This document shows, piece after piece, positions 1-64,000 of a DNA stretch of 64,000 nt. The stretch comes from Hirudinaria manillensis. Its lineage: Eukaryota; Annelida; Clitellata; Hirudinida; Hirudinidae. The stretch's first letter is position 1. Each line of letters starts with the position of its first letter. The position numbers and the translations under genes are program-made. Under the pieces are notes generated by a model that was not told the origin of the DNA, searched no databases, and worked only from the letters and a program-made list of their open reading frames with translations. The stretch spans positions 5,574,501 through 5,638,500 of the forward strand of contig CM067526.1 in NCBI GenBank assembly GCA_034509925.1, written 5' to 3'.

Positions 1-154
1 ATTAAACGAGAAATCGCAGTAAAAAATATTTCCCTTGCAATCCAGTGACTCCAAATTGGCTGAAATTCCGCACAGAATCTCACATTTCATGACCTCAAAT
101 TGACCGGAAGTCAGCGCCACAAATTCCTGCCTCACGACTTTAAAGGTGCATGAG

Positions 155-215
155 TATAATAATAAATAGTAATAGTAACAATACTACTAATAATAATAAC
201 AATAACAATAATAAA
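155..215. repeat. AAT/AAC microsatellite
   Basis: Interrupted trinucleotide run of AAT and AAC. Confidence 0.85.
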
Positions 216-552
216 TGTATATATATTACCAACAACAACATATTTAATAATAACAGTTGTTGCATCGTGACCACATGATTATTATTAGAAATTTAAAATA
301 TATTTTATAAATGTTATATGATAATTCTAATATTTGTTCTAATAATCCCCATATTAAAATAATTATCATCAGTTGTTATGTTACAACTGCAAAACATTGA
401 AATCCACAATAACATTTAAATCCTTTATTTTGAAATATTTTTTAATTAATTTTTAAAGCAATTAATTTTCTTGGCATTCACAAACTCCCCTCTGACTTCA
501 CTGCAACAGCAATCGTTTCATCTATTTGATGAATCCTCTTTTAAATAAAAAA

Positions 553-612
553 AATTATTATTATTTAATAATAACAATAACAATAATAATAATAATAATA
601 ACAATAATGACA
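553..612. repeat. AAT/AAC microsatellite
   Basis: Second interrupted AAT/AAC run. It gives rise to a spurious Ile/Thr-rich open frame. Confidence 0.85.
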
Positions 613-1470
613 ACAATCATTTCTCAAGAAACACTTGATTCATGCCGTGAGAAGACTCCAGATTTTGTACCAACAAAATATATTTGTTATATTTGTATAA
701 AAATTTATAAATGCAAAATGAAAATATTTGAAAATATATTATAATTAATATATATATTAAAATATAATATATTTGAAAATATATTATCTTTTATTAATTA
801 ATTAAATTGATAACATTTAAAAAATATTACGTGTTGGTAAAATAATTTAAATGCGTTTCAAGTTAAGGTCCTGGTTGTCCAATATTATGAACAAATTATA
901 TATCTAATAATAAATATTACCCCACCTATTTCATCCATTATTAATTATTAATAATAAATGTTGTATATATAATTACAATTCTAATAATATTACATATATT
1001 TATTTATTTATTTACTATGAATAATATAATATATTAATGTTCAACTAAATGGGTCTTCAGTCACTGAATGGATTTTTAAAGTAATTTAAAATCATTTCCT
1101 GCAATTAAAACCCATGAAATTCCACGTTCGGTTGTCACGAACAAAATTTGAAATAACTTTTAAAAATAAAGAAAAAATAATTGCAACCATTTTGCGATAT
1201 TAAAATAAAACATAAATATTGGAGTTTCTGTTAAAAATGACGATACGTAATTTTATTTATGAGTTTAATACAAACGAGGCCTTCAATAAATCACTTTATA
1301 ATAAGCGGAGGGAATATGAATTGACTCGAGTCATTGCATTTCGTGGTAAAAACATGTTATGAGATTGTAATTACGGTAAAATAATATTATGTAATTATAT
1401 CGTACATTATTATGTATTGTAATAAATTTATAATATTATTATGAAATGTCCAAATCATATTTTAAAATAA

Positions 1471-1531
1471 TCATCATAGTCATCGTCATCGTCGTCATCC
1501 TCATCTCTATCGTCTTCGTTGTCGTCATCAT
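1471..1531. repeat. TCA/TCG imperfect microsatellite
   Basis: About 60 bp of TCA, TCG and TCC triplets. Confidence 0.85.
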
Positions 1532-1637
1532 TACGTTCCTTGTAGATTCTATTCCCTCCCTTATCTTCAGTTTTTTCGGGTTTTTCATATCAAAAAGTTA
1601 ATTAATGATAACAAAAAGTTCAAATTATGTTGTGACT

Positions 1638-1717
1638 ATGATCATAATGATGATGAAGATGATTATGTTGAAAACAGGTGATGGTGATGACAATGATGTT
1701 ATTATTATTATTATTAT
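1638..1717. repeat. GAT then ATT microsatellite
   Basis: Degenerate GAT triplets pass into a purer ATT run at about 1698-1717. Confidence 0.75.
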
Positions 1718-2660
1718 CAAATAAATATAAAATTATTATGTAATATTATTAATATTAATAAAGTATTAATATCAGACCAACTGGCATTCAATAAGTATCA
1801 ATTTCAATAAGTAACTTGCAGTTAATCTTTTTAAATCAAAGATTAAAAGTCCGATGACGTAAGAAATGGAGTCCCAGGGGAACACACGAGTCTTTTGTCA
1901 GATGAAATATTGGCAACACCTGCTTCACAAAAAAAAACCCTTTGAGTAATTGCAAGCCTTTTCTTGGATTTTCCTGAGTCAATTTCTGAATTATTTCCTC
2001 TAAATTGTTTATTTAATCATGATTTCTGTGACGTCGGCAGATTTTAAAGCATCATTTCTTTAATTTTAGGAAATAAATCGTAAATTTCGATTGGAGGTTC
2101 ATTGGGAAGTAAATTAGTTCCGGAATCCCACTTTGATCGTAAAGTTCGGTTGACTTGTTCCTCCATGGTTTCCAAGGAAACACGTGTAGCGGGCACCTCT
2201 TTGGACCCCCAAAGGCGAGAGGAAAATGATTTTCGTGCTTTTCAAATGTTTTTAAAAAAATTTCTTCCATGATTTTTAAAATGAAATAGGATCTTTTAAA
2301 AAAATATTAAATATAATTCTAAAATTTATTAAAAATCCATTAAATTCTAAAATCTATTAAGTCGCAGATGCCAAAGCAATTTCTAAAATTAAAAGTCCGC
2401 ACAGAAATTTGTCAAAAAATCGATTAAAATACAACAATGGTATCCATTCCAATTTCGTTTTAACTCCGAAAGCTTTTTAGCGGGGATTGAAATGAATGCC
2501 GAACGATCGAAGAGGTTATGCTAATTAGATATCCTCATTAGCATGCTAATTAGTTGATTAATATTCTGCAGTCATTTTCACGCATGAGGCAATCACACGA
2601 TTGAAGTATATATGATGGTTCAAAGTGGTTTTTCCATTAAACGAAACCCAGTACAAATGG

Positions 2661-2762
2661 AATAATAGTATTAATAATTACTGCTATTATTATTATTTCA
2701 TAAATAATAATATTATAATATTATAAATATATAATAATATATAATATTATTAATATTAATGT
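2661..2762. repeat. AT-only low-complexity tract
   Basis: Almost pure A/T with ATT, ATA and TAATAT motifs. Confidence 0.85.
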
Positions 2763-3107
2763 GCCATGGCAGTGGCATCGGATAACGCTGACTTAAATAC
2801 ATGCTTCAATAATCGCAAATCGTGATCAATAATCGTGACACTCCAGGCATCCACCCGCGTAAGAAAATAAATTCCTAATCAACGGAATCATGGTCAGCCA
2901 CCGTCACCTCTCTGATCGTGAACTGAAGAGGAACAATCAAAGAGGTGGTTTTGGAGAGATTTGGGGTCTCAAGCAATTACTCAAAGGTTCATCCAACAAA
3001 AACTTTGGAGGCAATTTTATTATTTTATTTTTACGTCTGGAATAGAAGGAAAAAGTAGAACTGAACTGAATGACATTCTTGAATGTGAGAAGTGAATCTT
3101 CGGAATA

Positions 3108-3160
3108 AAATATAATATATAAAATATAATATATAATATAATAATATATAATACATGTAA
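3108..3160. repeat. ATAATAT low-complexity tract
   Basis: Tandem AATAT/ATAAT motifs. Confidence 0.8.
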
Positions 3161-3330
3161 TATGCAATTATGTCCTCTTTTCTGTGGTCTGACGCGAGTT
3201 AAAGTATTAACGATTACGATTCTGAACTGACCACTTTTTAGACTATTTGGTTGGTCTCATAAAAAGGAAAAAAATAATTATAATAACTCATAACCAATTA
3301 GTTGAACGTCAAGTTCAAAGGAATAGGTGA

Positions 3331-3385
3331 CTTATTTATTTATTTATATTTATTTATTTAATTGTTTATTTATTCTTATTTATTA
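3331..3385. repeat. TTTA microsatellite
   Basis: Interrupted tetranucleotide TTTA run. Confidence 0.85.
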
Positions 3386-3725
3386 TGCTGTTTGAATTCA
3401 TCCCTTATTAATTTAATTTAATTAATTAGTAATCAAGTATAATATTCGTGTCACCGCATCATCAATGGCAGTTAAATGGCATCATTATTCGTTGTTCATT
3501 AAAATTGAATTGCTAACAAATGATCATTCCGTCCAACCAAAATAATTGCCGAAAAAACCTCATTGTACGTGATTTTAAAGCTTTAAAAATATTTTATTCC
3601 AATTTTCTTTTACACCACAAAGACCTAAAAAATCCTGTGAATTCACTGAGATATGAAATGCAGTGGAACACCGCATGAAGCAGACCATTACGAACACGAT
3701 TCTCGCAAAGGTTTTTCACGTTTTT

Positions 3726-3787
3726 TATTGTTGTGGTTGTTGTCGTCATCGTCTTCGTCGTCGTCGTAGCGTTGTTGCTGTTGTTGC
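3726..3787. repeat. GTT/GTC microsatellite
   Basis: GTT, GTC and TTC triplets. On the minus strand they read as a Thr/Asn-rich run inside a spurious ORF. Confidence 0.85.
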
Positions 3788-6251
3788 AAAAGAAATCCCG
3801 CCATCGTTGCATGAACATAAACAATAGGGAGGAAGGACTTCTGTTGAGATCAAGATGAATGGAAGCCATGCAGCAGGTGTCTGCATTGAGGCGGAAATAA
3901 ATTTAAATCTTTTAATTTCTTAAAAAAAGAAAAAAAAGAAAAAACTGTTTTTTCCTCTCCTTGAATCGATGGACGTTGCAGATTGAAGCATTAAAACCGC
4001 TCCGAAGATACCTTTTGGGAGCTTCCATTACAAGTGAATAATGACAGATAAAAGCACTGTTTGGACGGGGAAATGAGGACGAGTTGAAAATCATTTGAAA
4101 GCAGCTTCGACCGAGCAGAAAGAGGCGGTTGTCTTTCATGAAAGACTTTCATTGTTTGCTGCAAAATGTAAAAAAGAACACAAAAAAAAACGAAAACAAC
4201 AGAAAAATGACGGCTCTCCTTTTTTTGTGCCTTGCTTAGGAATCAATTTGGTTCGATCGATTCCGTGAAAGAAAACTTGTTGTTGCGTTCTTTTGTCCAT
4301 CACAAAATCACCGGAATTCCTTGCACGATTGGATGAAAAATATTGCTGCGGTTCGGGGTGTTTATGCGTCATCAAGTAATTCAATTCATCACGTGATGAT
4401 GTCACGTCGATGACGTAGGCATTCATCTTTCGCTTGCAGTTGAAAATCTGCACGAGTTGCTTAGTAGTGATTGCGTTATGTTGAGGAGGAAAATCAGGAA
4501 ATTCATTTTAGGTTCGAATTCATTTTGATTTTAACGGAAAGCTAAAGTTTAGATTGTAAACAAAGTTTGACGTCTTTTAAGTTCCAAAGGCTTATATCAT
4601 TGGAGACAATATTATCGATTTAAAGAAATCATAATTAAGTCCATTAAACATTTGGACTGCCAAATCATCGCTTTTGTAAAGATTTCAATCAGACGTTCAG
4701 ACACTTGCAAATGTAATTTCAAACAAGAAGAACGACAAATAGTACTATTTATTAGTCTCAATAAAACCAGGTATCACGAAATAAATGGTGTAAACGAAAT
4801 TGCTAATTTGCTGAAGACGCGAGGGAGACATTAATGAATGAATGAAATGAAAATGAGTGCAGATTAAGGAGAAGTGCAGACTCAAATGGTCTCAAAAGAT
4901 TAGCGAAACAACTTTTATGCAATCGAAAGCACAACACCGCTGACAAGAGCAACATTTATTTTTCCCCTTTTTTTTTTTTGCAACACGAATGTCCTGACAT
5001 TTTCTCGTTCAATTTCGAGTTTCTCGCGATTTTCCAACGTCAGGGGGCCCCATTTTTGTTAAATTATTTTATTTTTGTTTTTCTCTGGGTTTGTGGTGTC
5101 GAACGAAAATGTTGCTAAAAATCAACGGCAACAAATTGGAAACTGTCAGCGAGGAAAGCATCCGTTCAGAACCAACTGGGCACAATTTTCCTTCGCAAAT
5201 TGTGTTTTATATTCGACGTTTTACTTTCGTTACGCAACGAATTATGATTCATTTCTCGACTCTTTTCGATGGACTCTTACGAGTTCTTGACTTAAATTCA
5301 ACGCATTAATTTGTATCTTCAGCTCTTTCCGAAGAAATTTTCAAAGTGGGGTTCTTAAACAAATTATTTTTGCACCATTAAGAACGGAATGAAAAACAAG
5401 TCTGGAGTAAAATATCATCGGCACAAATTGAAACCGATTAAAAATTATAACTAACACAAATTGCAGCCGATATAAATGATAAGTTTACGAAAAACTACAA
5501 TCTCAACACGTACACGGAAGTCAATTTTTATCCTTTTATAGGCCCTTCATGTTGTTTCGAAGCATTTCAAGTCCACAGCCAGTGAATCATTATTTGTAGA
5601 CTCAGAATCTCAAAGCCAAAAGGCTGTTCTTGTGACCGTTCATCAGTTCCATCGCTATTTCCACCGGCGTCGGAGTGTAACGGGTGATGGTTCACGGTGC
5701 ACACTCCTTCCAAGTAGAACAACGGCTGTGCATAAATCCGTTCGAGTAAATTGTCTTTCGTCAGGCGATGGACGCAGTTTTCGTTTTATTCTTTTTGGAC
5801 GGAAAATTAGAGAAAAGGGGGAGGAATTCTTTTTAATGAATTTCAAACAACTTTGAGAGCTACCAACATGAATATATAACGGCACTAAAATAATGTTTAA
5901 CCTTAGTTAAATATTAATTAGTTATTAAATAATAGATAAAAATTAAATTAATAAATTCATATTATTTATGAATAATCTGTGTAAACGATGTGACGAATTG
6001 TTTCATAAGATTCATTCAGGGGAATTGGCTCGACATCGTGGGTGATCATCAAAATCAAGCAATCATTTTCAGAGATTTTTATCAATATTTTCTCAAATAA
6101 ATTTTTTTATGACGACTTAAAATGTCTTCAAATTCAAGGTTTGTTCGTAATTTCCAAATATTTCTCAGGGTCATCAGATGTTTCACACAAACTTTCCACA
6201 GGAAACACTTAATCAACTATTATTAACTATTAACAATAATTATAAATAATA

Positions 6252-6273
6252 TATTTATTTATTTATTTATTTA
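6252..6273. repeat. TTTA microsatellite
   Basis: About five copies of TTTA. Confidence 0.85.
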
Positions 6274-7215
6274 ATATAGAAGTTATATTATAAATTAAAT
6301 TACAACGCATAAGTACATTAAATATATTTGTTATGACAAAGGTGTAATCAAAGGTATAATTAGATTACATTACAGAAATTCCTAACTCGTTTCTTTCACT
6401 TAATAAATAATGAATTTATTATTAATTAAATTAATTTAATTAAATTATTATTGCATATTGTTCACCCAAACGAAAAAAAAAACACATTAATTTATGAAAT
6501 GAAACTCAGAAAAGTTAATAGTTTGTTCTTTCTTCACAAAAGATGAAAAGATTGGATTATCACGACCAGAAGTAGGTATTAAATGCTTCGTTTTTATTGA
6601 AAGAAAGTCGTTTCGTGTGGTTTTAAAGAGGGGTTTGAAGAAAGGAAGCCACAATTGTTTTCTTTTTGAGCCCCTCACAAAAGTGAGAGATATACAAGTT
6701 CATATCTGACGTGGATTATTTTTTTTTGTAGCTGGCCACTTTGGTCCGATTGAATTAGATTTTTAATCTCTAGGCTCGATTTCATTATCAATAAAGAAAA
6801 TAGATCGGATGACGTCGCATACATTTAGACGTATAAAGCGTTTCAGATCATACGACAATAAAATGACTCGGGTATTTGTGTAGAACGGCGTAATAATTGT
6901 AATAATCATATTTTCTCTACAAAGCATCATAATAATCATTCATTTGTTCACTGCAAAGCATGGAACATAGCTCCTCGAAACTTCAAGAAAAGCTTACCAA
7001 ATTAATGTTCCATTGCGACTAAAAACTTAGAATTTCTTCTTAGTGTTCGTTAAAAACATGAAACAAATATTCTGCTAAGCCACTGGATGTACAATTAAAA
7101 TGATCGATGAATTCCAGCAAAAGACAGAATAGGGGTCGACCATTTGGTGGAGAGAAGCAAAAGTTCAAGAAAACGAAAAAAGAAAATAATTCCAAGGAAA
7201 AGAAAAACCTAGTCT

Positions 7216-7256
7216 GAAAGAATTAAGCACGAAAGAATTAAGCACTGTGAAAGAAT
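7216..7256. repeat. 15-bp tandem repeat, about 2.7 copies
   Basis: GAAAGAATTAAGCAC occurs at 7216-7230 and again directly after it at 7231-7245. A partial third copy starts at 7249. Confidence 0.8.
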
Positions 7257-7303
7257 AAAATGCTCGAAGTTGTTAACAGGACGTTGCAGCATTTGTTGTC
7301 CTC

Positions 7304-7436
7304 GATTGAAACAAGAATTTCATTTGAAATGATTGCAAGTGGTTGAAACAAGCATTTCACTGGAATGGATTGCAAATGGTTGAAACAAGAGCTTCATTCG
7401 AATGGATTGCAATTGATTGAAACAATCGTTTCCTTT
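7304..7436. repeat. 37-bp minisatellite, about 3.6 copies
   Basis: Copies start at 7304, 7341, 7378 and 7415, exactly 37 bp apart. Each begins G(A/G)TTGAAACAA and carries TTCA..GGAATGGATTGCAA further on. Copies differ by several substitutions, so the repeat is not recent. It lies just downstream of the minus-strand Ig exon and would fall in that gene's intron. Confidence 0.85.
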
Positions 7437-7519
7437 ACCCATTTTTCAACTGCTCAGCAAACCAACCCCTGAAAGACTTGAAAAGGCCACAAAAGTGAGG
7501 CCTGAAAGAAAGCACTCAC

Positions 7520-7699
7520 CGTTTTGTCGCCCAAATTGTCGACTCTGCACTTCAAAGTTGCTCGTTCACCGACGGAGACGACAATCGTTTTCTGTTCGCT
7601 GAATTCTTGGAACGACGGCTGTTGCGTCATCGACTGAGACGATGCAAAGATTGATGACGTCACCAGGAGGTTGAGGAGGATGCCCACAGGGTGACTCAC
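7520..7699 (-). CDS. Immunoglobulin-domain exon, Dpr-like (partial)
   Basis: Read on the minus strand, the exon encodes a hydrophobic stretch (GILLNLLVTSSIFA) that resembles a signal peptide, then a V-type Ig beginning with TIVVSVGERATLKCRVDNLG. It ends in GDKT at a strong donor, ACG|GTGAGT (GT at 7519-7518). The pattern VxVGExAxLxCRVxNLGDKT matches the start of the first Ig domain of Dpr-like neuronal cell-surface proteins, where the next exon would supply SWIR. The cysteine in LKCRV would be the first of the domain disulphide. No in-frame ATG precedes the hydrophobic stretch: the frame opens after a TAA at 7721-7723 and the only ATG is at 7630. The start Met and part of the leader therefore probably come from an upstream exon, and the 5' limit given is approximate. 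I found no following exon in the window, so the gene probably continues past base 1. Other Ig families such as lachesin or DIP are possible. Confidence 0.55.
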
Positions 7700-9042
7700 G
7701 GGCGCCGAACCTTCGGGGCATTAATCGGTCGCTAATGACATTCATTTATCTCTTTATAATTATTAACGGATAATTTAATTATTATTAGATATTATAATTG
7801 TTAATGCTAATTTAATGTTAATATTAATGGTTGTGCACAGGCGGAAGGTTGTAAATTAAAGCCAGACTTTAAGTTGACCGTTATATTTCATTGTTTGCTC
7901 GTGTTTTTTTTTTTTTTGTTAGTGGAAAAAAAAAGTTTTAACGATGAAATAAATAGTCTCTAAATCTACTCGAAGTCGTCCGCTTAGTCGGAGGATTTCA
8001 ATTTTCATTTTGAGTTTCCGAAGTGTTTATAGCTACCAATACCTGCAACCTTTTTTGATTGTGCGCTGGAGGGGGGGGTTAAATGGCTTTAAGAATGAAA
8101 GCAGTGAAAAGAAGGCTTCGAGTTATTTCTTAATGTTTTACTCCACTTTGTTTGTTAATTTTCTTTTCTTTCCTCTTCCTCCAAATTCAATTATGCGAAG
8201 AAAATTCGATGAATGAAGCAAAAAAAAAAACAAACAAACAAAACAGTGCCATACAATTTGAGGTAATGAAATAATTTTTGTTTTTGTGCTCTTGGGCTGT
8301 CCGAACGTTCAAATCATTCGAATTTATGTTTTACGTCATCTTGCATTTGATCAAATTAAGTAGTTTCAGTTGTTATCGTATTTGTTTACATCAACGAAAT
8401 CGTTTTTTGCTTGAAATAAAAATCCTTGCAATTTGGAATATTGTACGAGTATGATAAAGAGGCCGTAATCAAAGCCGGATGAACTTGTGAAATACAAAAA
8501 ATACGAGGTTCGTAGCATTTCATCGGAATGTGAAGCCATTAACTAATAATAAATTAACTTGAAATGTAAACATTAAATATGCATTAAATAAATAAATTAA
8601 AAATAAATTTAATTTTTCTAGAGAATTTTTGAACGGTCATTCGACTCACCTCCGAAAACGTTCAACTTCCTTCTAGCATTCATCCTGCATGACTTCAAAT
8701 TGGCTGATGATCTCTCAGAATCTCTTTGTGAAGGTAAATATTTTTTAAAAAAAGTCATACTTTCATAATTTTTTTTGTCAGCAAACGAAAAACTAAAAAA
8801 TAAACATTGTTAACGTTTTCTTAACGTTAAATGAGATCTTTCGAGGAGTGGTTTCTTTCAAGTGCCACGTTTTCTTTATCTGAAAGTAAACTGGAGAGTT
8901 CTAGAATCATTATCAGATATTGAAATAATTCGTATTTTAAAAGAAATAATTAAGTATGTTAACAACGCAGCCTGATAATGCTGCTTCAGCACTATACCAG
9001 CAATGCCATCTGGAATTTATTGCTAGAATCAGTAAGTCATTA

Positions 9043-9096
9043 GTCAATCATTCAATCAATCGGTTAATAAATCAATCAATCAATCAGATTCAATCA
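9043..9096. repeat. TCAA microsatellite
   Basis: Interrupted TCAA/ATCA tetranucleotide run. Confidence 0.75.
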
Positions 9097-9384
9097 TCCT
9101 AAATGTCCTTGCAATGTTGAATCGTGGTTCGAAATCTCCTCTCGACTATCCATTCCATTGGATTCTTCATCAAATAATGCTTCCAATATCTTTAGATTGT
9201 GTGGTGTCGTTATAGCGTGGTGTTGTTGAAGGAATGCGCTAAACATGTCATTAGATGAGTTGCCTAGCAATTCTAGCTAGCATTTTATGATAACCTTTCG
9301 TTTAGCGATCAAATTAAGTTATCAAGAGATGTTTTATTCTCTTCTATTGAACTTGCTCTGGCGTTGGTATGATTGTATAACTGG

Positions 9385-9500
9385 ATGTTGGTCTGTATGC
9401 CAGTGCATCTGGTAGCGTTTCTAAGACATGATTAGACGTGCATGTCTTCGACGATGGCGGCTTTGATTCAAGTCCCGTGTTGGGAACAGTGTCTTTATCG
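9385..9500 (+). mobile_element. Possible tRNA-derived SINE fragment
   Basis: GATTCAAGTCC at 9465-9475 resembles a polymerase III B box. It lies about 55 bp after CTGGTAGCG, which could be a decayed A box. Between them is an 8-bp perfect inverted repeat, AAGACATG / CATGTCTT, with a 10-nt loop (9423-9448), in the place of an anticodon arm. No cloverleaf can be drawn, and no tail or target-site duplication was found. A chance match is possible. Confidence 0.25.
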
Positions 9501-10161
9501 CTTGCTTATGCATCTAACATAGGTAAAGGACAAAAGTACTCTGAAAATATCTGTAATTAACGTTTTATTTACGTCTTATTAGACGACTGCAAATGACCAT
9601 GTCTTTAAGTATTTTATTTGATGTTAAAGATGAGATAAATAGATGAAATTATAAAATACTTAAACCTTTTCGAACATGCATGTTAAAATGCATTACTTTT
9701 CATAAATAATAAGAGAGGGGACACGATCAGACTCTCACATAGTTAGTCAAATACGAATGCTTTTATATAAATAATTAGATATTCAAGAAATAATATTGAA
9801 AAAATCCAGGGGTCCGCAAGCTATTAAGTTTAAAAGCAAGTTTATTGGGATAACTGAATGTTGTGGTAGGATTTGGCAATATTTGTATGCAAACATTTAT
9901 GTAACAACAGATTTATGTCAGTGTCATCCATTAGTTTGAGTGAAAAATAAATAATTTTAATTTTAATTTTATGAATGAATTCGAAAATGTTTAAATGATT
10001 TTTTATTTATTTCTGGGAAACATTGAAGTCCTTAATTTGAAATATGGACAGTAATAATTATTTTTATGAATATCCTGACCAAATGATTATAATGACATTT
10101 ACATTCATTTTAGATCGCTGAGCAAATTAAGAGCGATTCGATTGATCACATTCATTTCCTC

Positions 10162-10401
10162 ATGTTACTCTATTCCTCAGTTCATTGCCGTTCAGTTAAA
10201 TCAACTGTTGAGTCCACAAGCGGAAAAAAGAAAACATTCTTCACAATCTCAACTGATGATAAAATATACATCAACATCTCCTGGCCGCGACGCTCCGTGG
10301 AACAAAAATTGTTCGTAGATGAACTGCTTACCGAACTCCGAAAGTCCACAATTAAGCGCCATTATTTTCGATTCATTGTAAGAAAACACAAAAACACTTA
10401 G
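10162..10401 (+). CDS. Hypothetical ORF, 79 residues
   Basis: An ATG-to-TAG frame of 79 codons in otherwise stop-rich DNA, with mixed composition (basic, KKK near residue 24, and an amphipathic segment VEQKLFVDELLTELRKS). The inner part is also bounded by splice-like signals: TTCCTCAG ending at 10180 and a donor, ATT|GTAAGA, at 10377/10378. It could therefore be an internal exon of 197 bp. I do not recognise the product and chance is a real alternative. Confidence 0.2.
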   Translation: MLLYSSVHCRSVKSTVESTSGKKKTFFTISTDDKIYINISWPRRSVEQKLFVDELLTELRKSTIKRHYFRFIVRKHKNT

Positions 10402-10625
10402 CCCTAATGCTATGATCTCGTGATGTCTATATAAACTAATTTGTGCTTATATGCTAAGTACTAACATAAAAGATTGGAAATAGTTGAAGACAATAATAAA
10501 TAAAATAAATTAATACTTAATATTCCAAAAGGAAAAAGGAAGTTATCAGTCGTTAAGACAAGCGACGAGATTTAAACAAACTAAATAATTGTATTGATTT
10601 CACAAAAAAAATAAAATAAAATAAA

Positions 10626-10695
10626 ACTTACTTATAAACAGCGAAGCAAACGCTCAGAAACACTGAAATTGACGAAAGATCCCTGACTATATATA
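10626..10695 (-). promoter_or_regulatory. Candidate minus-strand core promoter and short leader exon
   Basis: On the minus strand TATATATAG (10695-10687) is followed about 31 nt later by TTTCAGTG, which contains the arthropod-type initiator TCAGT (start near 10664). Another 33 nt on is a consensus donor, AA|GTAAGT (GT at 10631-10630). The TATA-initiator spacing is right for a Pol II promoter. It points towards the Ig exon at 7.6 kb and could serve that gene, but no transcript evidence is available. Confidence 0.22.
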
Positions 10696-10910
10696 CTCAT
10701 CTCTCAACTTTTCCATATCTCATTTTCACGCCTGACGAATCAAAATATAAAAACCAATGATTTTTCCAAATTACAAAAATAAATAATATCTATATATTTA
10801 ATGTAAACAACAATAAAAAAATAAATGAAATCCAGTACAAGCGATGCATAAAGAGATTAAAAACTCGCCAAAAATGAAAAATACTAGGAATCAATATGTG
10901 TAAATCAATT

Positions 10911-10918
10911 GGAAATTG
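10911..10918. repeat. Left copy of 8-bp direct repeat flanking the tRNA array
   Basis: GGAAATTG ends on the first base of the tRNA-Thr remnant. The identical 8-mer is at 54931-54938, two bases beyond the other end of the array. This is the arrangement expected of a target-site duplication. See the array entry. Confidence 0.6.
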
Positions 10919-10939
10919 GTTCGAATCCCACTGGAGCCT
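10918..10939 (+). pseudogene. 22-nt 3' remnant of tRNA-Thr at the left array end
   Basis: Matches positions 53 to 74 of the tRNA-Thr copies exactly: from GGTTCGAATCC (the B box) through the 3' acceptor strand and discriminator T. Everything 5' of the B box is absent and replaced by unique AT-rich DNA. The normal downstream spacer follows. Confidence 0.85.
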
Positions 10940-11010
10940 ACTGGGTAACGGAGGTTTTGCCTGGACGATCGCCCTCCGACGAAAAAATTCGAGAGATCGC
11001 AAAACCCGTT

Positions 11011-11094
11011 TGTCAGGAGTGGGATTTCAACCCACGCCTGGAGAACCAGACTGCGACCTGAACGCAGCGCCTTGGACCGCTCGGCCATCCTGAC
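11011..11094 (-). tRNA. trnL-CAG: tRNA-Leu(CAG), edge copy 0, probably defective
   Basis: As the other tRNA-Leu copies except for C at 11028 where the others have G. This changes the invariant C56 of the T-loop to G, breaking the B box (GGTTGAAATCC) and the G19-C56 tertiary pair. It is the outermost copy and its following spacer also carries a private change (ctagCcaaag). Confidence 0.65.
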
Positions 11095-11450
11095 AATCGT
11101 CGGCAGAAAGGCAGAGGTCCAGCGGAACTCATTGCCTCGGACTGTCAGACGGCCGGAGAGACTAGCCAAAGCTAGGGAAAGTCAACCGTCCATCAACTGA
11201 CGGACGACACGCGACTTGCTGACCTCCCGAGGCGATACTTTCGGGTAACGGTCGTCCTCTCGCCACGATAACGTCACTTCCTAACGATAAATAAATTTTA
11301 ATCGAGACATTCCGAACGACGCTTGCCGCCGGCCACTCCGTTCGACGCATCGACCAAGCGTCCATCGACCGGACCGTGTGCCGGTGACCGTTGAGGTCCG
11401 AGACGGCCGTAGTATTGCATGGACCGGAAGTCCGGTTTGGCTGCGCGTGC

Positions 11451-11524
11451 GGCTCCATGGCTTAGTCGGTTAAAGCGCCTGCCTAGTAAGCAGGAGATCG
11501 TGGGTTCGAATCCCACTGGAGCCT
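11451..11524 (+). tRNA. trnT-AGU: tRNA-Thr(AGU), array copy 1 (reference copy)
   Basis: Full cloverleaf of 74 nt. The acceptor GGCTCCA pairs with TGGAGCC, with discriminator T and no encoded CCA. The D stem is GCTT/AAGC, the anticodon stem CCTGC/GCAGG with loop CTAGTAA (anticodon AGT at 11485-11487), the variable loop AGATC, and the T stem GTGGG/CCCAC with loop TTCGAAT. The A box TGGCTTAGTCGG (11458-11469) and B box GGTTCGAATCC (11503-11513) are intact. A34 is expected to become inosine and read ACU, ACC and ACA. There is no intron. TTTT follows 15 nt downstream. Confidence 0.97.
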
Positions 11525-11539
11525 ACTGGGTAACGGAGG

Positions 11540-11543
11540 TTTT
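11540..11543 (+). terminator. Pol III terminator of tRNA-Thr
   Basis: TTTT inside GGTTTTGC. It is the only plus-strand T-run before the Leu gene and is repeated in all units. Confidence 0.75.
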
Positions 11544-11566
11544 GCCTGGACGATCGCCCTCCGACG

Positions 11567-11572
11567 AAAAAA
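11567..11572 (-). terminator. Back-up Pol III terminator of tRNA-Leu
   Basis: Six T on the minus strand, downstream of the first TTTT. Confidence 0.7.
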
Positions 11573-11585
11573 TTCGAGAGATCGC

Positions 11586-11589
11586 AAAA
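11586..11589 (-). terminator. First Pol III terminator of tRNA-Leu
   Basis: TTTT on the minus strand 6 nt after the tRNA-Leu 3' end. Confidence 0.75.
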
Positions 11590-11595
11590 CCCGTT

Positions 11596-11679
11596 TGTCA
11601 GGAGTGGGATTTGAACCCACGCCTGGAGAACCAGACTGCGACCTGAACGCAGCGCCTTGGACCGCTCGGCCATCCTGAC
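11596..11679 (-). tRNA. trnL-CAG: tRNA-Leu(CAG), array copy 1 (reference copy)
   Basis: Class II tRNA of 84 nt on the minus strand. The acceptor GTCAGGA pairs with TCCTGAC, with discriminator A. The anticodon stem is CTGCG/CGCAG with loop TTCAGGT (anticodon CAG, complement of 11643-11645). The long variable arm is CTGG-TTCT-CCAG, and the T arm is GTGGG-TTCAAAT-CCCAC. The A box TGGCCGAGCGG (11672-11662) and B box GGTTCAAATCC (11617-11607) are intact. It reads CUG. Spacers are type L. Confidence 0.97.
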
Positions 11680-12035
11680 AATCGTCGGCAGAAAGGCAGA
11701 GGTCCAGCGGAACTCATTGCCTCGGACTGTCAGACGGCCGGAGAGACTAGCTAAAGCTAGGGAAAGTCAACCGTCCATCAACTGACGGACGACACGCGAC
11801 TTGCTGACCTCCCGAGGCGATACTTTCGGGTAACGGTCGTCCTCTCGCCACGATAACGTCACTTCCTAACGATAAATAAATTTTAATCGAGACATTCCGA
11901 ACGACGCTTGCCGCCGGCCACTCCGTTCGACGCATCGACCAAGCGTCCATCGACCGGACCGTGTGCCGGTGACCGTTGAGGTCCGAGACGGCCGTAGTAT
12001 TGCATGGACCGGAAGTCCGGTTTGGCTGCGCGTGC
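11680..12035. other. Divergent 356-bp spacer between Leu and next Thr (reference unit)
   Basis: GC-rich with one AT-rich island (ATAAATAAATTTTAAT near 11872-11887). It holds small hairpins: CCCGA/TCGGG around the gatac site, and ACCGGA-AG-TCCGGT 15 to 28 bp upstream of the next tRNA-Thr. No further RNA gene or protein is recognised; all open frames depend on the tRNA sequence or lack support. The 5' flanks of both tRNA genes lie here. Most subtype variation of the array falls in this spacer. Confidence 0.7.
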
Positions 12036-12109
12036 GGCTCCATGGCTTAGTCGGTTAAAGCGCCTGCCTAGTAAGCAGGAGATCGTGGGTTCGAATCCCA
12101 CTGGAGCCT
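12036..12109 (+). tRNA. trnT-AGU: tRNA-Thr(AGU), copy 2
   Basis: Same sequence as copy 1. Confidence 0.95.
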
Positions 12110-12180
12110 ACTGGGTAACGGAGGTTTTGCCTGGACGATCGCCCTCCGACGAAAAAATTCGAGAGATCGCAAAACCCGTT

Positions 12181-12264
12181 TGTCAGGAGTGGGATTTGAA
12201 CCCACGCCTGGAGAACCAGACTGCGACCTGAACGCAGCGCCTTGGACCGCTCGGCCATCCTGAC
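12181..12264 (-). tRNA. trnL-CAG: tRNA-Leu(CAG), copy 2
   Basis: Spacer departs from type L by cccgaAg and ctcTtgcc, a pair shared only with copy 6. Confidence 0.95.
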
Positions 12265-12620
12265 AATCGTCGGCAGAAAGGCAGAGGTCCAGCGGAACTC
12301 ATTGCCTCGGACTGTCAGACGGCCGGAGAGACTAGCTAAAGCTAGGGAAAGTCAACCGTCCATCAACTGACGGACGACACGCGACTTGCTGACCTCCCGA
12401 AGCGATACTTTCGGGTAACGGTCGTCCTCTTGCCACGATAACGTCACTTCCTAACGATAAATAAATTTTAATCGAGACATTCCGAACGACGCTTGCCGCC
12501 GGCCACTCCGTTCGACGCATCGACCAAGCGTCCATCGACCGGACCGTGTGCCGGTGACCGTTGAGGTCCGAGACGGCCGTAGTATTGCATGGACCGGAAG
12601 TCCGGTTTGGCTGCGCGTGC

Positions 12621-12694
12621 GGCTCCATGGCTTAGTCGGTTAAAGCGCCTGCCTAGTAAGCAGGAGATCGTGGGTTCGAATCCCACTGGAGCCT
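12621..12694 (+). tRNA. trnT-AGU: tRNA-Thr(AGU), copy 3
   Basis: Same sequence as copy 1. Confidence 0.95.
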
Positions 12695-12765
12695 ACTGGG
12701 TAACGGAGGTTTTGCCTGGACGATCGCCCTCCGACGAAAAAATTCGAGAGATCGCAAAACCCGTT

Positions 12766-12849
12766 TGTCAGGAGTGGGATTTGAACCCACGCCTGGAGAA
12801 CCAGACTGCGACCTGAACGCAGCGCCTTGGACCGCTCGGCCATCCTGAC
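12766..12849 (-). tRNA. trnL-CAG: tRNA-Leu(CAG), copy 3
   Basis: Type L spacers. Confidence 0.95.
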
Positions 12850-13205
12850 AATCGTCGGCAGAAAGGCAGAGGTCCAGCGGAACTCATTGCCTCGGACTGT
12901 CAGACGGCCGGAGAGACTAGCTAAAGCTAGGGAAAGTCAACCGTCCATCAACTGACGGACGACACGCGACTTGCTGACCTCCCGAGGCGATACTTTCGGG
13001 TAACGGTCGTCCTCTCGCCACGATAACGTCACTTCCTAACGATAAATAAATTTTAATCGAGACATTCCGAACGACGCTTGCCGCCGGCCACTCCGTTCGA
13101 CGCATCGACCAAGCGTCCATCGACCGGACCGTGTGCCGGTGACCGTTGAGGTCCGAGACGGCCGTAGTATTGCATGGACCGGAAGTCCGGTTTGGCTGCG
13201 CGTGC

Positions 13206-13279
13206 GGCTCCATGGCTTAGTCGGTTAAAGCGCCTGCCTAGTAAGCAGGAGATCGTGGGTTCGAATCCCACTGGAGCCT
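13206..13279 (+). tRNA. trnT-AGU: tRNA-Thr(AGU), copy 4
   Basis: Same sequence as copy 1. Confidence 0.95.
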
Positions 13280-13350
13280 ACTGGGTAACGGAGGTTTTGC
13301 CTGGACGATCGCCCTCCGACGAAAAAATTCGAGAGATCGCAAAACCCGTT

Positions 13351-13434
13351 TGTCAGGAGTGGGATTTGAACCCACGCCTGGAGAACCAGACTGCGACCTG
13401 AACGCAGCGCCTTGGACCGCTCGGCCATCCTGAC
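13351..13434 (-). tRNA. trnL-CAG: tRNA-Leu(CAG), copy 4
   Basis: Type L spacers. Confidence 0.95.
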
Positions 13435-13790
13435 AATCGTCGGCAGAAAGGCAGAGGTCCAGCGGAACTCATTGCCTCGGACTGTCAGACGGCCGGAGAG
13501 ACTAGCTAAAGCTAGGGAAAGTCAACCGTCCATCAACTGACGGACGACACGCGACTTGCTGACCTCCCGAGGCGATACTTTCGGGTAACGGTCGTCCTCT
13601 CGCCACGATAACGTCACTTCCTAACGATAAATAAATTTTAATCGAGACATTCCGAACGACGCTTGCCGCCGGCCACTCCGTTCGACGCATCGACCAAGCG
13701 TCCATCGACCGGACCGTGTGCCGGTGACCGTTGAGGTCCGAGACGGCCGTAGTATTGCATGGACCGGAAGTCCGGTTTGGCTGCGCGTGC

Positions 13791-13864
13791 GGCTCCATGG
13801 CTTAGTCGGTTAAAGCGCCTGCCTAGTAAGCAGGAGATCGTGGGTTCGAATCCCACTGGAGCCT
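13791..13864 (+). tRNA. trnT-AGU: tRNA-Thr(AGU), copy 5
   Basis: Same sequence as copy 1. Confidence 0.95.
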
Positions 13865-13935
13865 ACTGGGTAACGGAGGTTTTGCCTGGACGATCGCCCT
13901 CCGACGAAAAAATTCGAGAGATCGCAAAACCCGTT

Positions 13936-14019
13936 TGTCAGGAGTGGGATTTGAACCCACGCCTGGAGAACCAGACTGCGACCTGAACGCAGCGCCTTGG
14001 ACCGCTCGGCCATCCTGAC
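13936..14019 (-). tRNA. trnL-CAG: tRNA-Leu(CAG), copy 5
   Basis: Type L spacers. Confidence 0.95.
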
Positions 14020-14375
14020 AATCGTCGGCAGAAAGGCAGAGGTCCAGCGGAACTCATTGCCTCGGACTGTCAGACGGCCGGAGAGACTAGCTAAAGCTAG
14101 GGAAAGTCAACCGTCCATCAACTGACGGACGACACGCGACTTGCTGACCTCCCGAGGCGATACTTTCGGGTAACGGTCGTCCTCTCGCCACGATAACGTC
14201 ACTTCCTAACGATAAATAAATTTTAATCGAGACATTCCGAACGACGCTTGCCGCCGGCCACTCCGTTCGACGCATCGACCAAGCGTCCATCGACCGGACC
14301 GTGTGCCGGTGACCGTTGAGGTCCGAGACGGCCGTAGTATTGCATGGACCGGAAGTCCGGTTTGGCTGCGCGTGC

Positions 14376-14449
14376 GGCTCCATGGCTTAGTCGGTTAAAG
14401 CGCCTGCCTAGTAAGCAGGAGATCGTGGGTTCGAATCCCACTGGAGCCT
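14376..14449 (+). tRNA. trnT-AGU: tRNA-Thr(AGU), copy 6
   Basis: Same sequence as copy 1. Confidence 0.95.
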
Positions 14450-14520
14450 ACTGGGTAACGGAGGTTTTGCCTGGACGATCGCCCTCCGACGAAAAAATTC
14501 GAGAGATCGCAAAACCCGTT

Positions 14521-14604
14521 TGTCAGGAGTGGGATTTGAACCCACGCCTGGAGAACCAGACTGCGACCTGAACGCAGCGCCTTGGACCGCTCGGCCATCC
14601 TGAC
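14521..14604 (-). tRNA. trnL-CAG: tRNA-Leu(CAG), copy 6
   Basis: Spacer has cccgaAg and ctcTtgcc, as copy 2 exactly four units earlier. Confidence 0.95.
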
Positions 14605-14960
14605 AATCGTCGGCAGAAAGGCAGAGGTCCAGCGGAACTCATTGCCTCGGACTGTCAGACGGCCGGAGAGACTAGCTAAAGCTAGGGAAAGTCAACCGTC
14701 CATCAACTGACGGACGACACGCGACTTGCTGACCTCCCGAAGCGATACTTTCGGGTAACGGTCGTCCTCTTGCCACGATAACGTCACTTCCTAACGATAA
14801 ATAAATTTTAATCGAGACATTCCGAACGACGCTTGCCGCCGGCCACTCCGTTCGACGCATCGACCAAGCGTCCATCGACCGGACCGTGTGCCGGTGACCG
14901 TTGAGGTCCGAGACGGCCGTAGTATTGCATGGACCGGAAGTCCGGTTTGGCTGCGCGTGC

Positions 14961-15034
14961 GGCTCCATGGCTTAGTCGGTTAAAGCGCCTGCCTAGTAAG
15001 CAGGAGATCGTGGGTTCGAATCCCACTGGAGCCT
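14961..15034 (+). tRNA. trnT-AGU: tRNA-Thr(AGU), copy 7
   Basis: Same sequence as copy 1. Confidence 0.95.
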
Positions 15035-15105
15035 ACTGGGTAACGGAGGTTTTGCCTGGACGATCGCCCTCCGACGAAAAAATTCGAGAGATCGCAAAAC
15101 CCGTT

Positions 15106-15189
15106 TGTCAGGAGTGGGATTTGAACCCACGCCTGGAGAACCAGACTGCGACCTGAACGCAGCGCCTTGGACCGCTCGGCCATCCTGAC
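15106..15189 (-). tRNA. trnL-CAG: tRNA-Leu(CAG), copy 7
   Basis: Type L, with cgCgcgg just before the next Thr. Confidence 0.95.
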
Positions 15190-15545
15190 AATCGTCGGCA
15201 GAAAGGCAGAGGTCCAGCGGAACTCATTGCCTCGGACTGTCAGACGGCCGGAGAGACTAGCTAAAGCTAGGGAAAGTCAACCGTCCATCAACTGACGGAC
15301 GACACGCGACTTGCTGACCTCCCGAGGCGATACTTTCGGGTAACGGTCGTCCTCTCGCCACGATAACGTCACTTCCTAACGATAAATAAATTTTAATCGA
15401 GACATTCCGAACGACGCTTGCCGCCGGCCACTCCGTTCGACGCATCGACCAAGCGTCCATCGACCGGACCGTGTGCCGGTGACCGTTGAGGTCCGAGACG
15501 GCCGTAGTATTGCATGGACCGGAAGTCCGGTTTGGCTGCGCGCGC

Positions 15546-15619
15546 GGCTCCATGGCTTAGTCGGTTAAAGCGCCTGCCTAGTAAGCAGGAGATCGTGGGT
15601 TCGAATCCCACTGGAGCCT
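15546..15619 (+). tRNA. trnT-AGU: tRNA-Thr(AGU), copy 8
   Basis: Same sequence as copy 1. Confidence 0.95.
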
Positions 15620-15690
15620 ACTGGGTAACGGAGGTTTTGCCTGGACGATCGCCCTCCGACGAAAAAATTCGAGAGATCGCAAAACCCGTT

Positions 15691-15774
15691 TGTCAGGAGT
15701 GGGATTTGAACCCACGCCTGGAGAACCAGACTGCGACCTGAACGCAGCGCCTTGGACCGCTCGGCCATCCTGAC
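15691..15774 (-). tRNA. trnL-CAG: tRNA-Leu(CAG), copy 8
   Basis: Type L spacers. Confidence 0.95.
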
Positions 15775-16130
15775 AATCGTCGGCAGAAAGGCAGAGGTCC
15801 AGCGGAACTCATTGCCTCGGACTGTCAGACGGCCGGAGAGACTAGCTAAAGCTAGGGAAAGTCAACCGTCCATCAACTGACGGACGACACGCGACTTGCT
15901 GACCTCCCGAGGCGATACTTTCGGGTAACGGTCGTCCTCTCGCCACGATAACGTCACTTCCTAACGATAAATAAATTTTAATCGAGACATTCCGAACGAC
16001 GCTTGCCGCCGGCCACTCCGTTCGACGCATCGACCAAGCGTCCATCGACCGGACCGTGTGCCGGTGACCGTTGAGGTCCGAGACGGCCGTAGTATTGCAT
16101 GGACCGGAAGTCCGGTTTGGCTGCGCGTGC

Positions 16131-16204
16131 GGCTCCATGGCTTAGTCGGTTAAAGCGCCTGCCTAGTAAGCAGGAGATCGTGGGTTCGAATCCCACTGGA
16201 GCCT
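16131..16204 (+). tRNA. trnT-AGU: tRNA-Thr(AGU), copy 9
   Basis: Same sequence as copy 1. Confidence 0.95.
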
Positions 16205-16275
16205 ACTGGGTAACGGAGGTTTTGCCTGGACGATCGCCCTCCGACGAAAAAATTCGAGAGAACGCAAAACCCGTT

Positions 16276-16359
16276 TGTCAGGAGTGGGATTTGAACCCAC
16301 GCCTGGAGAACCAGACTGCGACCTGAACGCAGCGCCTTGGACCGCTCGGCCATCCTGAC
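16276..16359 (-). tRNA. trnL-CAG: tRNA-Leu(CAG), copy 9
   Basis: Spacers aacgc and ccggagg-gatac. This is the first aacgc unit. Confidence 0.95.
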
Positions 16360-16715
16360 AATCGTCGGCAGAAAGGCAGAGGTCCAGCGGAACTCATTGC
16401 CTCGGACTGTCAGACGGCCGGAGAGACTAGCTAAAGCTAGGGAAAGTCAACCGTCCATCAACTGACGGACGACACGCGACTTGCTGACCTCCGGAGGCGA
16501 TACTTTCGGGTAACGGTCGTCCTCTCGCCACGATAACGTCACTTCCTAACGATAAATAAATTTTAATCGAGACATTCCGAACGACGCTTGCCGCCGGCCA
16601 CTCCGTTCGACGCATCGACCAAGCGTCCATCGACCGGACCGTGTGCCGGTGACCGTTGAGGTCCGAGACGGCCGTAGTATTGCATGGACCGGAAGTCCGG
16701 TTTGGCTGCGCGTGC

Positions 16716-16789
16716 GGCTCCATGGCTTAGTCGGTTAAAGCGCCTGCCTAGTAAGCAGGAGATCGTGGGTTCGAATCCCACTGGAGCCT
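16716..16789 (+). tRNA. trnT-AGU: tRNA-Thr(AGU), copy 10
   Basis: Same sequence as copy 1. Confidence 0.95.
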
Positions 16790-16860
16790 ACTGGGTAACG
16801 GAGGTTTTGCCTGGACGATCGCCCTCCGACGAAAAAATTCGAGAGATCGCAAAACCCGTT

Positions 16861-16944
16861 TGTCAGGAGTGGGATTTGAACCCACGCCTGGAGAACCAGA
16901 CTGCGACCTGAACGCAGCGCCTTGGACCGCTCGGCCATCCTGAC
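16861..16944 (-). tRNA. trnL-CAG: tRNA-Leu(CAG), copy 10
   Basis: Type L spacers. Confidence 0.95.
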
Positions 16945-17300
16945 AATCGTCGGCAGAAAGGCAGAGGTCCAGCGGAACTCATTGCCTCGGACTGTCAGAC
17001 GGCCGGAGAGACTAGCTAAAGCTAGGGAAAGTCAACCGTCCATCAACTGACGGACGACACGCGACTTGCTGACCTCCCGAGGCGATACTTTCGGGTAACG
17101 GTCGTCCTCTCGCCACGATAACGTCACTTCCTAACGATAAATAAATTTTAATCGAGACATTCCGAACGACGCTTGCCGCCGGCCACTCCGTTCGACGCAT
17201 CGACCAAGCGTCCATCGACCGGACCGTGTGCCGGTGACCGTTGAGGTCCGAGACGGCCGTAGTATTGCATGGACCGGAAGTCCGGTTTGGCTGCGCGTGC

Positions 17301-17374
17301 GGCTCCATGGCTTAGTCGGTTAAAGCGCCTGCCTAGTAAGCAGGAGATCGTGGGTTCGAATCCCACTGGAGCCT
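17301..17374 (+). tRNA. trnT-AGU: tRNA-Thr(AGU), copy 11
   Basis: Same sequence as copy 1. Confidence 0.95.
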
Positions 17375-17445
17375 ACTGGGTAACGGAGGTTTTGCCTGGA
17401 CGATCGCCCTCCGACGAAAAAATTCGAGAGATCGCAAAACCCGTT

Positions 17446-17529
17446 TGTCAGGAGTGGGATTTGAACCCACGCCTGGAGAACCAGACTGCGACCTGAACGC
17501 AGCGCCTTGGACCGCTCGGCCATCCTGAC
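17446..17529 (-). tRNA. trnL-CAG: tRNA-Leu(CAG), copy 11
   Basis: Type L spacers. Confidence 0.95.
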
Positions 17530-17885
17530 AATCGTCGGCAGAAAGGCAGAGGTCCAGCGGAACTCATTGCCTCGGACTGTCAGACGGCCGGAGAGACTAG
17601 CTAAAGCTAGGGAAAGTCAACCGTCCATCAACTGACGGACGACACGCGACTTGCTGACCTCCCGAGGCGATACTTTCGGGTAACGGTCGTCCTCTCGCCA
17701 CGATAACGTCACTTCCTAACGATAAATAAATTTTAATCGAGACATTCCGAACGACGCTTGCCGCCGGCCACTCCGTTCGACGCATCGACCAAGCGTCCAT
17801 CGACCGGACCGTGTGCCGGTGACCGTTGAGGTCCGAGACGGCCGTAGTATTGCATGGACCGGAAGTCCGGTTTGGCTGCGCGTGC

Positions 17886-17959
17886 GGCTCCATGGCTTAG
17901 TCGGTTAAAGCGCCTGCCTAGTAAGCAGGAGATCGTGGGTTCGAATCCCACTGGAGCCT
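17886..17959 (+). tRNA. trnT-AGU: tRNA-Thr(AGU), copy 12
   Basis: Same sequence as copy 1. Confidence 0.95.
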
Positions 17960-18030
17960 ACTGGGTAACGGAGGTTTTGCCTGGACGATCGCCCTCCGAC
18001 GAAAAAATTCGAGAGATCGCAAAACCCGTT

Positions 18031-18114
18031 TGTCAGGAGTGGGATTTGAACCCACGCCTGGAGAACCAGACTGCGACCTGAACGCAGCGCCTTGGACCGC
18101 TCGGCCATCCTGAC
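18031..18114 (-). tRNA. trnL-CAG: tRNA-Leu(CAG), copy 12
   Basis: Type L spacers. Confidence 0.95.
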
Positions 18115-18470
18115 AATCGTCGGCAGAAAGGCAGAGGTCCAGCGGAACTCATTGCCTCGGACTGTCAGACGGCCGGAGAGACTAGCTAAAGCTAGGGAAA
18201 GTCAACCGTCCATCAACTGACGGACGACACGCGACTTGCTGACCTCCCGAGGCGATACTTTCGGGTAACGGTCGTCCTCTCGCCACGATAACGTCACTTC
18301 CTAACGATAAATAAATTTTAATCGAGACATTCCGAACGACGCTTGCCGCCGGCCACTCCGTTCGACGCATCGACCAAGCGTCCATCGACCGGACCGTGTG
18401 CCGGTGACCGTTGAGGTCCGAGACGGCCGTAGTATTGCATGGACCGGAAGTCCGGTTTGGCTGCGCGTGC

Positions 18471-18544
18471 GGCTCCATGGCTTAGTCGGTTAAAGCGCCT
18501 GCCTAGTAAGCAGGAGATCGTGGGTTCGAATCCCACTGGAGCCT
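18471..18544 (+). tRNA. trnT-AGU: tRNA-Thr(AGU), copy 13
   Basis: Same sequence as copy 1. Confidence 0.95.
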
Positions 18545-18615
18545 ACTGGGTAACGGAGGTTTTGCCTGGACGATCGCCCTCCGACGAAAAAATTCGAGAG
18601 ATCGCAAAACCCGTT

Positions 18616-18699
18616 TGTCAGGAGTGGGATTTGAACCCACGCCTGGAGAACCAGACTGCGACCTGAACGCAGCGCCTTGGACCGCTCGGCCATCCTGAC
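18616..18699 (-). tRNA. trnL-CAG: tRNA-Leu(CAG), copy 13
   Basis: Type L spacers. Confidence 0.95.
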
Positions 18700-19055
18700 A
18701 ATCGTCGGCAGAAAGGCAGAGGTCCAGCGGAACTCATTGCCTCGGACTGTCAGACGGCCGGAGAGACTAGCTAAAGCTAGGGAAAGTCAACCGTCCATCA
18801 ACTGACGGACGACACGCGACTTGCTGACCTCCCGAGGCGATACTTTCGGGTAACGGTCGTCCTCTCGCCACGATAACGTCACTTCCTAACGATAAATAAA
18901 TTTTAATCGAGACATTCCGAACGACGCTTGCCGCCGGCCACTCCGTTCGACGCATCGACCAAGCGTCCATCGACCGGACCGTGTGCCGGTGACCGTTGAG
19001 GTCCGAGACGGCCGTAGTATTGCATGGACCGGAAGTCCGGTTTGGCTGCGCGTGC

Positions 19056-19129
19056 GGCTCCATGGCTTAGTCGGTTAAAGCGCCTGCCTAGTAAGCAGGA
19101 GATCGTGGGTTCGAATCCCACTGGAGCCT
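19056..19129 (+). tRNA. trnT-AGU: tRNA-Thr(AGU), copy 14
   Basis: Same sequence as copy 1. Confidence 0.95.
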
Positions 19130-19200
19130 ACTGGGTAACGGAGGTTTTGCCTGGACGATCGCCCTCCGACGAAAAAATTCGAGAGAACGCAAAACCCGTT

Positions 19201-19284
19201 TGTCAGGAGTGGGATTTGAACCCACGCCTGGAGAACCAGACTGCGACCTGAACGCAGCGCCTTGGACCGCTCGGCCATCCTGAC
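19201..19284 (-). tRNA. trnL-CAG: tRNA-Leu(CAG), copy 14
   Basis: aacgc; gcgcAtgc before the next Thr. Confidence 0.95.
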
Positions 19285-19640
19285 AATCGTCGGCAGAAAG
19301 GCAGAGGTCCAGCGGAACTCATTGCCTCGGACTGTCAGACGGCCGGAGAGACTAGCTAAAGCTAGGGAAAGTCAACCGTCCATCAACTGACGGACGACAC
19401 GCGACTTGCTGACCTCCCGAGGCGATACTTTCGGGTAACGGTCGTCCTCTCGCCACGATAACGTCACTTCCTAACGATAAATAAATTTTAATCGAGACAT
19501 TCCGAACGACGCTTGCCGCCGGCCACTCCGTTCGACGCATCGACCAAGCGTCCATCGACCGGACCGTGTGCCGGTGACCGTTGAGGTCCGAGACGGCCGT
19601 AGTATTGCATGGACCGGAAGTCCGGTTTGGCTGCGCATGC

Positions 19641-19714
19641 GGCTCCATGGCTTAGTCGGTTAAAGCGCCTGCCTAGTAAGCAGGAGATCGTGGGTTCGAA
19701 TCCCACTGGAGCCT
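19641..19714 (+). tRNA. trnT-AGU: tRNA-Thr(AGU), copy 15
   Basis: Same sequence as copy 1. Confidence 0.95.
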
Positions 19715-19785
19715 ACTGGGTAACGGAGGTTTTGCCTGGACGATCGCCCTCCGACGAAAAAATTCGAGAGATCGCAAAACCCGTT

Positions 19786-19869
19786 TGTCAGGAGTGGGAT
19801 TTGAACCCACGCCTGGAGAACCAGACTGCGACCTGAACGCAGCGCCTTGGACCGCTCGGCCATCCTGAC
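19786..19869 (-). tRNA. trnL-CAG: tRNA-Leu(CAG), copy 15
   Basis: gatGaat; private ccatCcacc; gcgcAtgc shared with copy 14. Confidence 0.95.
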
Positions 19870-20225
19870 AATCGTCGGCAGAAAGGCAGAGGTCCAGCGG
19901 AACTCATTGCCTCGGACTGTCAGACGGCCGGAGAGACTAGCTAAAGCTAGGGAAAGTCAACCGTCCATCAACTGACGGACGACACGCGACTTGCTGACCT
20001 CCCGAGGCGATACTTTCGGGTAACGGTCGTCCTCTCGCCACGATAACGTCACTTCCTAACGATGAATAAATTTTAATCGAGACATTCCGAACGACGCTTG
20101 CCGCCGGCCACTCCGTTCGACGCATCGACCAAGCGTCCATCCACCGGACCGTGTGCCGGTGACCGTTGAGGTCCGAGACGGCCGTAGTATTGCATGGACC
20201 GGAAGTCCGGTTTGGCTGCGCATGC

Positions 20226-20299
20226 GGCTCCATGGCTTAGTCGGTTAAAGCGCCTGCCTAGTAAGCAGGAGATCGTGGGTTCGAATCCCACTGGAGCCT
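20226..20299 (+). tRNA. trnT-AGU: tRNA-Thr(AGU), copy 16
   Basis: Same sequence as copy 1. Confidence 0.95.
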
Positions 20300-20370
20300 A
20301 CTGGGTAACGGAGGTTTTGCCTGGACGATCGCCCTCCGACGAAAAAATTCGAGAGAACGCAAAACCCGTT

Positions 20371-20454
20371 TGTCAGGAGTGGGATTTGAACCCACGCCTG
20401 GAGAACCAGACTGCGACCTGAACGCAACGCCTTGGACCGCTCGGCCATCCTGAC
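20371..20454 (-). tRNA. trnL-CAG: tRNA-Leu(CAG), copy 16, anticodon-stem variant
   Basis: A at 20427 instead of G turns the first anticodon-stem pair from C-G into U-G wobble. It is probably still functional. aacgc. Confidence 0.9.
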
Positions 20455-20810
20455 AATCGTCGGCAGAAAGGCAGAGGTCCAGCGGAACTCATTGCCTCGG
20501 ACTGTCAGACGGCCGGAGAGACTAGCTAAAGCTAGGGAAAGTCAACCGTCCATCAACTGACGGACGACACGCGACTTGCTGACCTCCCGAGGCGATACTT
20601 TCGGGTAACGGTCGTCCTCTCGCCACGATAACGTCACTTCCTAACGATAAATAAATTTTAATCGAGACATTCCGAACGACGCTTGCCGCCGGCCACTCCG
20701 TTCGACGCATCGACCAAGCGTCCATCGACCGGACCGTGTGCCGGTGACCGTTGAGGTCCGAGACGGCCGTAGTATTGCATGGACCGGAAGTCCGGTTTGG
20801 CTGCGCGTGC

Positions 20811-20884
20811 GGCTCCATGGCTTAGTCGGTTAAAGCGCCTGCCTAGTAAGCAGGAGATCGTGGGTTCGAATCCCACTGGAGCCT
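20811..20884 (+). tRNA. trnT-AGU: tRNA-Thr(AGU), copy 17
   Basis: Same sequence as copy 1. Confidence 0.95.
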
Positions 20885-20955
20885 ACTGGGTAACGGAGGT
20901 TTTGCCTGGACGATCGCCCTCCGACGAAAAAATTCGAGAGAACGCAAAACCCGTT

Positions 20956-21039
20956 TGTCAGGAGTGGGATTTGAACCCACGCCTGGAGAACCAGACTGCG
21001 ACCTGAACGCAGCGCCTTGGACCGCTCGGCCATCCTGAC
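20956..21039 (-). tRNA. trnL-CAG: tRNA-Leu(CAG), copy 17
   Basis: aacgc. Confidence 0.95.
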
Positions 21040-21395
21040 AATCGTCGGCAGAAAGGCAGAGGTCCAGCGGAACTCATTGCCTCGGACTGTCAGACGGCCG
21101 GAGAGACTAGCTAAAGCTAGGGAAAGTCAACCGTCCATCAACTGACGGACGACACGCGACTTGCTGACCTCCCGAGGCGATACTTTCGGGTAACGGTCGT
21201 CCTCTCGCCACGATAACGTCACTTCCTAACGATAAATAAATTTTAATCGAGACATTCCGAACGACGCTTGCCGCCGGCCACTCCGTTCGACGCATCGACC
21301 AAGCGTCCATCGACCGGACCGTGTGCCGGTGACCGTTGAGGTCCGAGACGGCCGTAGTATTGCATGGACCGGAAGTCCGGTTTGGCTGCGCGTGC

Positions 21396-21469
21396 GGCTC
21401 CATGGCTTAGTCGGTTAAAGCGCCTGCCTAGTAAGCAGGAGATCGTGGGTTCGAATCCCACTGGAGCCT
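21396..21469 (+). tRNA. trnT-AGU: tRNA-Thr(AGU), copy 18
   Basis: Same sequence as copy 1. Confidence 0.95.
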
Positions 21470-21540
21470 ACTGGGTAACGGAGGTTTTGCCTGGACGATC
21501 GCCCTCCGACGAAAAAATTCGAGAGATCGCAAAACCCGTT

Positions 21541-21624
21541 TGTCAGGAGTGGGATTTGAACCCACGCCTGGAGAACCAGACTGCGACCTGAACGCAGCGC
21601 CTTGGACCGCTCGGCCATCCTGAC
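21541..21624 (-). tRNA. trnL-CAG: tRNA-Leu(CAG), copy 18
   Basis: ccggagg-gatac, shared only with copy 9. Confidence 0.95.
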
Positions 21625-21980
21625 AATCGTCGGCAGAAAGGCAGAGGTCCAGCGGAACTCATTGCCTCGGACTGTCAGACGGCCGGAGAGACTAGCTAAA
21701 GCTAGGGAAAGTCAACCGTCCATCAACTGACGGACGACACGCGACTTGCTGACCTCCGGAGGCGATACTTTCGGGTAACGGTCGTCCTCTCGCCACGATA
21801 ACGTCACTTCCTAACGATAAATAAATTTTAATCGAGACATTCCGAACGACGCTTGCCGCCGGCCACTCCGTTCGACGCATCGACCAAGCGTCCATCGACC
21901 GGACCGTGTGCCGGTGACCGTTGAGGTCCGAGACGGCCGTAGTATTGCATGGACCGGAAGTCCGGTTTGGCTGCGCGTGC

Positions 21981-22054
21981 GGCTCCATGGCTTAGTCGGT
22001 TAAAGCGCCTGCCTAGTAAGCAGGAGATCGTGGGTTCGAATCCCACTGGAGCCT
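21981..22054 (+). tRNA. trnT-AGU: tRNA-Thr(AGU), copy 19
   Basis: Same sequence as copy 1. Confidence 0.95.
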
Positions 22055-22125
22055 ACTGGGTAACGGAGGTTTTGCCTGGACGATCGCCCTCCGACGAAAA
22101 AATTCGAGAGATCGCAAAACCCGTT

Positions 22126-22209
22126 TGTCAGGAGTGGGATTTGAACCCACGCCTGGAGAACCAGACTGCGACCTGAACGCAGCGCCTTGGACCGCTCGGC
22201 CATCCTGAC
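22126..22209 (-). tRNA. trnL-CAG: tRNA-Leu(CAG), copy 19
   Basis: Type L spacers. Confidence 0.95.
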
Positions 22210-22565
22210 AATCGTCGGCAGAAAGGCAGAGGTCCAGCGGAACTCATTGCCTCGGACTGTCAGACGGCCGGAGAGACTAGCTAAAGCTAGGGAAAGTCAA
22301 CCGTCCATCAACTGACGGACGACACGCGACTTGCTGACCTCCCGAGGCGATACTTTCGGGTAACGGTCGTCCTCTCGCCACGATAACGTCACTTCCTAAC
22401 GATAAATAAATTTTAATCGAGACATTCCGAACGACGCTTGCCGCCGGCCACTCCGTTCGACGCATCGACCAAGCGTCCATCGACCGGACCGTGTGCCGGT
22501 GACCGTTGAGGTCCGAGACGGCCGTAGTATTGCATGGACCGGAAGTCCGGTTTGGCTGCGCGTGC

Positions 22566-22639
22566 GGCTCCATGGCTTAGTCGGTTAAAGCGCCTGCCTA
22601 GTAAGCAGGAGATCGTGGGTTCGAATCCCACTGGAGCCT
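22566..22639 (+). tRNA. trnT-AGU: tRNA-Thr(AGU), copy 20
   Basis: Same sequence as copy 1. Confidence 0.95.
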
Positions 22640-22710
22640 ACTGGGTAACGGAGGTTTTGCCTGGACGATCGCCCTCCGACGAAAAAATTCGAGAGATCGC
22701 AAAACCCGTT

Positions 22711-22794
22711 TGTCAGGAGTGGGATTTGAACCCACGCCTGGAGAACCAGACTGCGACCTGAACGCAGCGCCTTGGACCGCTCGGCCATCCTGAC
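22711..22794 (-). tRNA. trnL-CAG: tRNA-Leu(CAG), copy 20
   Basis: cccgagg-gaaac. Confidence 0.95.
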
Positions 22795-23150
22795 AATCGT
22801 CGGCAGAAAGGCAGAGGTCCAGCGGAACTCATTGCCTCGGACTGTCAGACGGCCGGAGAGACTAGCTAAAGCTAGGGAAAGTCAACCGTCCATCAACTGA
22901 CGGACGACACGCGACTTGCTGACCTCCCGAGGCGAAACTTTCGGGTAACGGTCGTCCTCTCGCCACGATAACGTCACTTCCTAACGATAAATAAATTTTA
23001 ATCGAGACATTCCGAACGACGCTTGCCGCCGGCCACTCCGTTCGACGCATCGACCAAGCGTCCATCGACCGGACCGTGTGCCGGTGACCGTTGAGGTCCG
23101 AGACGGCCGTAGTATTGCATGGACCGGAAGTCCGGTTTGGCTGCGCGTGC

Positions 23151-23224
23151 GGCTCCATGGCTTAGTCGGTTAAAGCGCCTGCCTAGTAAGCAGGAGATCG
23201 TGGGTTCGAATCCCACTGGAGCCT
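23151..23224 (+). tRNA. trnT-AGU: tRNA-Thr(AGU), copy 21
   Basis: Same sequence as copy 1. Confidence 0.95.
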
Positions 23225-23296
23225 ACTGGGTAACGGAGGTTTTGCCTGGACGATCGCCCTCCGACGAAAAAATTCGAGAGAACGCAAAAACCCGTT

Positions 23297-23380
23297 TGTC
23301 AGGAGTGGGATTTGAACCCACGCCTGGAGAACCAGACTGCGACCTGAACGCAGCGCCTTGGACCGCTCGCCCATCCTGAC
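23297..23380 (-). tRNA. trnL-CAG: tRNA-Leu(CAG), copy 21, D-stem/A-box variant
   Basis: C at 23370 instead of G changes the A box from TGGCCGAGCGG to TGGGCGAGCGG and breaks a D-stem pair. It is possibly weak or inactive. The first terminator has five T. aacgc; ccggagg-gaaac. Confidence 0.8.
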
Positions 23381-23736
23381 AATCGTCGGCAGAAAGGCAG
23401 AGGTCCAGCGGAACTCATTGCCTCGGACTGTCAGACGGCCGGAGAGACTAGCTAAAGCTAGGGAAAGTCAACCGTCCATCAACTGACGGACGACACGCGA
23501 CTTGCTGACCTCCGGAGGCGAAACTTTCGGGTAACGGTCGTCCTCTCGCCACGATAACGTCACTTCCTAACGATAAATAAATTTTAATCGAGACATTCCG
23601 AACGACGCTTGCCGCCGGCCACTCCGTTCGACGCATCGACCAAGCGTCCATCGACCGGACCGTGTGCCGGTGACCGTTGAGGTCCGAGACGGCCGTAGTA
23701 TTGCATGGACCGGAAGTCCGGTTTGGCTGCGCGTGC

Positions 23737-23810
23737 GGCTCCATGGCTTAGTCGGTTAAAGCGCCTGCCTAGTAAGCAGGAGATCGTGGGTTCGAATCCC
23801 ACTGGAGCCT
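23737..23810 (+). tRNA. trnT-AGU: tRNA-Thr(AGU), copy 22
   Basis: Same sequence as copy 1. Confidence 0.95.
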
Positions 23811-23881
23811 ACTGGGTAACGGAGGTTTTGCCTGGACGATCGCCCTCCGACGAAAAAATTCGAGAGATCGCAAAACCCGTT

Positions 23882-23965
23882 TGTCAGGAGTGGGATTTGA
23901 ACCCACGCCTGGAGAACCAGACTGCGACCTGAACGCAGCGCCTTGGACCGCTCGGCCATCCTGAC
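23882..23965 (-). tRNA. trnL-CAG: tRNA-Leu(CAG), copy 22
   Basis: Type L spacers. Confidence 0.95.
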
Positions 23966-24321
23966 AATCGTCGGCAGAAAGGCAGAGGTCCAGCGGAACT
24001 CATTGCCTCGGACTGTCAGACGGCCGGAGAGACTAGCTAAAGCTAGGGAAAGTCAACCGTCCATCAACTGACGGACGACACGCGACTTGCTGACCTCCCG
24101 AGGCGATACTTTCGGGTAACGGTCGTCCTCTCGCCACGATAACGTCACTTCCTAACGATAAATAAATTTTAATCGAGACATTCCGAACGACGCTTGCCGC
24201 CGGCCACTCCGTTCGACGCATCGACCAAGCGTCCATCGACCGGACCGTGTGCCGGTGACCGTTGAGGTCCGAGACGGCCGTAGTATTGCATGGACCGGAA
24301 GTCCGGTTTGGCTGCGCGTGC

Positions 24322-24395
24322 GGCTCCATGGCTTAGTCGGTTAAAGCGCCTGCCTAGTAAGCAGGAGATCGTGGGTTCGAATCCCACTGGAGCCT
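24322..24395 (+). tRNA. trnT-AGU: tRNA-Thr(AGU), copy 23
   Basis: Same sequence as copy 1. Confidence 0.95.
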
Positions 24396-24466
24396 ACTGG
24401 GTAACGGAGGTTTTGCCTGGACGATCGCCCTCCGACGAAAAAATTCGAGAGATCGCAAAACCCGTT

Positions 24467-24550
24467 TGTCAGGAGTGGGATTTGAACCCACGCCTGGAGA
24501 ACCAGACTGCGACCTGAACGCAGCGCCTTGGACCGCTCGGCCATCCTGAC
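24467..24550 (-). tRNA. trnL-CAG: tRNA-Leu(CAG), copy 23
   Basis: cagaaagGGgcag. Confidence 0.95.
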
Positions 24551-24908
24551 AATCGTCGGCAGAAAGGGGCAGAGGTCCAGCGGAACTCATTGCCTCGGAC
24601 TGTCAGACGGCCGGAGAGACTAGCTAAAGCTAGGGAAAGTCAACCGTCCATCAACTGACGGACGACACGCGACTTGCTGACCTCCCGAGGCGATACTTTC
24701 GGGTAACGGTCGTCCTCTCGCCACGATAACGTCACTTCCTAACGATAAATAAATTTTAATCGAGACATTCCGAACGACGCTTGCCGCCGGCCACTCCGTT
24801 CGACGCATCGACCAAGCGTCCATCGACCGGACCGTGTGCCGGTGACCGTTGAGGTCCGAGACGGCCGTAGTATTGCATGGACCGGAAGTCCGGTTTGGCT
24901 GCGCGTGC

Positions 24909-24982
24909 GGCTCCATGGCTTAGTCGGTTAAAGCGCCTGCCTAGTAAGCAGGAGATCGTGGGTTCGAATCCCACTGGAGCCT
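24909..24982 (+). tRNA. trnT-AGU: tRNA-Thr(AGU), copy 24
   Basis: Same sequence as copy 1. Confidence 0.95.
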
Positions 24983-25053
24983 ACTGGGTAACGGAGGTTT
25001 TGCCTGGACGATCGCCCTCCGACGAAAAAATTCGAGAGATCGCAAAACCCGTT

Positions 25054-25137
25054 TGTCAGGAGTGGGATTTGAACCCACGCCTGGAGAACCAGACTGCGAC
25101 CTGAACGCAGCGCCTTGGACCGCTCGGCCATCCTGAC
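25054..25137 (-). tRNA. trnL-CAG: tRNA-Leu(CAG), copy 24
   Basis: cagaaagGgcag. Confidence 0.95.
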
Positions 25138-25494
25138 AATCGTCGGCAGAAAGGGCAGAGGTCCAGCGGAACTCATTGCCTCGGACTGTCAGACGGCCGG
25201 AGAGACTAGCTAAAGCTAGGGAAAGTCAACCGTCCATCAACTGACGGACGACACGCGACTTGCTGACCTCCCGAGGCGATACTTTCGGGTAACGGTCGTC
25301 CTCTCGCCACGATAACGTCACTTCCTAACGATAAATAAATTTTAATCGAGACATTCCGAACGACGCTTGCCGCCGGCCACTCCGTTCGACGCATCGACCA
25401 AGCGTCCATCGACCGGACCGTGTGCCGGTGACCGTTGAGGTCCGAGACGGCCGTAGTATTGCATGGACCGGAAGTCCGGTTTGGCTGCGCGTGC

Positions 25495-25568
25495 GGCTCC
25501 ATGGCTTAGTCGGTTAAAGCGCCTGCCTAGTAAGCAGGAGATCGTGGGTTCGAATCCCACTGGAGCCT
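25495..25568 (+). tRNA. trnT-AGU: tRNA-Thr(AGU), copy 25
   Basis: Same sequence as copy 1. Confidence 0.95.
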
Positions 25569-25639
25569 ACTGGGTAACGGAGGTTTTGCCTGGACGATCG
25601 CCCTCCGACGAAAAAATTCGAGAGATCGCAAAACCCGTT

Positions 25640-25723
25640 TGTCAGGAGTGGGATTTGAACCCACGCCTGGAGAACCAGACTGCGACCTGAACGCAGCGCC
25701 TTGGACCGCTCGGCCATCCTGAC
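25640..25723 (-). tRNA. trnL-CAG: tRNA-Leu(CAG), copy 25
   Basis: Shortest unit (583 bp): cagaagggcag, cctccgagg and gataataaa. Confidence 0.95.
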
Positions 25724-26077
25724 AATCGTCGGCAGAAGGGCAGAGGTCCAGCGGAACTCATTGCCTCGGACTGTCAGACGGCCGGAGAGACTAGCTAAAG
25801 CTAGGGAAAGTCAACCGTCCATCAACTGACGGACGACACGCGACTTGCTGACCTCCGAGGCGATACTTTCGGGTAACGGTCGTCCTCTCGCCACGATAAC
25901 GTCACTTCCTAACGATAATAAATTTTAATCGAGACATTCCGAACGACGCTTGCCGCCGGCCACTCCGTTCGACGCATCGACCAAGCGTCCATCGACCGGA
26001 CCGTGTGCCGGTGACCGTTGAGGTCCGAGACGGCCGTAGTATTGCATGGACCGGAAGTCCGGTTTGGCTGCGCGTGC

Positions 26078-26151
26078 GGCTCCATGGCTTAGTCGGTTAA
26101 AGCGCCTGCCTAGTAAGCAGGAGATCGTGGGTTCGAATCCCACTGGAGCCT
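26078..26151 (+). tRNA. trnT-AGU: tRNA-Thr(AGU), copy 26
   Basis: Same sequence as copy 1. Confidence 0.95.
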
Positions 26152-26222
26152 ACTGGGTAACGGAGGTTTTGCCTGGACGATCGCCCTCCGACGAAAAAAT
26201 TCGAGAGATCGCAAAACCCGTT

Positions 26223-26306
26223 TGTCAGGAGTGGGATTTGAACCCACGCCTGGAGAACCAGACTGCGACCTGAACGCAGCGCCTTGGACCGCTCGGCCAT
26301 CCTGAC
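26223..26306 (-). tRNA. trnL-CAG: tRNA-Leu(CAG), copy 26
   Basis: cagaagggcag; cccgagg-gaaac; gatGaat. Confidence 0.95.
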
Positions 26307-26662
26307 AATCGTCGGCAGAAGGGCAGAGGTCCAGCGGAACTCATTGCCTCGGACTGTCAGACGGCCGGAGAGACTAGCTAAAGCTAGGGAAAGTCAACCG
26401 TCCATCAACTGACGGACGACACGCGACTTGCTGACCTCCCGAGGCGAAACTTTCGGGTAACGGTCGTCCTCTCGCCACGATAACGTCACTTCCTAACGAT
26501 GAATAAATTTTAATCGAGACATTCCGAACGACGCTTGCCGCCGGCCACTCCGTTCGACGCATCGACCAAGCGTCCATCGACCGGACCGTGTGCCGGTGAC
26601 CGTTGAGGTCCGAGACGGCCGTAGTATTGCATGGACCGGAAGTCCGGTTTGGCTGCGCGTGC

Positions 26663-26736
26663 GGCTCCATGGCTTAGTCGGTTAAAGCGCCTGCCTAGTA
26701 AGCAGGAGATCGTGGGTTCGAATCCCACTGGAGCCT
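26663..26736 (+). tRNA. trnT-AGU: tRNA-Thr(AGU), copy 27
   Basis: Same sequence as copy 1. Confidence 0.95.
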
Positions 26737-26807
26737 ACTGGGTAACGGAGGTTTTGCCTGGACGATCGCCCTCCGACGAAAAAATTCGAGAGAACGCAAA
26801 ACCCGTT

Positions 26808-26891
26808 TGTCAGGAGTGGGATTTGAACCCACGCCTGGAGAACCAGACTGCGACCTGAACGCAGCGCCTTGGACCGCTCGGCCATCCTGAC
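26808..26891 (-). tRNA. trnL-CAG: tRNA-Leu(CAG), copy 27
   Basis: Longest unit (591 bp), with a 6-bp gctaaa duplication near 26965. aacgc; cccgagg-gaaac; gatGaat. Confidence 0.95.
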
Positions 26892-27253
26892 AATCGTCGG
26901 CAGAAAGGCAGAGGTCCAGCGGAACTCATTGCCTCGGACTGTCAGACGGCCGGAGAGACTAGCTAAAGCTAAAGCTAGGGAAAGTCAACCGTCCATCAAC
27001 TGACGGACGACACGCGACTTGCTGACCTCCCGAGGCGAAACTTTCGGGTAACGGTCGTCCTCTCGCCACGATAACGTCACTTCCTAACGATGAATAAATT
27101 TTAATCGAGACATTCCGAACGACGCTTGCCGCCGGCCACTCCGTTCGACGCATCGACCAAGCGTCCATCGACCGGACCGTGTGCCGGTGACCGTTGAGGT
27201 CCGAGACGGCCGTAGTATTGCATGGACCGGAAGTCCGGTTTGGCTGCGCGTGC

Positions 27254-27328
27254 GGCTCCATGGCTTAGTCGGTTTAAAGCGCCTGCCTAGTAAGCAGGAG
27301 ATCGTGGGTTCGAATCCCACTGGAGCCT
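27254..27328 (+). tRNA. trnT-AGU: tRNA-Thr(AGU), copy 28, D-loop insertion
   Basis: 75 nt: one extra T in the D-loop (cggTTTaaagc). The A box itself is intact. Function is uncertain. Confidence 0.85.
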
Positions 27329-27399
27329 ACTGGGTAACGGAGGTTTTGCCTGGACGATCGCCCTCCGACGAAAAAATTCGAGAGAACGCAAAACCCGTT

Positions 27400-27483
27400 T
27401 GTCAGGAGTGGGATTTGAACCCACGCCTGGAGAACCAGACTGCGACCTGAACGCAGCGCCTTGGACCGCTCGGCCATCCTGAC
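27400..27483 (-). tRNA. trnL-CAG: tRNA-Leu(CAG), copy 28
   Basis: aacgc; ccggagg-gaaac. Confidence 0.95.
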
Positions 27484-27839
27484 AATCGTCGGCAGAAAGG
27501 CAGAGGTCCAGCGGAACTCATTGCCTCGGACTGTCAGACGGCCGGAGAGACTAGCTAAAGCTAGGGAAAGTCAACCGTCCATCAACTGACGGACGACACG
27601 CGACTTGCTGACCTCCGGAGGCGAAACTTTCGGGTAACGGTCGTCCTCTCGCCACGATAACGTCACTTCCTAACGATAAATAAATTTTAATCGAGACATT
27701 CCGAACGACGCTTGCCGCCGGCCACTCCGTTCGACGCATCGACCAAGCGTCCATCGACCGGACCGTGTGCCGGTGACCGTTGAGGTCCGAGACGGCCGTA
27801 GTATTGCATGGACCGGAAGTCCGGTTTGGCTGCGCGTGC

Positions 27840-27913
27840 GGCTCCATGGCTTAGTCGGTTAAAGCGCCTGCCTAGTAAGCAGGAGATCGTGGGTTCGAAT
27901 CCCACTGGAGCCT
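27840..27913 (+). tRNA. trnT-AGU: tRNA-Thr(AGU), copy 29
   Basis: Same sequence as copy 1. Confidence 0.95.
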
Positions 27914-27984
27914 ACTGGGTAACGGAGGTTTTGCCTGGACGATCGCCCTCCGACGAAAAAATTCGAGAGATCGCAAAACCCGTT

Positions 27985-28068
27985 TGTCAGGAGTGGGATT
28001 TGAACCCACGCCTGGAGAACCAGACTGCGACCTGAACGCAGCGCCTTGGACCGCTCGGCCATCCTGAC
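27985..28068 (-). tRNA. trnL-CAG: tRNA-Leu(CAG), copy 29
   Basis: cccgaAggcg (1-bp insertion); gataataaa. Confidence 0.95.
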
Positions 28069-28424
28069 AATCGTCGGCAGAAAGGCAGAGGTCCAGCGGA
28101 ACTCATTGCCTCGGACTGTCAGACGGCCGGAGAGACTAGCTAAAGCTAGGGAAAGTCAACCGTCCATCAACTGACGGACGACACGCGACTTGCTGACCTC
28201 CCGAAGGCGATACTTTCGGGTAACGGTCGTCCTCTCGCCACGATAACGTCACTTCCTAACGATAATAAATTTTAATCGAGACATTCCGAACGACGCTTGC
28301 CGCCGGCCACTCCGTTCGACGCATCGACCAAGCGTCCATCGACCGGACCGTGTGCCGGTGACCGTTGAGGTCCGAGACGGCCGTAGTATTGCATGGACCG
28401 GAAGTCCGGTTTGGCTGCGCGTGC

Positions 28425-28498
28425 GGCTCCATGGCTTAGTCGGTTAAAGCGCCTGCCTAGTAAGCAGGAGATCGTGGGTTCGAATCCCACTGGAGCCT
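28425..28498 (+). tRNA. trnT-AGU: tRNA-Thr(AGU), copy 30
   Basis: Same sequence as copy 1. Confidence 0.95.
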
Positions 28499-28569
28499 AC
28501 TGGGTAACGGAGGTTTTGCCTGGACGATCGCCCTCCGACGAAAAAATTCGAGAGATCGCAAAACCCGTT

Positions 28570-28653
28570 TGTCAGGAGTGGGATTTGAACCCACGCCTGG
28601 AGAACCAGACTGCGACCTGAACGCAGCGCCTTGGACCGCTCGGCCATCCTGAC
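28570..28653 (-). tRNA. trnL-CAG: tRNA-Leu(CAG), copy 30
   Basis: First cagAGGGGcag unit; cccgagg-gaaac. Confidence 0.95.
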
Positions 28654-29009
28654 AATCGTCGGCAGAGGGGCAGAGGTCCAGCGGAACTCATTGCCTCGGA
28701 CTGTCAGACGGCCGGAGAGACTAGCTAAAGCTAGGGAAAGTCAACCGTCCATCAACTGACGGACGACACGCGACTTGCTGACCTCCCGAGGCGAAACTTT
28801 CGGGTAACGGTCGTCCTCTCGCCACGATAACGTCACTTCCTAACGATAAATAAATTTTAATCGAGACATTCCGAACGACGCTTGCCGCCGGCCACTCCGT
28901 TCGACGCATCGACCAAGCGTCCATCGACCGGACCGTGTGCCGGTGACCGTTGAGGTCCGAGACGGCCGTAGTATTGCATGGACCGGAAGTCCGGTTTGGC
29001 TGCGCGTGC

Positions 29010-29083
29010 GGCTCCATGGCTTAGTCGGTTAAAGCGCCTGCCTAGTAAGCAGGAGATCGTGGGTTCGAATCCCACTGGAGCCT
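29010..29083 (+). tRNA. trnT-AGU: tRNA-Thr(AGU), copy 31
   Basis: Same sequence as copy 1. Confidence 0.95.
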
Positions 29084-29154
29084 ACTGGGTAACGGAGGTT
29101 TTGCCTGGACGATCGCCCTCCGACGAAAAAATTCGAGAGAACGCAAAACCCGTT

Positions 29155-29238
29155 TGTCAGGAGTGGGATTTGAACCCACGCCTGGAGAACCAGACTGCGA
29201 CCTGAACGCAGCGCCTTGGACCGCTCGGCCATCCTGAC
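29155..29238 (-). tRNA. trnL-CAG: tRNA-Leu(CAG), copy 31
   Basis: aacgc; ccggagg-gaaac. Confidence 0.95.
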
Positions 29239-29594
29239 AATCGTCGGCAGAAAGGCAGAGGTCCAGCGGAACTCATTGCCTCGGACTGTCAGACGGCCGG
29301 AGAGACTAGCTAAAGCTAGGGAAAGTCAACCGTCCATCAACTGACGGACGACACGCGACTTGCTGACCTCCGGAGGCGAAACTTTCGGGTAACGGTCGTC
29401 CTCTCGCCACGATAACGTCACTTCCTAACGATAAATAAATTTTAATCGAGACATTCCGAACGACGCTTGCCGCCGGCCACTCCGTTCGACGCATCGACCA
29501 AGCGTCCATCGACCGGACCGTGTGCCGGTGACCGTTGAGGTCCGAGACGGCCGTAGTATTGCATGGACCGGAAGTCCGGTTTGGCTGCGCGTGC

Positions 29595-29668
29595 GGCTCC
29601 ATGGCTTAGTCGGTTAAAGCGCCTGCCTAGTAAGCAGGAGATCGTGGGTTCGAATCCCACTGGAGCCT
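29595..29668 (+). tRNA. trnT-AGU: tRNA-Thr(AGU), copy 32
   Basis: Same sequence as copy 1. Confidence 0.95.
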
Positions 29669-29739
29669 ACTGGGTAACGGAGGTTTTGCCTGGACGATCG
29701 CCCTCCGACGAAAAAATTCGAGAGATCGCAAAACCCGTT

Positions 29740-29823
29740 TGTCAGGAGTGGGATTTGAACCCACGCCTGGAGAACCAGACTGCGACCTGAACGCAGCGCC
29801 TTGGACCGCTCGGCCATCCTGAC
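29740..29823 (-). tRNA. trnL-CAG: tRNA-Leu(CAG), copy 32
   Basis: Type L spacers. Confidence 0.95.
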
Positions 29824-30179
29824 AATCGTCGGCAGAAAGGCAGAGGTCCAGCGGAACTCATTGCCTCGGACTGTCAGACGGCCGGAGAGACTAGCTAAAG
29901 CTAGGGAAAGTCAACCGTCCATCAACTGACGGACGACACGCGACTTGCTGACCTCCCGAGGCGATACTTTCGGGTAACGGTCGTCCTCTCGCCACGATAA
30001 CGTCACTTCCTAACGATAAATAAATTTTAATCGAGACATTCCGAACGACGCTTGCCGCCGGCCACTCCGTTCGACGCATCGACCAAGCGTCCATCGACCG
30101 GACCGTGTGCCGGTGACCGTTGAGGTCCGAGACGGCCGTAGTATTGCATGGACCGGAAGTCCGGTTTGGCTGCGCGTGC

Positions 30180-30253
30180 GGCTCCATGGCTTAGTCGGTT
30201 AAAGCGCCTGCCTAGTAAGCAGGAGATCGTGGGTTCGAATCCCACTGGAGCCT
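30180..30253 (+). tRNA. trnT-AGU: tRNA-Thr(AGU), copy 33
   Basis: Same sequence as copy 1. Confidence 0.95.
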
Positions 30254-30325
30254 ACTGGGTAACGGAGGTTTTGCCTGGACGATCGTCCCTCCGACGAAAA
30301 AATTCGAGAGATCGCAAAACCCGTT

Positions 30326-30409
30326 TGTCAGGAGTGGGATTTGAACCCACGCCTGGAGAACCAGACTGCGACCTGAACGCAGCGCCTTGGACCGCTCGGC
30401 CATCCTGAC
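30326..30409 (-). tRNA. trnL-CAG: tRNA-Leu(CAG), copy 33
   Basis: gatcgTccctcc (1-bp insertion); agggg; gatGaat. Confidence 0.95.
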
Positions 30410-30765
30410 AATCGTCGGCAGAGGGGCAGAGGTCCAGCGGAACTCATTGCCTCGGACTGTCAGACGGCCGGAGAGACTAGCTAAAGCTAGGGAAAGTCAA
30501 CCGTCCATCAACTGACGGACGACACGCGACTTGCTGACCTCCCGAGGCGATACTTTCGGGTAACGGTCGTCCTCTCGCCACGATAACGTCACTTCCTAAC
30601 GATGAATAAATTTTAATCGAGACATTCCGAACGACGCTTGCCGCCGGCCACTCCGTTCGACGCATCGACCAAGCGTCCATCGACCGGACCGTGTGCCGGT
30701 GACCGTTGAGGTCCGAGACGGCCGTAGTATTGCATGGACCGGAAGTCCGGTTTGGCTGCGCGTGC

Positions 30766-30839
30766 GGCTCCATGGCTTAGTCGGTTAAAGCGCCTGCCTA
30801 GTAAGCAGGAGATCGTGGGTTCGAATCCCACTGGAGCCT
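30766..30839 (+). tRNA. trnT-AGU: tRNA-Thr(AGU), copy 34
   Basis: Same sequence as copy 1. Confidence 0.95.
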
Positions 30840-30910
30840 ACTGGGTAACGGAGGTTTTGCCTGGACGATCGCCCTCCGACGAAAAAATTCGAGAGAACGC
30901 AAAACCCGTT

Positions 30911-30994
30911 TGTCAGGAGTGGGATTTGAACCCACGCCTGGAGAACCAGACTGCGACCTGAACGCAGCGCCTTGGACCGCTCGGCCATCCTGAC
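30911..30994 (-). tRNA. trnL-CAG: tRNA-Leu(CAG), copy 34
   Basis: aacgc; ccggagg-gaaac; gatGaat. Confidence 0.95.
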
Positions 30995-31350
30995 AATCGT
31001 CGGCAGAAAGGCAGAGGTCCAGCGGAACTCATTGCCTCGGACTGTCAGACGGCCGGAGAGACTAGCTAAAGCTAGGGAAAGTCAACCGTCCATCAACTGA
31101 CGGACGACACGCGACTTGCTGACCTCCGGAGGCGAAACTTTCGGGTAACGGTCGTCCTCTCGCCACGATAACGTCACTTCCTAACGATGAATAAATTTTA
31201 ATCGAGACATTCCGAACGACGCTTGCCGCCGGCCACTCCGTTCGACGCATCGACCAAGCGTCCATCGACCGGACCGTGTGCCGGTGACCGTTGAGGTCCG
31301 AGACGGCCGTAGTATTGCATGGACCGGAAGTCCGGTTTGGCTGCGCGTGC

Positions 31351-31424
31351 GGCTCCATGGCTTAGTCGGTTAAAGCGCCTGCCTAGTAAGCAGGAGATCG
31401 TGGGTTCGAATCCCACTGGAGCCT
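31351..31424 (+). tRNA. trnT-AGU: tRNA-Thr(AGU), copy 35
   Basis: Same sequence as copy 1. Confidence 0.95.
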
Positions 31425-31495
31425 ACTGGGTAACGGAGGTTTTGCCTGGACGATCGCCCTCCGACGAAAAAATTCGAGAGATCGCAAAACCCGTT

Positions 31496-31579
31496 TGTCA
31501 GGAGTGGGATTTGAACCCACGCCTGGAGAACCAGACTGCGACCTGAACGCAGCGCCTTGGACCGCTCGGCCATCCTGAC
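31496..31579 (-). tRNA. trnL-CAG: tRNA-Leu(CAG), copy 35
   Basis: cccgagg-gaaac; gatGaat; first accggACGtccgg before the next Thr. Confidence 0.95.
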
Positions 31580-31935
31580 AATCGTCGGCAGAAAGGCAGA
31601 GGTCCAGCGGAACTCATTGCCTCGGACTGTCAGACGGCCGGAGAGACTAGCTAAAGCTAGGGAAAGTCAACCGTCCATCAACTGACGGACGACACGCGAC
31701 TTGCTGACCTCCCGAGGCGAAACTTTCGGGTAACGGTCGTCCTCTCGCCACGATAACGTCACTTCCTAACGATGAATAAATTTTAATCGAGACATTCCGA
31801 ACGACGCTTGCCGCCGGCCACTCCGTTCGACGCATCGACCAAGCGTCCATCGACCGGACCGTGTGCCGGTGACCGTTGAGGTCCGAGACGGCCGTAGTAT
31901 TGCATGGACCGGACGTCCGGTTTGGCTGCGCGTGC

Positions 31936-32009
31936 GGCTCCATGGCTTAGTCGGTTAAAGCGCCTGCCTAGTAAGCAGGAGATCGTGGGTTCGAATCCCA
32001 CTGGAGCCT
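31936..32009 (+). tRNA. trnT-AGU: tRNA-Thr(AGU), copy 36
   Basis: Same sequence as copy 1; perfect 14-bp palindrome upstream (31908-31921). Confidence 0.95.
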
Positions 32010-32080
32010 ACTGGGTAACGGAGGTTTTGCCTGGACGATCGCCCTCCGACGAAAAAATTCGAGAGATCGCAAAACCCGTT

Positions 32081-32164
32081 TGTCAGGAGTGGGATTTGAA
32101 CCCACGCCTGGAGAACCAGACTGCGACCTGAACGCAGCGCCTTGGACCGCTCGGCCATCCTGAC
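32081..32164 (-). tRNA. trnL-CAG: tRNA-Leu(CAG), copy 36
   Basis: tgacaAacg just upstream of the gene, shared with copies 44 and 50; agggg; ccggagg-gaaac. Confidence 0.95.
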
Positions 32165-32520
32165 AAACGTCGGCAGAGGGGCAGAGGTCCAGCGGAACTC
32201 ATTGCCTCGGACTGTCAGACGGCCGGAGAGACTAGCTAAAGCTAGGGAAAGTCAACCGTCCATCAACTGACGGACGACACGCGACTTGCTGACCTCCGGA
32301 GGCGAAACTTTCGGGTAACGGTCGTCCTCTCGCCACGATAACGTCACTTCCTAACGATAAATAAATTTTAATCGAGACATTCCGAACGACGCTTGCCGCC
32401 GGCCACTCCGTTCGACGCATCGACCAAGCGTCCATCGACCGGACCGTGTGCCGGTGACCGTTGAGGTCCGAGACGGCCGTAGTATTGCATGGACCGGAAG
32501 TCCGGTTTGGCTGCGCGTGC

Positions 32521-32594
32521 GGCTCCATGGCTTAGTCGGTTAAAGCGCCTGCCTAGTAAGCAGGAGATCGTGGGTTCGAATCCCACTGGAGCCT
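32521..32594 (+). tRNA. trnT-AGU: tRNA-Thr(AGU), copy 37
   Basis: Same sequence as copy 1. Confidence 0.95.
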
Positions 32595-32665
32595 ACTGGG
32601 TAACGGAGGTTTTGCCTGGACGATCGCCCTCCGACGAAAAAATTCGAGAGAACGCAAAACCCGTT

Positions 32666-32749
32666 TGTCAGGAGTGGGATTTGAACCCACGCCTGGAGAA
32701 CCAGACTGCGACCTGAACGCAGCGCCTTGGACCGCTCGGCCATCCTGAC
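32666..32749 (-). tRNA. trnL-CAG: tRNA-Leu(CAG), copy 37
   Basis: aacgc; agggg; gagaActag (1-bp insertion); ccggagg-gaaac; gatGaat. Confidence 0.95.
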
Positions 32750-33106
32750 AATCGTCGGCAGAGGGGCAGAGGTCCAGCGGAACTCATTGCCTCGGACTGT
32801 CAGACGGCCGGAGAGAACTAGCTAAAGCTAGGGAAAGTCAACCGTCCATCAACTGACGGACGACACGCGACTTGCTGACCTCCGGAGGCGAAACTTTCGG
32901 GTAACGGTCGTCCTCTCGCCACGATAACGTCACTTCCTAACGATGAATAAATTTTAATCGAGACATTCCGAACGACGCTTGCCGCCGGCCACTCCGTTCG
33001 ACGCATCGACCAAGCGTCCATCGACCGGACCGTGTGCCGGTGACCGTTGAGGTCCGAGACGGCCGTAGTATTGCATGGACCGGAAGTCCGGTTTGGCTGC
33101 GCGTGC

Positions 33107-33180
33107 GGCTCCATGGCTTAGTCGGTTAAAGCGCCTGCCTAGTAAGCAGGAGATCGTGGGTTCGAATCCCACTGGAGCCT
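33107..33180 (+). tRNA. trnT-AGU: tRNA-Thr(AGU), copy 38
   Basis: Same sequence as copy 1. Confidence 0.95.
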
Positions 33181-33251
33181 ACTGGGTAACGGAGGTTTTG
33201 CCTGGACGATCGCCCTCCGACGAAAAAATTCGAGAGATCGCAAAACCCGTT

Positions 33252-33335
33252 TGTCAGGAGTGGGATTTGAACCCACGCCTGGAGAACCAGACTGCGACCT
33301 GAACGCAGCGCCTTGGACCGCTCGGCCATCCTGAC
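33252..33335 (-). tRNA. trnL-CAG: tRNA-Leu(CAG), copy 38
   Basis: ccggagg-gaaac. Confidence 0.95.
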
Positions 33336-33691
33336 AATCGTCGGCAGAAAGGCAGAGGTCCAGCGGAACTCATTGCCTCGGACTGTCAGACGGCCGGAGA
33401 GACTAGCTAAAGCTAGGGAAAGTCAACCGTCCATCAACTGACGGACGACACGCGACTTGCTGACCTCCGGAGGCGAAACTTTCGGGTAACGGTCGTCCTC
33501 TCGCCACGATAACGTCACTTCCTAACGATAAATAAATTTTAATCGAGACATTCCGAACGACGCTTGCCGCCGGCCACTCCGTTCGACGCATCGACCAAGC
33601 GTCCATCGACCGGACCGTGTGCCGGTGACCGTTGAGGTCCGAGACGGCCGTAGTATTGCATGGACCGGAAGTCCGGTTTGGCTGCGCGTGC

Positions 33692-33765
33692 GGCTCCATG
33701 GCTTAGTCGGTTAAAGCGCCTGCCTAGTAAGCAGGAGATCGTGGGTTCGAATCCCACTGGAGCCT
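33692..33765 (+). tRNA. trnT-AGU: tRNA-Thr(AGU), copy 39
   Basis: Same sequence as copy 1. Confidence 0.95.
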
Positions 33766-33836
33766 ACTGGGTAACGGAGGTTTTGCCTGGACGATCGCCC
33801 TCCGACGAAAAAATTCGAGAGAACGCAAAACCCGTT

Positions 33837-33920
33837 TGTCAGGAGTGGGATTTGAACCCACGCCTGGAGAACCAGACTGCGACCTGAACGCAGCGCCTTG
33901 GACCGCTCGGCCATCCTGAC
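33837..33920 (-). tRNA. trnL-CAG: tRNA-Leu(CAG), copy 39
   Basis: aacgc; agggg; cggaaActc (1-bp insertion); ccggagg-gaaac; gatGaat. Confidence 0.95.
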
Positions 33921-34277
33921 AATCGTCGGCAGAGGGGCAGAGGTCCAGCGGAAACTCATTGCCTCGGACTGTCAGACGGCCGGAGAGACTAGCTAAAGCT
34001 AGGGAAAGTCAACCGTCCATCAACTGACGGACGACACGCGACTTGCTGACCTCCGGAGGCGAAACTTTCGGGTAACGGTCGTCCTCTCGCCACGATAACG
34101 TCACTTCCTAACGATGAATAAATTTTAATCGAGACATTCCGAACGACGCTTGCCGCCGGCCACTCCGTTCGACGCATCGACCAAGCGTCCATCGACCGGA
34201 CCGTGTGCCGGTGACCGTTGAGGTCCGAGACGGCCGTAGTATTGCATGGACCGGAAGTCCGGTTTGGCTGCGCGTGC

Positions 34278-34351
34278 GGCTCCATGGCTTAGTCGGTTAA
34301 AGCGCCTGCCTAGTAAGCAGGAGATCGTGGGTTCGAATCCCACTGGAGCCT
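34278..34351 (+). tRNA. trnT-AGU: tRNA-Thr(AGU), copy 40
   Basis: Same sequence as copy 1. Confidence 0.95.
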
Positions 34352-34422
34352 ACTGGGTAACGGAGGTTTTGCCTGGACGATCGCCCTCCGACGAAAAAAT
34401 TCGAGAGAACGCAAAACCCGTT

Positions 34423-34506
34423 TGTCAGGAGTGGGATTTGAACCCACGCCTGGAGAACCAGACTGCGACCTGAACGCAGCGCCTTGGACCGCTCGGCCAT
34501 CCTGAC
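34423..34506 (-). tRNA. trnL-CAG: tRNA-Leu(CAG), copy 40
   Basis: aacgc; cccgagg-gaaac; gatGaat; acgtccgg. Confidence 0.95.
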
Positions 34507-34862
34507 AATCGTCGGCAGAAAGGCAGAGGTCCAGCGGAACTCATTGCCTCGGACTGTCAGACGGCCGGAGAGACTAGCTAAAGCTAGGGAAAGTCAACCG
34601 TCCATCAACTGACGGACGACACGCGACTTGCTGACCTCCCGAGGCGAAACTTTCGGGTAACGGTCGTCCTCTCGCCACGATAACGTCACTTCCTAACGAT
34701 GAATAAATTTTAATCGAGACATTCCGAACGACGCTTGCCGCCGGCCACTCCGTTCGACGCATCGACCAAGCGTCCATCGACCGGACCGTGTGCCGGTGAC
34801 CGTTGAGGTCCGAGACGGCCGTAGTATTGCATGGACCGGACGTCCGGTTTGGCTGCGCGTGC

Positions 34863-34936
34863 GGCTCCATGGCTTAGTCGGTTAAAGCGCCTGCCTAGTA
34901 AGCAGGAGATCGTGGGTTCGAATCCCACTGGAGCCT
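34863..34936 (+). tRNA. trnT-AGU: tRNA-Thr(AGU), copy 41
   Basis: Same sequence as copy 1; palindrome upstream. Confidence 0.95.
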
Positions 34937-35007
34937 ACTGGGTAACGGAGGTTTTGCCTGGACGATCGTCCTCCGACGAAAAAATTCGAGAGATCGCAAA
35001 ACCCGTT

Positions 35008-35091
35008 TGTCAGGAGTGGGATTTGAACCCACGCCTGGAGAACCAGACTGCGACCTGAACGCAGCGCCTTGGACCGCTCGGCCATCCTGAC
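35008..35091 (-). tRNA. trnL-CAG: tRNA-Leu(CAG), copy 41
   Basis: First gTcc unit; agggg; ccggagg-gaaac; gatGaat. Confidence 0.95.
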
Positions 35092-35447
35092 AATCGTCGG
35101 CAGAGGGGCAGAGGTCCAGCGGAACTCATTGCCTCGGACTGTCAGACGGCCGGAGAGACTAGCTAAAGCTAGGGAAAGTCAACCGTCCATCAACTGACGG
35201 ACGACACGCGACTTGCTGACCTCCGGAGGCGAAACTTTCGGGTAACGGTCGTCCTCTCGCCACGATAACGTCACTTCCTAACGATGAATAAATTTTAATC
35301 GAGACATTCCGAACGACGCTTGCCGCCGGCCACTCCGTTCGACGCATCGACCAAGCGTCCATCGACCGGACCGTGTGCCGGTGACCGTTGAGGTCCGAGA
35401 CGGCCGTAGTATTGCATGGACCGGAAGTCCGGTTTGGCTGCGCGTGC

Positions 35448-35521
35448 GGCTCCATGGCTTAGTCGGTTAAAGCGCCTGCCTAGTAAGCAGGAGATCGTGG
35501 GTTCGAATCCCACTGGAGCCT
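35448..35521 (+). tRNA. trnT-AGU: tRNA-Thr(AGU), copy 42
   Basis: Same sequence as copy 1. Confidence 0.95.
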
Positions 35522-35592
35522 ACTGGGTAACGGAGGTTTTGCCTGGACGATCGCCCTCCGACGAAAAAATTCGAGAGAACGCAAAACCCGTT

Positions 35593-35676
35593 TGTCAGGA
35601 GTGGGATTTGAACCCACGCCTGGAGAACCAGACTGCGACCTGAACGCAGCGCCTTGGACCGCTCGGCCATCCTGAC
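35593..35676 (-). tRNA. trnL-CAG: tRNA-Leu(CAG), copy 42
   Basis: aacgc; agggg; ccggagg-gaaac; gatGaat. Confidence 0.95.
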
Positions 35677-36032
35677 AATCGTCGGCAGAGGGGCAGAGGT
35701 CCAGCGGAACTCATTGCCTCGGACTGTCAGACGGCCGGAGAGACTAGCTAAAGCTAGGGAAAGTCAACCGTCCATCAACTGACGGACGACACGCGACTTG
35801 CTGACCTCCGGAGGCGAAACTTTCGGGTAACGGTCGTCCTCTCGCCACGATAACGTCACTTCCTAACGATGAATAAATTTTAATCGAGACATTCCGAACG
35901 ACGCTTGCCGCCGGCCACTCCGTTCGACGCATCGACCAAGCGTCCATCGACCGGACCGTGTGCCGGTGACCGTTGAGGTCCGAGACGGCCGTAGTATTGC
36001 ATGGACCGGAAGTCCGGTTTGGCTGCGCGTGC

Positions 36033-36106
36033 GGCTCCATGGCTTAGTCGGTTAAAGCGCCTGCCTAGTAAGCAGGAGATCGTGGGTTCGAATCCCACTG
36101 GAGCCT
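36033..36106 (+). tRNA. trnT-AGU: tRNA-Thr(AGU), copy 43
   Basis: Same sequence as copy 1. Confidence 0.95.
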
Positions 36107-36177
36107 ACTGGGTAACGGAGGTTTTGCCTGGACGATCGCCCTCCGACGAAAAAATTCGAGAGAACGCAAAACCCGTT

Positions 36178-36261
36178 TGTCAGGAGTGGGATTTGAACCC
36201 ACGCCTGGAGAACCAGACTGCGACCTGAACGCAGCGCCTTGGACCGCTCGGCCATCCTGAC
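36178..36261 (-). tRNA. trnL-CAG: tRNA-Leu(CAG), copy 43
   Basis: aacgc; aaagggg; ccggagg-gaaac; gatGaat; acgtccgg. Confidence 0.95.
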
Positions 36262-36619
36262 AATCGTCGGCAGAAAGGGGCAGAGGTCCAGCGGAACTCA
36301 TTGCCTCGGACTGTCAGACGGCCGGAGAGACTAGCTAAAGCTAGGGAAAGTCAACCGTCCATCAACTGACGGACGACACGCGACTTGCTGACCTCCGGAG
36401 GCGAAACTTTCGGGTAACGGTCGTCCTCTCGCCACGATAACGTCACTTCCTAACGATGAATAAATTTTAATCGAGACATTCCGAACGACGCTTGCCGCCG
36501 GCCACTCCGTTCGACGCATCGACCAAGCGTCCATCGACCGGACCGTGTGCCGGTGACCGTTGAGGTCCGAGACGGCCGTAGTATTGCATGGACCGGACGT
36601 CCGGTTTGGCTGCGCGTGC

Positions 36620-36693
36620 GGCTCCATGGCTTAGTCGGTTAAAGCGCCTGCCTAGTAAGCAGGAGATCGTGGGTTCGAATCCCACTGGAGCCT
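36620..36693 (+). tRNA. trnT-AGU: tRNA-Thr(AGU), copy 44
   Basis: Same sequence as copy 1; palindrome upstream. Confidence 0.95.
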
Positions 36694-36764
36694 ACTGGGT
36701 AACGGAGGTTTTGCCTGGACGATCGTCCTCCGACGAAAAAATTCGAGAGATCGCAAAACCCGTT

Positions 36765-36848
36765 TGTCAGGAGTGGGATTTGAACCCACGCCTGGAGAAC
36801 CAGACTGCGACCTGAACGCAGCGCCTTGGACCGCTCGGCCATCCTGAC
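36765..36848 (-). tRNA. trnL-CAG: tRNA-Leu(CAG), copy 44
   Basis: gTcc; tgacaAacg; agggg; ccggagg-gaaac. Confidence 0.95.
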
Positions 36849-37204
36849 AAACGTCGGCAGAGGGGCAGAGGTCCAGCGGAACTCATTGCCTCGGACTGTC
36901 AGACGGCCGGAGAGACTAGCTAAAGCTAGGGAAAGTCAACCGTCCATCAACTGACGGACGACACGCGACTTGCTGACCTCCGGAGGCGAAACTTTCGGGT
37001 AACGGTCGTCCTCTCGCCACGATAACGTCACTTCCTAACGATAAATAAATTTTAATCGAGACATTCCGAACGACGCTTGCCGCCGGCCACTCCGTTCGAC
37101 GCATCGACCAAGCGTCCATCGACCGGACCGTGTGCCGGTGACCGTTGAGGTCCGAGACGGCCGTAGTATTGCATGGACCGGAAGTCCGGTTTGGCTGCGC
37201 GTGC

Positions 37205-37278
37205 GGCTCCATGGCTTAGTCGGTTAAAGCGCCTGCCTAGTAAGCAGGAGATCGTGGGTTCGAATCCCACTGGAGCCT
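37205..37278 (+). tRNA. trnT-AGU: tRNA-Thr(AGU), copy 45
   Basis: Same sequence as copy 1. Confidence 0.95.
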
Positions 37279-37349
37279 ACTGGGTAACGGAGGTTTTGCC
37301 TGGACGATCGCCCTCCGACGAAAAAATTCGAGAGAACGCAAAACCCGTT

Positions 37350-37433
37350 TGTCAGGAGTGGGATTTGAACCCACGCCTGGAGAACCAGACTGCGACCTGA
37401 ACGCAGCGCCTTGGACCGCTCGGCCATCCTGAC
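37350..37433 (-). tRNA. trnL-CAG: tRNA-Leu(CAG), copy 45
   Basis: aacgc; agggg; ccggagg-gaaac; gatGAaataaa (1-bp insertion). Confidence 0.95.
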
Positions 37434-37790
37434 AATCGTCGGCAGAGGGGCAGAGGTCCAGCGGAACTCATTGCCTCGGACTGTCAGACGGCCGGAGAGA
37501 CTAGCTAAAGCTAGGGAAAGTCAACCGTCCATCAACTGACGGACGACACGCGACTTGCTGACCTCCGGAGGCGAAACTTTCGGGTAACGGTCGTCCTCTC
37601 GCCACGATAACGTCACTTCCTAACGATGAAATAAATTTTAATCGAGACATTCCGAACGACGCTTGCCGCCGGCCACTCCGTTCGACGCATCGACCAAGCG
37701 TCCATCGACCGGACCGTGTGCCGGTGACCGTTGAGGTCCGAGACGGCCGTAGTATTGCATGGACCGGAAGTCCGGTTTGGCTGCGCGTGC

Positions 37791-37864
37791 GGCTCCATGG
37801 CTTAGTCGGTTAAAGCGCCTGCCTAGTAAGCAGGAGATCGTGGGTTCGAATCCCACTGGAGCCT
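37791..37864 (+). tRNA. trnT-AGU: tRNA-Thr(AGU), copy 46
   Basis: Same sequence as copy 1. Confidence 0.95.
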
Positions 37865-37935
37865 ACTGGGTAACGGAGGTTTTGCCTGGACGATCGCCCT
37901 CCGACGAAAAAATTCGAGAGAACGCAAAACCCGTT

Positions 37936-38019
37936 TGTCAGGAGTGGGATTTGAACCCACGCCTGGAGAACCAGACTGCGACCTGAACGCAGCGCCTTGG
38001 ACCGCTCGGCCATCCTGAC
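37936..38019 (-). tRNA. trnL-CAG: tRNA-Leu(CAG), copy 46
   Basis: aacgc; agggg; ccggagg-gaaac; gatGaat. Confidence 0.95.
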
Positions 38020-38375
38020 AATCGTCGGCAGAGGGGCAGAGGTCCAGCGGAACTCATTGCCTCGGACTGTCAGACGGCCGGAGAGACTAGCTAAAGCTAG
38101 GGAAAGTCAACCGTCCATCAACTGACGGACGACACGCGACTTGCTGACCTCCGGAGGCGAAACTTTCGGGTAACGGTCGTCCTCTCGCCACGATAACGTC
38201 ACTTCCTAACGATGAATAAATTTTAATCGAGACATTCCGAACGACGCTTGCCGCCGGCCACTCCGTTCGACGCATCGACCAAGCGTCCATCGACCGGACC
38301 GTGTGCCGGTGACCGTTGAGGTCCGAGACGGCCGTAGTATTGCATGGACCGGAAGTCCGGTTTGGCTGCGCGTGC

Positions 38376-38449
38376 GGCTCCATGGCTTAGTCGGTTAAAG
38401 CGCCTGCCTAGTAAGCAGGAGATCGTGGGTTCGAATCCCACTGGAGCCT
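38376..38449 (+). tRNA. trnT-AGU: tRNA-Thr(AGU), copy 47
   Basis: Same sequence as copy 1. Confidence 0.95.
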
Positions 38450-38520
38450 ACTGGGTAACGGAGGTTTTGCCTGGACGATCGCCCTCCGACGAAAAAATTC
38501 GAGAGATCGCAAAACCCGTT

Positions 38521-38604
38521 TGTCAGGAGTGGGATTTGAACCCACGCCTGGAGAACCAGACTGCGACCTGAACGCAGCGCCTTGGACCGCTCGGCCATCC
38601 TGAC
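38521..38604 (-). tRNA. trnL-CAG: tRNA-Leu(CAG), copy 47
   Basis: ccggagg-gaaac; gataataaa; acgtccgg. Confidence 0.95.
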
Positions 38605-38959
38605 AATCGTCGGCAGAAAGGCAGAGGTCCAGCGGAACTCATTGCCTCGGACTGTCAGACGGCCGGAGAGACTAGCTAAAGCTAGGGAAAGTCAACCGTC
38701 CATCAACTGACGGACGACACGCGACTTGCTGACCTCCGGAGGCGAAACTTTCGGGTAACGGTCGTCCTCTCGCCACGATAACGTCACTTCCTAACGATAA
38801 TAAATTTTAATCGAGACATTCCGAACGACGCTTGCCGCCGGCCACTCCGTTCGACGCATCGACCAAGCGTCCATCGACCGGACCGTGTGCCGGTGACCGT
38901 TGAGGTCCGAGACGGCCGTAGTATTGCATGGACCGGACGTCCGGTTTGGCTGCGCGTGC

Positions 38960-39033
38960 GGCTCCATGGCTTAGTCGGTTAAAGCGCCTGCCTAGTAAGC
39001 AGGAGATCGTGGGTTCGAATCCCACTGGAGCCT
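38960..39033 (+). tRNA. trnT-AGU: tRNA-Thr(AGU), copy 48
   Basis: Same sequence as copy 1; palindrome upstream. Confidence 0.95.
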
Positions 39034-39104
39034 ACTGGGTAACGGAGGTTTTGCCTGGACGATCGCCCTCCGACGAAAAAATTCGAGAGATCGCAAAACC
39101 CGTT

Positions 39105-39188
39105 TGTCAGGAGTGGGATTTGAACCCACGCCTGGAGAACCAGACTGCGACCTGAACGCAGCGCCTTGGACCGCTCGGCCATCCTGAC
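39105..39188 (-). tRNA. trnL-CAG: tRNA-Leu(CAG), copy 48
   Basis: agggg; ccggagg-gaaac. Confidence 0.95.
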
Positions 39189-39544
39189 AATCGTCGGCAG
39201 AGGGGCAGAGGTCCAGCGGAACTCATTGCCTCGGACTGTCAGACGGCCGGAGAGACTAGCTAAAGCTAGGGAAAGTCAACCGTCCATCAACTGACGGACG
39301 ACACGCGACTTGCTGACCTCCGGAGGCGAAACTTTCGGGTAACGGTCGTCCTCTCGCCACGATAACGTCACTTCCTAACGATAAATAAATTTTAATCGAG
39401 ACATTCCGAACGACGCTTGCCGCCGGCCACTCCGTTCGACGCATCGACCAAGCGTCCATCGACCGGACCGTGTGCCGGTGACCGTTGAGGTCCGAGACGG
39501 CCGTAGTATTGCATGGACCGGAAGTCCGGTTTGGCTGCGCGTGC

Positions 39545-39618
39545 GGCTCCATGGCTTAGTCGGTTAAAGCGCCTGCCTAGTAAGCAGGAGATCGTGGGTT
39601 CGAATCCCACTGGAGCCT
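39545..39618 (+). tRNA. trnT-AGU: tRNA-Thr(AGU), copy 49
   Basis: Same sequence as copy 1. Confidence 0.95.
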
Positions 39619-39689
39619 ACTGGGTAACGGAGGTTTTGCCTGGACGATCGCCCTCCGACGAAAAAATTCGAGAGAACGCAAAACCCGTT

Positions 39690-39773
39690 TGTCAGGAGTG
39701 GGATTTGAACCCACGCCTGGAGAACCAGACTGCGACCTGAACGCAGCGCCTTGGACCGCTCGGCCATCCTGAC
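39690..39773 (-). tRNA. trnL-CAG: tRNA-Leu(CAG), copy 49
   Basis: aacgc; cccgagg-gaaac; gatGaat; acgtccgg. Confidence 0.95.
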
Positions 39774-40129
39774 AATCGTCGGCAGAAAGGCAGAGGTCCA
39801 GCGGAACTCATTGCCTCGGACTGTCAGACGGCCGGAGAGACTAGCTAAAGCTAGGGAAAGTCAACCGTCCATCAACTGACGGACGACACGCGACTTGCTG
39901 ACCTCCCGAGGCGAAACTTTCGGGTAACGGTCGTCCTCTCGCCACGATAACGTCACTTCCTAACGATGAATAAATTTTAATCGAGACATTCCGAACGACG
40001 CTTGCCGCCGGCCACTCCGTTCGACGCATCGACCAAGCGTCCATCGACCGGACCGTGTGCCGGTGACCGTTGAGGTCCGAGACGGCCGTAGTATTGCATG
40101 GACCGGACGTCCGGTTTGGCTGCGCGTGC

Positions 40130-40203
40130 GGCTCCATGGCTTAGTCGGTTAAAGCGCCTGCCTAGTAAGCAGGAGATCGTGGGTTCGAATCCCACTGGAG
40201 CCT
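40130..40203 (+). tRNA. trnT-AGU: tRNA-Thr(AGU), copy 50
   Basis: Same sequence as copy 1; palindrome upstream. Confidence 0.95.
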
Positions 40204-40274
40204 ACTGGGTAACGGAGGTTTTGCCTGGACGATCGTCCTCCGACGAAAAAATTCGAGAGATCGCAAAACCCGTT

Positions 40275-40358
40275 TGTCAGGAGTGGGATTTGAACCCACG
40301 CCTGGAGAACCAGACTGCGACCTGAACGCAGCGCCTTGGACCGCTCGGCCATCCTGAC
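40275..40358 (-). tRNA. trnL-CAG: tRNA-Leu(CAG), copy 50
   Basis: gTcc; tgacaAacg; agggg; ccggagg-gaaac: the same set as copy 44, six units earlier. Confidence 0.95.
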
Positions 40359-40714
40359 AAACGTCGGCAGAGGGGCAGAGGTCCAGCGGAACTCATTGCC
40401 TCGGACTGTCAGACGGCCGGAGAGACTAGCTAAAGCTAGGGAAAGTCAACCGTCCATCAACTGACGGACGACACGCGACTTGCTGACCTCCGGAGGCGAA
40501 ACTTTCGGGTAACGGTCGTCCTCTCGCCACGATAACGTCACTTCCTAACGATAAATAAATTTTAATCGAGACATTCCGAACGACGCTTGCCGCCGGCCAC
40601 TCCGTTCGACGCATCGACCAAGCGTCCATCGACCGGACCGTGTGCCGGTGACCGTTGAGGTCCGAGACGGCCGTAGTATTGCATGGACCGGAAGTCCGGT
40701 TTGGCTGCGCGTGC

Positions 40715-40788
40715 GGCTCCATGGCTTAGTCGGTTAAAGCGCCTGCCTAGTAAGCAGGAGATCGTGGGTTCGAATCCCACTGGAGCCT
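40715..40788 (+). tRNA. trnT-AGU: tRNA-Thr(AGU), copy 51
   Basis: Same sequence as copy 1. Confidence 0.95.
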
Positions 40789-40859
40789 ACTGGGTAACGG
40801 AGGTTTTGCCTGGACGATCGCCCTCCGACGAAAAAATTCGAGAGAACGCAAAACCCGTT

Positions 40860-40943
40860 TGTCAGGAGTGGGATTTGAACCCACGCCTGGAGAACCAGAC
40901 TGCGACCTGAACGCAGCGCCTTGGACCGCTCGGCCATCCTGAC
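40860..40943 (-). tRNA. trnL-CAG: tRNA-Leu(CAG), copy 51
   Basis: aacgc; ccggagg-gaaac. Confidence 0.95.
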
Positions 40944-41299
40944 AATCGTCGGCAGAAAGGCAGAGGTCCAGCGGAACTCATTGCCTCGGACTGTCAGACG
41001 GCCGGAGAGACTAGCTAAAGCTAGGGAAAGTCAACCGTCCATCAACTGACGGACGACACGCGACTTGCTGACCTCCGGAGGCGAAACTTTCGGGTAACGG
41101 TCGTCCTCTCGCCACGATAACGTCACTTCCTAACGATAAATAAATTTTAATCGAGACATTCCGAACGACGCTTGCCGCCGGCCACTCCGTTCGACGCATC
41201 GACCAAGCGTCCATCGACCGGACCGTGTGCCGGTGACCGTTGAGGTCCGAGACGGCCGTAGTATTGCATGGACCGGAAGTCCGGTTTGGCTGCGCGTGC

Positions 41300-41373
41300 G
41301 GCTCCATGGCTTAGTCGGTTAAAGCGCCTGCCTAGTAAGCAGGAGATCGTGGGTTCGAATCCCACTGGAGCCT
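41300..41373 (+). tRNA. trnT-AGU: tRNA-Thr(AGU), copy 52
   Basis: Same sequence as copy 1. Confidence 0.95.
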
Positions 41374-41445
41374 ACTGGGTAACGGAGGTTTTGCCTGGAC
41401 GATCGCCCTCCGACGAAAAAATTCGAGAGAACGCAAAAACCCGTT

Positions 41446-41529
41446 TGTCAGGAGTGGGATTTGAACCCACGCCTGGAGAACCAGACTGCGACCTGAACGC
41501 AGCGCCTTGGACCGCTCGGCCATCCTGAC
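41446..41529 (-). tRNA. trnL-CAG: tRNA-Leu(CAG), copy 52
   Basis: Five-T first terminator as copy 21; last aacgc unit; cccgagg-gaaac; gatGaat; acgtccgg. Confidence 0.95.
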
Positions 41530-41885
41530 AATCGTCGGCAGAAAGGCAGAGGTCCAGCGGAACTCATTGCCTCGGACTGTCAGACGGCCGGAGAGACTAG
41601 CTAAAGCTAGGGAAAGTCAACCGTCCATCAACTGACGGACGACACGCGACTTGCTGACCTCCCGAGGCGAAACTTTCGGGTAACGGTCGTCCTCTCGCCA
41701 CGATAACGTCACTTCCTAACGATGAATAAATTTTAATCGAGACATTCCGAACGACGCTTGCCGCCGGCCACTCCGTTCGACGCATCGACCAAGCGTCCAT
41801 CGACCGGACCGTGTGCCGGTGACCGTTGAGGTCCGAGACGGCCGTAGTATTGCATGGACCGGACGTCCGGTTTGGCTGCGCGTGC

Positions 41886-41959
41886 GGCTCCATGGCTTAG
41901 TCGGTTAAAGCGCCTGCCTAGTAAGCAGGAGATCGTGGGTTCGAATCCCACTGGAGCCT
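41886..41959 (+). tRNA. trnT-AGU: tRNA-Thr(AGU), copy 53
   Basis: Same sequence as copy 1; last upstream palindrome. Confidence 0.95.
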
Positions 41960-42030
41960 ACTGGGTAACGGAGGTTTTGCCTGGACGATCGTCCTCCGAC
42001 GAAAAAATTCGAGAGATCGCAAAACCCGTT

Positions 42031-42114
42031 TGTCAGGAGTGGGATTTGAACCCACGCCTGGAGAACCAGACTGCGACCTGAACGCAGCGCCTTGGACCGC
42101 TCGGCCATCCTGAC
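42031..42114 (-). tRNA. trnL-CAG: tRNA-Leu(CAG), copy 53
   Basis: gTcc; private cggAagagggg and gacaTgcg. Confidence 0.95.
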
Positions 42115-42470
42115 AATCGTCGGAAGAGGGGCAGAGGTCCAGCGGAACTCATTGCCTCGGACTGTCAGACGGCCGGAGAGACTAGCTAAAGCTAGGGAAA
42201 GTCAACCGTCCATCAACTGACGGACGACATGCGACTTGCTGACCTCCCGAGGCGATACTTTCGGGTAACGGTCGTCCTCTCGCCACGATAACGTCACTTC
42301 CTAACGATAAATAAATTTTAATCGAGACATTCCGAACGACGCTTGCCGCCGGCCACTCCGTTCGACGCATCGACCAAGCGTCCATCGACCGGACCGTGTG
42401 CCGGTGACCGTTGAGGTCCGAGACGGCCGTAGTATTGCATGGACCGGAAGTCCGGTTTGGCTGCGCGTGC

Positions 42471-42544
42471 GGCTCCATGGCTTAGTCGGTTAAAGCGCCT
42501 GCCTAGTAAGCAGGAGATCGTGGGTTCGAATCCCACTGGAGCCT
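42471..42544 (+). tRNA. trnT-AGU: tRNA-Thr(AGU), copy 54
   Basis: Same sequence as copy 1. Confidence 0.95.
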
Positions 42545-42615
42545 ACTGGGTAACGGAGGTTTTGCCTGGACGATCGTCCTCCGACGAAAAAATTCGAGAG
42601 ATCGCAAAACCCGTT

Positions 42616-42699
42616 TGTCAGGAGTGGGATTTGAACCCACGCCTGGAGAACCAGACTGCGACCTGAACGCAGCGCCTTGGACCGCTCGGCCATCCTGAC
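42616..42699 (-). tRNA. trnL-CAG: tRNA-Leu(CAG), copy 54
   Basis: gTcc; agggg. Confidence 0.95.
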
Positions 42700-43055
42700 A
42701 ATCGTCGGCAGAGGGGCAGAGGTCCAGCGGAACTCATTGCCTCGGACTGTCAGACGGCCGGAGAGACTAGCTAAAGCTAGGGAAAGTCAACCGTCCATCA
42801 ACTGACGGACGACACGCGACTTGCTGACCTCCCGAGGCGATACTTTCGGGTAACGGTCGTCCTCTCGCCACGATAACGTCACTTCCTAACGATAAATAAA
42901 TTTTAATCGAGACATTCCGAACGACGCTTGCCGCCGGCCACTCCGTTCGACGCATCGACCAAGCGTCCATCGACCGGACCGTGTGCCGGTGACCGTTGAG
43001 GTCCGAGACGGCCGTAGTATTGCATGGACCGGAAGTCCGGTTTGGCTGCGCGTGC

Positions 43056-43129
43056 GGCTCCATGGCTTAGTCGGTTAAAGCGCCTGCCTAGTAAGCAGGA
43101 GATCGTGGGTTCGAATCCCACTGGAGCCT
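43056..43129 (+). tRNA. trnT-AGU: tRNA-Thr(AGU), copy 55
   Basis: Same sequence as copy 1. Confidence 0.95.
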
Positions 43130-43200
43130 ACTGGGTAACGGAGGTTTTGCCTGGACGATCGTCCTCCGACGAAAAAATTCGAGAGATCGCAAAACCCGTT

Positions 43201-43284
43201 TGTCAGGAGTGGGATTTGAACCCACGCCTGGAGAACCAGACTGCGACCTGAACGCAGCGCCTTGGACCGCTCGGCCATCCTGAC
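43201..43284 (-). tRNA. trnL-CAG: tRNA-Leu(CAG), copy 55
   Basis: First tttAAcgg / ccaaAcg unit; gTcc; agggg. Confidence 0.95.
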
Positions 43285-43641
43285 AATCGTCGGCAGAGGG
43301 GCAGAGGTCCAGCGGAACTCATTGCCTCGGACTGTCAGACGGCCGGAGAGACTAGCTAAAGCTAGGGAAAGTCAACCGTCCATCAACTGACGGACGACAC
43401 GCGACTTGCTGACCTCCCGAGGCGATACTTTAACGGTAACGGTCGTCCTCTCGCCACGATAACGTCACTTCCTAACGATAAATAAATTTTAATCGAGACA
43501 TTCCGAACGACGCTTGCCGCCGGCCACTCCGTTCGACGCATCGACCAAACGTCCATCGACCGGACCGTGTGCCGGTGACCGTTGAGGTCCGAGACGGCCG
43601 TAGTATTGCATGGACCGGAAGTCCGGTTTGGCTGCGCGTGC

Positions 43642-43715
43642 GGCTCCATGGCTTAGTCGGTTAAAGCGCCTGCCTAGTAAGCAGGAGATCGTGGGTTCGA
43701 ATCCCACTGGAGCCT
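43642..43715 (+). tRNA. trnT-AGU: tRNA-Thr(AGU), copy 56
   Basis: Same sequence as copy 1. Confidence 0.95.
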
Positions 43716-43786
43716 ACTGGGTAACGGAGGTTTTGCCTGGACGATCGTCCTCCGACGAAAAAATTCGAGAGATCGCAAAACCCGTT

Positions 43787-43870
43787 TGTCAGGAGTGGGA
43801 TTTGAACCCACGCCTGGAGAACCAGACTGCGACCTGAACGCAGCGCCTTGGACCGCTCGGCCATCCTGAC
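43787..43870 (-). tRNA. trnL-CAG: tRNA-Leu(CAG), copy 56
   Basis: gTcc; agggg. Confidence 0.95.
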
Positions 43871-44226
43871 AATCGTCGGCAGAGGGGCAGAGGTCCAGCG
43901 GAACTCATTGCCTCGGACTGTCAGACGGCCGGAGAGACTAGCTAAAGCTAGGGAAAGTCAACCGTCCATCAACTGACGGACGACACGCGACTTGCTGACC
44001 TCCCGAGGCGATACTTTCGGGTAACGGTCGTCCTCTCGCCACGATAACGTCACTTCCTAACGATAAATAAATTTTAATCGAGACATTCCGAACGACGCTT
44101 GCCGCCGGCCACTCCGTTCGACGCATCGACCAAGCGTCCATCGACCGGACCGTGTGCCGGTGACCGTTGAGGTCCGAGACGGCCGTAGTATTGCATGGAC
44201 CGGAAGTCCGGTTTGGCTGCGCGTGC

Positions 44227-44300
44227 GGCTCCATGGCTTAGTCGGTTAAAGCGCCTGCCTAGTAAGCAGGAGATCGTGGGTTCGAATCCCACTGGAGCCT
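44227..44300 (+). tRNA. trnT-AGU: tRNA-Thr(AGU), copy 57
   Basis: Same sequence as copy 1. Confidence 0.95.
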
Positions 44301-44371
44301 ACTGGGTAACGGAGGTTTTGCCTGGACGATCGTCCTCCGACGAAAAAATTCGAGAGATCGCAAAACCCGTT

Positions 44372-44455
44372 TGTCAGGAGTGGGATTTGAACCCACGCCT
44401 GGAGAACCAGACTGCGACCTGAACGCAGCGCCTTGGACCGCTCGGCCATCCTGAC
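44372..44455 (-). tRNA. trnL-CAG: tRNA-Leu(CAG), copy 57
   Basis: gTcc; agggg; tttAAcgg; ccaaAcg; private ccgaCacgg. Confidence 0.95.
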
Positions 44456-44812
44456 AATCGTCGGCAGAGGGGCAGAGGTCCAGCGGAACTCATTGCCTCG
44501 GACTGTCAGACGGCCGGAGAGACTAGCTAAAGCTAGGGAAAGTCAACCGTCCATCAACTGACGGACGACACGCGACTTGCTGACCTCCCGAGGCGATACT
44601 TTAACGGTAACGGTCGTCCTCTCGCCACGATAACGTCACTTCCTAACGATAAATAAATTTTAATCGAGACATTCCGAACGACGCTTGCCGCCGGCCACTC
44701 CGTTCGACGCATCGACCAAACGTCCATCGACCGGACCGTGTGCCGGTGACCGTTGAGGTCCGACACGGCCGTAGTATTGCATGGACCGGAAGTCCGGTTT
44801 GGCTGCGCGTGC

Positions 44813-44886
44813 GGCTCCATGGCTTAGTCGGTTAAAGCGCCTGCCTAGTAAGCAGGAGATCGTGGGTTCGAATCCCACTGGAGCCT
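44813..44886 (+). tRNA. trnT-AGU: tRNA-Thr(AGU), copy 58
   Basis: Same sequence as copy 1. Confidence 0.95.
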
Positions 44887-44957
44887 ACTGGGTAACGGAG
44901 GTTTTGCCTGGACGATCGTCCTCCGACGAAAAAATTCGAGAGATCGCAAAACCCGTT

Positions 44958-45041
44958 TGTCAGGAGTGGGATTTGAACCCACGCCTGGAGAACCAGACTG
45001 CGACCTGAACGCAGCGCCTTGGACCGCTCGGCCATCCTGAC
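44958..45041 (-). tRNA. trnL-CAG: tRNA-Leu(CAG), copy 58
   Basis: gTcc; agggg; private ataaaAttt. Confidence 0.95.
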
Positions 45042-45397
45042 AATCGTCGGCAGAGGGGCAGAGGTCCAGCGGAACTCATTGCCTCGGACTGTCAGACGGC
45101 CGGAGAGACTAGCTAAAGCTAGGGAAAGTCAACCGTCCATCAACTGACGGACGACACGCGACTTGCTGACCTCCCGAGGCGATACTTTCGGGTAACGGTC
45201 GTCCTCTCGCCACGATAACGTCACTTCCTAACGATAAATAAAATTTAATCGAGACATTCCGAACGACGCTTGCCGCCGGCCACTCCGTTCGACGCATCGA
45301 CCAAGCGTCCATCGACCGGACCGTGTGCCGGTGACCGTTGAGGTCCGAGACGGCCGTAGTATTGCATGGACCGGAAGTCCGGTTTGGCTGCGCGTGC

Positions 45398-45471
45398 GGC
45401 TCCATGGCTTAGTCGGTTAAAGCGCCTGCCTAGTAAGCAGGAGATCGTGGGTTCGAATCCCACTGGAGCCT
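45398..45471 (+). tRNA. trnT-AGU: tRNA-Thr(AGU), copy 59
   Basis: Same sequence as copy 1. Confidence 0.95.
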
Positions 45472-45541
45472 ACTGGGTAACGGAGGTTTTGCCTGGACGA
45501 TCGCCCTCCGACGAAAAAATTCGAGAGATCGCAAAACACGT

Positions 45542-45625
45542 TGTCAGGAGTGGGATTTGAACCCACGCCTGGAGAACCAGACTGCGACCTGAACGCAGCG
45601 CCTTGGACCGCTCGGCCATCCTGAC
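45542..45625 (-). tRNA. trnL-CAG: tRNA-Leu(CAG), copy 59
   Basis: Trailer changed to aaaacAcg with one T deleted next to the 3' end; the terminator TTTT is kept. agggg; tttAAcgg; ccaaAcg. Confidence 0.93.
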
Positions 45626-45982
45626 AATCGTCGGCAGAGGGGCAGAGGTCCAGCGGAACTCATTGCCTCGGACTGTCAGACGGCCGGAGAGACTAGCTAA
45701 AGCTAGGGAAAGTCAACCGTCCATCAACTGACGGACGACACGCGACTTGCTGACCTCCCGAGGCGATACTTTAACGGTAACGGTCGTCCTCTCGCCACGA
45801 TAACGTCACTTCCTAACGATAAATAAATTTTAATCGAGACATTCCGAACGACGCTTGCCGCCGGCCACTCCGTTCGACGCATCGACCAAACGTCCATCGA
45901 CCGGACCGTGTGCCGGTGACCGTTGAGGTCCGAGACGGCCGTAGTATTGCATGGACCGGAAGTCCGGTTTGGCTGCGCGTGC

Positions 45983-46056
45983 GGCTCCATGGCTTAGTCG
46001 GTTAAAGCGCCTGCCTAGTAAGCAGGAGATCGTGGGTTCGAATCCCACTGGAGCCT
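45983..46056 (+). tRNA. trnT-AGU: tRNA-Thr(AGU), copy 60
   Basis: Same sequence as copy 1. Confidence 0.95.
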
Positions 46057-46127
46057 ACTGGGTAACGGAGGTTTTGCCTGGACGATCGTCCTCCGACGAA
46101 AAAATTCGAGAGATCGCAAAACCCGTT

Positions 46128-46211
46128 TGTCAGGAGTGGGATTTGAACCCACGCCTGGAGAACCAGACTGCGACCTGAACGCAGCGCCTTGGACCGCTCG
46201 GCCATCCTGAC
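46128..46211 (-). tRNA. trnL-CAG: tRNA-Leu(CAG), copy 60
   Basis: gTcc; agggg; gtTcag; tttAAcgg; ccaaAcg. Confidence 0.95.
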
Positions 46212-46568
46212 AATCGTCGGCAGAGGGGCAGAGGTTCAGCGGAACTCATTGCCTCGGACTGTCAGACGGCCGGAGAGACTAGCTAAAGCTAGGGAAAGTC
46301 AACCGTCCATCAACTGACGGACGACACGCGACTTGCTGACCTCCCGAGGCGATACTTTAACGGTAACGGTCGTCCTCTCGCCACGATAACGTCACTTCCT
46401 AACGATAAATAAATTTTAATCGAGACATTCCGAACGACGCTTGCCGCCGGCCACTCCGTTCGACGCATCGACCAAACGTCCATCGACCGGACCGTGTGCC
46501 GGTGACCGTTGAGGTCCGAGACGGCCGTAGTATTGCATGGACCGGAAGTCCGGTTTGGCTGCGCGTGC

Positions 46569-46642
46569 GGCTCCATGGCTTAGTCGGTTAAAGCGCCTGC
46601 CTAGTAAGCAGGAGATCGTGGGTTCGAATCCCACTGGAGCCT
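46569..46642 (+). tRNA. trnT-AGU: tRNA-Thr(AGU), copy 61
   Basis: Same sequence as copy 1. Confidence 0.95.
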
Positions 46643-46713
46643 ACTGGGTAACGGAGGTTTTGCCTGGACGATCGTCCTCCGACGAAAAAATTCGAGAGAT
46701 CGCAAAACCCGTT

Positions 46714-46797
46714 TGTCAGGAGTGGGATTTGAACCCACGCCTGGAGAACCAGACTGCGACCTGAACGCAGCGCCTTGGACCGCTCGGCCATCCTGAC
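46714..46797 (-). tRNA. trnL-CAG: tRNA-Leu(CAG), copy 61
   Basis: As copy 60 plus gaaTgacg. Confidence 0.95.
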
Positions 46798-47154
46798 AAT
46801 CGTCGGCAGAGGGGCAGAGGTTCAGCGGAACTCATTGCCTCGGACTGTCAGACGGCCGGAGAGACTAGCTAAAGCTAGGGAAAGTCAACCGTCCATCAAC
46901 TGACGGACGACACGCGACTTGCTGACCTCCCGAGGCGATACTTTAACGGTAACGGTCGTCCTCTCGCCACGATAACGTCACTTCCTAACGATAAATAAAT
47001 TTTAATCGAGACATTCCGAATGACGCTTGCCGCCGGCCACTCCGTTCGACGCATCGACCAAACGTCCATCGACCGGACCGTGTGCCGGTGACCGTTGAGG
47101 TCCGAGACGGCCGTAGTATTGCATGGACCGGAAGTCCGGTTTGGCTGCGCGTGC

Positions 47155-47228
47155 GGCTCCATGGCTTAGTCGGTTAAAGCGCCTGCCTAGTAAGCAGGAG
47201 ATCGTGGGTTCGAATCCCACTGGAGCCT
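47155..47228 (+). tRNA. trnT-AGU: tRNA-Thr(AGU), copy 62
   Basis: Same sequence as copy 1. Confidence 0.95.
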
Positions 47229-47299
47229 ACTGGGTAACGGAGGTTTTGCCTGGACGATCGTCCTCCGACGAAAAAATTCGAGAGATCGCAAAACCCGTT

Positions 47300-47383
47300 T
47301 GTCAGGAGTGGGATTTGAACCCACGCCTGGAGAACCAGACTGCGACCTGAACGCAGCGCCTTGGACCGCTCGGCCATCCTGAC
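47300..47383 (-). tRNA. trnL-CAG: tRNA-Leu(CAG), copy 62
   Basis: Same marker set as copy 61. Confidence 0.95.
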
Positions 47384-47740
47384 AATCGTCGGCAGAGGGG
47401 CAGAGGTTCAGCGGAACTCATTGCCTCGGACTGTCAGACGGCCGGAGAGACTAGCTAAAGCTAGGGAAAGTCAACCGTCCATCAACTGACGGACGACACG
47501 CGACTTGCTGACCTCCCGAGGCGATACTTTAACGGTAACGGTCGTCCTCTCGCCACGATAACGTCACTTCCTAACGATAAATAAATTTTAATCGAGACAT
47601 TCCGAATGACGCTTGCCGCCGGCCACTCCGTTCGACGCATCGACCAAACGTCCATCGACCGGACCGTGTGCCGGTGACCGTTGAGGTCCGAGACGGCCGT
47701 AGTATTGCATGGACCGGAAGTCCGGTTTGGCTGCGCGTGC

Positions 47741-47814
47741 GGCTCCATGGCTTAGTCGGTTAAAGCGCCTGCCTAGTAAGCAGGAGATCGTGGGTTCGAA
47801 TCCCACTGGAGCCT
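47741..47814 (+). tRNA. trnT-AGU: tRNA-Thr(AGU), copy 63
   Basis: Same sequence as copy 1. Confidence 0.95.
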
Positions 47815-47885
47815 ACTGGGTAACGGAGGTTTTGCCTGGACGATCGTCCTCCGACGAAAAAATTCGAGAGATCGCAAAACCCGTT

Positions 47886-47969
47886 TGTCAGGAGTGGGAT
47901 TTGAACCCACGCCTGGAGAACCAGACTGCGACCTGAACGCAGCGCCTTGGACCGCTCGGCCATCCTGAC
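47886..47969 (-). tRNA. trnL-CAG: tRNA-Leu(CAG), copy 63
   Basis: As copy 61 but ccaaGcg; last tttAAcgg unit. Confidence 0.95.
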
Positions 47970-48326
47970 AATCGTCGGCAGAGGGGCAGAGGTTCAGCGG
48001 AACTCATTGCCTCGGACTGTCAGACGGCCGGAGAGACTAGCTAAAGCTAGGGAAAGTCAACCGTCCATCAACTGACGGACGACACGCGACTTGCTGACCT
48101 CCCGAGGCGATACTTTAACGGTAACGGTCGTCCTCTCGCCACGATAACGTCACTTCCTAACGATAAATAAATTTTAATCGAGACATTCCGAATGACGCTT
48201 GCCGCCGGCCACTCCGTTCGACGCATCGACCAAGCGTCCATCGACCGGACCGTGTGCCGGTGACCGTTGAGGTCCGAGACGGCCGTAGTATTGCATGGAC
48301 CGGAAGTCCGGTTTGGCTGCGCGTGC

Positions 48327-48400
48327 GGCTCCATGGCTTAGTCGGTTAAAGCGCCTGCCTAGTAAGCAGGAGATCGTGGGTTCGAATCCCACTGGAGCCT
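48327..48400 (+). tRNA. trnT-AGU: tRNA-Thr(AGU), copy 64
   Basis: Same sequence as copy 1. Confidence 0.95.
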
Positions 48401-48471
48401 ACTGGGTAACGGAGGTTTTGCCTGGACGATCGTCCTCCGACGAAAAAATTCGAGAGATCGCAAAACCCGTT

Positions 48472-48555
48472 TGTCAGGAGTGGGATTTGAACCCACGCCT
48501 GGAGAACCAGACTGCGACCTGAACGCAGCGCCTTGGACCGCTCGGCCATCCTGAC
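48472..48555 (-). tRNA. trnL-CAG: tRNA-Leu(CAG), copy 64
   Basis: First cggTagagggg unit; gTcc; ccggagg-gaaac. Confidence 0.95.
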
Positions 48556-48911
48556 AATCGTCGGTAGAGGGGCAGAGGTCCAGCGGAACTCATTGCCTCG
48601 GACTGTCAGACGGCCGGAGAGACTAGCTAAAGCTAGGGAAAGTCAACCGTCCATCAACTGACGGACGACACGCGACTTGCTGACCTCCGGAGGCGAAACT
48701 TTCGGGTAACGGTCGTCCTCTCGCCACGATAACGTCACTTCCTAACGATAAATAAATTTTAATCGAGACATTCCGAACGACGCTTGCCGCCGGCCACTCC
48801 GTTCGACGCATCGACCAAGCGTCCATCGACCGGACCGTGTGCCGGTGACCGTTGAGGTCCGAGACGGCCGTAGTATTGCATGGACCGGAAGTCCGGTTTG
48901 GCTGCGCGTGC

Positions 48912-48985
48912 GGCTCCATGGCTTAGTCGGTTAAAGCGCCTGCCTAGTAAGCAGGAGATCGTGGGTTCGAATCCCACTGGAGCCT
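48912..48985 (+). tRNA. trnT-AGU: tRNA-Thr(AGU), copy 65
   Basis: Same sequence as copy 1. Confidence 0.95.
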
Positions 48986-49056
48986 ACTGGGTAACGGAGG
49001 TTTTGCCTGGACGATCGCCCTCCGACGAAAAAATTCGAGAGATCGCAAAACCCGTT

Positions 49057-49140
49057 TGTCAGGAGTGGGATTTGAACCCACGCCTGGAGAACCAGACTGC
49101 GACCTGAACGCAGCGCCTTGGACCGCTCGGCCATCCTGAC
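49057..49140 (-). tRNA. trnL-CAG: tRNA-Leu(CAG), copy 65
   Basis: agggg; ggTtgcg before the next Thr. Confidence 0.95.
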
Positions 49141-49496
49141 AATCGTCGGCAGAGGGGCAGAGGTCCAGCGGAACTCATTGCCTCGGACTGTCAGACGGCC
49201 GGAGAGACTAGCTAAAGCTAGGGAAAGTCAACCGTCCATCAACTGACGGACGACACGCGACTTGCTGACCTCCCGAGGCGATACTTTCGGGTAACGGTCG
49301 TCCTCTCGCCACGATAACGTCACTTCCTAACGATAAATAAATTTTAATCGAGACATTCCGAACGACGCTTGCCGCCGGCCACTCCGTTCGACGCATCGAC
49401 CAAGCGTCCATCGACCGGACCGTGTGCCGGTGACCGTTGAGGTCCGAGACGGCCGTAGTATTGCATGGACCGGAAGTCCGGTTTGGTTGCGCGTGC

Positions 49497-49570
49497 GGCT
49501 CCATGGCTTAGTCGGTTAAAGCGCCTGCCTAGTAAGCAGGAGATTGTGGGTTCGAATCCCACTGGAGCCT
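49497..49570 (+). tRNA. trnT-AGU: tRNA-Thr(AGU), copy 66, variable-loop variant
   Basis: T at 49545 replaces C48 (agatT), which normally pairs with G15. The 3' trailer also has actgTgt. It is probably still foldable. Confidence 0.9.
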
Positions 49571-49641
49571 ACTGTGTAACGGAGGTTTTGCCTGGACGAT
49601 CGTCCTCCGACGAAAAAATTCGAGAGATCGCAAAACCCGTT

Positions 49642-49725
49642 TGTCAGGAGTGGGATTTGAACCCACGCCTGGAGAACCAGACTGCGACCTGAACGCAGCG
49701 CCTTGGACCGCTCGGCCATCCTGAC
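49642..49725 (-). tRNA. trnL-CAG: tRNA-Leu(CAG), copy 66
   Basis: gTcc; gtagagggg. Confidence 0.95.
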
Positions 49726-50081
49726 AATCGTCGGTAGAGGGGCAGAGGTCCAGCGGAACTCATTGCCTCGGACTGTCAGACGGCCGGAGAGACTAGCTAA
49801 AGCTAGGGAAAGTCAACCGTCCATCAACTGACGGACGACACGCGACTTGCTGACCTCCCGAGGCGATACTTTCGGGTAACGGTCGTCCTCTCGCCACGAT
49901 AACGTCACTTCCTAACGATAAATAAATTTTAATCGAGACATTCCGAACGACGCTTGCCGCCGGCCACTCCGTTCGACGCATCGACCAAGCGTCCATCGAC
50001 CGGACCGTGTGCCGGTGACCGTTGAGGTCCGAGACGGCCGTAGTATTGCATGGACCGGAAGTCCGGTTTGGCTGCGCGTGC

Positions 50082-50155
50082 GGCTCCATGGCTTAGTCGG
50101 TTAAAGCGCCTGCCTAGTAAGCAGGAGATCGTGGGTTCGAATCCCACTGGAGCCT
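50082..50155 (+). tRNA. trnT-AGU: tRNA-Thr(AGU), copy 67
   Basis: Same sequence as copy 1. Confidence 0.95.
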
Positions 50156-50226
50156 ACTGGGTAACGGAGGTTTTGCCTGGACGATCGCCCTCCGACGAAA
50201 AAATTCGAGAGATCGCAAAACCCGTT

Positions 50227-50310
50227 TGTCAGGAGTGGGATTTGAACCCACGCCTGGAGAACCAGACTGCGACCTGAACGCAGCGCCTTGGACCGCTCGG
50301 CCATCCTGAC
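50227..50310 (-). tRNA. trnL-CAG: tRNA-Leu(CAG), copy 67
   Basis: gtagagggg; private gtcaTttcc. Confidence 0.95.
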
Positions 50311-50666
50311 AATCGTCGGTAGAGGGGCAGAGGTCCAGCGGAACTCATTGCCTCGGACTGTCAGACGGCCGGAGAGACTAGCTAAAGCTAGGGAAAGTCA
50401 ACCGTCCATCAACTGACGGACGACACGCGACTTGCTGACCTCCCGAGGCGATACTTTCGGGTAACGGTCGTCCTCTCGCCACGATAACGTCATTTCCTAA
50501 CGATAAATAAATTTTAATCGAGACATTCCGAACGACGCTTGCCGCCGGCCACTCCGTTCGACGCATCGACCAAGCGTCCATCGACCGGACCGTGTGCCGG
50601 TGACCGTTGAGGTCCGAGACGGCCGTAGTATTGCATGGACCGGAAGTCCGGTTTGGCTGCGCGTGC

Positions 50667-50740
50667 GGCTCCATGGCTTAGTCGGTTAAAGCGCCTGCCT
50701 AGTAAGCAGGAGATCGTGGGTTCGAATCCCACTGGAGCCT
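50667..50740 (+). tRNA. trnT-AGU: tRNA-Thr(AGU), copy 68
   Basis: Same sequence as copy 1. Confidence 0.95.
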
Positions 50741-50811
50741 ACTGGGTAACGGAGGTTTTGCCTGGACGATCGTCCTCCGACGAAAAAATTCGAGAGATCG
50801 CAAAACCCGTT

Positions 50812-50895
50812 TGTCAGGAGTGGGATTTGAACCCACGCCTGGAGAACCAGACTGCGACCTGAACGCAGCGCCTTGGACCGCTCGGCCATCCTGAC
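50812..50895 (-). tRNA. trnL-CAG: tRNA-Leu(CAG), copy 68
   Basis: gTcc; gtagagggg; ccggagg-gaaac. Confidence 0.95.
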
Positions 50896-51251
50896 AATCG
50901 TCGGTAGAGGGGCAGAGGTCCAGCGGAACTCATTGCCTCGGACTGTCAGACGGCCGGAGAGACTAGCTAAAGCTAGGGAAAGTCAACCGTCCATCAACTG
51001 ACGGACGACACGCGACTTGCTGACCTCCGGAGGCGAAACTTTCGGGTAACGGTCGTCCTCTCGCCACGATAACGTCACTTCCTAACGATAAATAAATTTT
51101 AATCGAGACATTCCGAACGACGCTTGCCGCCGGCCACTCCGTTCGACGCATCGACCAAGCGTCCATCGACCGGACCGTGTGCCGGTGACCGTTGAGGTCC
51201 GAGACGGCCGTAGTATTGCATGGACCGGAAGTCCGGTTTGGCTGCGCGTGC

Positions 51252-51325
51252 GGCTCCATGGCTTAGTCGGTTAAAGCGCCTGCCTAGTAAGCAGGAGATC
51301 GTGGGTTCGAATCCCACTGGAGCCT
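51252..51325 (+). tRNA. trnT-AGU: tRNA-Thr(AGU), copy 69
   Basis: Same sequence as copy 1. Confidence 0.95.
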
Positions 51326-51396
51326 ACTGGGTAACGGAGGTTTTGCCTGGACGATCGTCCTCCGACGAAAAAATTCGAGAGATCGCAAAACCCGTT

Positions 51397-51480
51397 TGTC
51401 AGGAGTGGGATTTGAACCCACGCCTGGAGAACCAGACTGCGACCTGAACGCAGCGCCTTGGACCGCTCGGCCATCCTGAC
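51397..51480 (-). tRNA. trnL-CAG: tRNA-Leu(CAG), copy 69
   Basis: Same marker set as copy 68. Confidence 0.95.
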
Positions 51481-51836
51481 AATCGTCGGTAGAGGGGCAG
51501 AGGTCCAGCGGAACTCATTGCCTCGGACTGTCAGACGGCCGGAGAGACTAGCTAAAGCTAGGGAAAGTCAACCGTCCATCAACTGACGGACGACACGCGA
51601 CTTGCTGACCTCCGGAGGCGAAACTTTCGGGTAACGGTCGTCCTCTCGCCACGATAACGTCACTTCCTAACGATAAATAAATTTTAATCGAGACATTCCG
51701 AACGACGCTTGCCGCCGGCCACTCCGTTCGACGCATCGACCAAGCGTCCATCGACCGGACCGTGTGCCGGTGACCGTTGAGGTCCGAGACGGCCGTAGTA
51801 TTGCATGGACCGGAAGTCCGGTTTGGCTGCGCGTGC

Positions 51837-51910
51837 GGCTCCATGGCTTAGTCGGTTAAAGCGCCTGCCTAGTAAGCAGGAGATCGTGGGTTCGAATCCC
51901 ACTGGAGCCT
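51837..51910 (+). tRNA. trnT-AGU: tRNA-Thr(AGU), copy 70
   Basis: Same sequence as copy 1. Confidence 0.95.
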
Positions 51911-51981
51911 ACTGGGTAACGGAGGTTTTGCCTGGACGATCGTCCTCCGACGAAAAAATTCGAGAGATCGCAAAACCCGTT

Positions 51982-52065
51982 TGTCAGGAGTGGGATTTGA
52001 ACCCACGCCTGGAGAACCAGACTGCGACCTGAACGCAGCGCCTTGGACCGCTCGGCCATCCTGAC
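51982..52065 (-). tRNA. trnL-CAG: tRNA-Leu(CAG), copy 70
   Basis: As copy 68, plus ggTtgcg before the next Thr (shared with unit 65). Confidence 0.95.
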
Positions 52066-52421
52066 AATCGTCGGTAGAGGGGCAGAGGTCCAGCGGAACT
52101 CATTGCCTCGGACTGTCAGACGGCCGGAGAGACTAGCTAAAGCTAGGGAAAGTCAACCGTCCATCAACTGACGGACGACACGCGACTTGCTGACCTCCGG
52201 AGGCGAAACTTTCGGGTAACGGTCGTCCTCTCGCCACGATAACGTCACTTCCTAACGATAAATAAATTTTAATCGAGACATTCCGAACGACGCTTGCCGC
52301 CGGCCACTCCGTTCGACGCATCGACCAAGCGTCCATCGACCGGACCGTGTGCCGGTGACCGTTGAGGTCCGAGACGGCCGTAGTATTGCATGGACCGGAA
52401 GTCCGGTTTGGTTGCGCGTGC

Positions 52422-52495
52422 GGCTCCATGGCTTAGTCGGTTAAAGCGCCTGCCTAGTAAGCAGGAGATCGTGGGTTCGAATCCCACTGGAGCCT
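52422..52495 (+). tRNA. trnT-AGU: tRNA-Thr(AGU), copy 71
   Basis: Same sequence as copy 1. Confidence 0.95.
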
Positions 52496-52566
52496 ACTGG
52501 GTAACGGAGGTTTTGCCTGGACGATCGCCCTCCGACGAAAAAATTCGAGAGATCGCAAAACCCGTT

Positions 52567-52650
52567 TGTCAGGAGTGGGATTTGAACCCACGCCTGGAGA
52601 ACCAGACTGCGACCTGAACGCAGCGCCTAGGACCGCTCGGCCATCCTGAC
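52567..52650 (-). tRNA. trnL-CAG: tRNA-Leu(CAG), copy 71, D-loop variant
   Basis: A at 52629 instead of T changes a D-loop A to U (gtccTagg), beside the D stem. The spacer has private aaaggcTg and ccTgagg-gaaac. Confidence 0.88.
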
Positions 52651-53006
52651 AATCGTCGGCAGAAAGGCTGAGGTCCAGCGGAACTCATTGCCTCGGACTG
52701 TCAGACGGCCGGAGAGACTAGCTAAAGCTAGGGAAAGTCAACCGTCCATCAACTGACGGACGACACGCGACTTGCTGACCTCCTGAGGCGAAACTTTCGG
52801 GTAACGGTCGTCCTCTCGCCACGATAACGTCACTTCCTAACGATAAATAAATTTTAATCGAGACATTCCGAACGACGCTTGCCGCCGGCCACTCCGTTCG
52901 ACGCATCGACCAAGCGTCCATCGACCGGACCGTGTGCCGGTGACCGTTGAGGTCCGAGACGGCCGTAGTATTGCATGGACCGGAAGTCCGGTTTGGCTGC
53001 GCGTGC

Positions 53007-53080
53007 GGCTCCATGGCTTAGTCGGTTAAAGCGCCTGCCTAGTAAGCAGGAGATCGTGGGTTCGAATCCCACTGGAGCCT
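53007..53080 (+). tRNA. trnT-AGU: tRNA-Thr(AGU), copy 72
   Basis: Same sequence as copy 1. Confidence 0.95.
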
Positions 53081-53151
53081 ACTGGGTAACGGAGGTTTTG
53101 CCTGGACGATCGTCCTCCGACGAAAAAATTCGAGAGATCGCAAAACCCGTT

Positions 53152-53235
53152 TGTCAGGAGTGGGATTTGAACCCACGCCTGGAGAACCAGACTGCGACCT
53201 GAACGCAGCGCCTTGGACCGCTCGGCCATCCTGAC
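53152..53235 (-). tRNA. trnL-CAG: tRNA-Leu(CAG), copy 72
   Basis: Same marker set as copy 68. Confidence 0.95.
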
Positions 53236-53591
53236 AATCGTCGGTAGAGGGGCAGAGGTCCAGCGGAACTCATTGCCTCGGACTGTCAGACGGCCGGAGA
53301 GACTAGCTAAAGCTAGGGAAAGTCAACCGTCCATCAACTGACGGACGACACGCGACTTGCTGACCTCCGGAGGCGAAACTTTCGGGTAACGGTCGTCCTC
53401 TCGCCACGATAACGTCACTTCCTAACGATAAATAAATTTTAATCGAGACATTCCGAACGACGCTTGCCGCCGGCCACTCCGTTCGACGCATCGACCAAGC
53501 GTCCATCGACCGGACCGTGTGCCGGTGACCGTTGAGGTCCGAGACGGCCGTAGTATTGCATGGACCGGAAGTCCGGTTTGGCTGCGCGTGC

Positions 53592-53665
53592 GGCTCCATG
53601 GCTTAGTCGGTTAAAGCGCCTGCCTAGTAAGCAGGAGATCGTGGGTTCGAATCCCACTGGAGCCT
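53592..53665 (+). tRNA. trnT-AGU: tRNA-Thr(AGU), copy 73
   Basis: Same sequence as copy 1. Confidence 0.95.
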
Positions 53666-53736
53666 ACTGGGTAACGGAGGTTTTGCCTGGACGATCGTCC
53701 TCCGACGAAAAAATTCGAGAGATCGCAAAACCCGTT

Positions 53737-53820
53737 TGTCAGGAGTGGGATTTGAACCCACGCCTGGAGAACCAGACTGCGACCTGAACGCAGCGCCTTG
53801 GACCGCTCGGCCATCCTGAC
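53737..53820 (-). tRNA. trnL-CAG: tRNA-Leu(CAG), copy 73
   Basis: Same marker set as copy 68. Confidence 0.95.
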
Positions 53821-54176
53821 AATCGTCGGTAGAGGGGCAGAGGTCCAGCGGAACTCATTGCCTCGGACTGTCAGACGGCCGGAGAGACTAGCTAAAGCTA
53901 GGGAAAGTCAACCGTCCATCAACTGACGGACGACACGCGACTTGCTGACCTCCGGAGGCGAAACTTTCGGGTAACGGTCGTCCTCTCGCCACGATAACGT
54001 CACTTCCTAACGATAAATAAATTTTAATCGAGACATTCCGAACGACGCTTGCCGCCGGCCACTCCGTTCGACGCATCGACCAAGCGTCCATCGACCGGAC
54101 CGTGTGCCGGTGACCGTTGAGGTCCGAGACGGCCGTAGTATTGCATGGACCGGAAGTCCGGTTTGGCTGCGCGTGC

Positions 54177-54250
54177 GGCTCCATGGCTTAGTCGGTTAAA
54201 GCGCCTGCCTAGTAAGCAGGAGATCGTGGGTTCGAATCCCACTGGAGCCT
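54177..54250 (+). tRNA. trnT-AGU: tRNA-Thr(AGU), copy 74
   Basis: Same sequence as copy 1. Confidence 0.95.
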
Positions 54251-54321
54251 ACTGGGTAACGGAGGTTTTGCCTGGACGATCGTCCTCCGACGAAAAAATT
54301 CGAGAGATCGCAAAACCCGTT

Positions 54322-54405
54322 TGTCAGGAGTGGGATTTGAACCCACGCCTGGAGAACCAGACTGCGACCTGAACGCAGCGCCTTGGACCGCTCGGCCATC
54401 CTGAC
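54322..54405 (-). tRNA. trnL-CAG: tRNA-Leu(CAG), copy 74 (last complete)
   Basis: Same marker set as copy 68. Confidence 0.95.
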
Positions 54406-54761
54406 AATCGTCGGTAGAGGGGCAGAGGTCCAGCGGAACTCATTGCCTCGGACTGTCAGACGGCCGGAGAGACTAGCTAAAGCTAGGGAAAGTCAACCGT
54501 CCATCAACTGACGGACGACACGCGACTTGCTGACCTCCGGAGGCGAAACTTTCGGGTAACGGTCGTCCTCTCGCCACGATAACGTCACTTCCTAACGATA
54601 AATAAATTTTAATCGAGACATTCCGAACGACGCTTGCCGCCGGCCACTCCGTTCGACGCATCGACCAAGCGTCCATCGACCGGACCGTGTGCCGGTGACC
54701 GTTGAGGTCCGAGACGGCCGTAGTATTGCATGGACCGGAAGTCCGGTTTGGCTGCGCGTGC

Positions 54762-54835
54762 GGCTCCATGGCTTAGTCGGTTAAAGCGCCTGCCTAGTAA
54801 GCAGGAGATCGTGGGTTCGAATCCCACTGGAGCCT
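54762..54835 (+). tRNA. trnT-AGU: tRNA-Thr(AGU), copy 75 (last)
   Basis: Same sequence as copy 1. It is followed by a normal Thr-Leu spacer (gCcc, atcgc) and then the truncated tRNA-Leu. Confidence 0.95.
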
Positions 54836-54906
54836 ACTGGGTAACGGAGGTTTTGCCTGGACGATCGCCCTCCGACGAAAAAATTCGAGAGATCGCAAAA
54901 CCCGTT

Positions 54907-54928
54907 TGTCAGGAGTGGGATTTGAACC
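54907..54928 (-). pseudogene. 22-nt 3' remnant of tRNA-Leu at the right array end
   Basis: On the minus strand it reads from GGTTCAAATCC (the B box) through the 3' acceptor strand and discriminator A, exactly as the intact copies. At 54929 homology stops: TC then GGAAATTG. The 5' two thirds of the tRNA is missing. It is the counterpart, in opposite orientation, of the tRNA-Thr remnant at the left end. Confidence 0.85.
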
Positions 54929-54930
54929 TC

Positions 54931-54938
54931 GGAAATTG
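54931..54938. repeat. Right copy of 8-bp direct repeat flanking the array
   Basis: GGAAATTG, identical to 10911-10918. The next bases, TTTTCG, also resemble the GTTCG that follows the left copy. Confidence 0.6.
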
Positions 54939-57900
54939 TTTTCGTCGTTTTATCAGGTTCGTATGATTGCTTTCTGTGAAAATGTCTTGTTTTGAGTCTC
55001 TCAAATACATCTGGCTTTAAATTACCAGTCGTTTTTTTAAGCATAAGGCCCTATTTTATTTAAAATTATTTTCAAATAATTATAATAAGTTCGCTAGGTG
55101 GATTCTGGCGAACAGTATTAAAAACCTCCTTTTTCCGATAACATTATGCCACGGGTTATGTTTATAATTCTTCAGACTTATGTTGGTTAGAGACGAAAAA
55201 TCTCTACAAGCTATTGGAGTATTTTTTACATCATAGTTTTATCCCTTCCTTATGGATTCAATTTGTGAGCTTAACTTTTACTTTTAACCCATCTCTTCCC
55301 TACTTATGAAATCTTTTTAAACCCATAATATTGTGGTTATGTCTTTAAAATTTCTATGTTTGTAATAGAAATCTTTTACCTCTCAATACCATTGAGGTCC
55401 ATACTTGGACCATCTGTAAATGAAATAATTATCTGCATTCCAATATTCATATTCACCACTTACACTTAATACAAATTAATGTTTATTAAGGATTTCGACA
55501 AGTGACAACAGTGATTTCTCCAACATTTTCATTTGTTCCAATAACTAGTGAAAGTCAATATTGAACTGGATTAAAGTGAGCTTGTAGTTGACTTTGTTTC
55601 CAAAATGGATGGAAATTACAATGGTGAAGATAAAGTTTCAAGATGTGTAAAACCAGAGAAATTGGAATCATTCAAACCTAAAACTTCTGTGGTCCATAAG
55701 GAGTTCAAATTATTGATTTACACTTATATTGTCATTTGTTAATTCTAATTTCACAACACAAACTAATGGGCTTATTGTACCATACACATATAGTAGTCAA
55801 AAGGATGAATGGTCAAAACACATGTGCTATGAACAAACATGATAAAAGAGATAAATCCATCGAAATTCCAATAGACATTCGCTCTATGAATTTTGTATGT
55901 AGATTAAAAATTAAATATTGTTCCCAAAAAGAAATACCCAAAGTTTTTTATCCGAGACCATTCAAGTGATGGATGAGGTTGCAATCTCATTTGGAGGTGA
56001 TTCCTTTAATTATTAAGAATAGTTATTGCAGTTTCAACTTAATAATGATTTAAACTCATGGCCATGTAGATTTTACCATACATTTTTTGCAGTATGAAGT
56101 ATTTTTTTTATCAAACTTTCAGATTCTTTTAAAACAGATTATTCATCCTGTCATGCAGAATTTAACACAATTAATTTGTAGTACGGCAAAAGACTCCAGG
56201 CCCAAATGATAAATTAAACCAATAAACTCCATGTTTGCTGCATAAATTATGACCTGGAATAAAATTTGATAAGGTATCAAAGTCCAATCTTAATGATTGC
56301 TAGGTAAACAATCGTTTCCTTGGAAGACAATGCTTAGTTTTAGAAAGCTGTTCATTAATGCAGATTCCACCATGGGCTTTCAAATCTTCATTATAATAAA
56401 AATCTTCATCATTTATTATAAATTTTAAAACTTTATCGCTCTTAGTTTAACAGCTTGAGATTATTATTCTGATATATTACGTCCAAACTTAGTAATTATT
56501 TTAGATCTACAAAATCTCTCCAAAAAGAGAATAAATATTTACAATACCACTCATTTTCACACCCAACGATAAAAAAAACAACTTGGGAACCAGGTTTTCC
56601 CATTAATGAACATTTCATCTGGTTTTATAAGAAAATTCTGCACACGATTGATTATGAGTCAAAGGCCATTCAGCTCAGAACTATGCCATCATCTCAGCAA
56701 CTTTCAATGAATCCCTGTATGTTGCAAATCTGATTTGGCTTGTTAAAATTGGTTTGACAATTGTTGGAATAACTAGATATCTGACACTTTTTGGTTAATT
56801 CCGTCAACGACTTAAAGCAAATTTTGATTAAATCTATTTCCCATGGTTTCGTTCAACAAAGACCTTTACAAGATGCTCCATTAACAATCACGTTAGGATC
56901 ACTTTACTTTTTACTTGTTTCTTTCTCAATTTTTAGCGAACGTTATTCGACTAATTGAAATGTTAGTTGCGATTAACGACGTAATTCTTGTGCATCAACT
57001 TATATCAGCTTTCCAAAAGAGTCAGAAATCGATCTCCGAACGAACGCACAACACGAAAATTTACTTTTGGGATGATAGCGTAGAATGAGTGATTGGTATT
57101 AGATAAACCTTTAATTGTTAACATATTTTATTACTCATACAGTTACGTAATGCTAACTTTTTTAATAGCAGTTATTTAGATTTTTATTCTTGGATCAAAG
57201 TGCTTGTTGCATTTGGCTAAAAAGACATTAAATTCAAACTAGTTTTAAATCCCGTTTAGAAAAAAAAGCTTCGACGCTCAGCAGTTGCATAATTCAGAGT
57301 TTCATCAATAACTCTCGCAGAAAATTGTAAAATAATTAAGACCAAGCTGATCGCAAGTTTTTTTAAACATGTCTTATAAAACTCAATTAAAAAACCATTT
57401 GAAATAAGGGAAATGTATCAAATCCGAGCATTTAGACAATTGAATAAATCGATATTCTTGGAACTCCCCCAAATACCCTGACGTGGCTGTTTGGGAAGCT
57501 TGCGGGGCAAATTTGGGGTACCACATAGTTTTGTTTACAGAAAACCGATGGGCCTAGTGCGGATCTCCCAACCGAATCCAATACACTAGTCAGTTTATTT
57601 CAAAGTTGAATCCATCCATTAGAAATTGTTTTACCAGCTACATCCCGTCACCATTAGAAAGTCGCCCCTACTTGATGAAAAGGTGGCATATAGTATAAAA
57701 CCATTTGACTAGCCAAACACAACATGCATCTTCAGAAAAAGAGTGTCCAAAAACCATACTGCCCTGCAATATTAAATTTTCTGGATGTCCACAAAAGTTG
57801 CTATTCTTCTGATTCTCTTCATTGTTTCCAGGTTCTGTCCTCTAATGTCAAAGCAGAAATCTGAATGACAACAATTAAAATTACTAAGCAAATAAAAAAT

Positions 57901-58740
57901 GCTGCAGTTAAACCACTCAATTTGGGTTTTCTTGAAAATCACATTCTTCAAAAGGATAACTAATTTCTTCTATAACAGTCACCTCAAATTAGAAGATATC
58001 TTTCATGAAAATCTACAGTATCAACAACTCTGCTTTTATCTTTGTTTTCCAATTTGATGCATAACATGTTCAGTGCTATATTCATAATAATTCGTAATAA
58101 GAAACTAATTTCTTGATTCATTAATAGCTGCTTAACTGCATTTTTCAAATCCGTTTTAAGCAATTATCAGGAATAAGCAGACTGATGAGGTGACTCCATC
58201 ACAAAGAATGGAATTTATAGAAATGTCTGATACGAATGACTTTCACTTAATCACATGGTTCATCTTACAAATTGTTTTTCATGTTTAGTTTCTGCTACAT
58301 TTCTCAAAGAACATTTTAAGAAATTATTTCTTATACTTCTAAAGATATTGAAAGCTTAACCTTATGAAGCACCTATAAGAAACTAATTGGATTTCATTAA
58401 TATTCCTGATGAGCATGCTGTATCCAGAAATTTTGAGTCATTCGTATATGAAAATCGTGGCTAACGAGACTAGCTTTTGTTATATGCTATTTAAAAATCA
58501 GTTCATATAATGTTTCAAATTAAATTTCTAATTGCTTTTTCATTTTAGTTACATTTGTTGACCAAATCGACAATACAAGAAATTTAAGCAAGTTATGTTT
58601 GATTTTATTAACTATTTATTTAAAATAAAAAGTTTATTTTTAAAATTATTGCTTTTATTCATTTTTAACAAGCGTGTTTTATAAATTTTTAGCTTGAAAT
58701 TTGTATACAATGGCTCTACATTGACCCAGTTGATTCACAA
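54939..58740. other. AT-rich non-coding DNA
   Basis: No convincing gene, RNA or complete mobile element is seen. The only item noted is a short ORF at 55604-55738 with weak BED-finger resemblance. Composition is plain AT-rich with short A and T runs and no dense microsatellite. Confidence 0.6.
55604..55738 (+). pseudogene. Short ORF weakly resembling a BED zinc finger start
   Basis: ATG frame of 44 residues ending in TAA. The middle, SFKPKTSVVHKEFKL, resembles the SVVWxxF segment that opens BED zinc fingers of hAT-type transposases, but the Trp is replaced and no zinc ligands follow in frame. It may be a decayed transposase fragment or chance. Confidence 0.15.
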
Positions 58741-58894
58741 CCAATAAGAAGCAACGGCGGGTGAATCAGATATTTAAGGTTTGAATTGTGATTGGTTTTG
58801 ACTTGACCTATATTTTCGTAAAATCACAAGGGTTGATTGGTCCGTTTGAGGCGGGACTGACCTCTATATAATTTGAAAGTTAGTACATCCAGTC
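58741..58894 (+). promoter_or_regulatory. Cyclin A promoter, cell-cycle type
   Basis: In order: CCAAT (58741-58745); CAACGG with overlapping GGCGGG (58752-58761), like Myb and E2F sites; inverted CCAAT as ATTGG at 58791-58795 and 58836-58840; GGCGGGA (58850-58856), E2F/CDE-like; TATATAA (58865-58871); TTTGAA (58872-58877), identical to a cell-cycle homology region; and an initiator-like TCCAGTC around 58891. Multiple CCAAT boxes with CDE/CHR elements are the known arrangement of G2/M cyclin promoters read by NF-Y and MuvB/E2F complexes. The match of elements is seen; their use is inferred. Confidence 0.6.
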
Positions 58895-59239
58895 TTACAC
58901 GGTGTAGTGCTATACGTGTCTGTGCGGCTAGATATTACGGATGTGTGTTGTGGGGACATCGTAGATCTGTGGCCATTTTTACTTGCTTGAACTAAGAGTT
59001 TGGATTTTTAGTGAATTTCGTAACCAGTTTTACTACTGCTGTTGTTGTTGTTGTTCAATTTTCATAAGGTAATCCTTTTGTCGCAAGAATTATGCACTAC
59101 TAGCGCATAACATCATTACGACATATAGCACTCAAATTCGCCCAATAAAACTTTTTATTTTCCTATAAAAGAGTGGGAGACGAGGTTTCCCTTCGCATTT
59201 GAATCGATTTTTGAAGTTACGAGCGAGGCCCGTACAAAG
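58891..59239 (+). other. Cyclin A 5' untranslated exon
   Basis: Probable leader from a start near 58891 to the donor AAAG|GTGAGC (GT at 59240). An alternative earlier donor, AAG|GTAATC, is at 59068/59069. The acceptor TTTCTTTCAG ends at 59412, so the leader intron would be 173 bp (59240-59412). The leader contains a GTT run. Confidence 0.45.
59034..59055. repeat. TGT trinucleotide run
   Basis: About six GTT triplets inside the cyclin A leader. Confidence 0.8.
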
Positions 59240-59445
59240 GTGAGCGATACATCAAGCTTTAATAAATTTTTGCATTTCATCATAGCATTTCTGGGAATGT
59301 TAATTTTGCATGGTTTGCTTCATCTAATCTTATATCAAAATACAGCATTTATTAAAATGACCATAGAAATAGTTGCATTCCATTGAAGTTATCTGTCAAC
59401 AATTTCTTTCAGATTTATCCAACGTTCCCTAGTCTCATCCAAAAA

Positions 59446-61390
59446 ATGAACAGAACTTCAGCTTTCAATAATGAGAATTTTACCAACTTGAATGGCAAAA
59501 GAGTATTAACACAAAATACCCAACAAAACCAAAGGCAACCTTTAGGAAATTGTGCAATTGTGAATGCAGGAGACAAAAAGTCAAAGCAATTTGAGTCTAA
59601 TCTGGTCGGTTTGAATTTTTGAATGTTTTGAATTCTTATGGATTTTTATTGTGCTGCTGTATCAGGAACCCGTGAAGAAAAGAGCCGATGGAGTGCAAAC
59701 AAGGAGCCAAACAGCAAAGCAAGAAGCATTTGAGAGCATCGGACATGCCGTGACGTACGACCTACCTGCATTTACGATTTACGACGACTCTGGTTTACCC
59801 AGCAAAGAAGAACATGAGTCCATGGAAGTCGTCGAGGAGAAGAGCACCCGAGGAAAAGTGTCACAAGTCTTCGGCGATAGCATCATGGCCGATGATTCCG
59901 TACAATACGATGACGAGGAGGAATGCGACGAAGATAAAGAGATGGAAGACTACGAAGAGGAGTATGAAGAGGAAGGAGATATTTCGTGTGCAGGTTGATA
60001 GTTTGTTGAATTTTATTCTATTCGCTAAGTCTGTGCAATATTTAACTTGGCATTTGACTAGCTTTTACTTTTCATTATTGGATATTTTTCAGAGGAGGGA
60101 CCTGAGGAAGATGCAGAAATGATGAATGTCCAGAGGAAACTCAGGGCTGACGTCAATGAAAAGTACGCAATGGAGCATCTCACATATTCTATGAGTGAAT
60201 ACAGAAGAGATATATATCAGAACATGAGGATGAGAGAGGTAATATTTGCTATTTTAAGTCAATTTTTAATGTGGACTGACCTACAAGCCCAGAGGTTTTT
60301 TTTTTACTTGTAAAACATTGCATCCCGAATTACTTCCTGCAGGTGGCGTTCATGCCTCGTCCGGATTACATGAGGAAACAATCCGACATAAACCATTCCA
60401 TGAGATCCATCCTGGTCGACTGGATGGTAGAAGTTGTTGACGAATACAGACTCAAGAGAGAAACGTTTTTCCTTGCCGTGAATTACGTCGACAGGTACTT
60501 GTCCCTGTTCAACATCGTCAGGTCGAACCTTCAACTCGTCGGCACTGCGGCCCTCTTCATCGCCTCGTGAGTTTTCTCTTATCGACTGGCAAAATTTAGA
60601 AACAAGAGTTTTGAATTTGGAATTTTTCTAAATGACCAGAAAATACGAAGAGGTTTATCCCCCTAACATCGCCGATTTTGTCACTGTCACGGACGGGACC
60701 TACACGAACAGGCAGGTCCTTCAGATGGAGTACACCTTACTCAAGTCTCTCAGATTCAAGACTACTGTCCCCACTGCCAATTTCTTCTGCCTTGATCTTC
60801 TCAACCAATTGTCGTTCGAGGAGATTGATTACTCGATGACTTTCGTGAGTGATTTTTTTTTGTTCTTTTGTATGAAAAGTGTGACGTTAAGTGCCATAAT
60901 ATTTCTTAAAGTACATTCTGGAGACAATTCACGTAATCGGGAACGAGTTCCTGAAGTACCCTCCTAGCATCATGGCCGCAACCAGCGTGTTGGTGTCTTC
61001 GCTAACCCTGAGGAAAGATAACTGCGTAAGTGCCGGGTCAGCGATCGATGCGCAGCGGATTTCTAAACGTTTCCGATCGTCTTTCAGATCAACAAAATTA
61101 CCTCTCACACGGGATACGAACTCAGGCACCTCGTTCCGTGCATCATGTCGGTATTTCGAACCTTCCAAAACCCCGCCGCTCTGACTCAAAATGCAGTCAG
61201 GAACAAGTTCCAAGCGAGCAGGTATAGTTGGATTTCAGTTTATTTTATTAGTAAATAATGCAGAGTAGAGATCGAGTCGGTACGTACAAAATCATAACGC
61301 TCGTTGCATTCCGTCAGGTACCATTCCGTGTCTCAGTTTTCAGTTCCGCAGGGACTTGCCTTGGAAGACTTCTTGGCCGGAAAGTTTTAA
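59446..61390 (+). CDS. CCNA: Cyclin A (G2/M and S-phase cyclin), 460 residues
   Basis: Regulatory subunit of CDK1/CDK2, nuclear. Exons: 59446-59604, 59666-59993, 60093-60238, 60343-60566, 60640-60844, 60912-61025, 61088-61221, 61318-61390. All introns are GT-AG, phases join, and the total is 1383 nt. The start ATG follows AAAAA in the first coding exon. The N-terminus has a destruction-box-like [11 protein letters not shown] (30-40), basic [12 protein letters not shown] (57 onward) and an acidic run (about 140-160). The cyclin box contains MRSILVDW (231-238, hydrophobic patch), [18 protein letters not shown] (K287) and [10 protein letters not shown] (E316). These correspond to human cyclin A2 M210-W217, Q254, K266 and E295 with a constant offset of 21. 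The second cyclin fold runs on to FLAGKF at the C-terminus. KYEE and ITD/VTD-TYT features place it in cyclin A rather than B. Length is normal for the family. All binding residues checked are present, so the gene looks functional. The weakest point is the first coding donor (CTG|GTCGGT). Confidence 0.93.
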
Positions 61391-62276
61391 CCCTCTGATG
61401 CGTTTCGCATCGACGCCCTAGGAAATGTGTTGTCATTTTGTATTTCAAAACAATTTATCAAAGTAATTCTTTGTCTCGTGGTCCCGTATTTATTGTTCCG
61501 GCATTGGTGTCGACAGATTTTGAAAGGGGACGATTGCATAGTAAGGAGGGTCTTGGTTATTAATGATGGTCAAAGCGAGTCATTGCTTTGGTTCTTTGGG
61601 GCTCAAAGTACGTTTCTATCTCTGACTTGTTGTCGTTAATTGTTTGCATTTTCCCATCCTTACTTACATTTCCACAACATCCTGACCTCTAATTTGGGTT
61701 AAATGGTTTGCAGGCCTCTTTGCTGTTGGCTCTTTGGTAAATTAGCCATTGACATTTAAGCACAAATTTATGCGTCCTTTATTTTCTTAGATGGAATTGA
61801 TTGGTAAAATCATTGATATTTCAATTTCTACACAGTTTGTTCATGGTTATGTTTGTTTTATGTGATGATTTTGCCATGCCATTTCCTCCATTTTTAGCCT
61901 CGGTAGTACTCCGTCATGGGCTCTATCTGTTTTTCTTTTATTATGCATGGTTTTATGTTGCATAAAATGAATAGAAAATATTCCACAGTCCACAAAATCA
62001 CTAGGTCTATTGTTGGCAGCAGATTGTGCATACCCAGGGAATAGGTATCTAGTTAAGTTGTTGAATGTTTAACTTTTAAGTGCTCGCGTGTTGAACAATT
62101 GGGTCCTACGTGATTTTATTTAATCTGGATTTTGGTGCGGTTTTTGGCGCTCTCTAAACTCGGACGTTCCTCGTAATGATCGCGACGTGTTTATTTCTCA
62201 CGAGTTGCAGCGGGCGCCACATTGGACAGGCTAGCGGGCGTTTTGTAAAGAATTCTGGCGAGATGTACATCCTCTA

Positions 62277-62283
62277 TTTTTAT
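62277..62283 (+). promoter_or_regulatory. Candidate cytoplasmic polyadenylation element
   Basis: TTTTTAT lies 39 nt before AATAAA. UUUUUAU is the classic CPEB site used to activate maternal cyclin mRNAs. Confidence 0.35.
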
Positions 62284-62322
62284 GAGTGTTTATTTATGAC
62301 CATTTTGCATATATACAAAATT

Positions 62323-62328
62323 AATAAA
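62323..62328 (+). terminator. Polyadenylation signal AATAAA
   Basis: Canonical hexamer downstream of cyclin A, followed by an A-run and TGTATCGATATATTTGATTG. Confidence 0.45.
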
Positions 62329-62761
62329 AAAAAACATGTATCGATATATTTGATTGATTGATTGCAACTCGACGAGTGAATTCAATCCGTAACCCTATGG
62401 TCTGGGTTGCAATGTGCACGGTTTTGATAAGCTTGAGTGTAGTAAGCCTTATAGGTTGTCTCAAGAATGTTTACAAATATTTGGTTTTGTTATTTTGCTG
62501 ATATAAGATGGTTGAGACTAATGTGAAGAGTTTGGCGTGAACTACATTTTAAGGGCTGGTGGGGATTTATATATTTGACTGATTGATAAATGGAAATAAG
62601 TAGATTATTTGAGATATTTGCCAATATACTTTTGGAGGTGAAATAACCATATTTTTCTTAATGGTGCCTTAAAACTGGCATAATCTAGAATCGTGTGAAG
62701 GATTTTAGGTGAAGGGAAGACTGAACTTTTGGTTTTAGAAGCAAAAATTAAATGTTTTCAG

Positions 62762-63031
62762 CCTTTAATGGCATGGCAGAGCAGAAGATTATTTGAAGTC
62801 GTTAACATTTTCGTTGTTTATTTTTTAAATGAGACTAATAGGGTTGTGGAGGCTTCCGTTGGTGCAGAATGGCCTCACGCCATAAGTTATATCGTCTACA
62901 TCGGATTACAAGTCGCCATTGATCCTTCATCACTTTGTAAGTATTCCACGTTGATCACTGATGTTGCCCACACGGAATATGTTTTCAACAACCAAGGAGA
63001 ACCAACTCAGCTCAGCCCAGGATTCTTCTGA
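62762..63031 (+). CDS. Possible terminal exon, unknown product
   Basis: A 90-codon frame runs from directly after an acceptor-like ATGTTTTCAG (AG at 62760-62761) to TGA at 63029-63031, with AATAAA at 63046-63051. The sequence (for example GAEWPHAISYIVYIGLQVAID) is not recognised and I found no upstream partner exon. It may be an alternative last exon of the preceding gene, the end of a nested gene, or chance. Confidence 0.2.
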   Translation, partial: PLMAWQSRRLFEVVNIFVVYFLNETNRVVEASVGAEWPHAISYIVYIGLQVAIDPSSLCKYSTLITDVAHTEYVFNNQGEPTQLSPGFF

Positions 63032-63051
63032 AAGTTTTTTCCACAAATAAA

Positions 63052-64000
63052 AATTATAAAACCAACATAAATTTAAAAAATTTTTGAAAATAAAGTTTAA
63101 GCTACCTAAAAAACTTAACTGAGTTTTAACGAAAAATAAAATAAATTTTGGTCGATATTTTTTGTTAGTGTTTTAAAAAAATATATTTTGGGAGGGAAGA
63201 TTTTCCAAGCATTTCTTAAATTTAACAAAACCGATGTAACAAAGTTCAGTAGTTCCAATTAGGCATGAAAATTTTAAATTTGAATAATTGGATGTATTTT
63301 GAATTGATAAGTAGATATTCTAAATTGAATATATTGAATCGAATGCTTTCATTAAATTTAGAGTGAATATTTATATATATTTTAAATTGATTGTTTGCAT
63401 ATACTTTCCCTTCTCCACGATCCGTCAGTCCAATCCATCCCTTACAAGTAAATAATTTCCTGTCATTTATTTACGCGACTGAATTTATAACCATTACTTA
63501 ATTCCAGTGCGCGCCAGTGTTTATTTTATATAGAGTTTTAGAAGACACAATTCCCTCATCCTAATTACGTAACAAAATTGATTCCAGTCATATTTTCATT
63601 AATTCTAGTCGATGTTGTTAGAAATTATTGTTGTTTTGTTAAAACGCTAATCTCGTCAAAGTATTCATTTTATTGACTGGTACGTCGAAATGATTTAATT
63701 AATAATGAAAGGTCATCTTAAGGTCATTTGTATCCAAAGATTGGATTGATTCATCATTGGATTTTGAATGATTTTTTATTTTCGAAAACAAATTTTGTAA
63801 TTTTACAAGTAAAAAGTTACAAAATATAATAATAAAATTTTATAATAAACATTTATGGCATAGTCTATTCAAAACTATTAAATTGACTGTTTGATATTTG
63901 TTTCAAGCTTAAGTTAAAAATTAAGAACTTATAAGACAAGTAGGTTAGTGAACTTTAGGTTGTTGTTGTTGTTAATAAGGGCTGTTACGATGCATTTAGT
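63052..64000. other. AT-rich non-coding DNA
   Basis: Nothing recognised apart from a short GTT run at 63959-63971. Confidence 0.6.

Follow-up and report, generated by a model that had tools for sequence, protein, structure and literature searches.

A tandem tRNA gene array of approximately 44 kb breaks off at both edges within a tRNA T-arm, loses similarity to its own unit abruptly there, and has inverted ends with a candidate target-site duplication adjoining them. Inverted tips with an abutting target duplication are the anatomy of a transposon. We tentatively suggest that the array arrived by insertion, with the T-arms setting its termini, and that a DNA transposase may have used these inverted T-arms as accidental ends.

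Layout of the array and its tRNA genes

The array is the only one in the window (the whole stretch of 64,000 nucleotides analysed, which holds no N) and belongs to a eukaryote assembly of 148 Mb. The unit period was 585 in 55 of the 74 intervals and 583-591 in the others. ARAGORN predicted 150 tRNA genes in the window, 75 tRNA-Thr(AGT) on the + strand and 75 tRNA-Leu(CAG) on the - strand, with none outside the array; every unit carries the two genes in convergent orientation, and the units follow one another head to tail as in a tandem tRNA gene array. The units are homogenised, with a mean pairwise difference of 5.7, and 3.7 between neighbouring units. As to selection on the tRNA genes, the share of substitution columns lying inside tRNA was 5 of 32, against an expected 27% (P 0.09). 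The array and the parts of a representative unit are as follows.

10918 to 54928, no strand: tandem array; with the count started at unit position 53, it comprises 75 units (about 585 bp each) and a further 115 bp
11451 to 11524, + strand: tRNA-Thr(AGT) of the representative unit, unit positions 1-74 (ARAGORN)
11596 to 11679, - strand: tRNA-Leu(CAG) of the representative unit (ARAGORN 11595-11680, unit positions 145-230; the call was trimmed by 1 base per end, as inferred from the acceptor stem)
11503 to 11617, no strand: 115-bp T-arm-to-T-arm piece that folds back imperfectly (inverted repeat of 19 bp with its arms at 11499-11517 and 11603-11621)

The excess over whole units is exactly the distance from the Thr T-arm to the Leu T-arm. 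The same 115-bp piece is found at the start and at the end of the array, a terminal direct repeat with GG at its start and CC at its finish. Because 115 bp remain beyond whole units, the insertion of an integer-unit circle is insufficient to explain the ends, as the preliminary description had argued.

Array edges and flanking duplication

The preliminary description had stated that both edges break at the same tRNA position and leave 22-nt 3' remnants, which form inverted ends of 15 bp with one mismatch at unit positions 53 and 167; both statements held. The edges and the sequences that adjoin them are listed below, the 22 nt of tRNA-Leu being counted from the usual discriminator A.

10918 to 10939, + strand: left edge, the 22 nt at the 3' end of tRNA-Thr, which open with the first G of the B box, GGTTCGAATCCCACT, unit position 53
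54907 to 54928, - strand: right edge, the 22 nt at the 3' end of tRNA-Leu, which open with the first G of the B box, GGTTCAAATCCCACT, unit position 167
10909 to 10917, + strand: left copy of the candidate 9-bp target-site duplication, TTGGAAATT; exact 8-bp alternative GGAAATTG at 10911-10918
54929 to 54937, + strand: right copy of the candidate 9-bp target-site duplication, TCGGAAATT; exact 8-bp alternative at 54931-54938

Within the unit the inverted repeat is 19 bp long, so the array edges lie 4 bp inside it. Since the T-arms of different tRNAs are alike, the inverted repeat adds nothing beyond the coincidence of tRNA position at the two edges. By a calculation made post hoc, of the 342,225 ways of pairing a left with a right unit position, 10 yield terminal inverted repeats that are 15 bp or longer and contain no more than one mismatch (2.9e-5); the figure becomes 1.7e-4 when a tolerance of 1 base either way is allowed at each end. 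Similarity past the T-arm, which the preliminary description had regarded as contrary to its claim, was absent: local alignment of 600 bp per flank with the unit on both strands gave best stretches of only 9-14 bp (raw scores 18-21), and therefore unit similarity ends at the T-arm.

The flanking duplication adjoining the edges is new relative to the preliminary description. With the junctions set exactly at the T-arm edges, the 9-bp flanks match at 8/9, and their sole mismatch (TCGG/TTGG) is a transition of the CpG-to-TpG type. A match of 8/9 arose in 810 of 1,994,107 random flank pairs (4e-4); when any length of 4-11 was allowed, an equally good chance match arose in 1274 of about 400,000 random pairs (0.3%). 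The exact 8-bp reading implies a 2-base filler at the right and the loss of 1 base at the left, and with this filler it is not a clean transposition. The earlier proposal of cutting or strand transfer at the T-arm thus gains indirect support from the inverted ends and the flanking duplication. Of the tRNA 3' fragments also proposed there as primers, the 18-22 nt class includes CCA, so such fragments are expected to start near tRNA positions 55-59 and not at 52.

Copies elsewhere in the genome

The T-arm-to-T-arm pattern had all 75 of its forward genome places inside the array. The 22-nt remnant pattern occurred 76+76 times, a count explained by the array together with a solo tRNA-Thr on contig C10; all 76 forward places were listed as in the array, and 24 of the 76 reverse places were listed. 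For a 234-bp stretch on the Leu side there were 75 genome candidates, and the 40 that were scored all lay in the array (40/40), as expected from a move of the whole array or from loss of the donor. In the Rfam RF00005 survey of tRNA genes, 63 of 10,475 candidates were scored and 63/63 lay in the array, which so dominated the survey that other tRNA arrays may be present in the genome. No second array or solo unit was found genome-wide, part of the scans having scored the best candidates only, and when viral contigs were compared with a single 30-base piece of the unit, none matched it exactly. Because a second copy was not found, the mechanism rests on a single event and is thus without replication. 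Each 1-kb flank matched itself alone in the genome; the flanks being without paralogues, there is no unfilled site for comparison.

Resident DNA transposons

Published Merlin elements (IS1016/IS1595 type) resemble the array in terminal 5'-GG, inverted ends and 8- or 9-bp duplications, with inverted repeats of 24-462 bp (PMC8101967, in excerpt). The genome contained 19 matches to the Merlin transposase (PF12762), and five aligned copies were 98-99% identical. In the five copies read at both ends (L089-L092 and L096), both ends begin with GGTATTCCC, so that resident Merlin shares the GGT start with the array. Exact 9-bp duplications were present in three of the five checkable copies (L089, L090 and L092), the duplication of L096 was off by a single-base indel, and L091 had none; L093 had no right end, and no clear ends were found for L095 and L097, a second and diverged Merlin group, or for L085/L094. 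The array compares imperfectly with this signature: its duplication reads either as 9 bp with 8/9 matching or as an exact 8 bp that needs a filler, and its inverted repeat, although it has the terminal GG, is 15 bp with one mismatch and falls outside the Merlin range. Beyond GGT, the agreement of the array ends with the resident Merlin terminus was no better than chance (3 identical bases among the first 12, equalled or beaten at 725/1170 unit positions). Unlike Merlin, the array has tRNA T-arms as ends, a 44-kb tandem array as cargo and no long ORF. Because no transposase ORF, or any other ORF of at least 120 aa, was found in the unspliced frames across the window, the array is not classed as Merlin, and at most it could be claimed as a non-autonomous Merlin substrate.

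Mutator-like elements (MULE) make 9-11 bp duplications and have inverted repeats, and the 8/9 match of the 9-bp flanks was set against this form as well. MULE transposase genes gave 7 matches in the genome and no ends in the 3 loci scanned; therefore, the 9-bp duplication is not specific for Merlin. A hAT duplication is 8 bp of the form nTnnnnAn, and GGAAATTG, with G at position 2 and T at position 7, does not have this form. Helenus TRIM retrotransposons are likewise mobile elements with tRNA sequence at their ends, and they have 4-5 bp duplications and LTRs (PMC10886601, in excerpt), whereas the array has an 8-9 bp duplication, a GG...CC repeat and no LTR anatomy, and an LTR retrotransposon with a tRNA-derived LTR was rejected.

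Proposed origin and alternatives

Within any such tandem array the Thr T-arm, facing right, and the Leu T-arm, facing left, form an inverted repeat. Our preferred reading, itself somewhat short of an even chance, is that a transposase accepting inverted repeats with terminal GG could therefore cut at one Thr T-arm and at whichever Leu T-arm lies further along. Such a cut would release a piece of 585n+115 bp, and its insertion through a staggered cut would leave a target duplication of 8-9 bp; the piece observed is 75 units plus 115 bp between a T-arm pair, flanked by TTGGAAATT and TCGGAAATT. The agent would be a transposase, possibly of the Merlin type; the inserted piece may have been either 44 kb already or a founder of 700 bp that was later expanded by unequal exchange, and the donor array would have been lost. 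A cargo of 44 kb is large for a Merlin-type transposase unless the array grew after insertion.

The main rival, which we regard as a real possibility short of an even chance, is capture during repair. A linear concatemer of units, from a broken array or from the rolling-circle product of extrachromosomal circles, may have been joined into a staggered chromosomal break, where fill-in of the overhangs would have produced the 8-bp duplication GGAAATTG, with the filler TC at the right; the T-arm edges may then come from nuclease trimming halted at the T-arm foldback or at putatively bound TFIIIC, or partly from luck. An exact 8-bp duplication with a 2-base filler resembles end joining, and the 115-bp piece folds better than 200/200 shuffles (z -3.53) and contains an inverted repeat that is longer than any other listed for the unit. 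Studies have documented circles made up of exact multiples of tandem genes, and also rolling-circle intermediates (PMC3225859, in excerpt), and yeast tRNA genes are sites of breaks and rearrangements (PMC7990762, in excerpt), both of which favour capture. Against it, the mirror-image edges need a separate reason, with the chance of 1.7e-4 given above, and trimming at a hairpin would be expected to halt at the base of the 19-bp repeat and not 4 bp inside it.

We consider it improbable that random insertion or assembly edges produced the junctions, with T-arm symmetry and duplication as chance matches. There is a single array whose pattern was spotted post hoc, its copy number and junctions depend on the assembly, and the length-free duplication chance is 0.3%. 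However, two separate coincidences would be needed, one for the inverted ends and one for the duplication; the window has no N, and a shared word of 8-9 bp is not expected from a misjoin.

The unit also has a connection with Helitrons, in the following positions.

11843 to 11896, + strand: unit positions 393-446, common to a dispersed Helitron family (genome comparison)
11451 to 11486, + strand: unit positions 1-36 of tRNA-Thr, where 12-36 coincide with the 3' terminus of a Helitron subfamily, which ends in CTAG

The 3' end of this subfamily elsewhere in the genome is half of the array's tRNA-Thr. Because these two stretches are shared, the unit or its ancestor was once in contact with Helitrons. 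It is nevertheless very unlikely that Helitron rolling-circle transposition without a proper terminator made the tandem array, although the same proposal has been made for the Arabidopsis tRNA-Cys cluster (PMC10701932, in excerpt). Neither edge, at unit positions 53 and 167, is that of a Helitron: CTAG lies at unit positions 33-36 and the left edge has no TC. Helitrons have a 5' TC and a 3' CTRR after a hairpin, and the array edges lack both TC and CTAG. Helitron insertion is not known to make a target duplication, and the array has a candidate one. The Helitron target is AT (PMC4778049, in excerpt).

An array that expanded at this site from a native Thr-Leu pair through unequal crossing over, its edges eroding later, would suit the homogenised units, but this reading deserves very little credence, since the 600-bp flanks hold no unit stretch longer than 14 bp and erosion cannot create a flanking duplication.

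Comparison with known systems and significance

Tandem or clustered tRNA genes are also known from the Entamoeba tRNA arrays (PMC2888827, in excerpt) and from the Arabidopsis cluster of 27 Ser-Tyr-Tyr units (PMC10701932, in excerpt). Unlike these, the present array has the look of a single insertion, with inverted edges of tRNA origin and a flanking duplication; array edges are not analysed in the excerpted parts of those accounts. The Arabidopsis tRNA-Cys cluster overlaps annotated Helitrons, so there too a tRNA tandem unit is mixed with Helitron sequence; the excerpted account suggests tRNA as a possible Helitron terminator and gives no reliable Helitron prediction across the tRNA genes (PMC10701932). 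In contrast, dispersed Helitron copies terminate here in tRNA-Thr sequence, which bears directly on that published speculation. No report of tRNA T-arms as transposon ends was found among the titles and abstract openings of a literature search, which is not proof of absence.

Studies have shown that eukaryotic tRNA genes relocate fast, with a turnover comparable to that of unconstrained sequence (PMC2888827, in excerpt). With inverted T-arms as accidental ends, the locus is a concrete and testable model for how a tRNA array reaches a new site. A broader form, which we hold to be rather unlikely, is that a resident transposase of the GG type, for example Merlin, uses the inverted T-arms (GGTTCRAATCCCACT) of two convergent tRNA genes as its terminal inverted repeats. 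Every block that runs from one Thr T-arm to a Leu T-arm further on would then be mobile, the complete 44-kb array included. If this is true, convergent tRNA pairs could be mobile in any genome with such a transposase, because the T-arm motif is common to tRNA genes, and mobile pairs of this kind would help account for the rapid relocation of tRNA genes.

Structure and homogeneity of the tRNA array

The window corresponds to C1:5574501-5638500 of the host assembly G000 (148,429,096 bases, 23 contigs), in which C1 is a contig. ARAGORN and the G+C content of successive segments were used to locate the array, and profile matches identified a gene to its right. The tRNA genes and the cyclin exons point to a eukaryotic host.

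Features of the window
10918-54928, tandem array, G+C-rich (ARAGORN and G+C windows)
60280-61181, + strand, cyclin gene exons (Cyclin_N, E 1.2e-28 and 2.7e-10; Cyclin_C, 1e-4), about 5 kb to the right of the array

The G+C content was 57-58% in the 2-kb windows wholly inside the array and 25-36% in the five windows to its left. ARAGORN found 150 tRNA genes in the array, 75 tRNA-Thr(AGT) on the + strand and 75 tRNA-Leu(CAG) on the - strand, and no tRNA gene in the window outside it. The two genes of each unit are convergent, 3' end to 3' end, and the spacing of units was 585 in 55 of the 74 intervals. Alignment of the units gave 53 variable columns, 30 of which were singletons. The mean pairwise difference was 5.7, being 3.7 between neighbours and up to 6.9 at long range, and such growth with distance is the pattern expected from unequal exchange. 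The first tRNA-Leu (window 11010-11095) carries a T-arm substitution, G to C at unit position 163, that is absent from the other 74 aligned units, which fits the end of an array being less reached by homogenisation. Unit 28 (window 26715-27305) differed from the consensus at 12 places, with six extra bases at unit position 298 and one in tRNA-Thr.

Inverted ends of the array

When the array was cut at unit position 53, it resolved into 75 units and a final 115-bp piece. On the left, the array starts with the first G of the B box of tRNA-Thr, and on the right it stops at the equivalent base of the last tRNA-Leu, so that the preliminary description was right that both ends break at one tRNA position and leave 22-nt remnants. 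Its inverted ends of 15 bp with one mismatch were also correct; since the inverted repeat within the unit is 19 bp, each edge stops 4 bp before the outer limit of that repeat. Local alignment of the 600-bp flanks with the unit gave a longest stretch of 14 bp, in agreement with similarity stopping at the T-arm. Of 342,225 left-right pairs of unit positions, 10 gave inverted ends of 15 bp or more with no more than one mismatch, and the fraction was 1.7e-4 when one base of slop was allowed at each end; these values measure the rarity of mirrored random edges and are post hoc, since the pattern was selected after it had been noticed.

With the junctions set precisely at the mirrored edges, the flanking bases are TTGGAAATT on the left and TCGGAAATT on the right. 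These match at 8 of 9 bases, and the sole mismatch is a C/T difference at a CpG of the right copy. Among random pairs drawn from the flanks, 810 of 1,994,107 matched at 8 or more of 9 bases, and 1274 of approximately 400,000 were equally good when any length from 4 to 11 was permitted. The junctions can also be read as an exact 8-bp duplication, GGAAATTG, with two extra bases on the right and one base fewer on the left; an 8-bp match at offsets of 3 or less occurred in 213 of 297,575 random pairs. We prefer the 9-bp reading, since no filler is then required and the two edges stay on the same base of their tRNAs; the exact 8-bp reading has the expected look of a repair joint.

Origin of the array

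We tentatively favour the view that the array was inserted by a transposase-type event, while granting this somewhat less than an even chance. Within any tandem array of the unit, each Thr T-arm is inverted relative to all later Leu T-arms, and a transposase accepting these T-arms would release 585n+115 bp, which would predict the phase from unit position 53 to 167 that puzzled the preliminary description. The smallest possible founder would have 700 bp and carry a 115-bp direct repeat at either end, sufficient for growth by unequal exchange. Capture of the array during repair is only slightly less probable; it would explain the mirrored edges only with an added rule, namely hairpin- or TFIIIC-limited trimming, and a foldback is indeed predicted (z -3.53). 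Chance or artefact is an unlikely explanation.

A passage of PMC8101967 describes Merlin transposons as having inverted ends that start with GG beside an 8- or 9-bp duplication. The Merlin transposase domain had 19 matches in the genome, and five aligned copies were 98-99% identical; judged by this likeness, Merlin was active not long ago. Among the five copies read at both ends, exact 9-bp duplications flank three (loci L089, L090 and L092), that of L096 (CTCTAATTTG/CTCTATTTG) is one inserted base off, and L091 has no flanking duplication; the right end of L093 is missing. The first three (e.g., G000 C13:1866584-1867946) are approximately 1.36 kb long, closely alike, with 290-bp inverted repeats. 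The genome therefore has an enzyme whose duplications are of the right length, but agreement between the array ends and the resident Merlin terminus is confined to GGT, a start present at 22 of 1170 unit positions, and the 12-base match was no better than that of 725 of the 1170. No sequence tie between Merlin and the array ends was found. MULE genes gave seven matches in the genome, and no MULE ends were found in the three loci scanned.

In the genome search, which passes over very common words, each 1-kb flank matched itself alone. The T-arm-to-T-arm pattern occurred at 75 forward places, all inside the array, the first unit being missing because its Leu T-arm is mutated. The 22-nt remnant pattern occurred 76 times per strand. 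All forward places were located (75 Thr and the left remnant); the reverse places, of which 24 were located, would be accounted for by 74 Leu, the right remnant and the solo tRNA-Thr of contig C10 (L008). Among the best candidates scored, there was no second Leu(CAG)-like gene, the nearest being Leu AAG at 76-78%, and on these candidates tRNA-Leu(CAG)-like genes may be confined to the array in this assembly. With no second copy found, the array edges are without a counterpart for comparison.

Taken as a whole, the preliminary observation stands and is sharpened into a transposon-like anatomy, which is interesting and unproved, with two competing mechanistic readings of a single event.

A Helitron subfamily ending in tRNA-Thr

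Searching the genome with the unit showed that a dispersed element carries positions 393-446 and 12-36 at its 3' end. This element has 5' TCTATATAAATAAAAATG and 3' CTAG and is, by anatomy, a Helitron. The traits described in part of PMC4778049 are CTAG, an AT target and a 3' hairpin. In 25 copies compared, A precedes the TC start in 16 of the 18 with TC located, and the base after CTAG is mostly T.

Helitron-related features
Unit 393-446, e.g., window 11843-11896, 54-bp Helitron-like stretch, about 140 bp upstream of tRNA-Thr
C11:3774516-3774547 (in locus L019), Helitron with tRNA-Thr terminus, junction pattern match
L022, Helitron with tRNA-Thr terminus, subfamily member
C9:1686907-1687002 (L010), Helitron with tRNA-Thr terminus, 96 bp of unit (527-585 and 1-37), 92%

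In 19 of the 25 copies the 3' end is tRNA-Thr sequence as far as the anticodon-loop CTAG; five have the ordinary hairpin and CTAG (L079-L081, L012 and L018), and L013 carries a shortened version. The set is non-random: of those 19 copies, 13 were chosen for having this end and the remaining six were taken from the search with the unit; L015 and L016 were omitted. Of the 40 scored among 649 candidates, 24 extend into the tRNA-derived end and 16 stop before it. The Helitron/tRNA-Thr junction pattern, with at most three mismatches, occurred at 33 places genome-wide and at none in the control. Helitron edges were considered for the array itself and rejected, as the array edges are not of Helitron type.

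The tRNA-Thr positions 12-36 in the terminus comprise the D-arm and the CTAG of the anticodon loop. Judging from the sequences, the most probable course of events is read-through by a Helitron lying upstream of tRNA-Thr, which adopted the D-arm and CTAG as its new terminus and left 393-446 in the unit, because copies with the ordinary end also carry 393-446. It has been speculated, in a passage of PMC10701932, that a tRNA could act as a Helitron terminator, and the copies ending in tRNA-Thr bear on this speculation.
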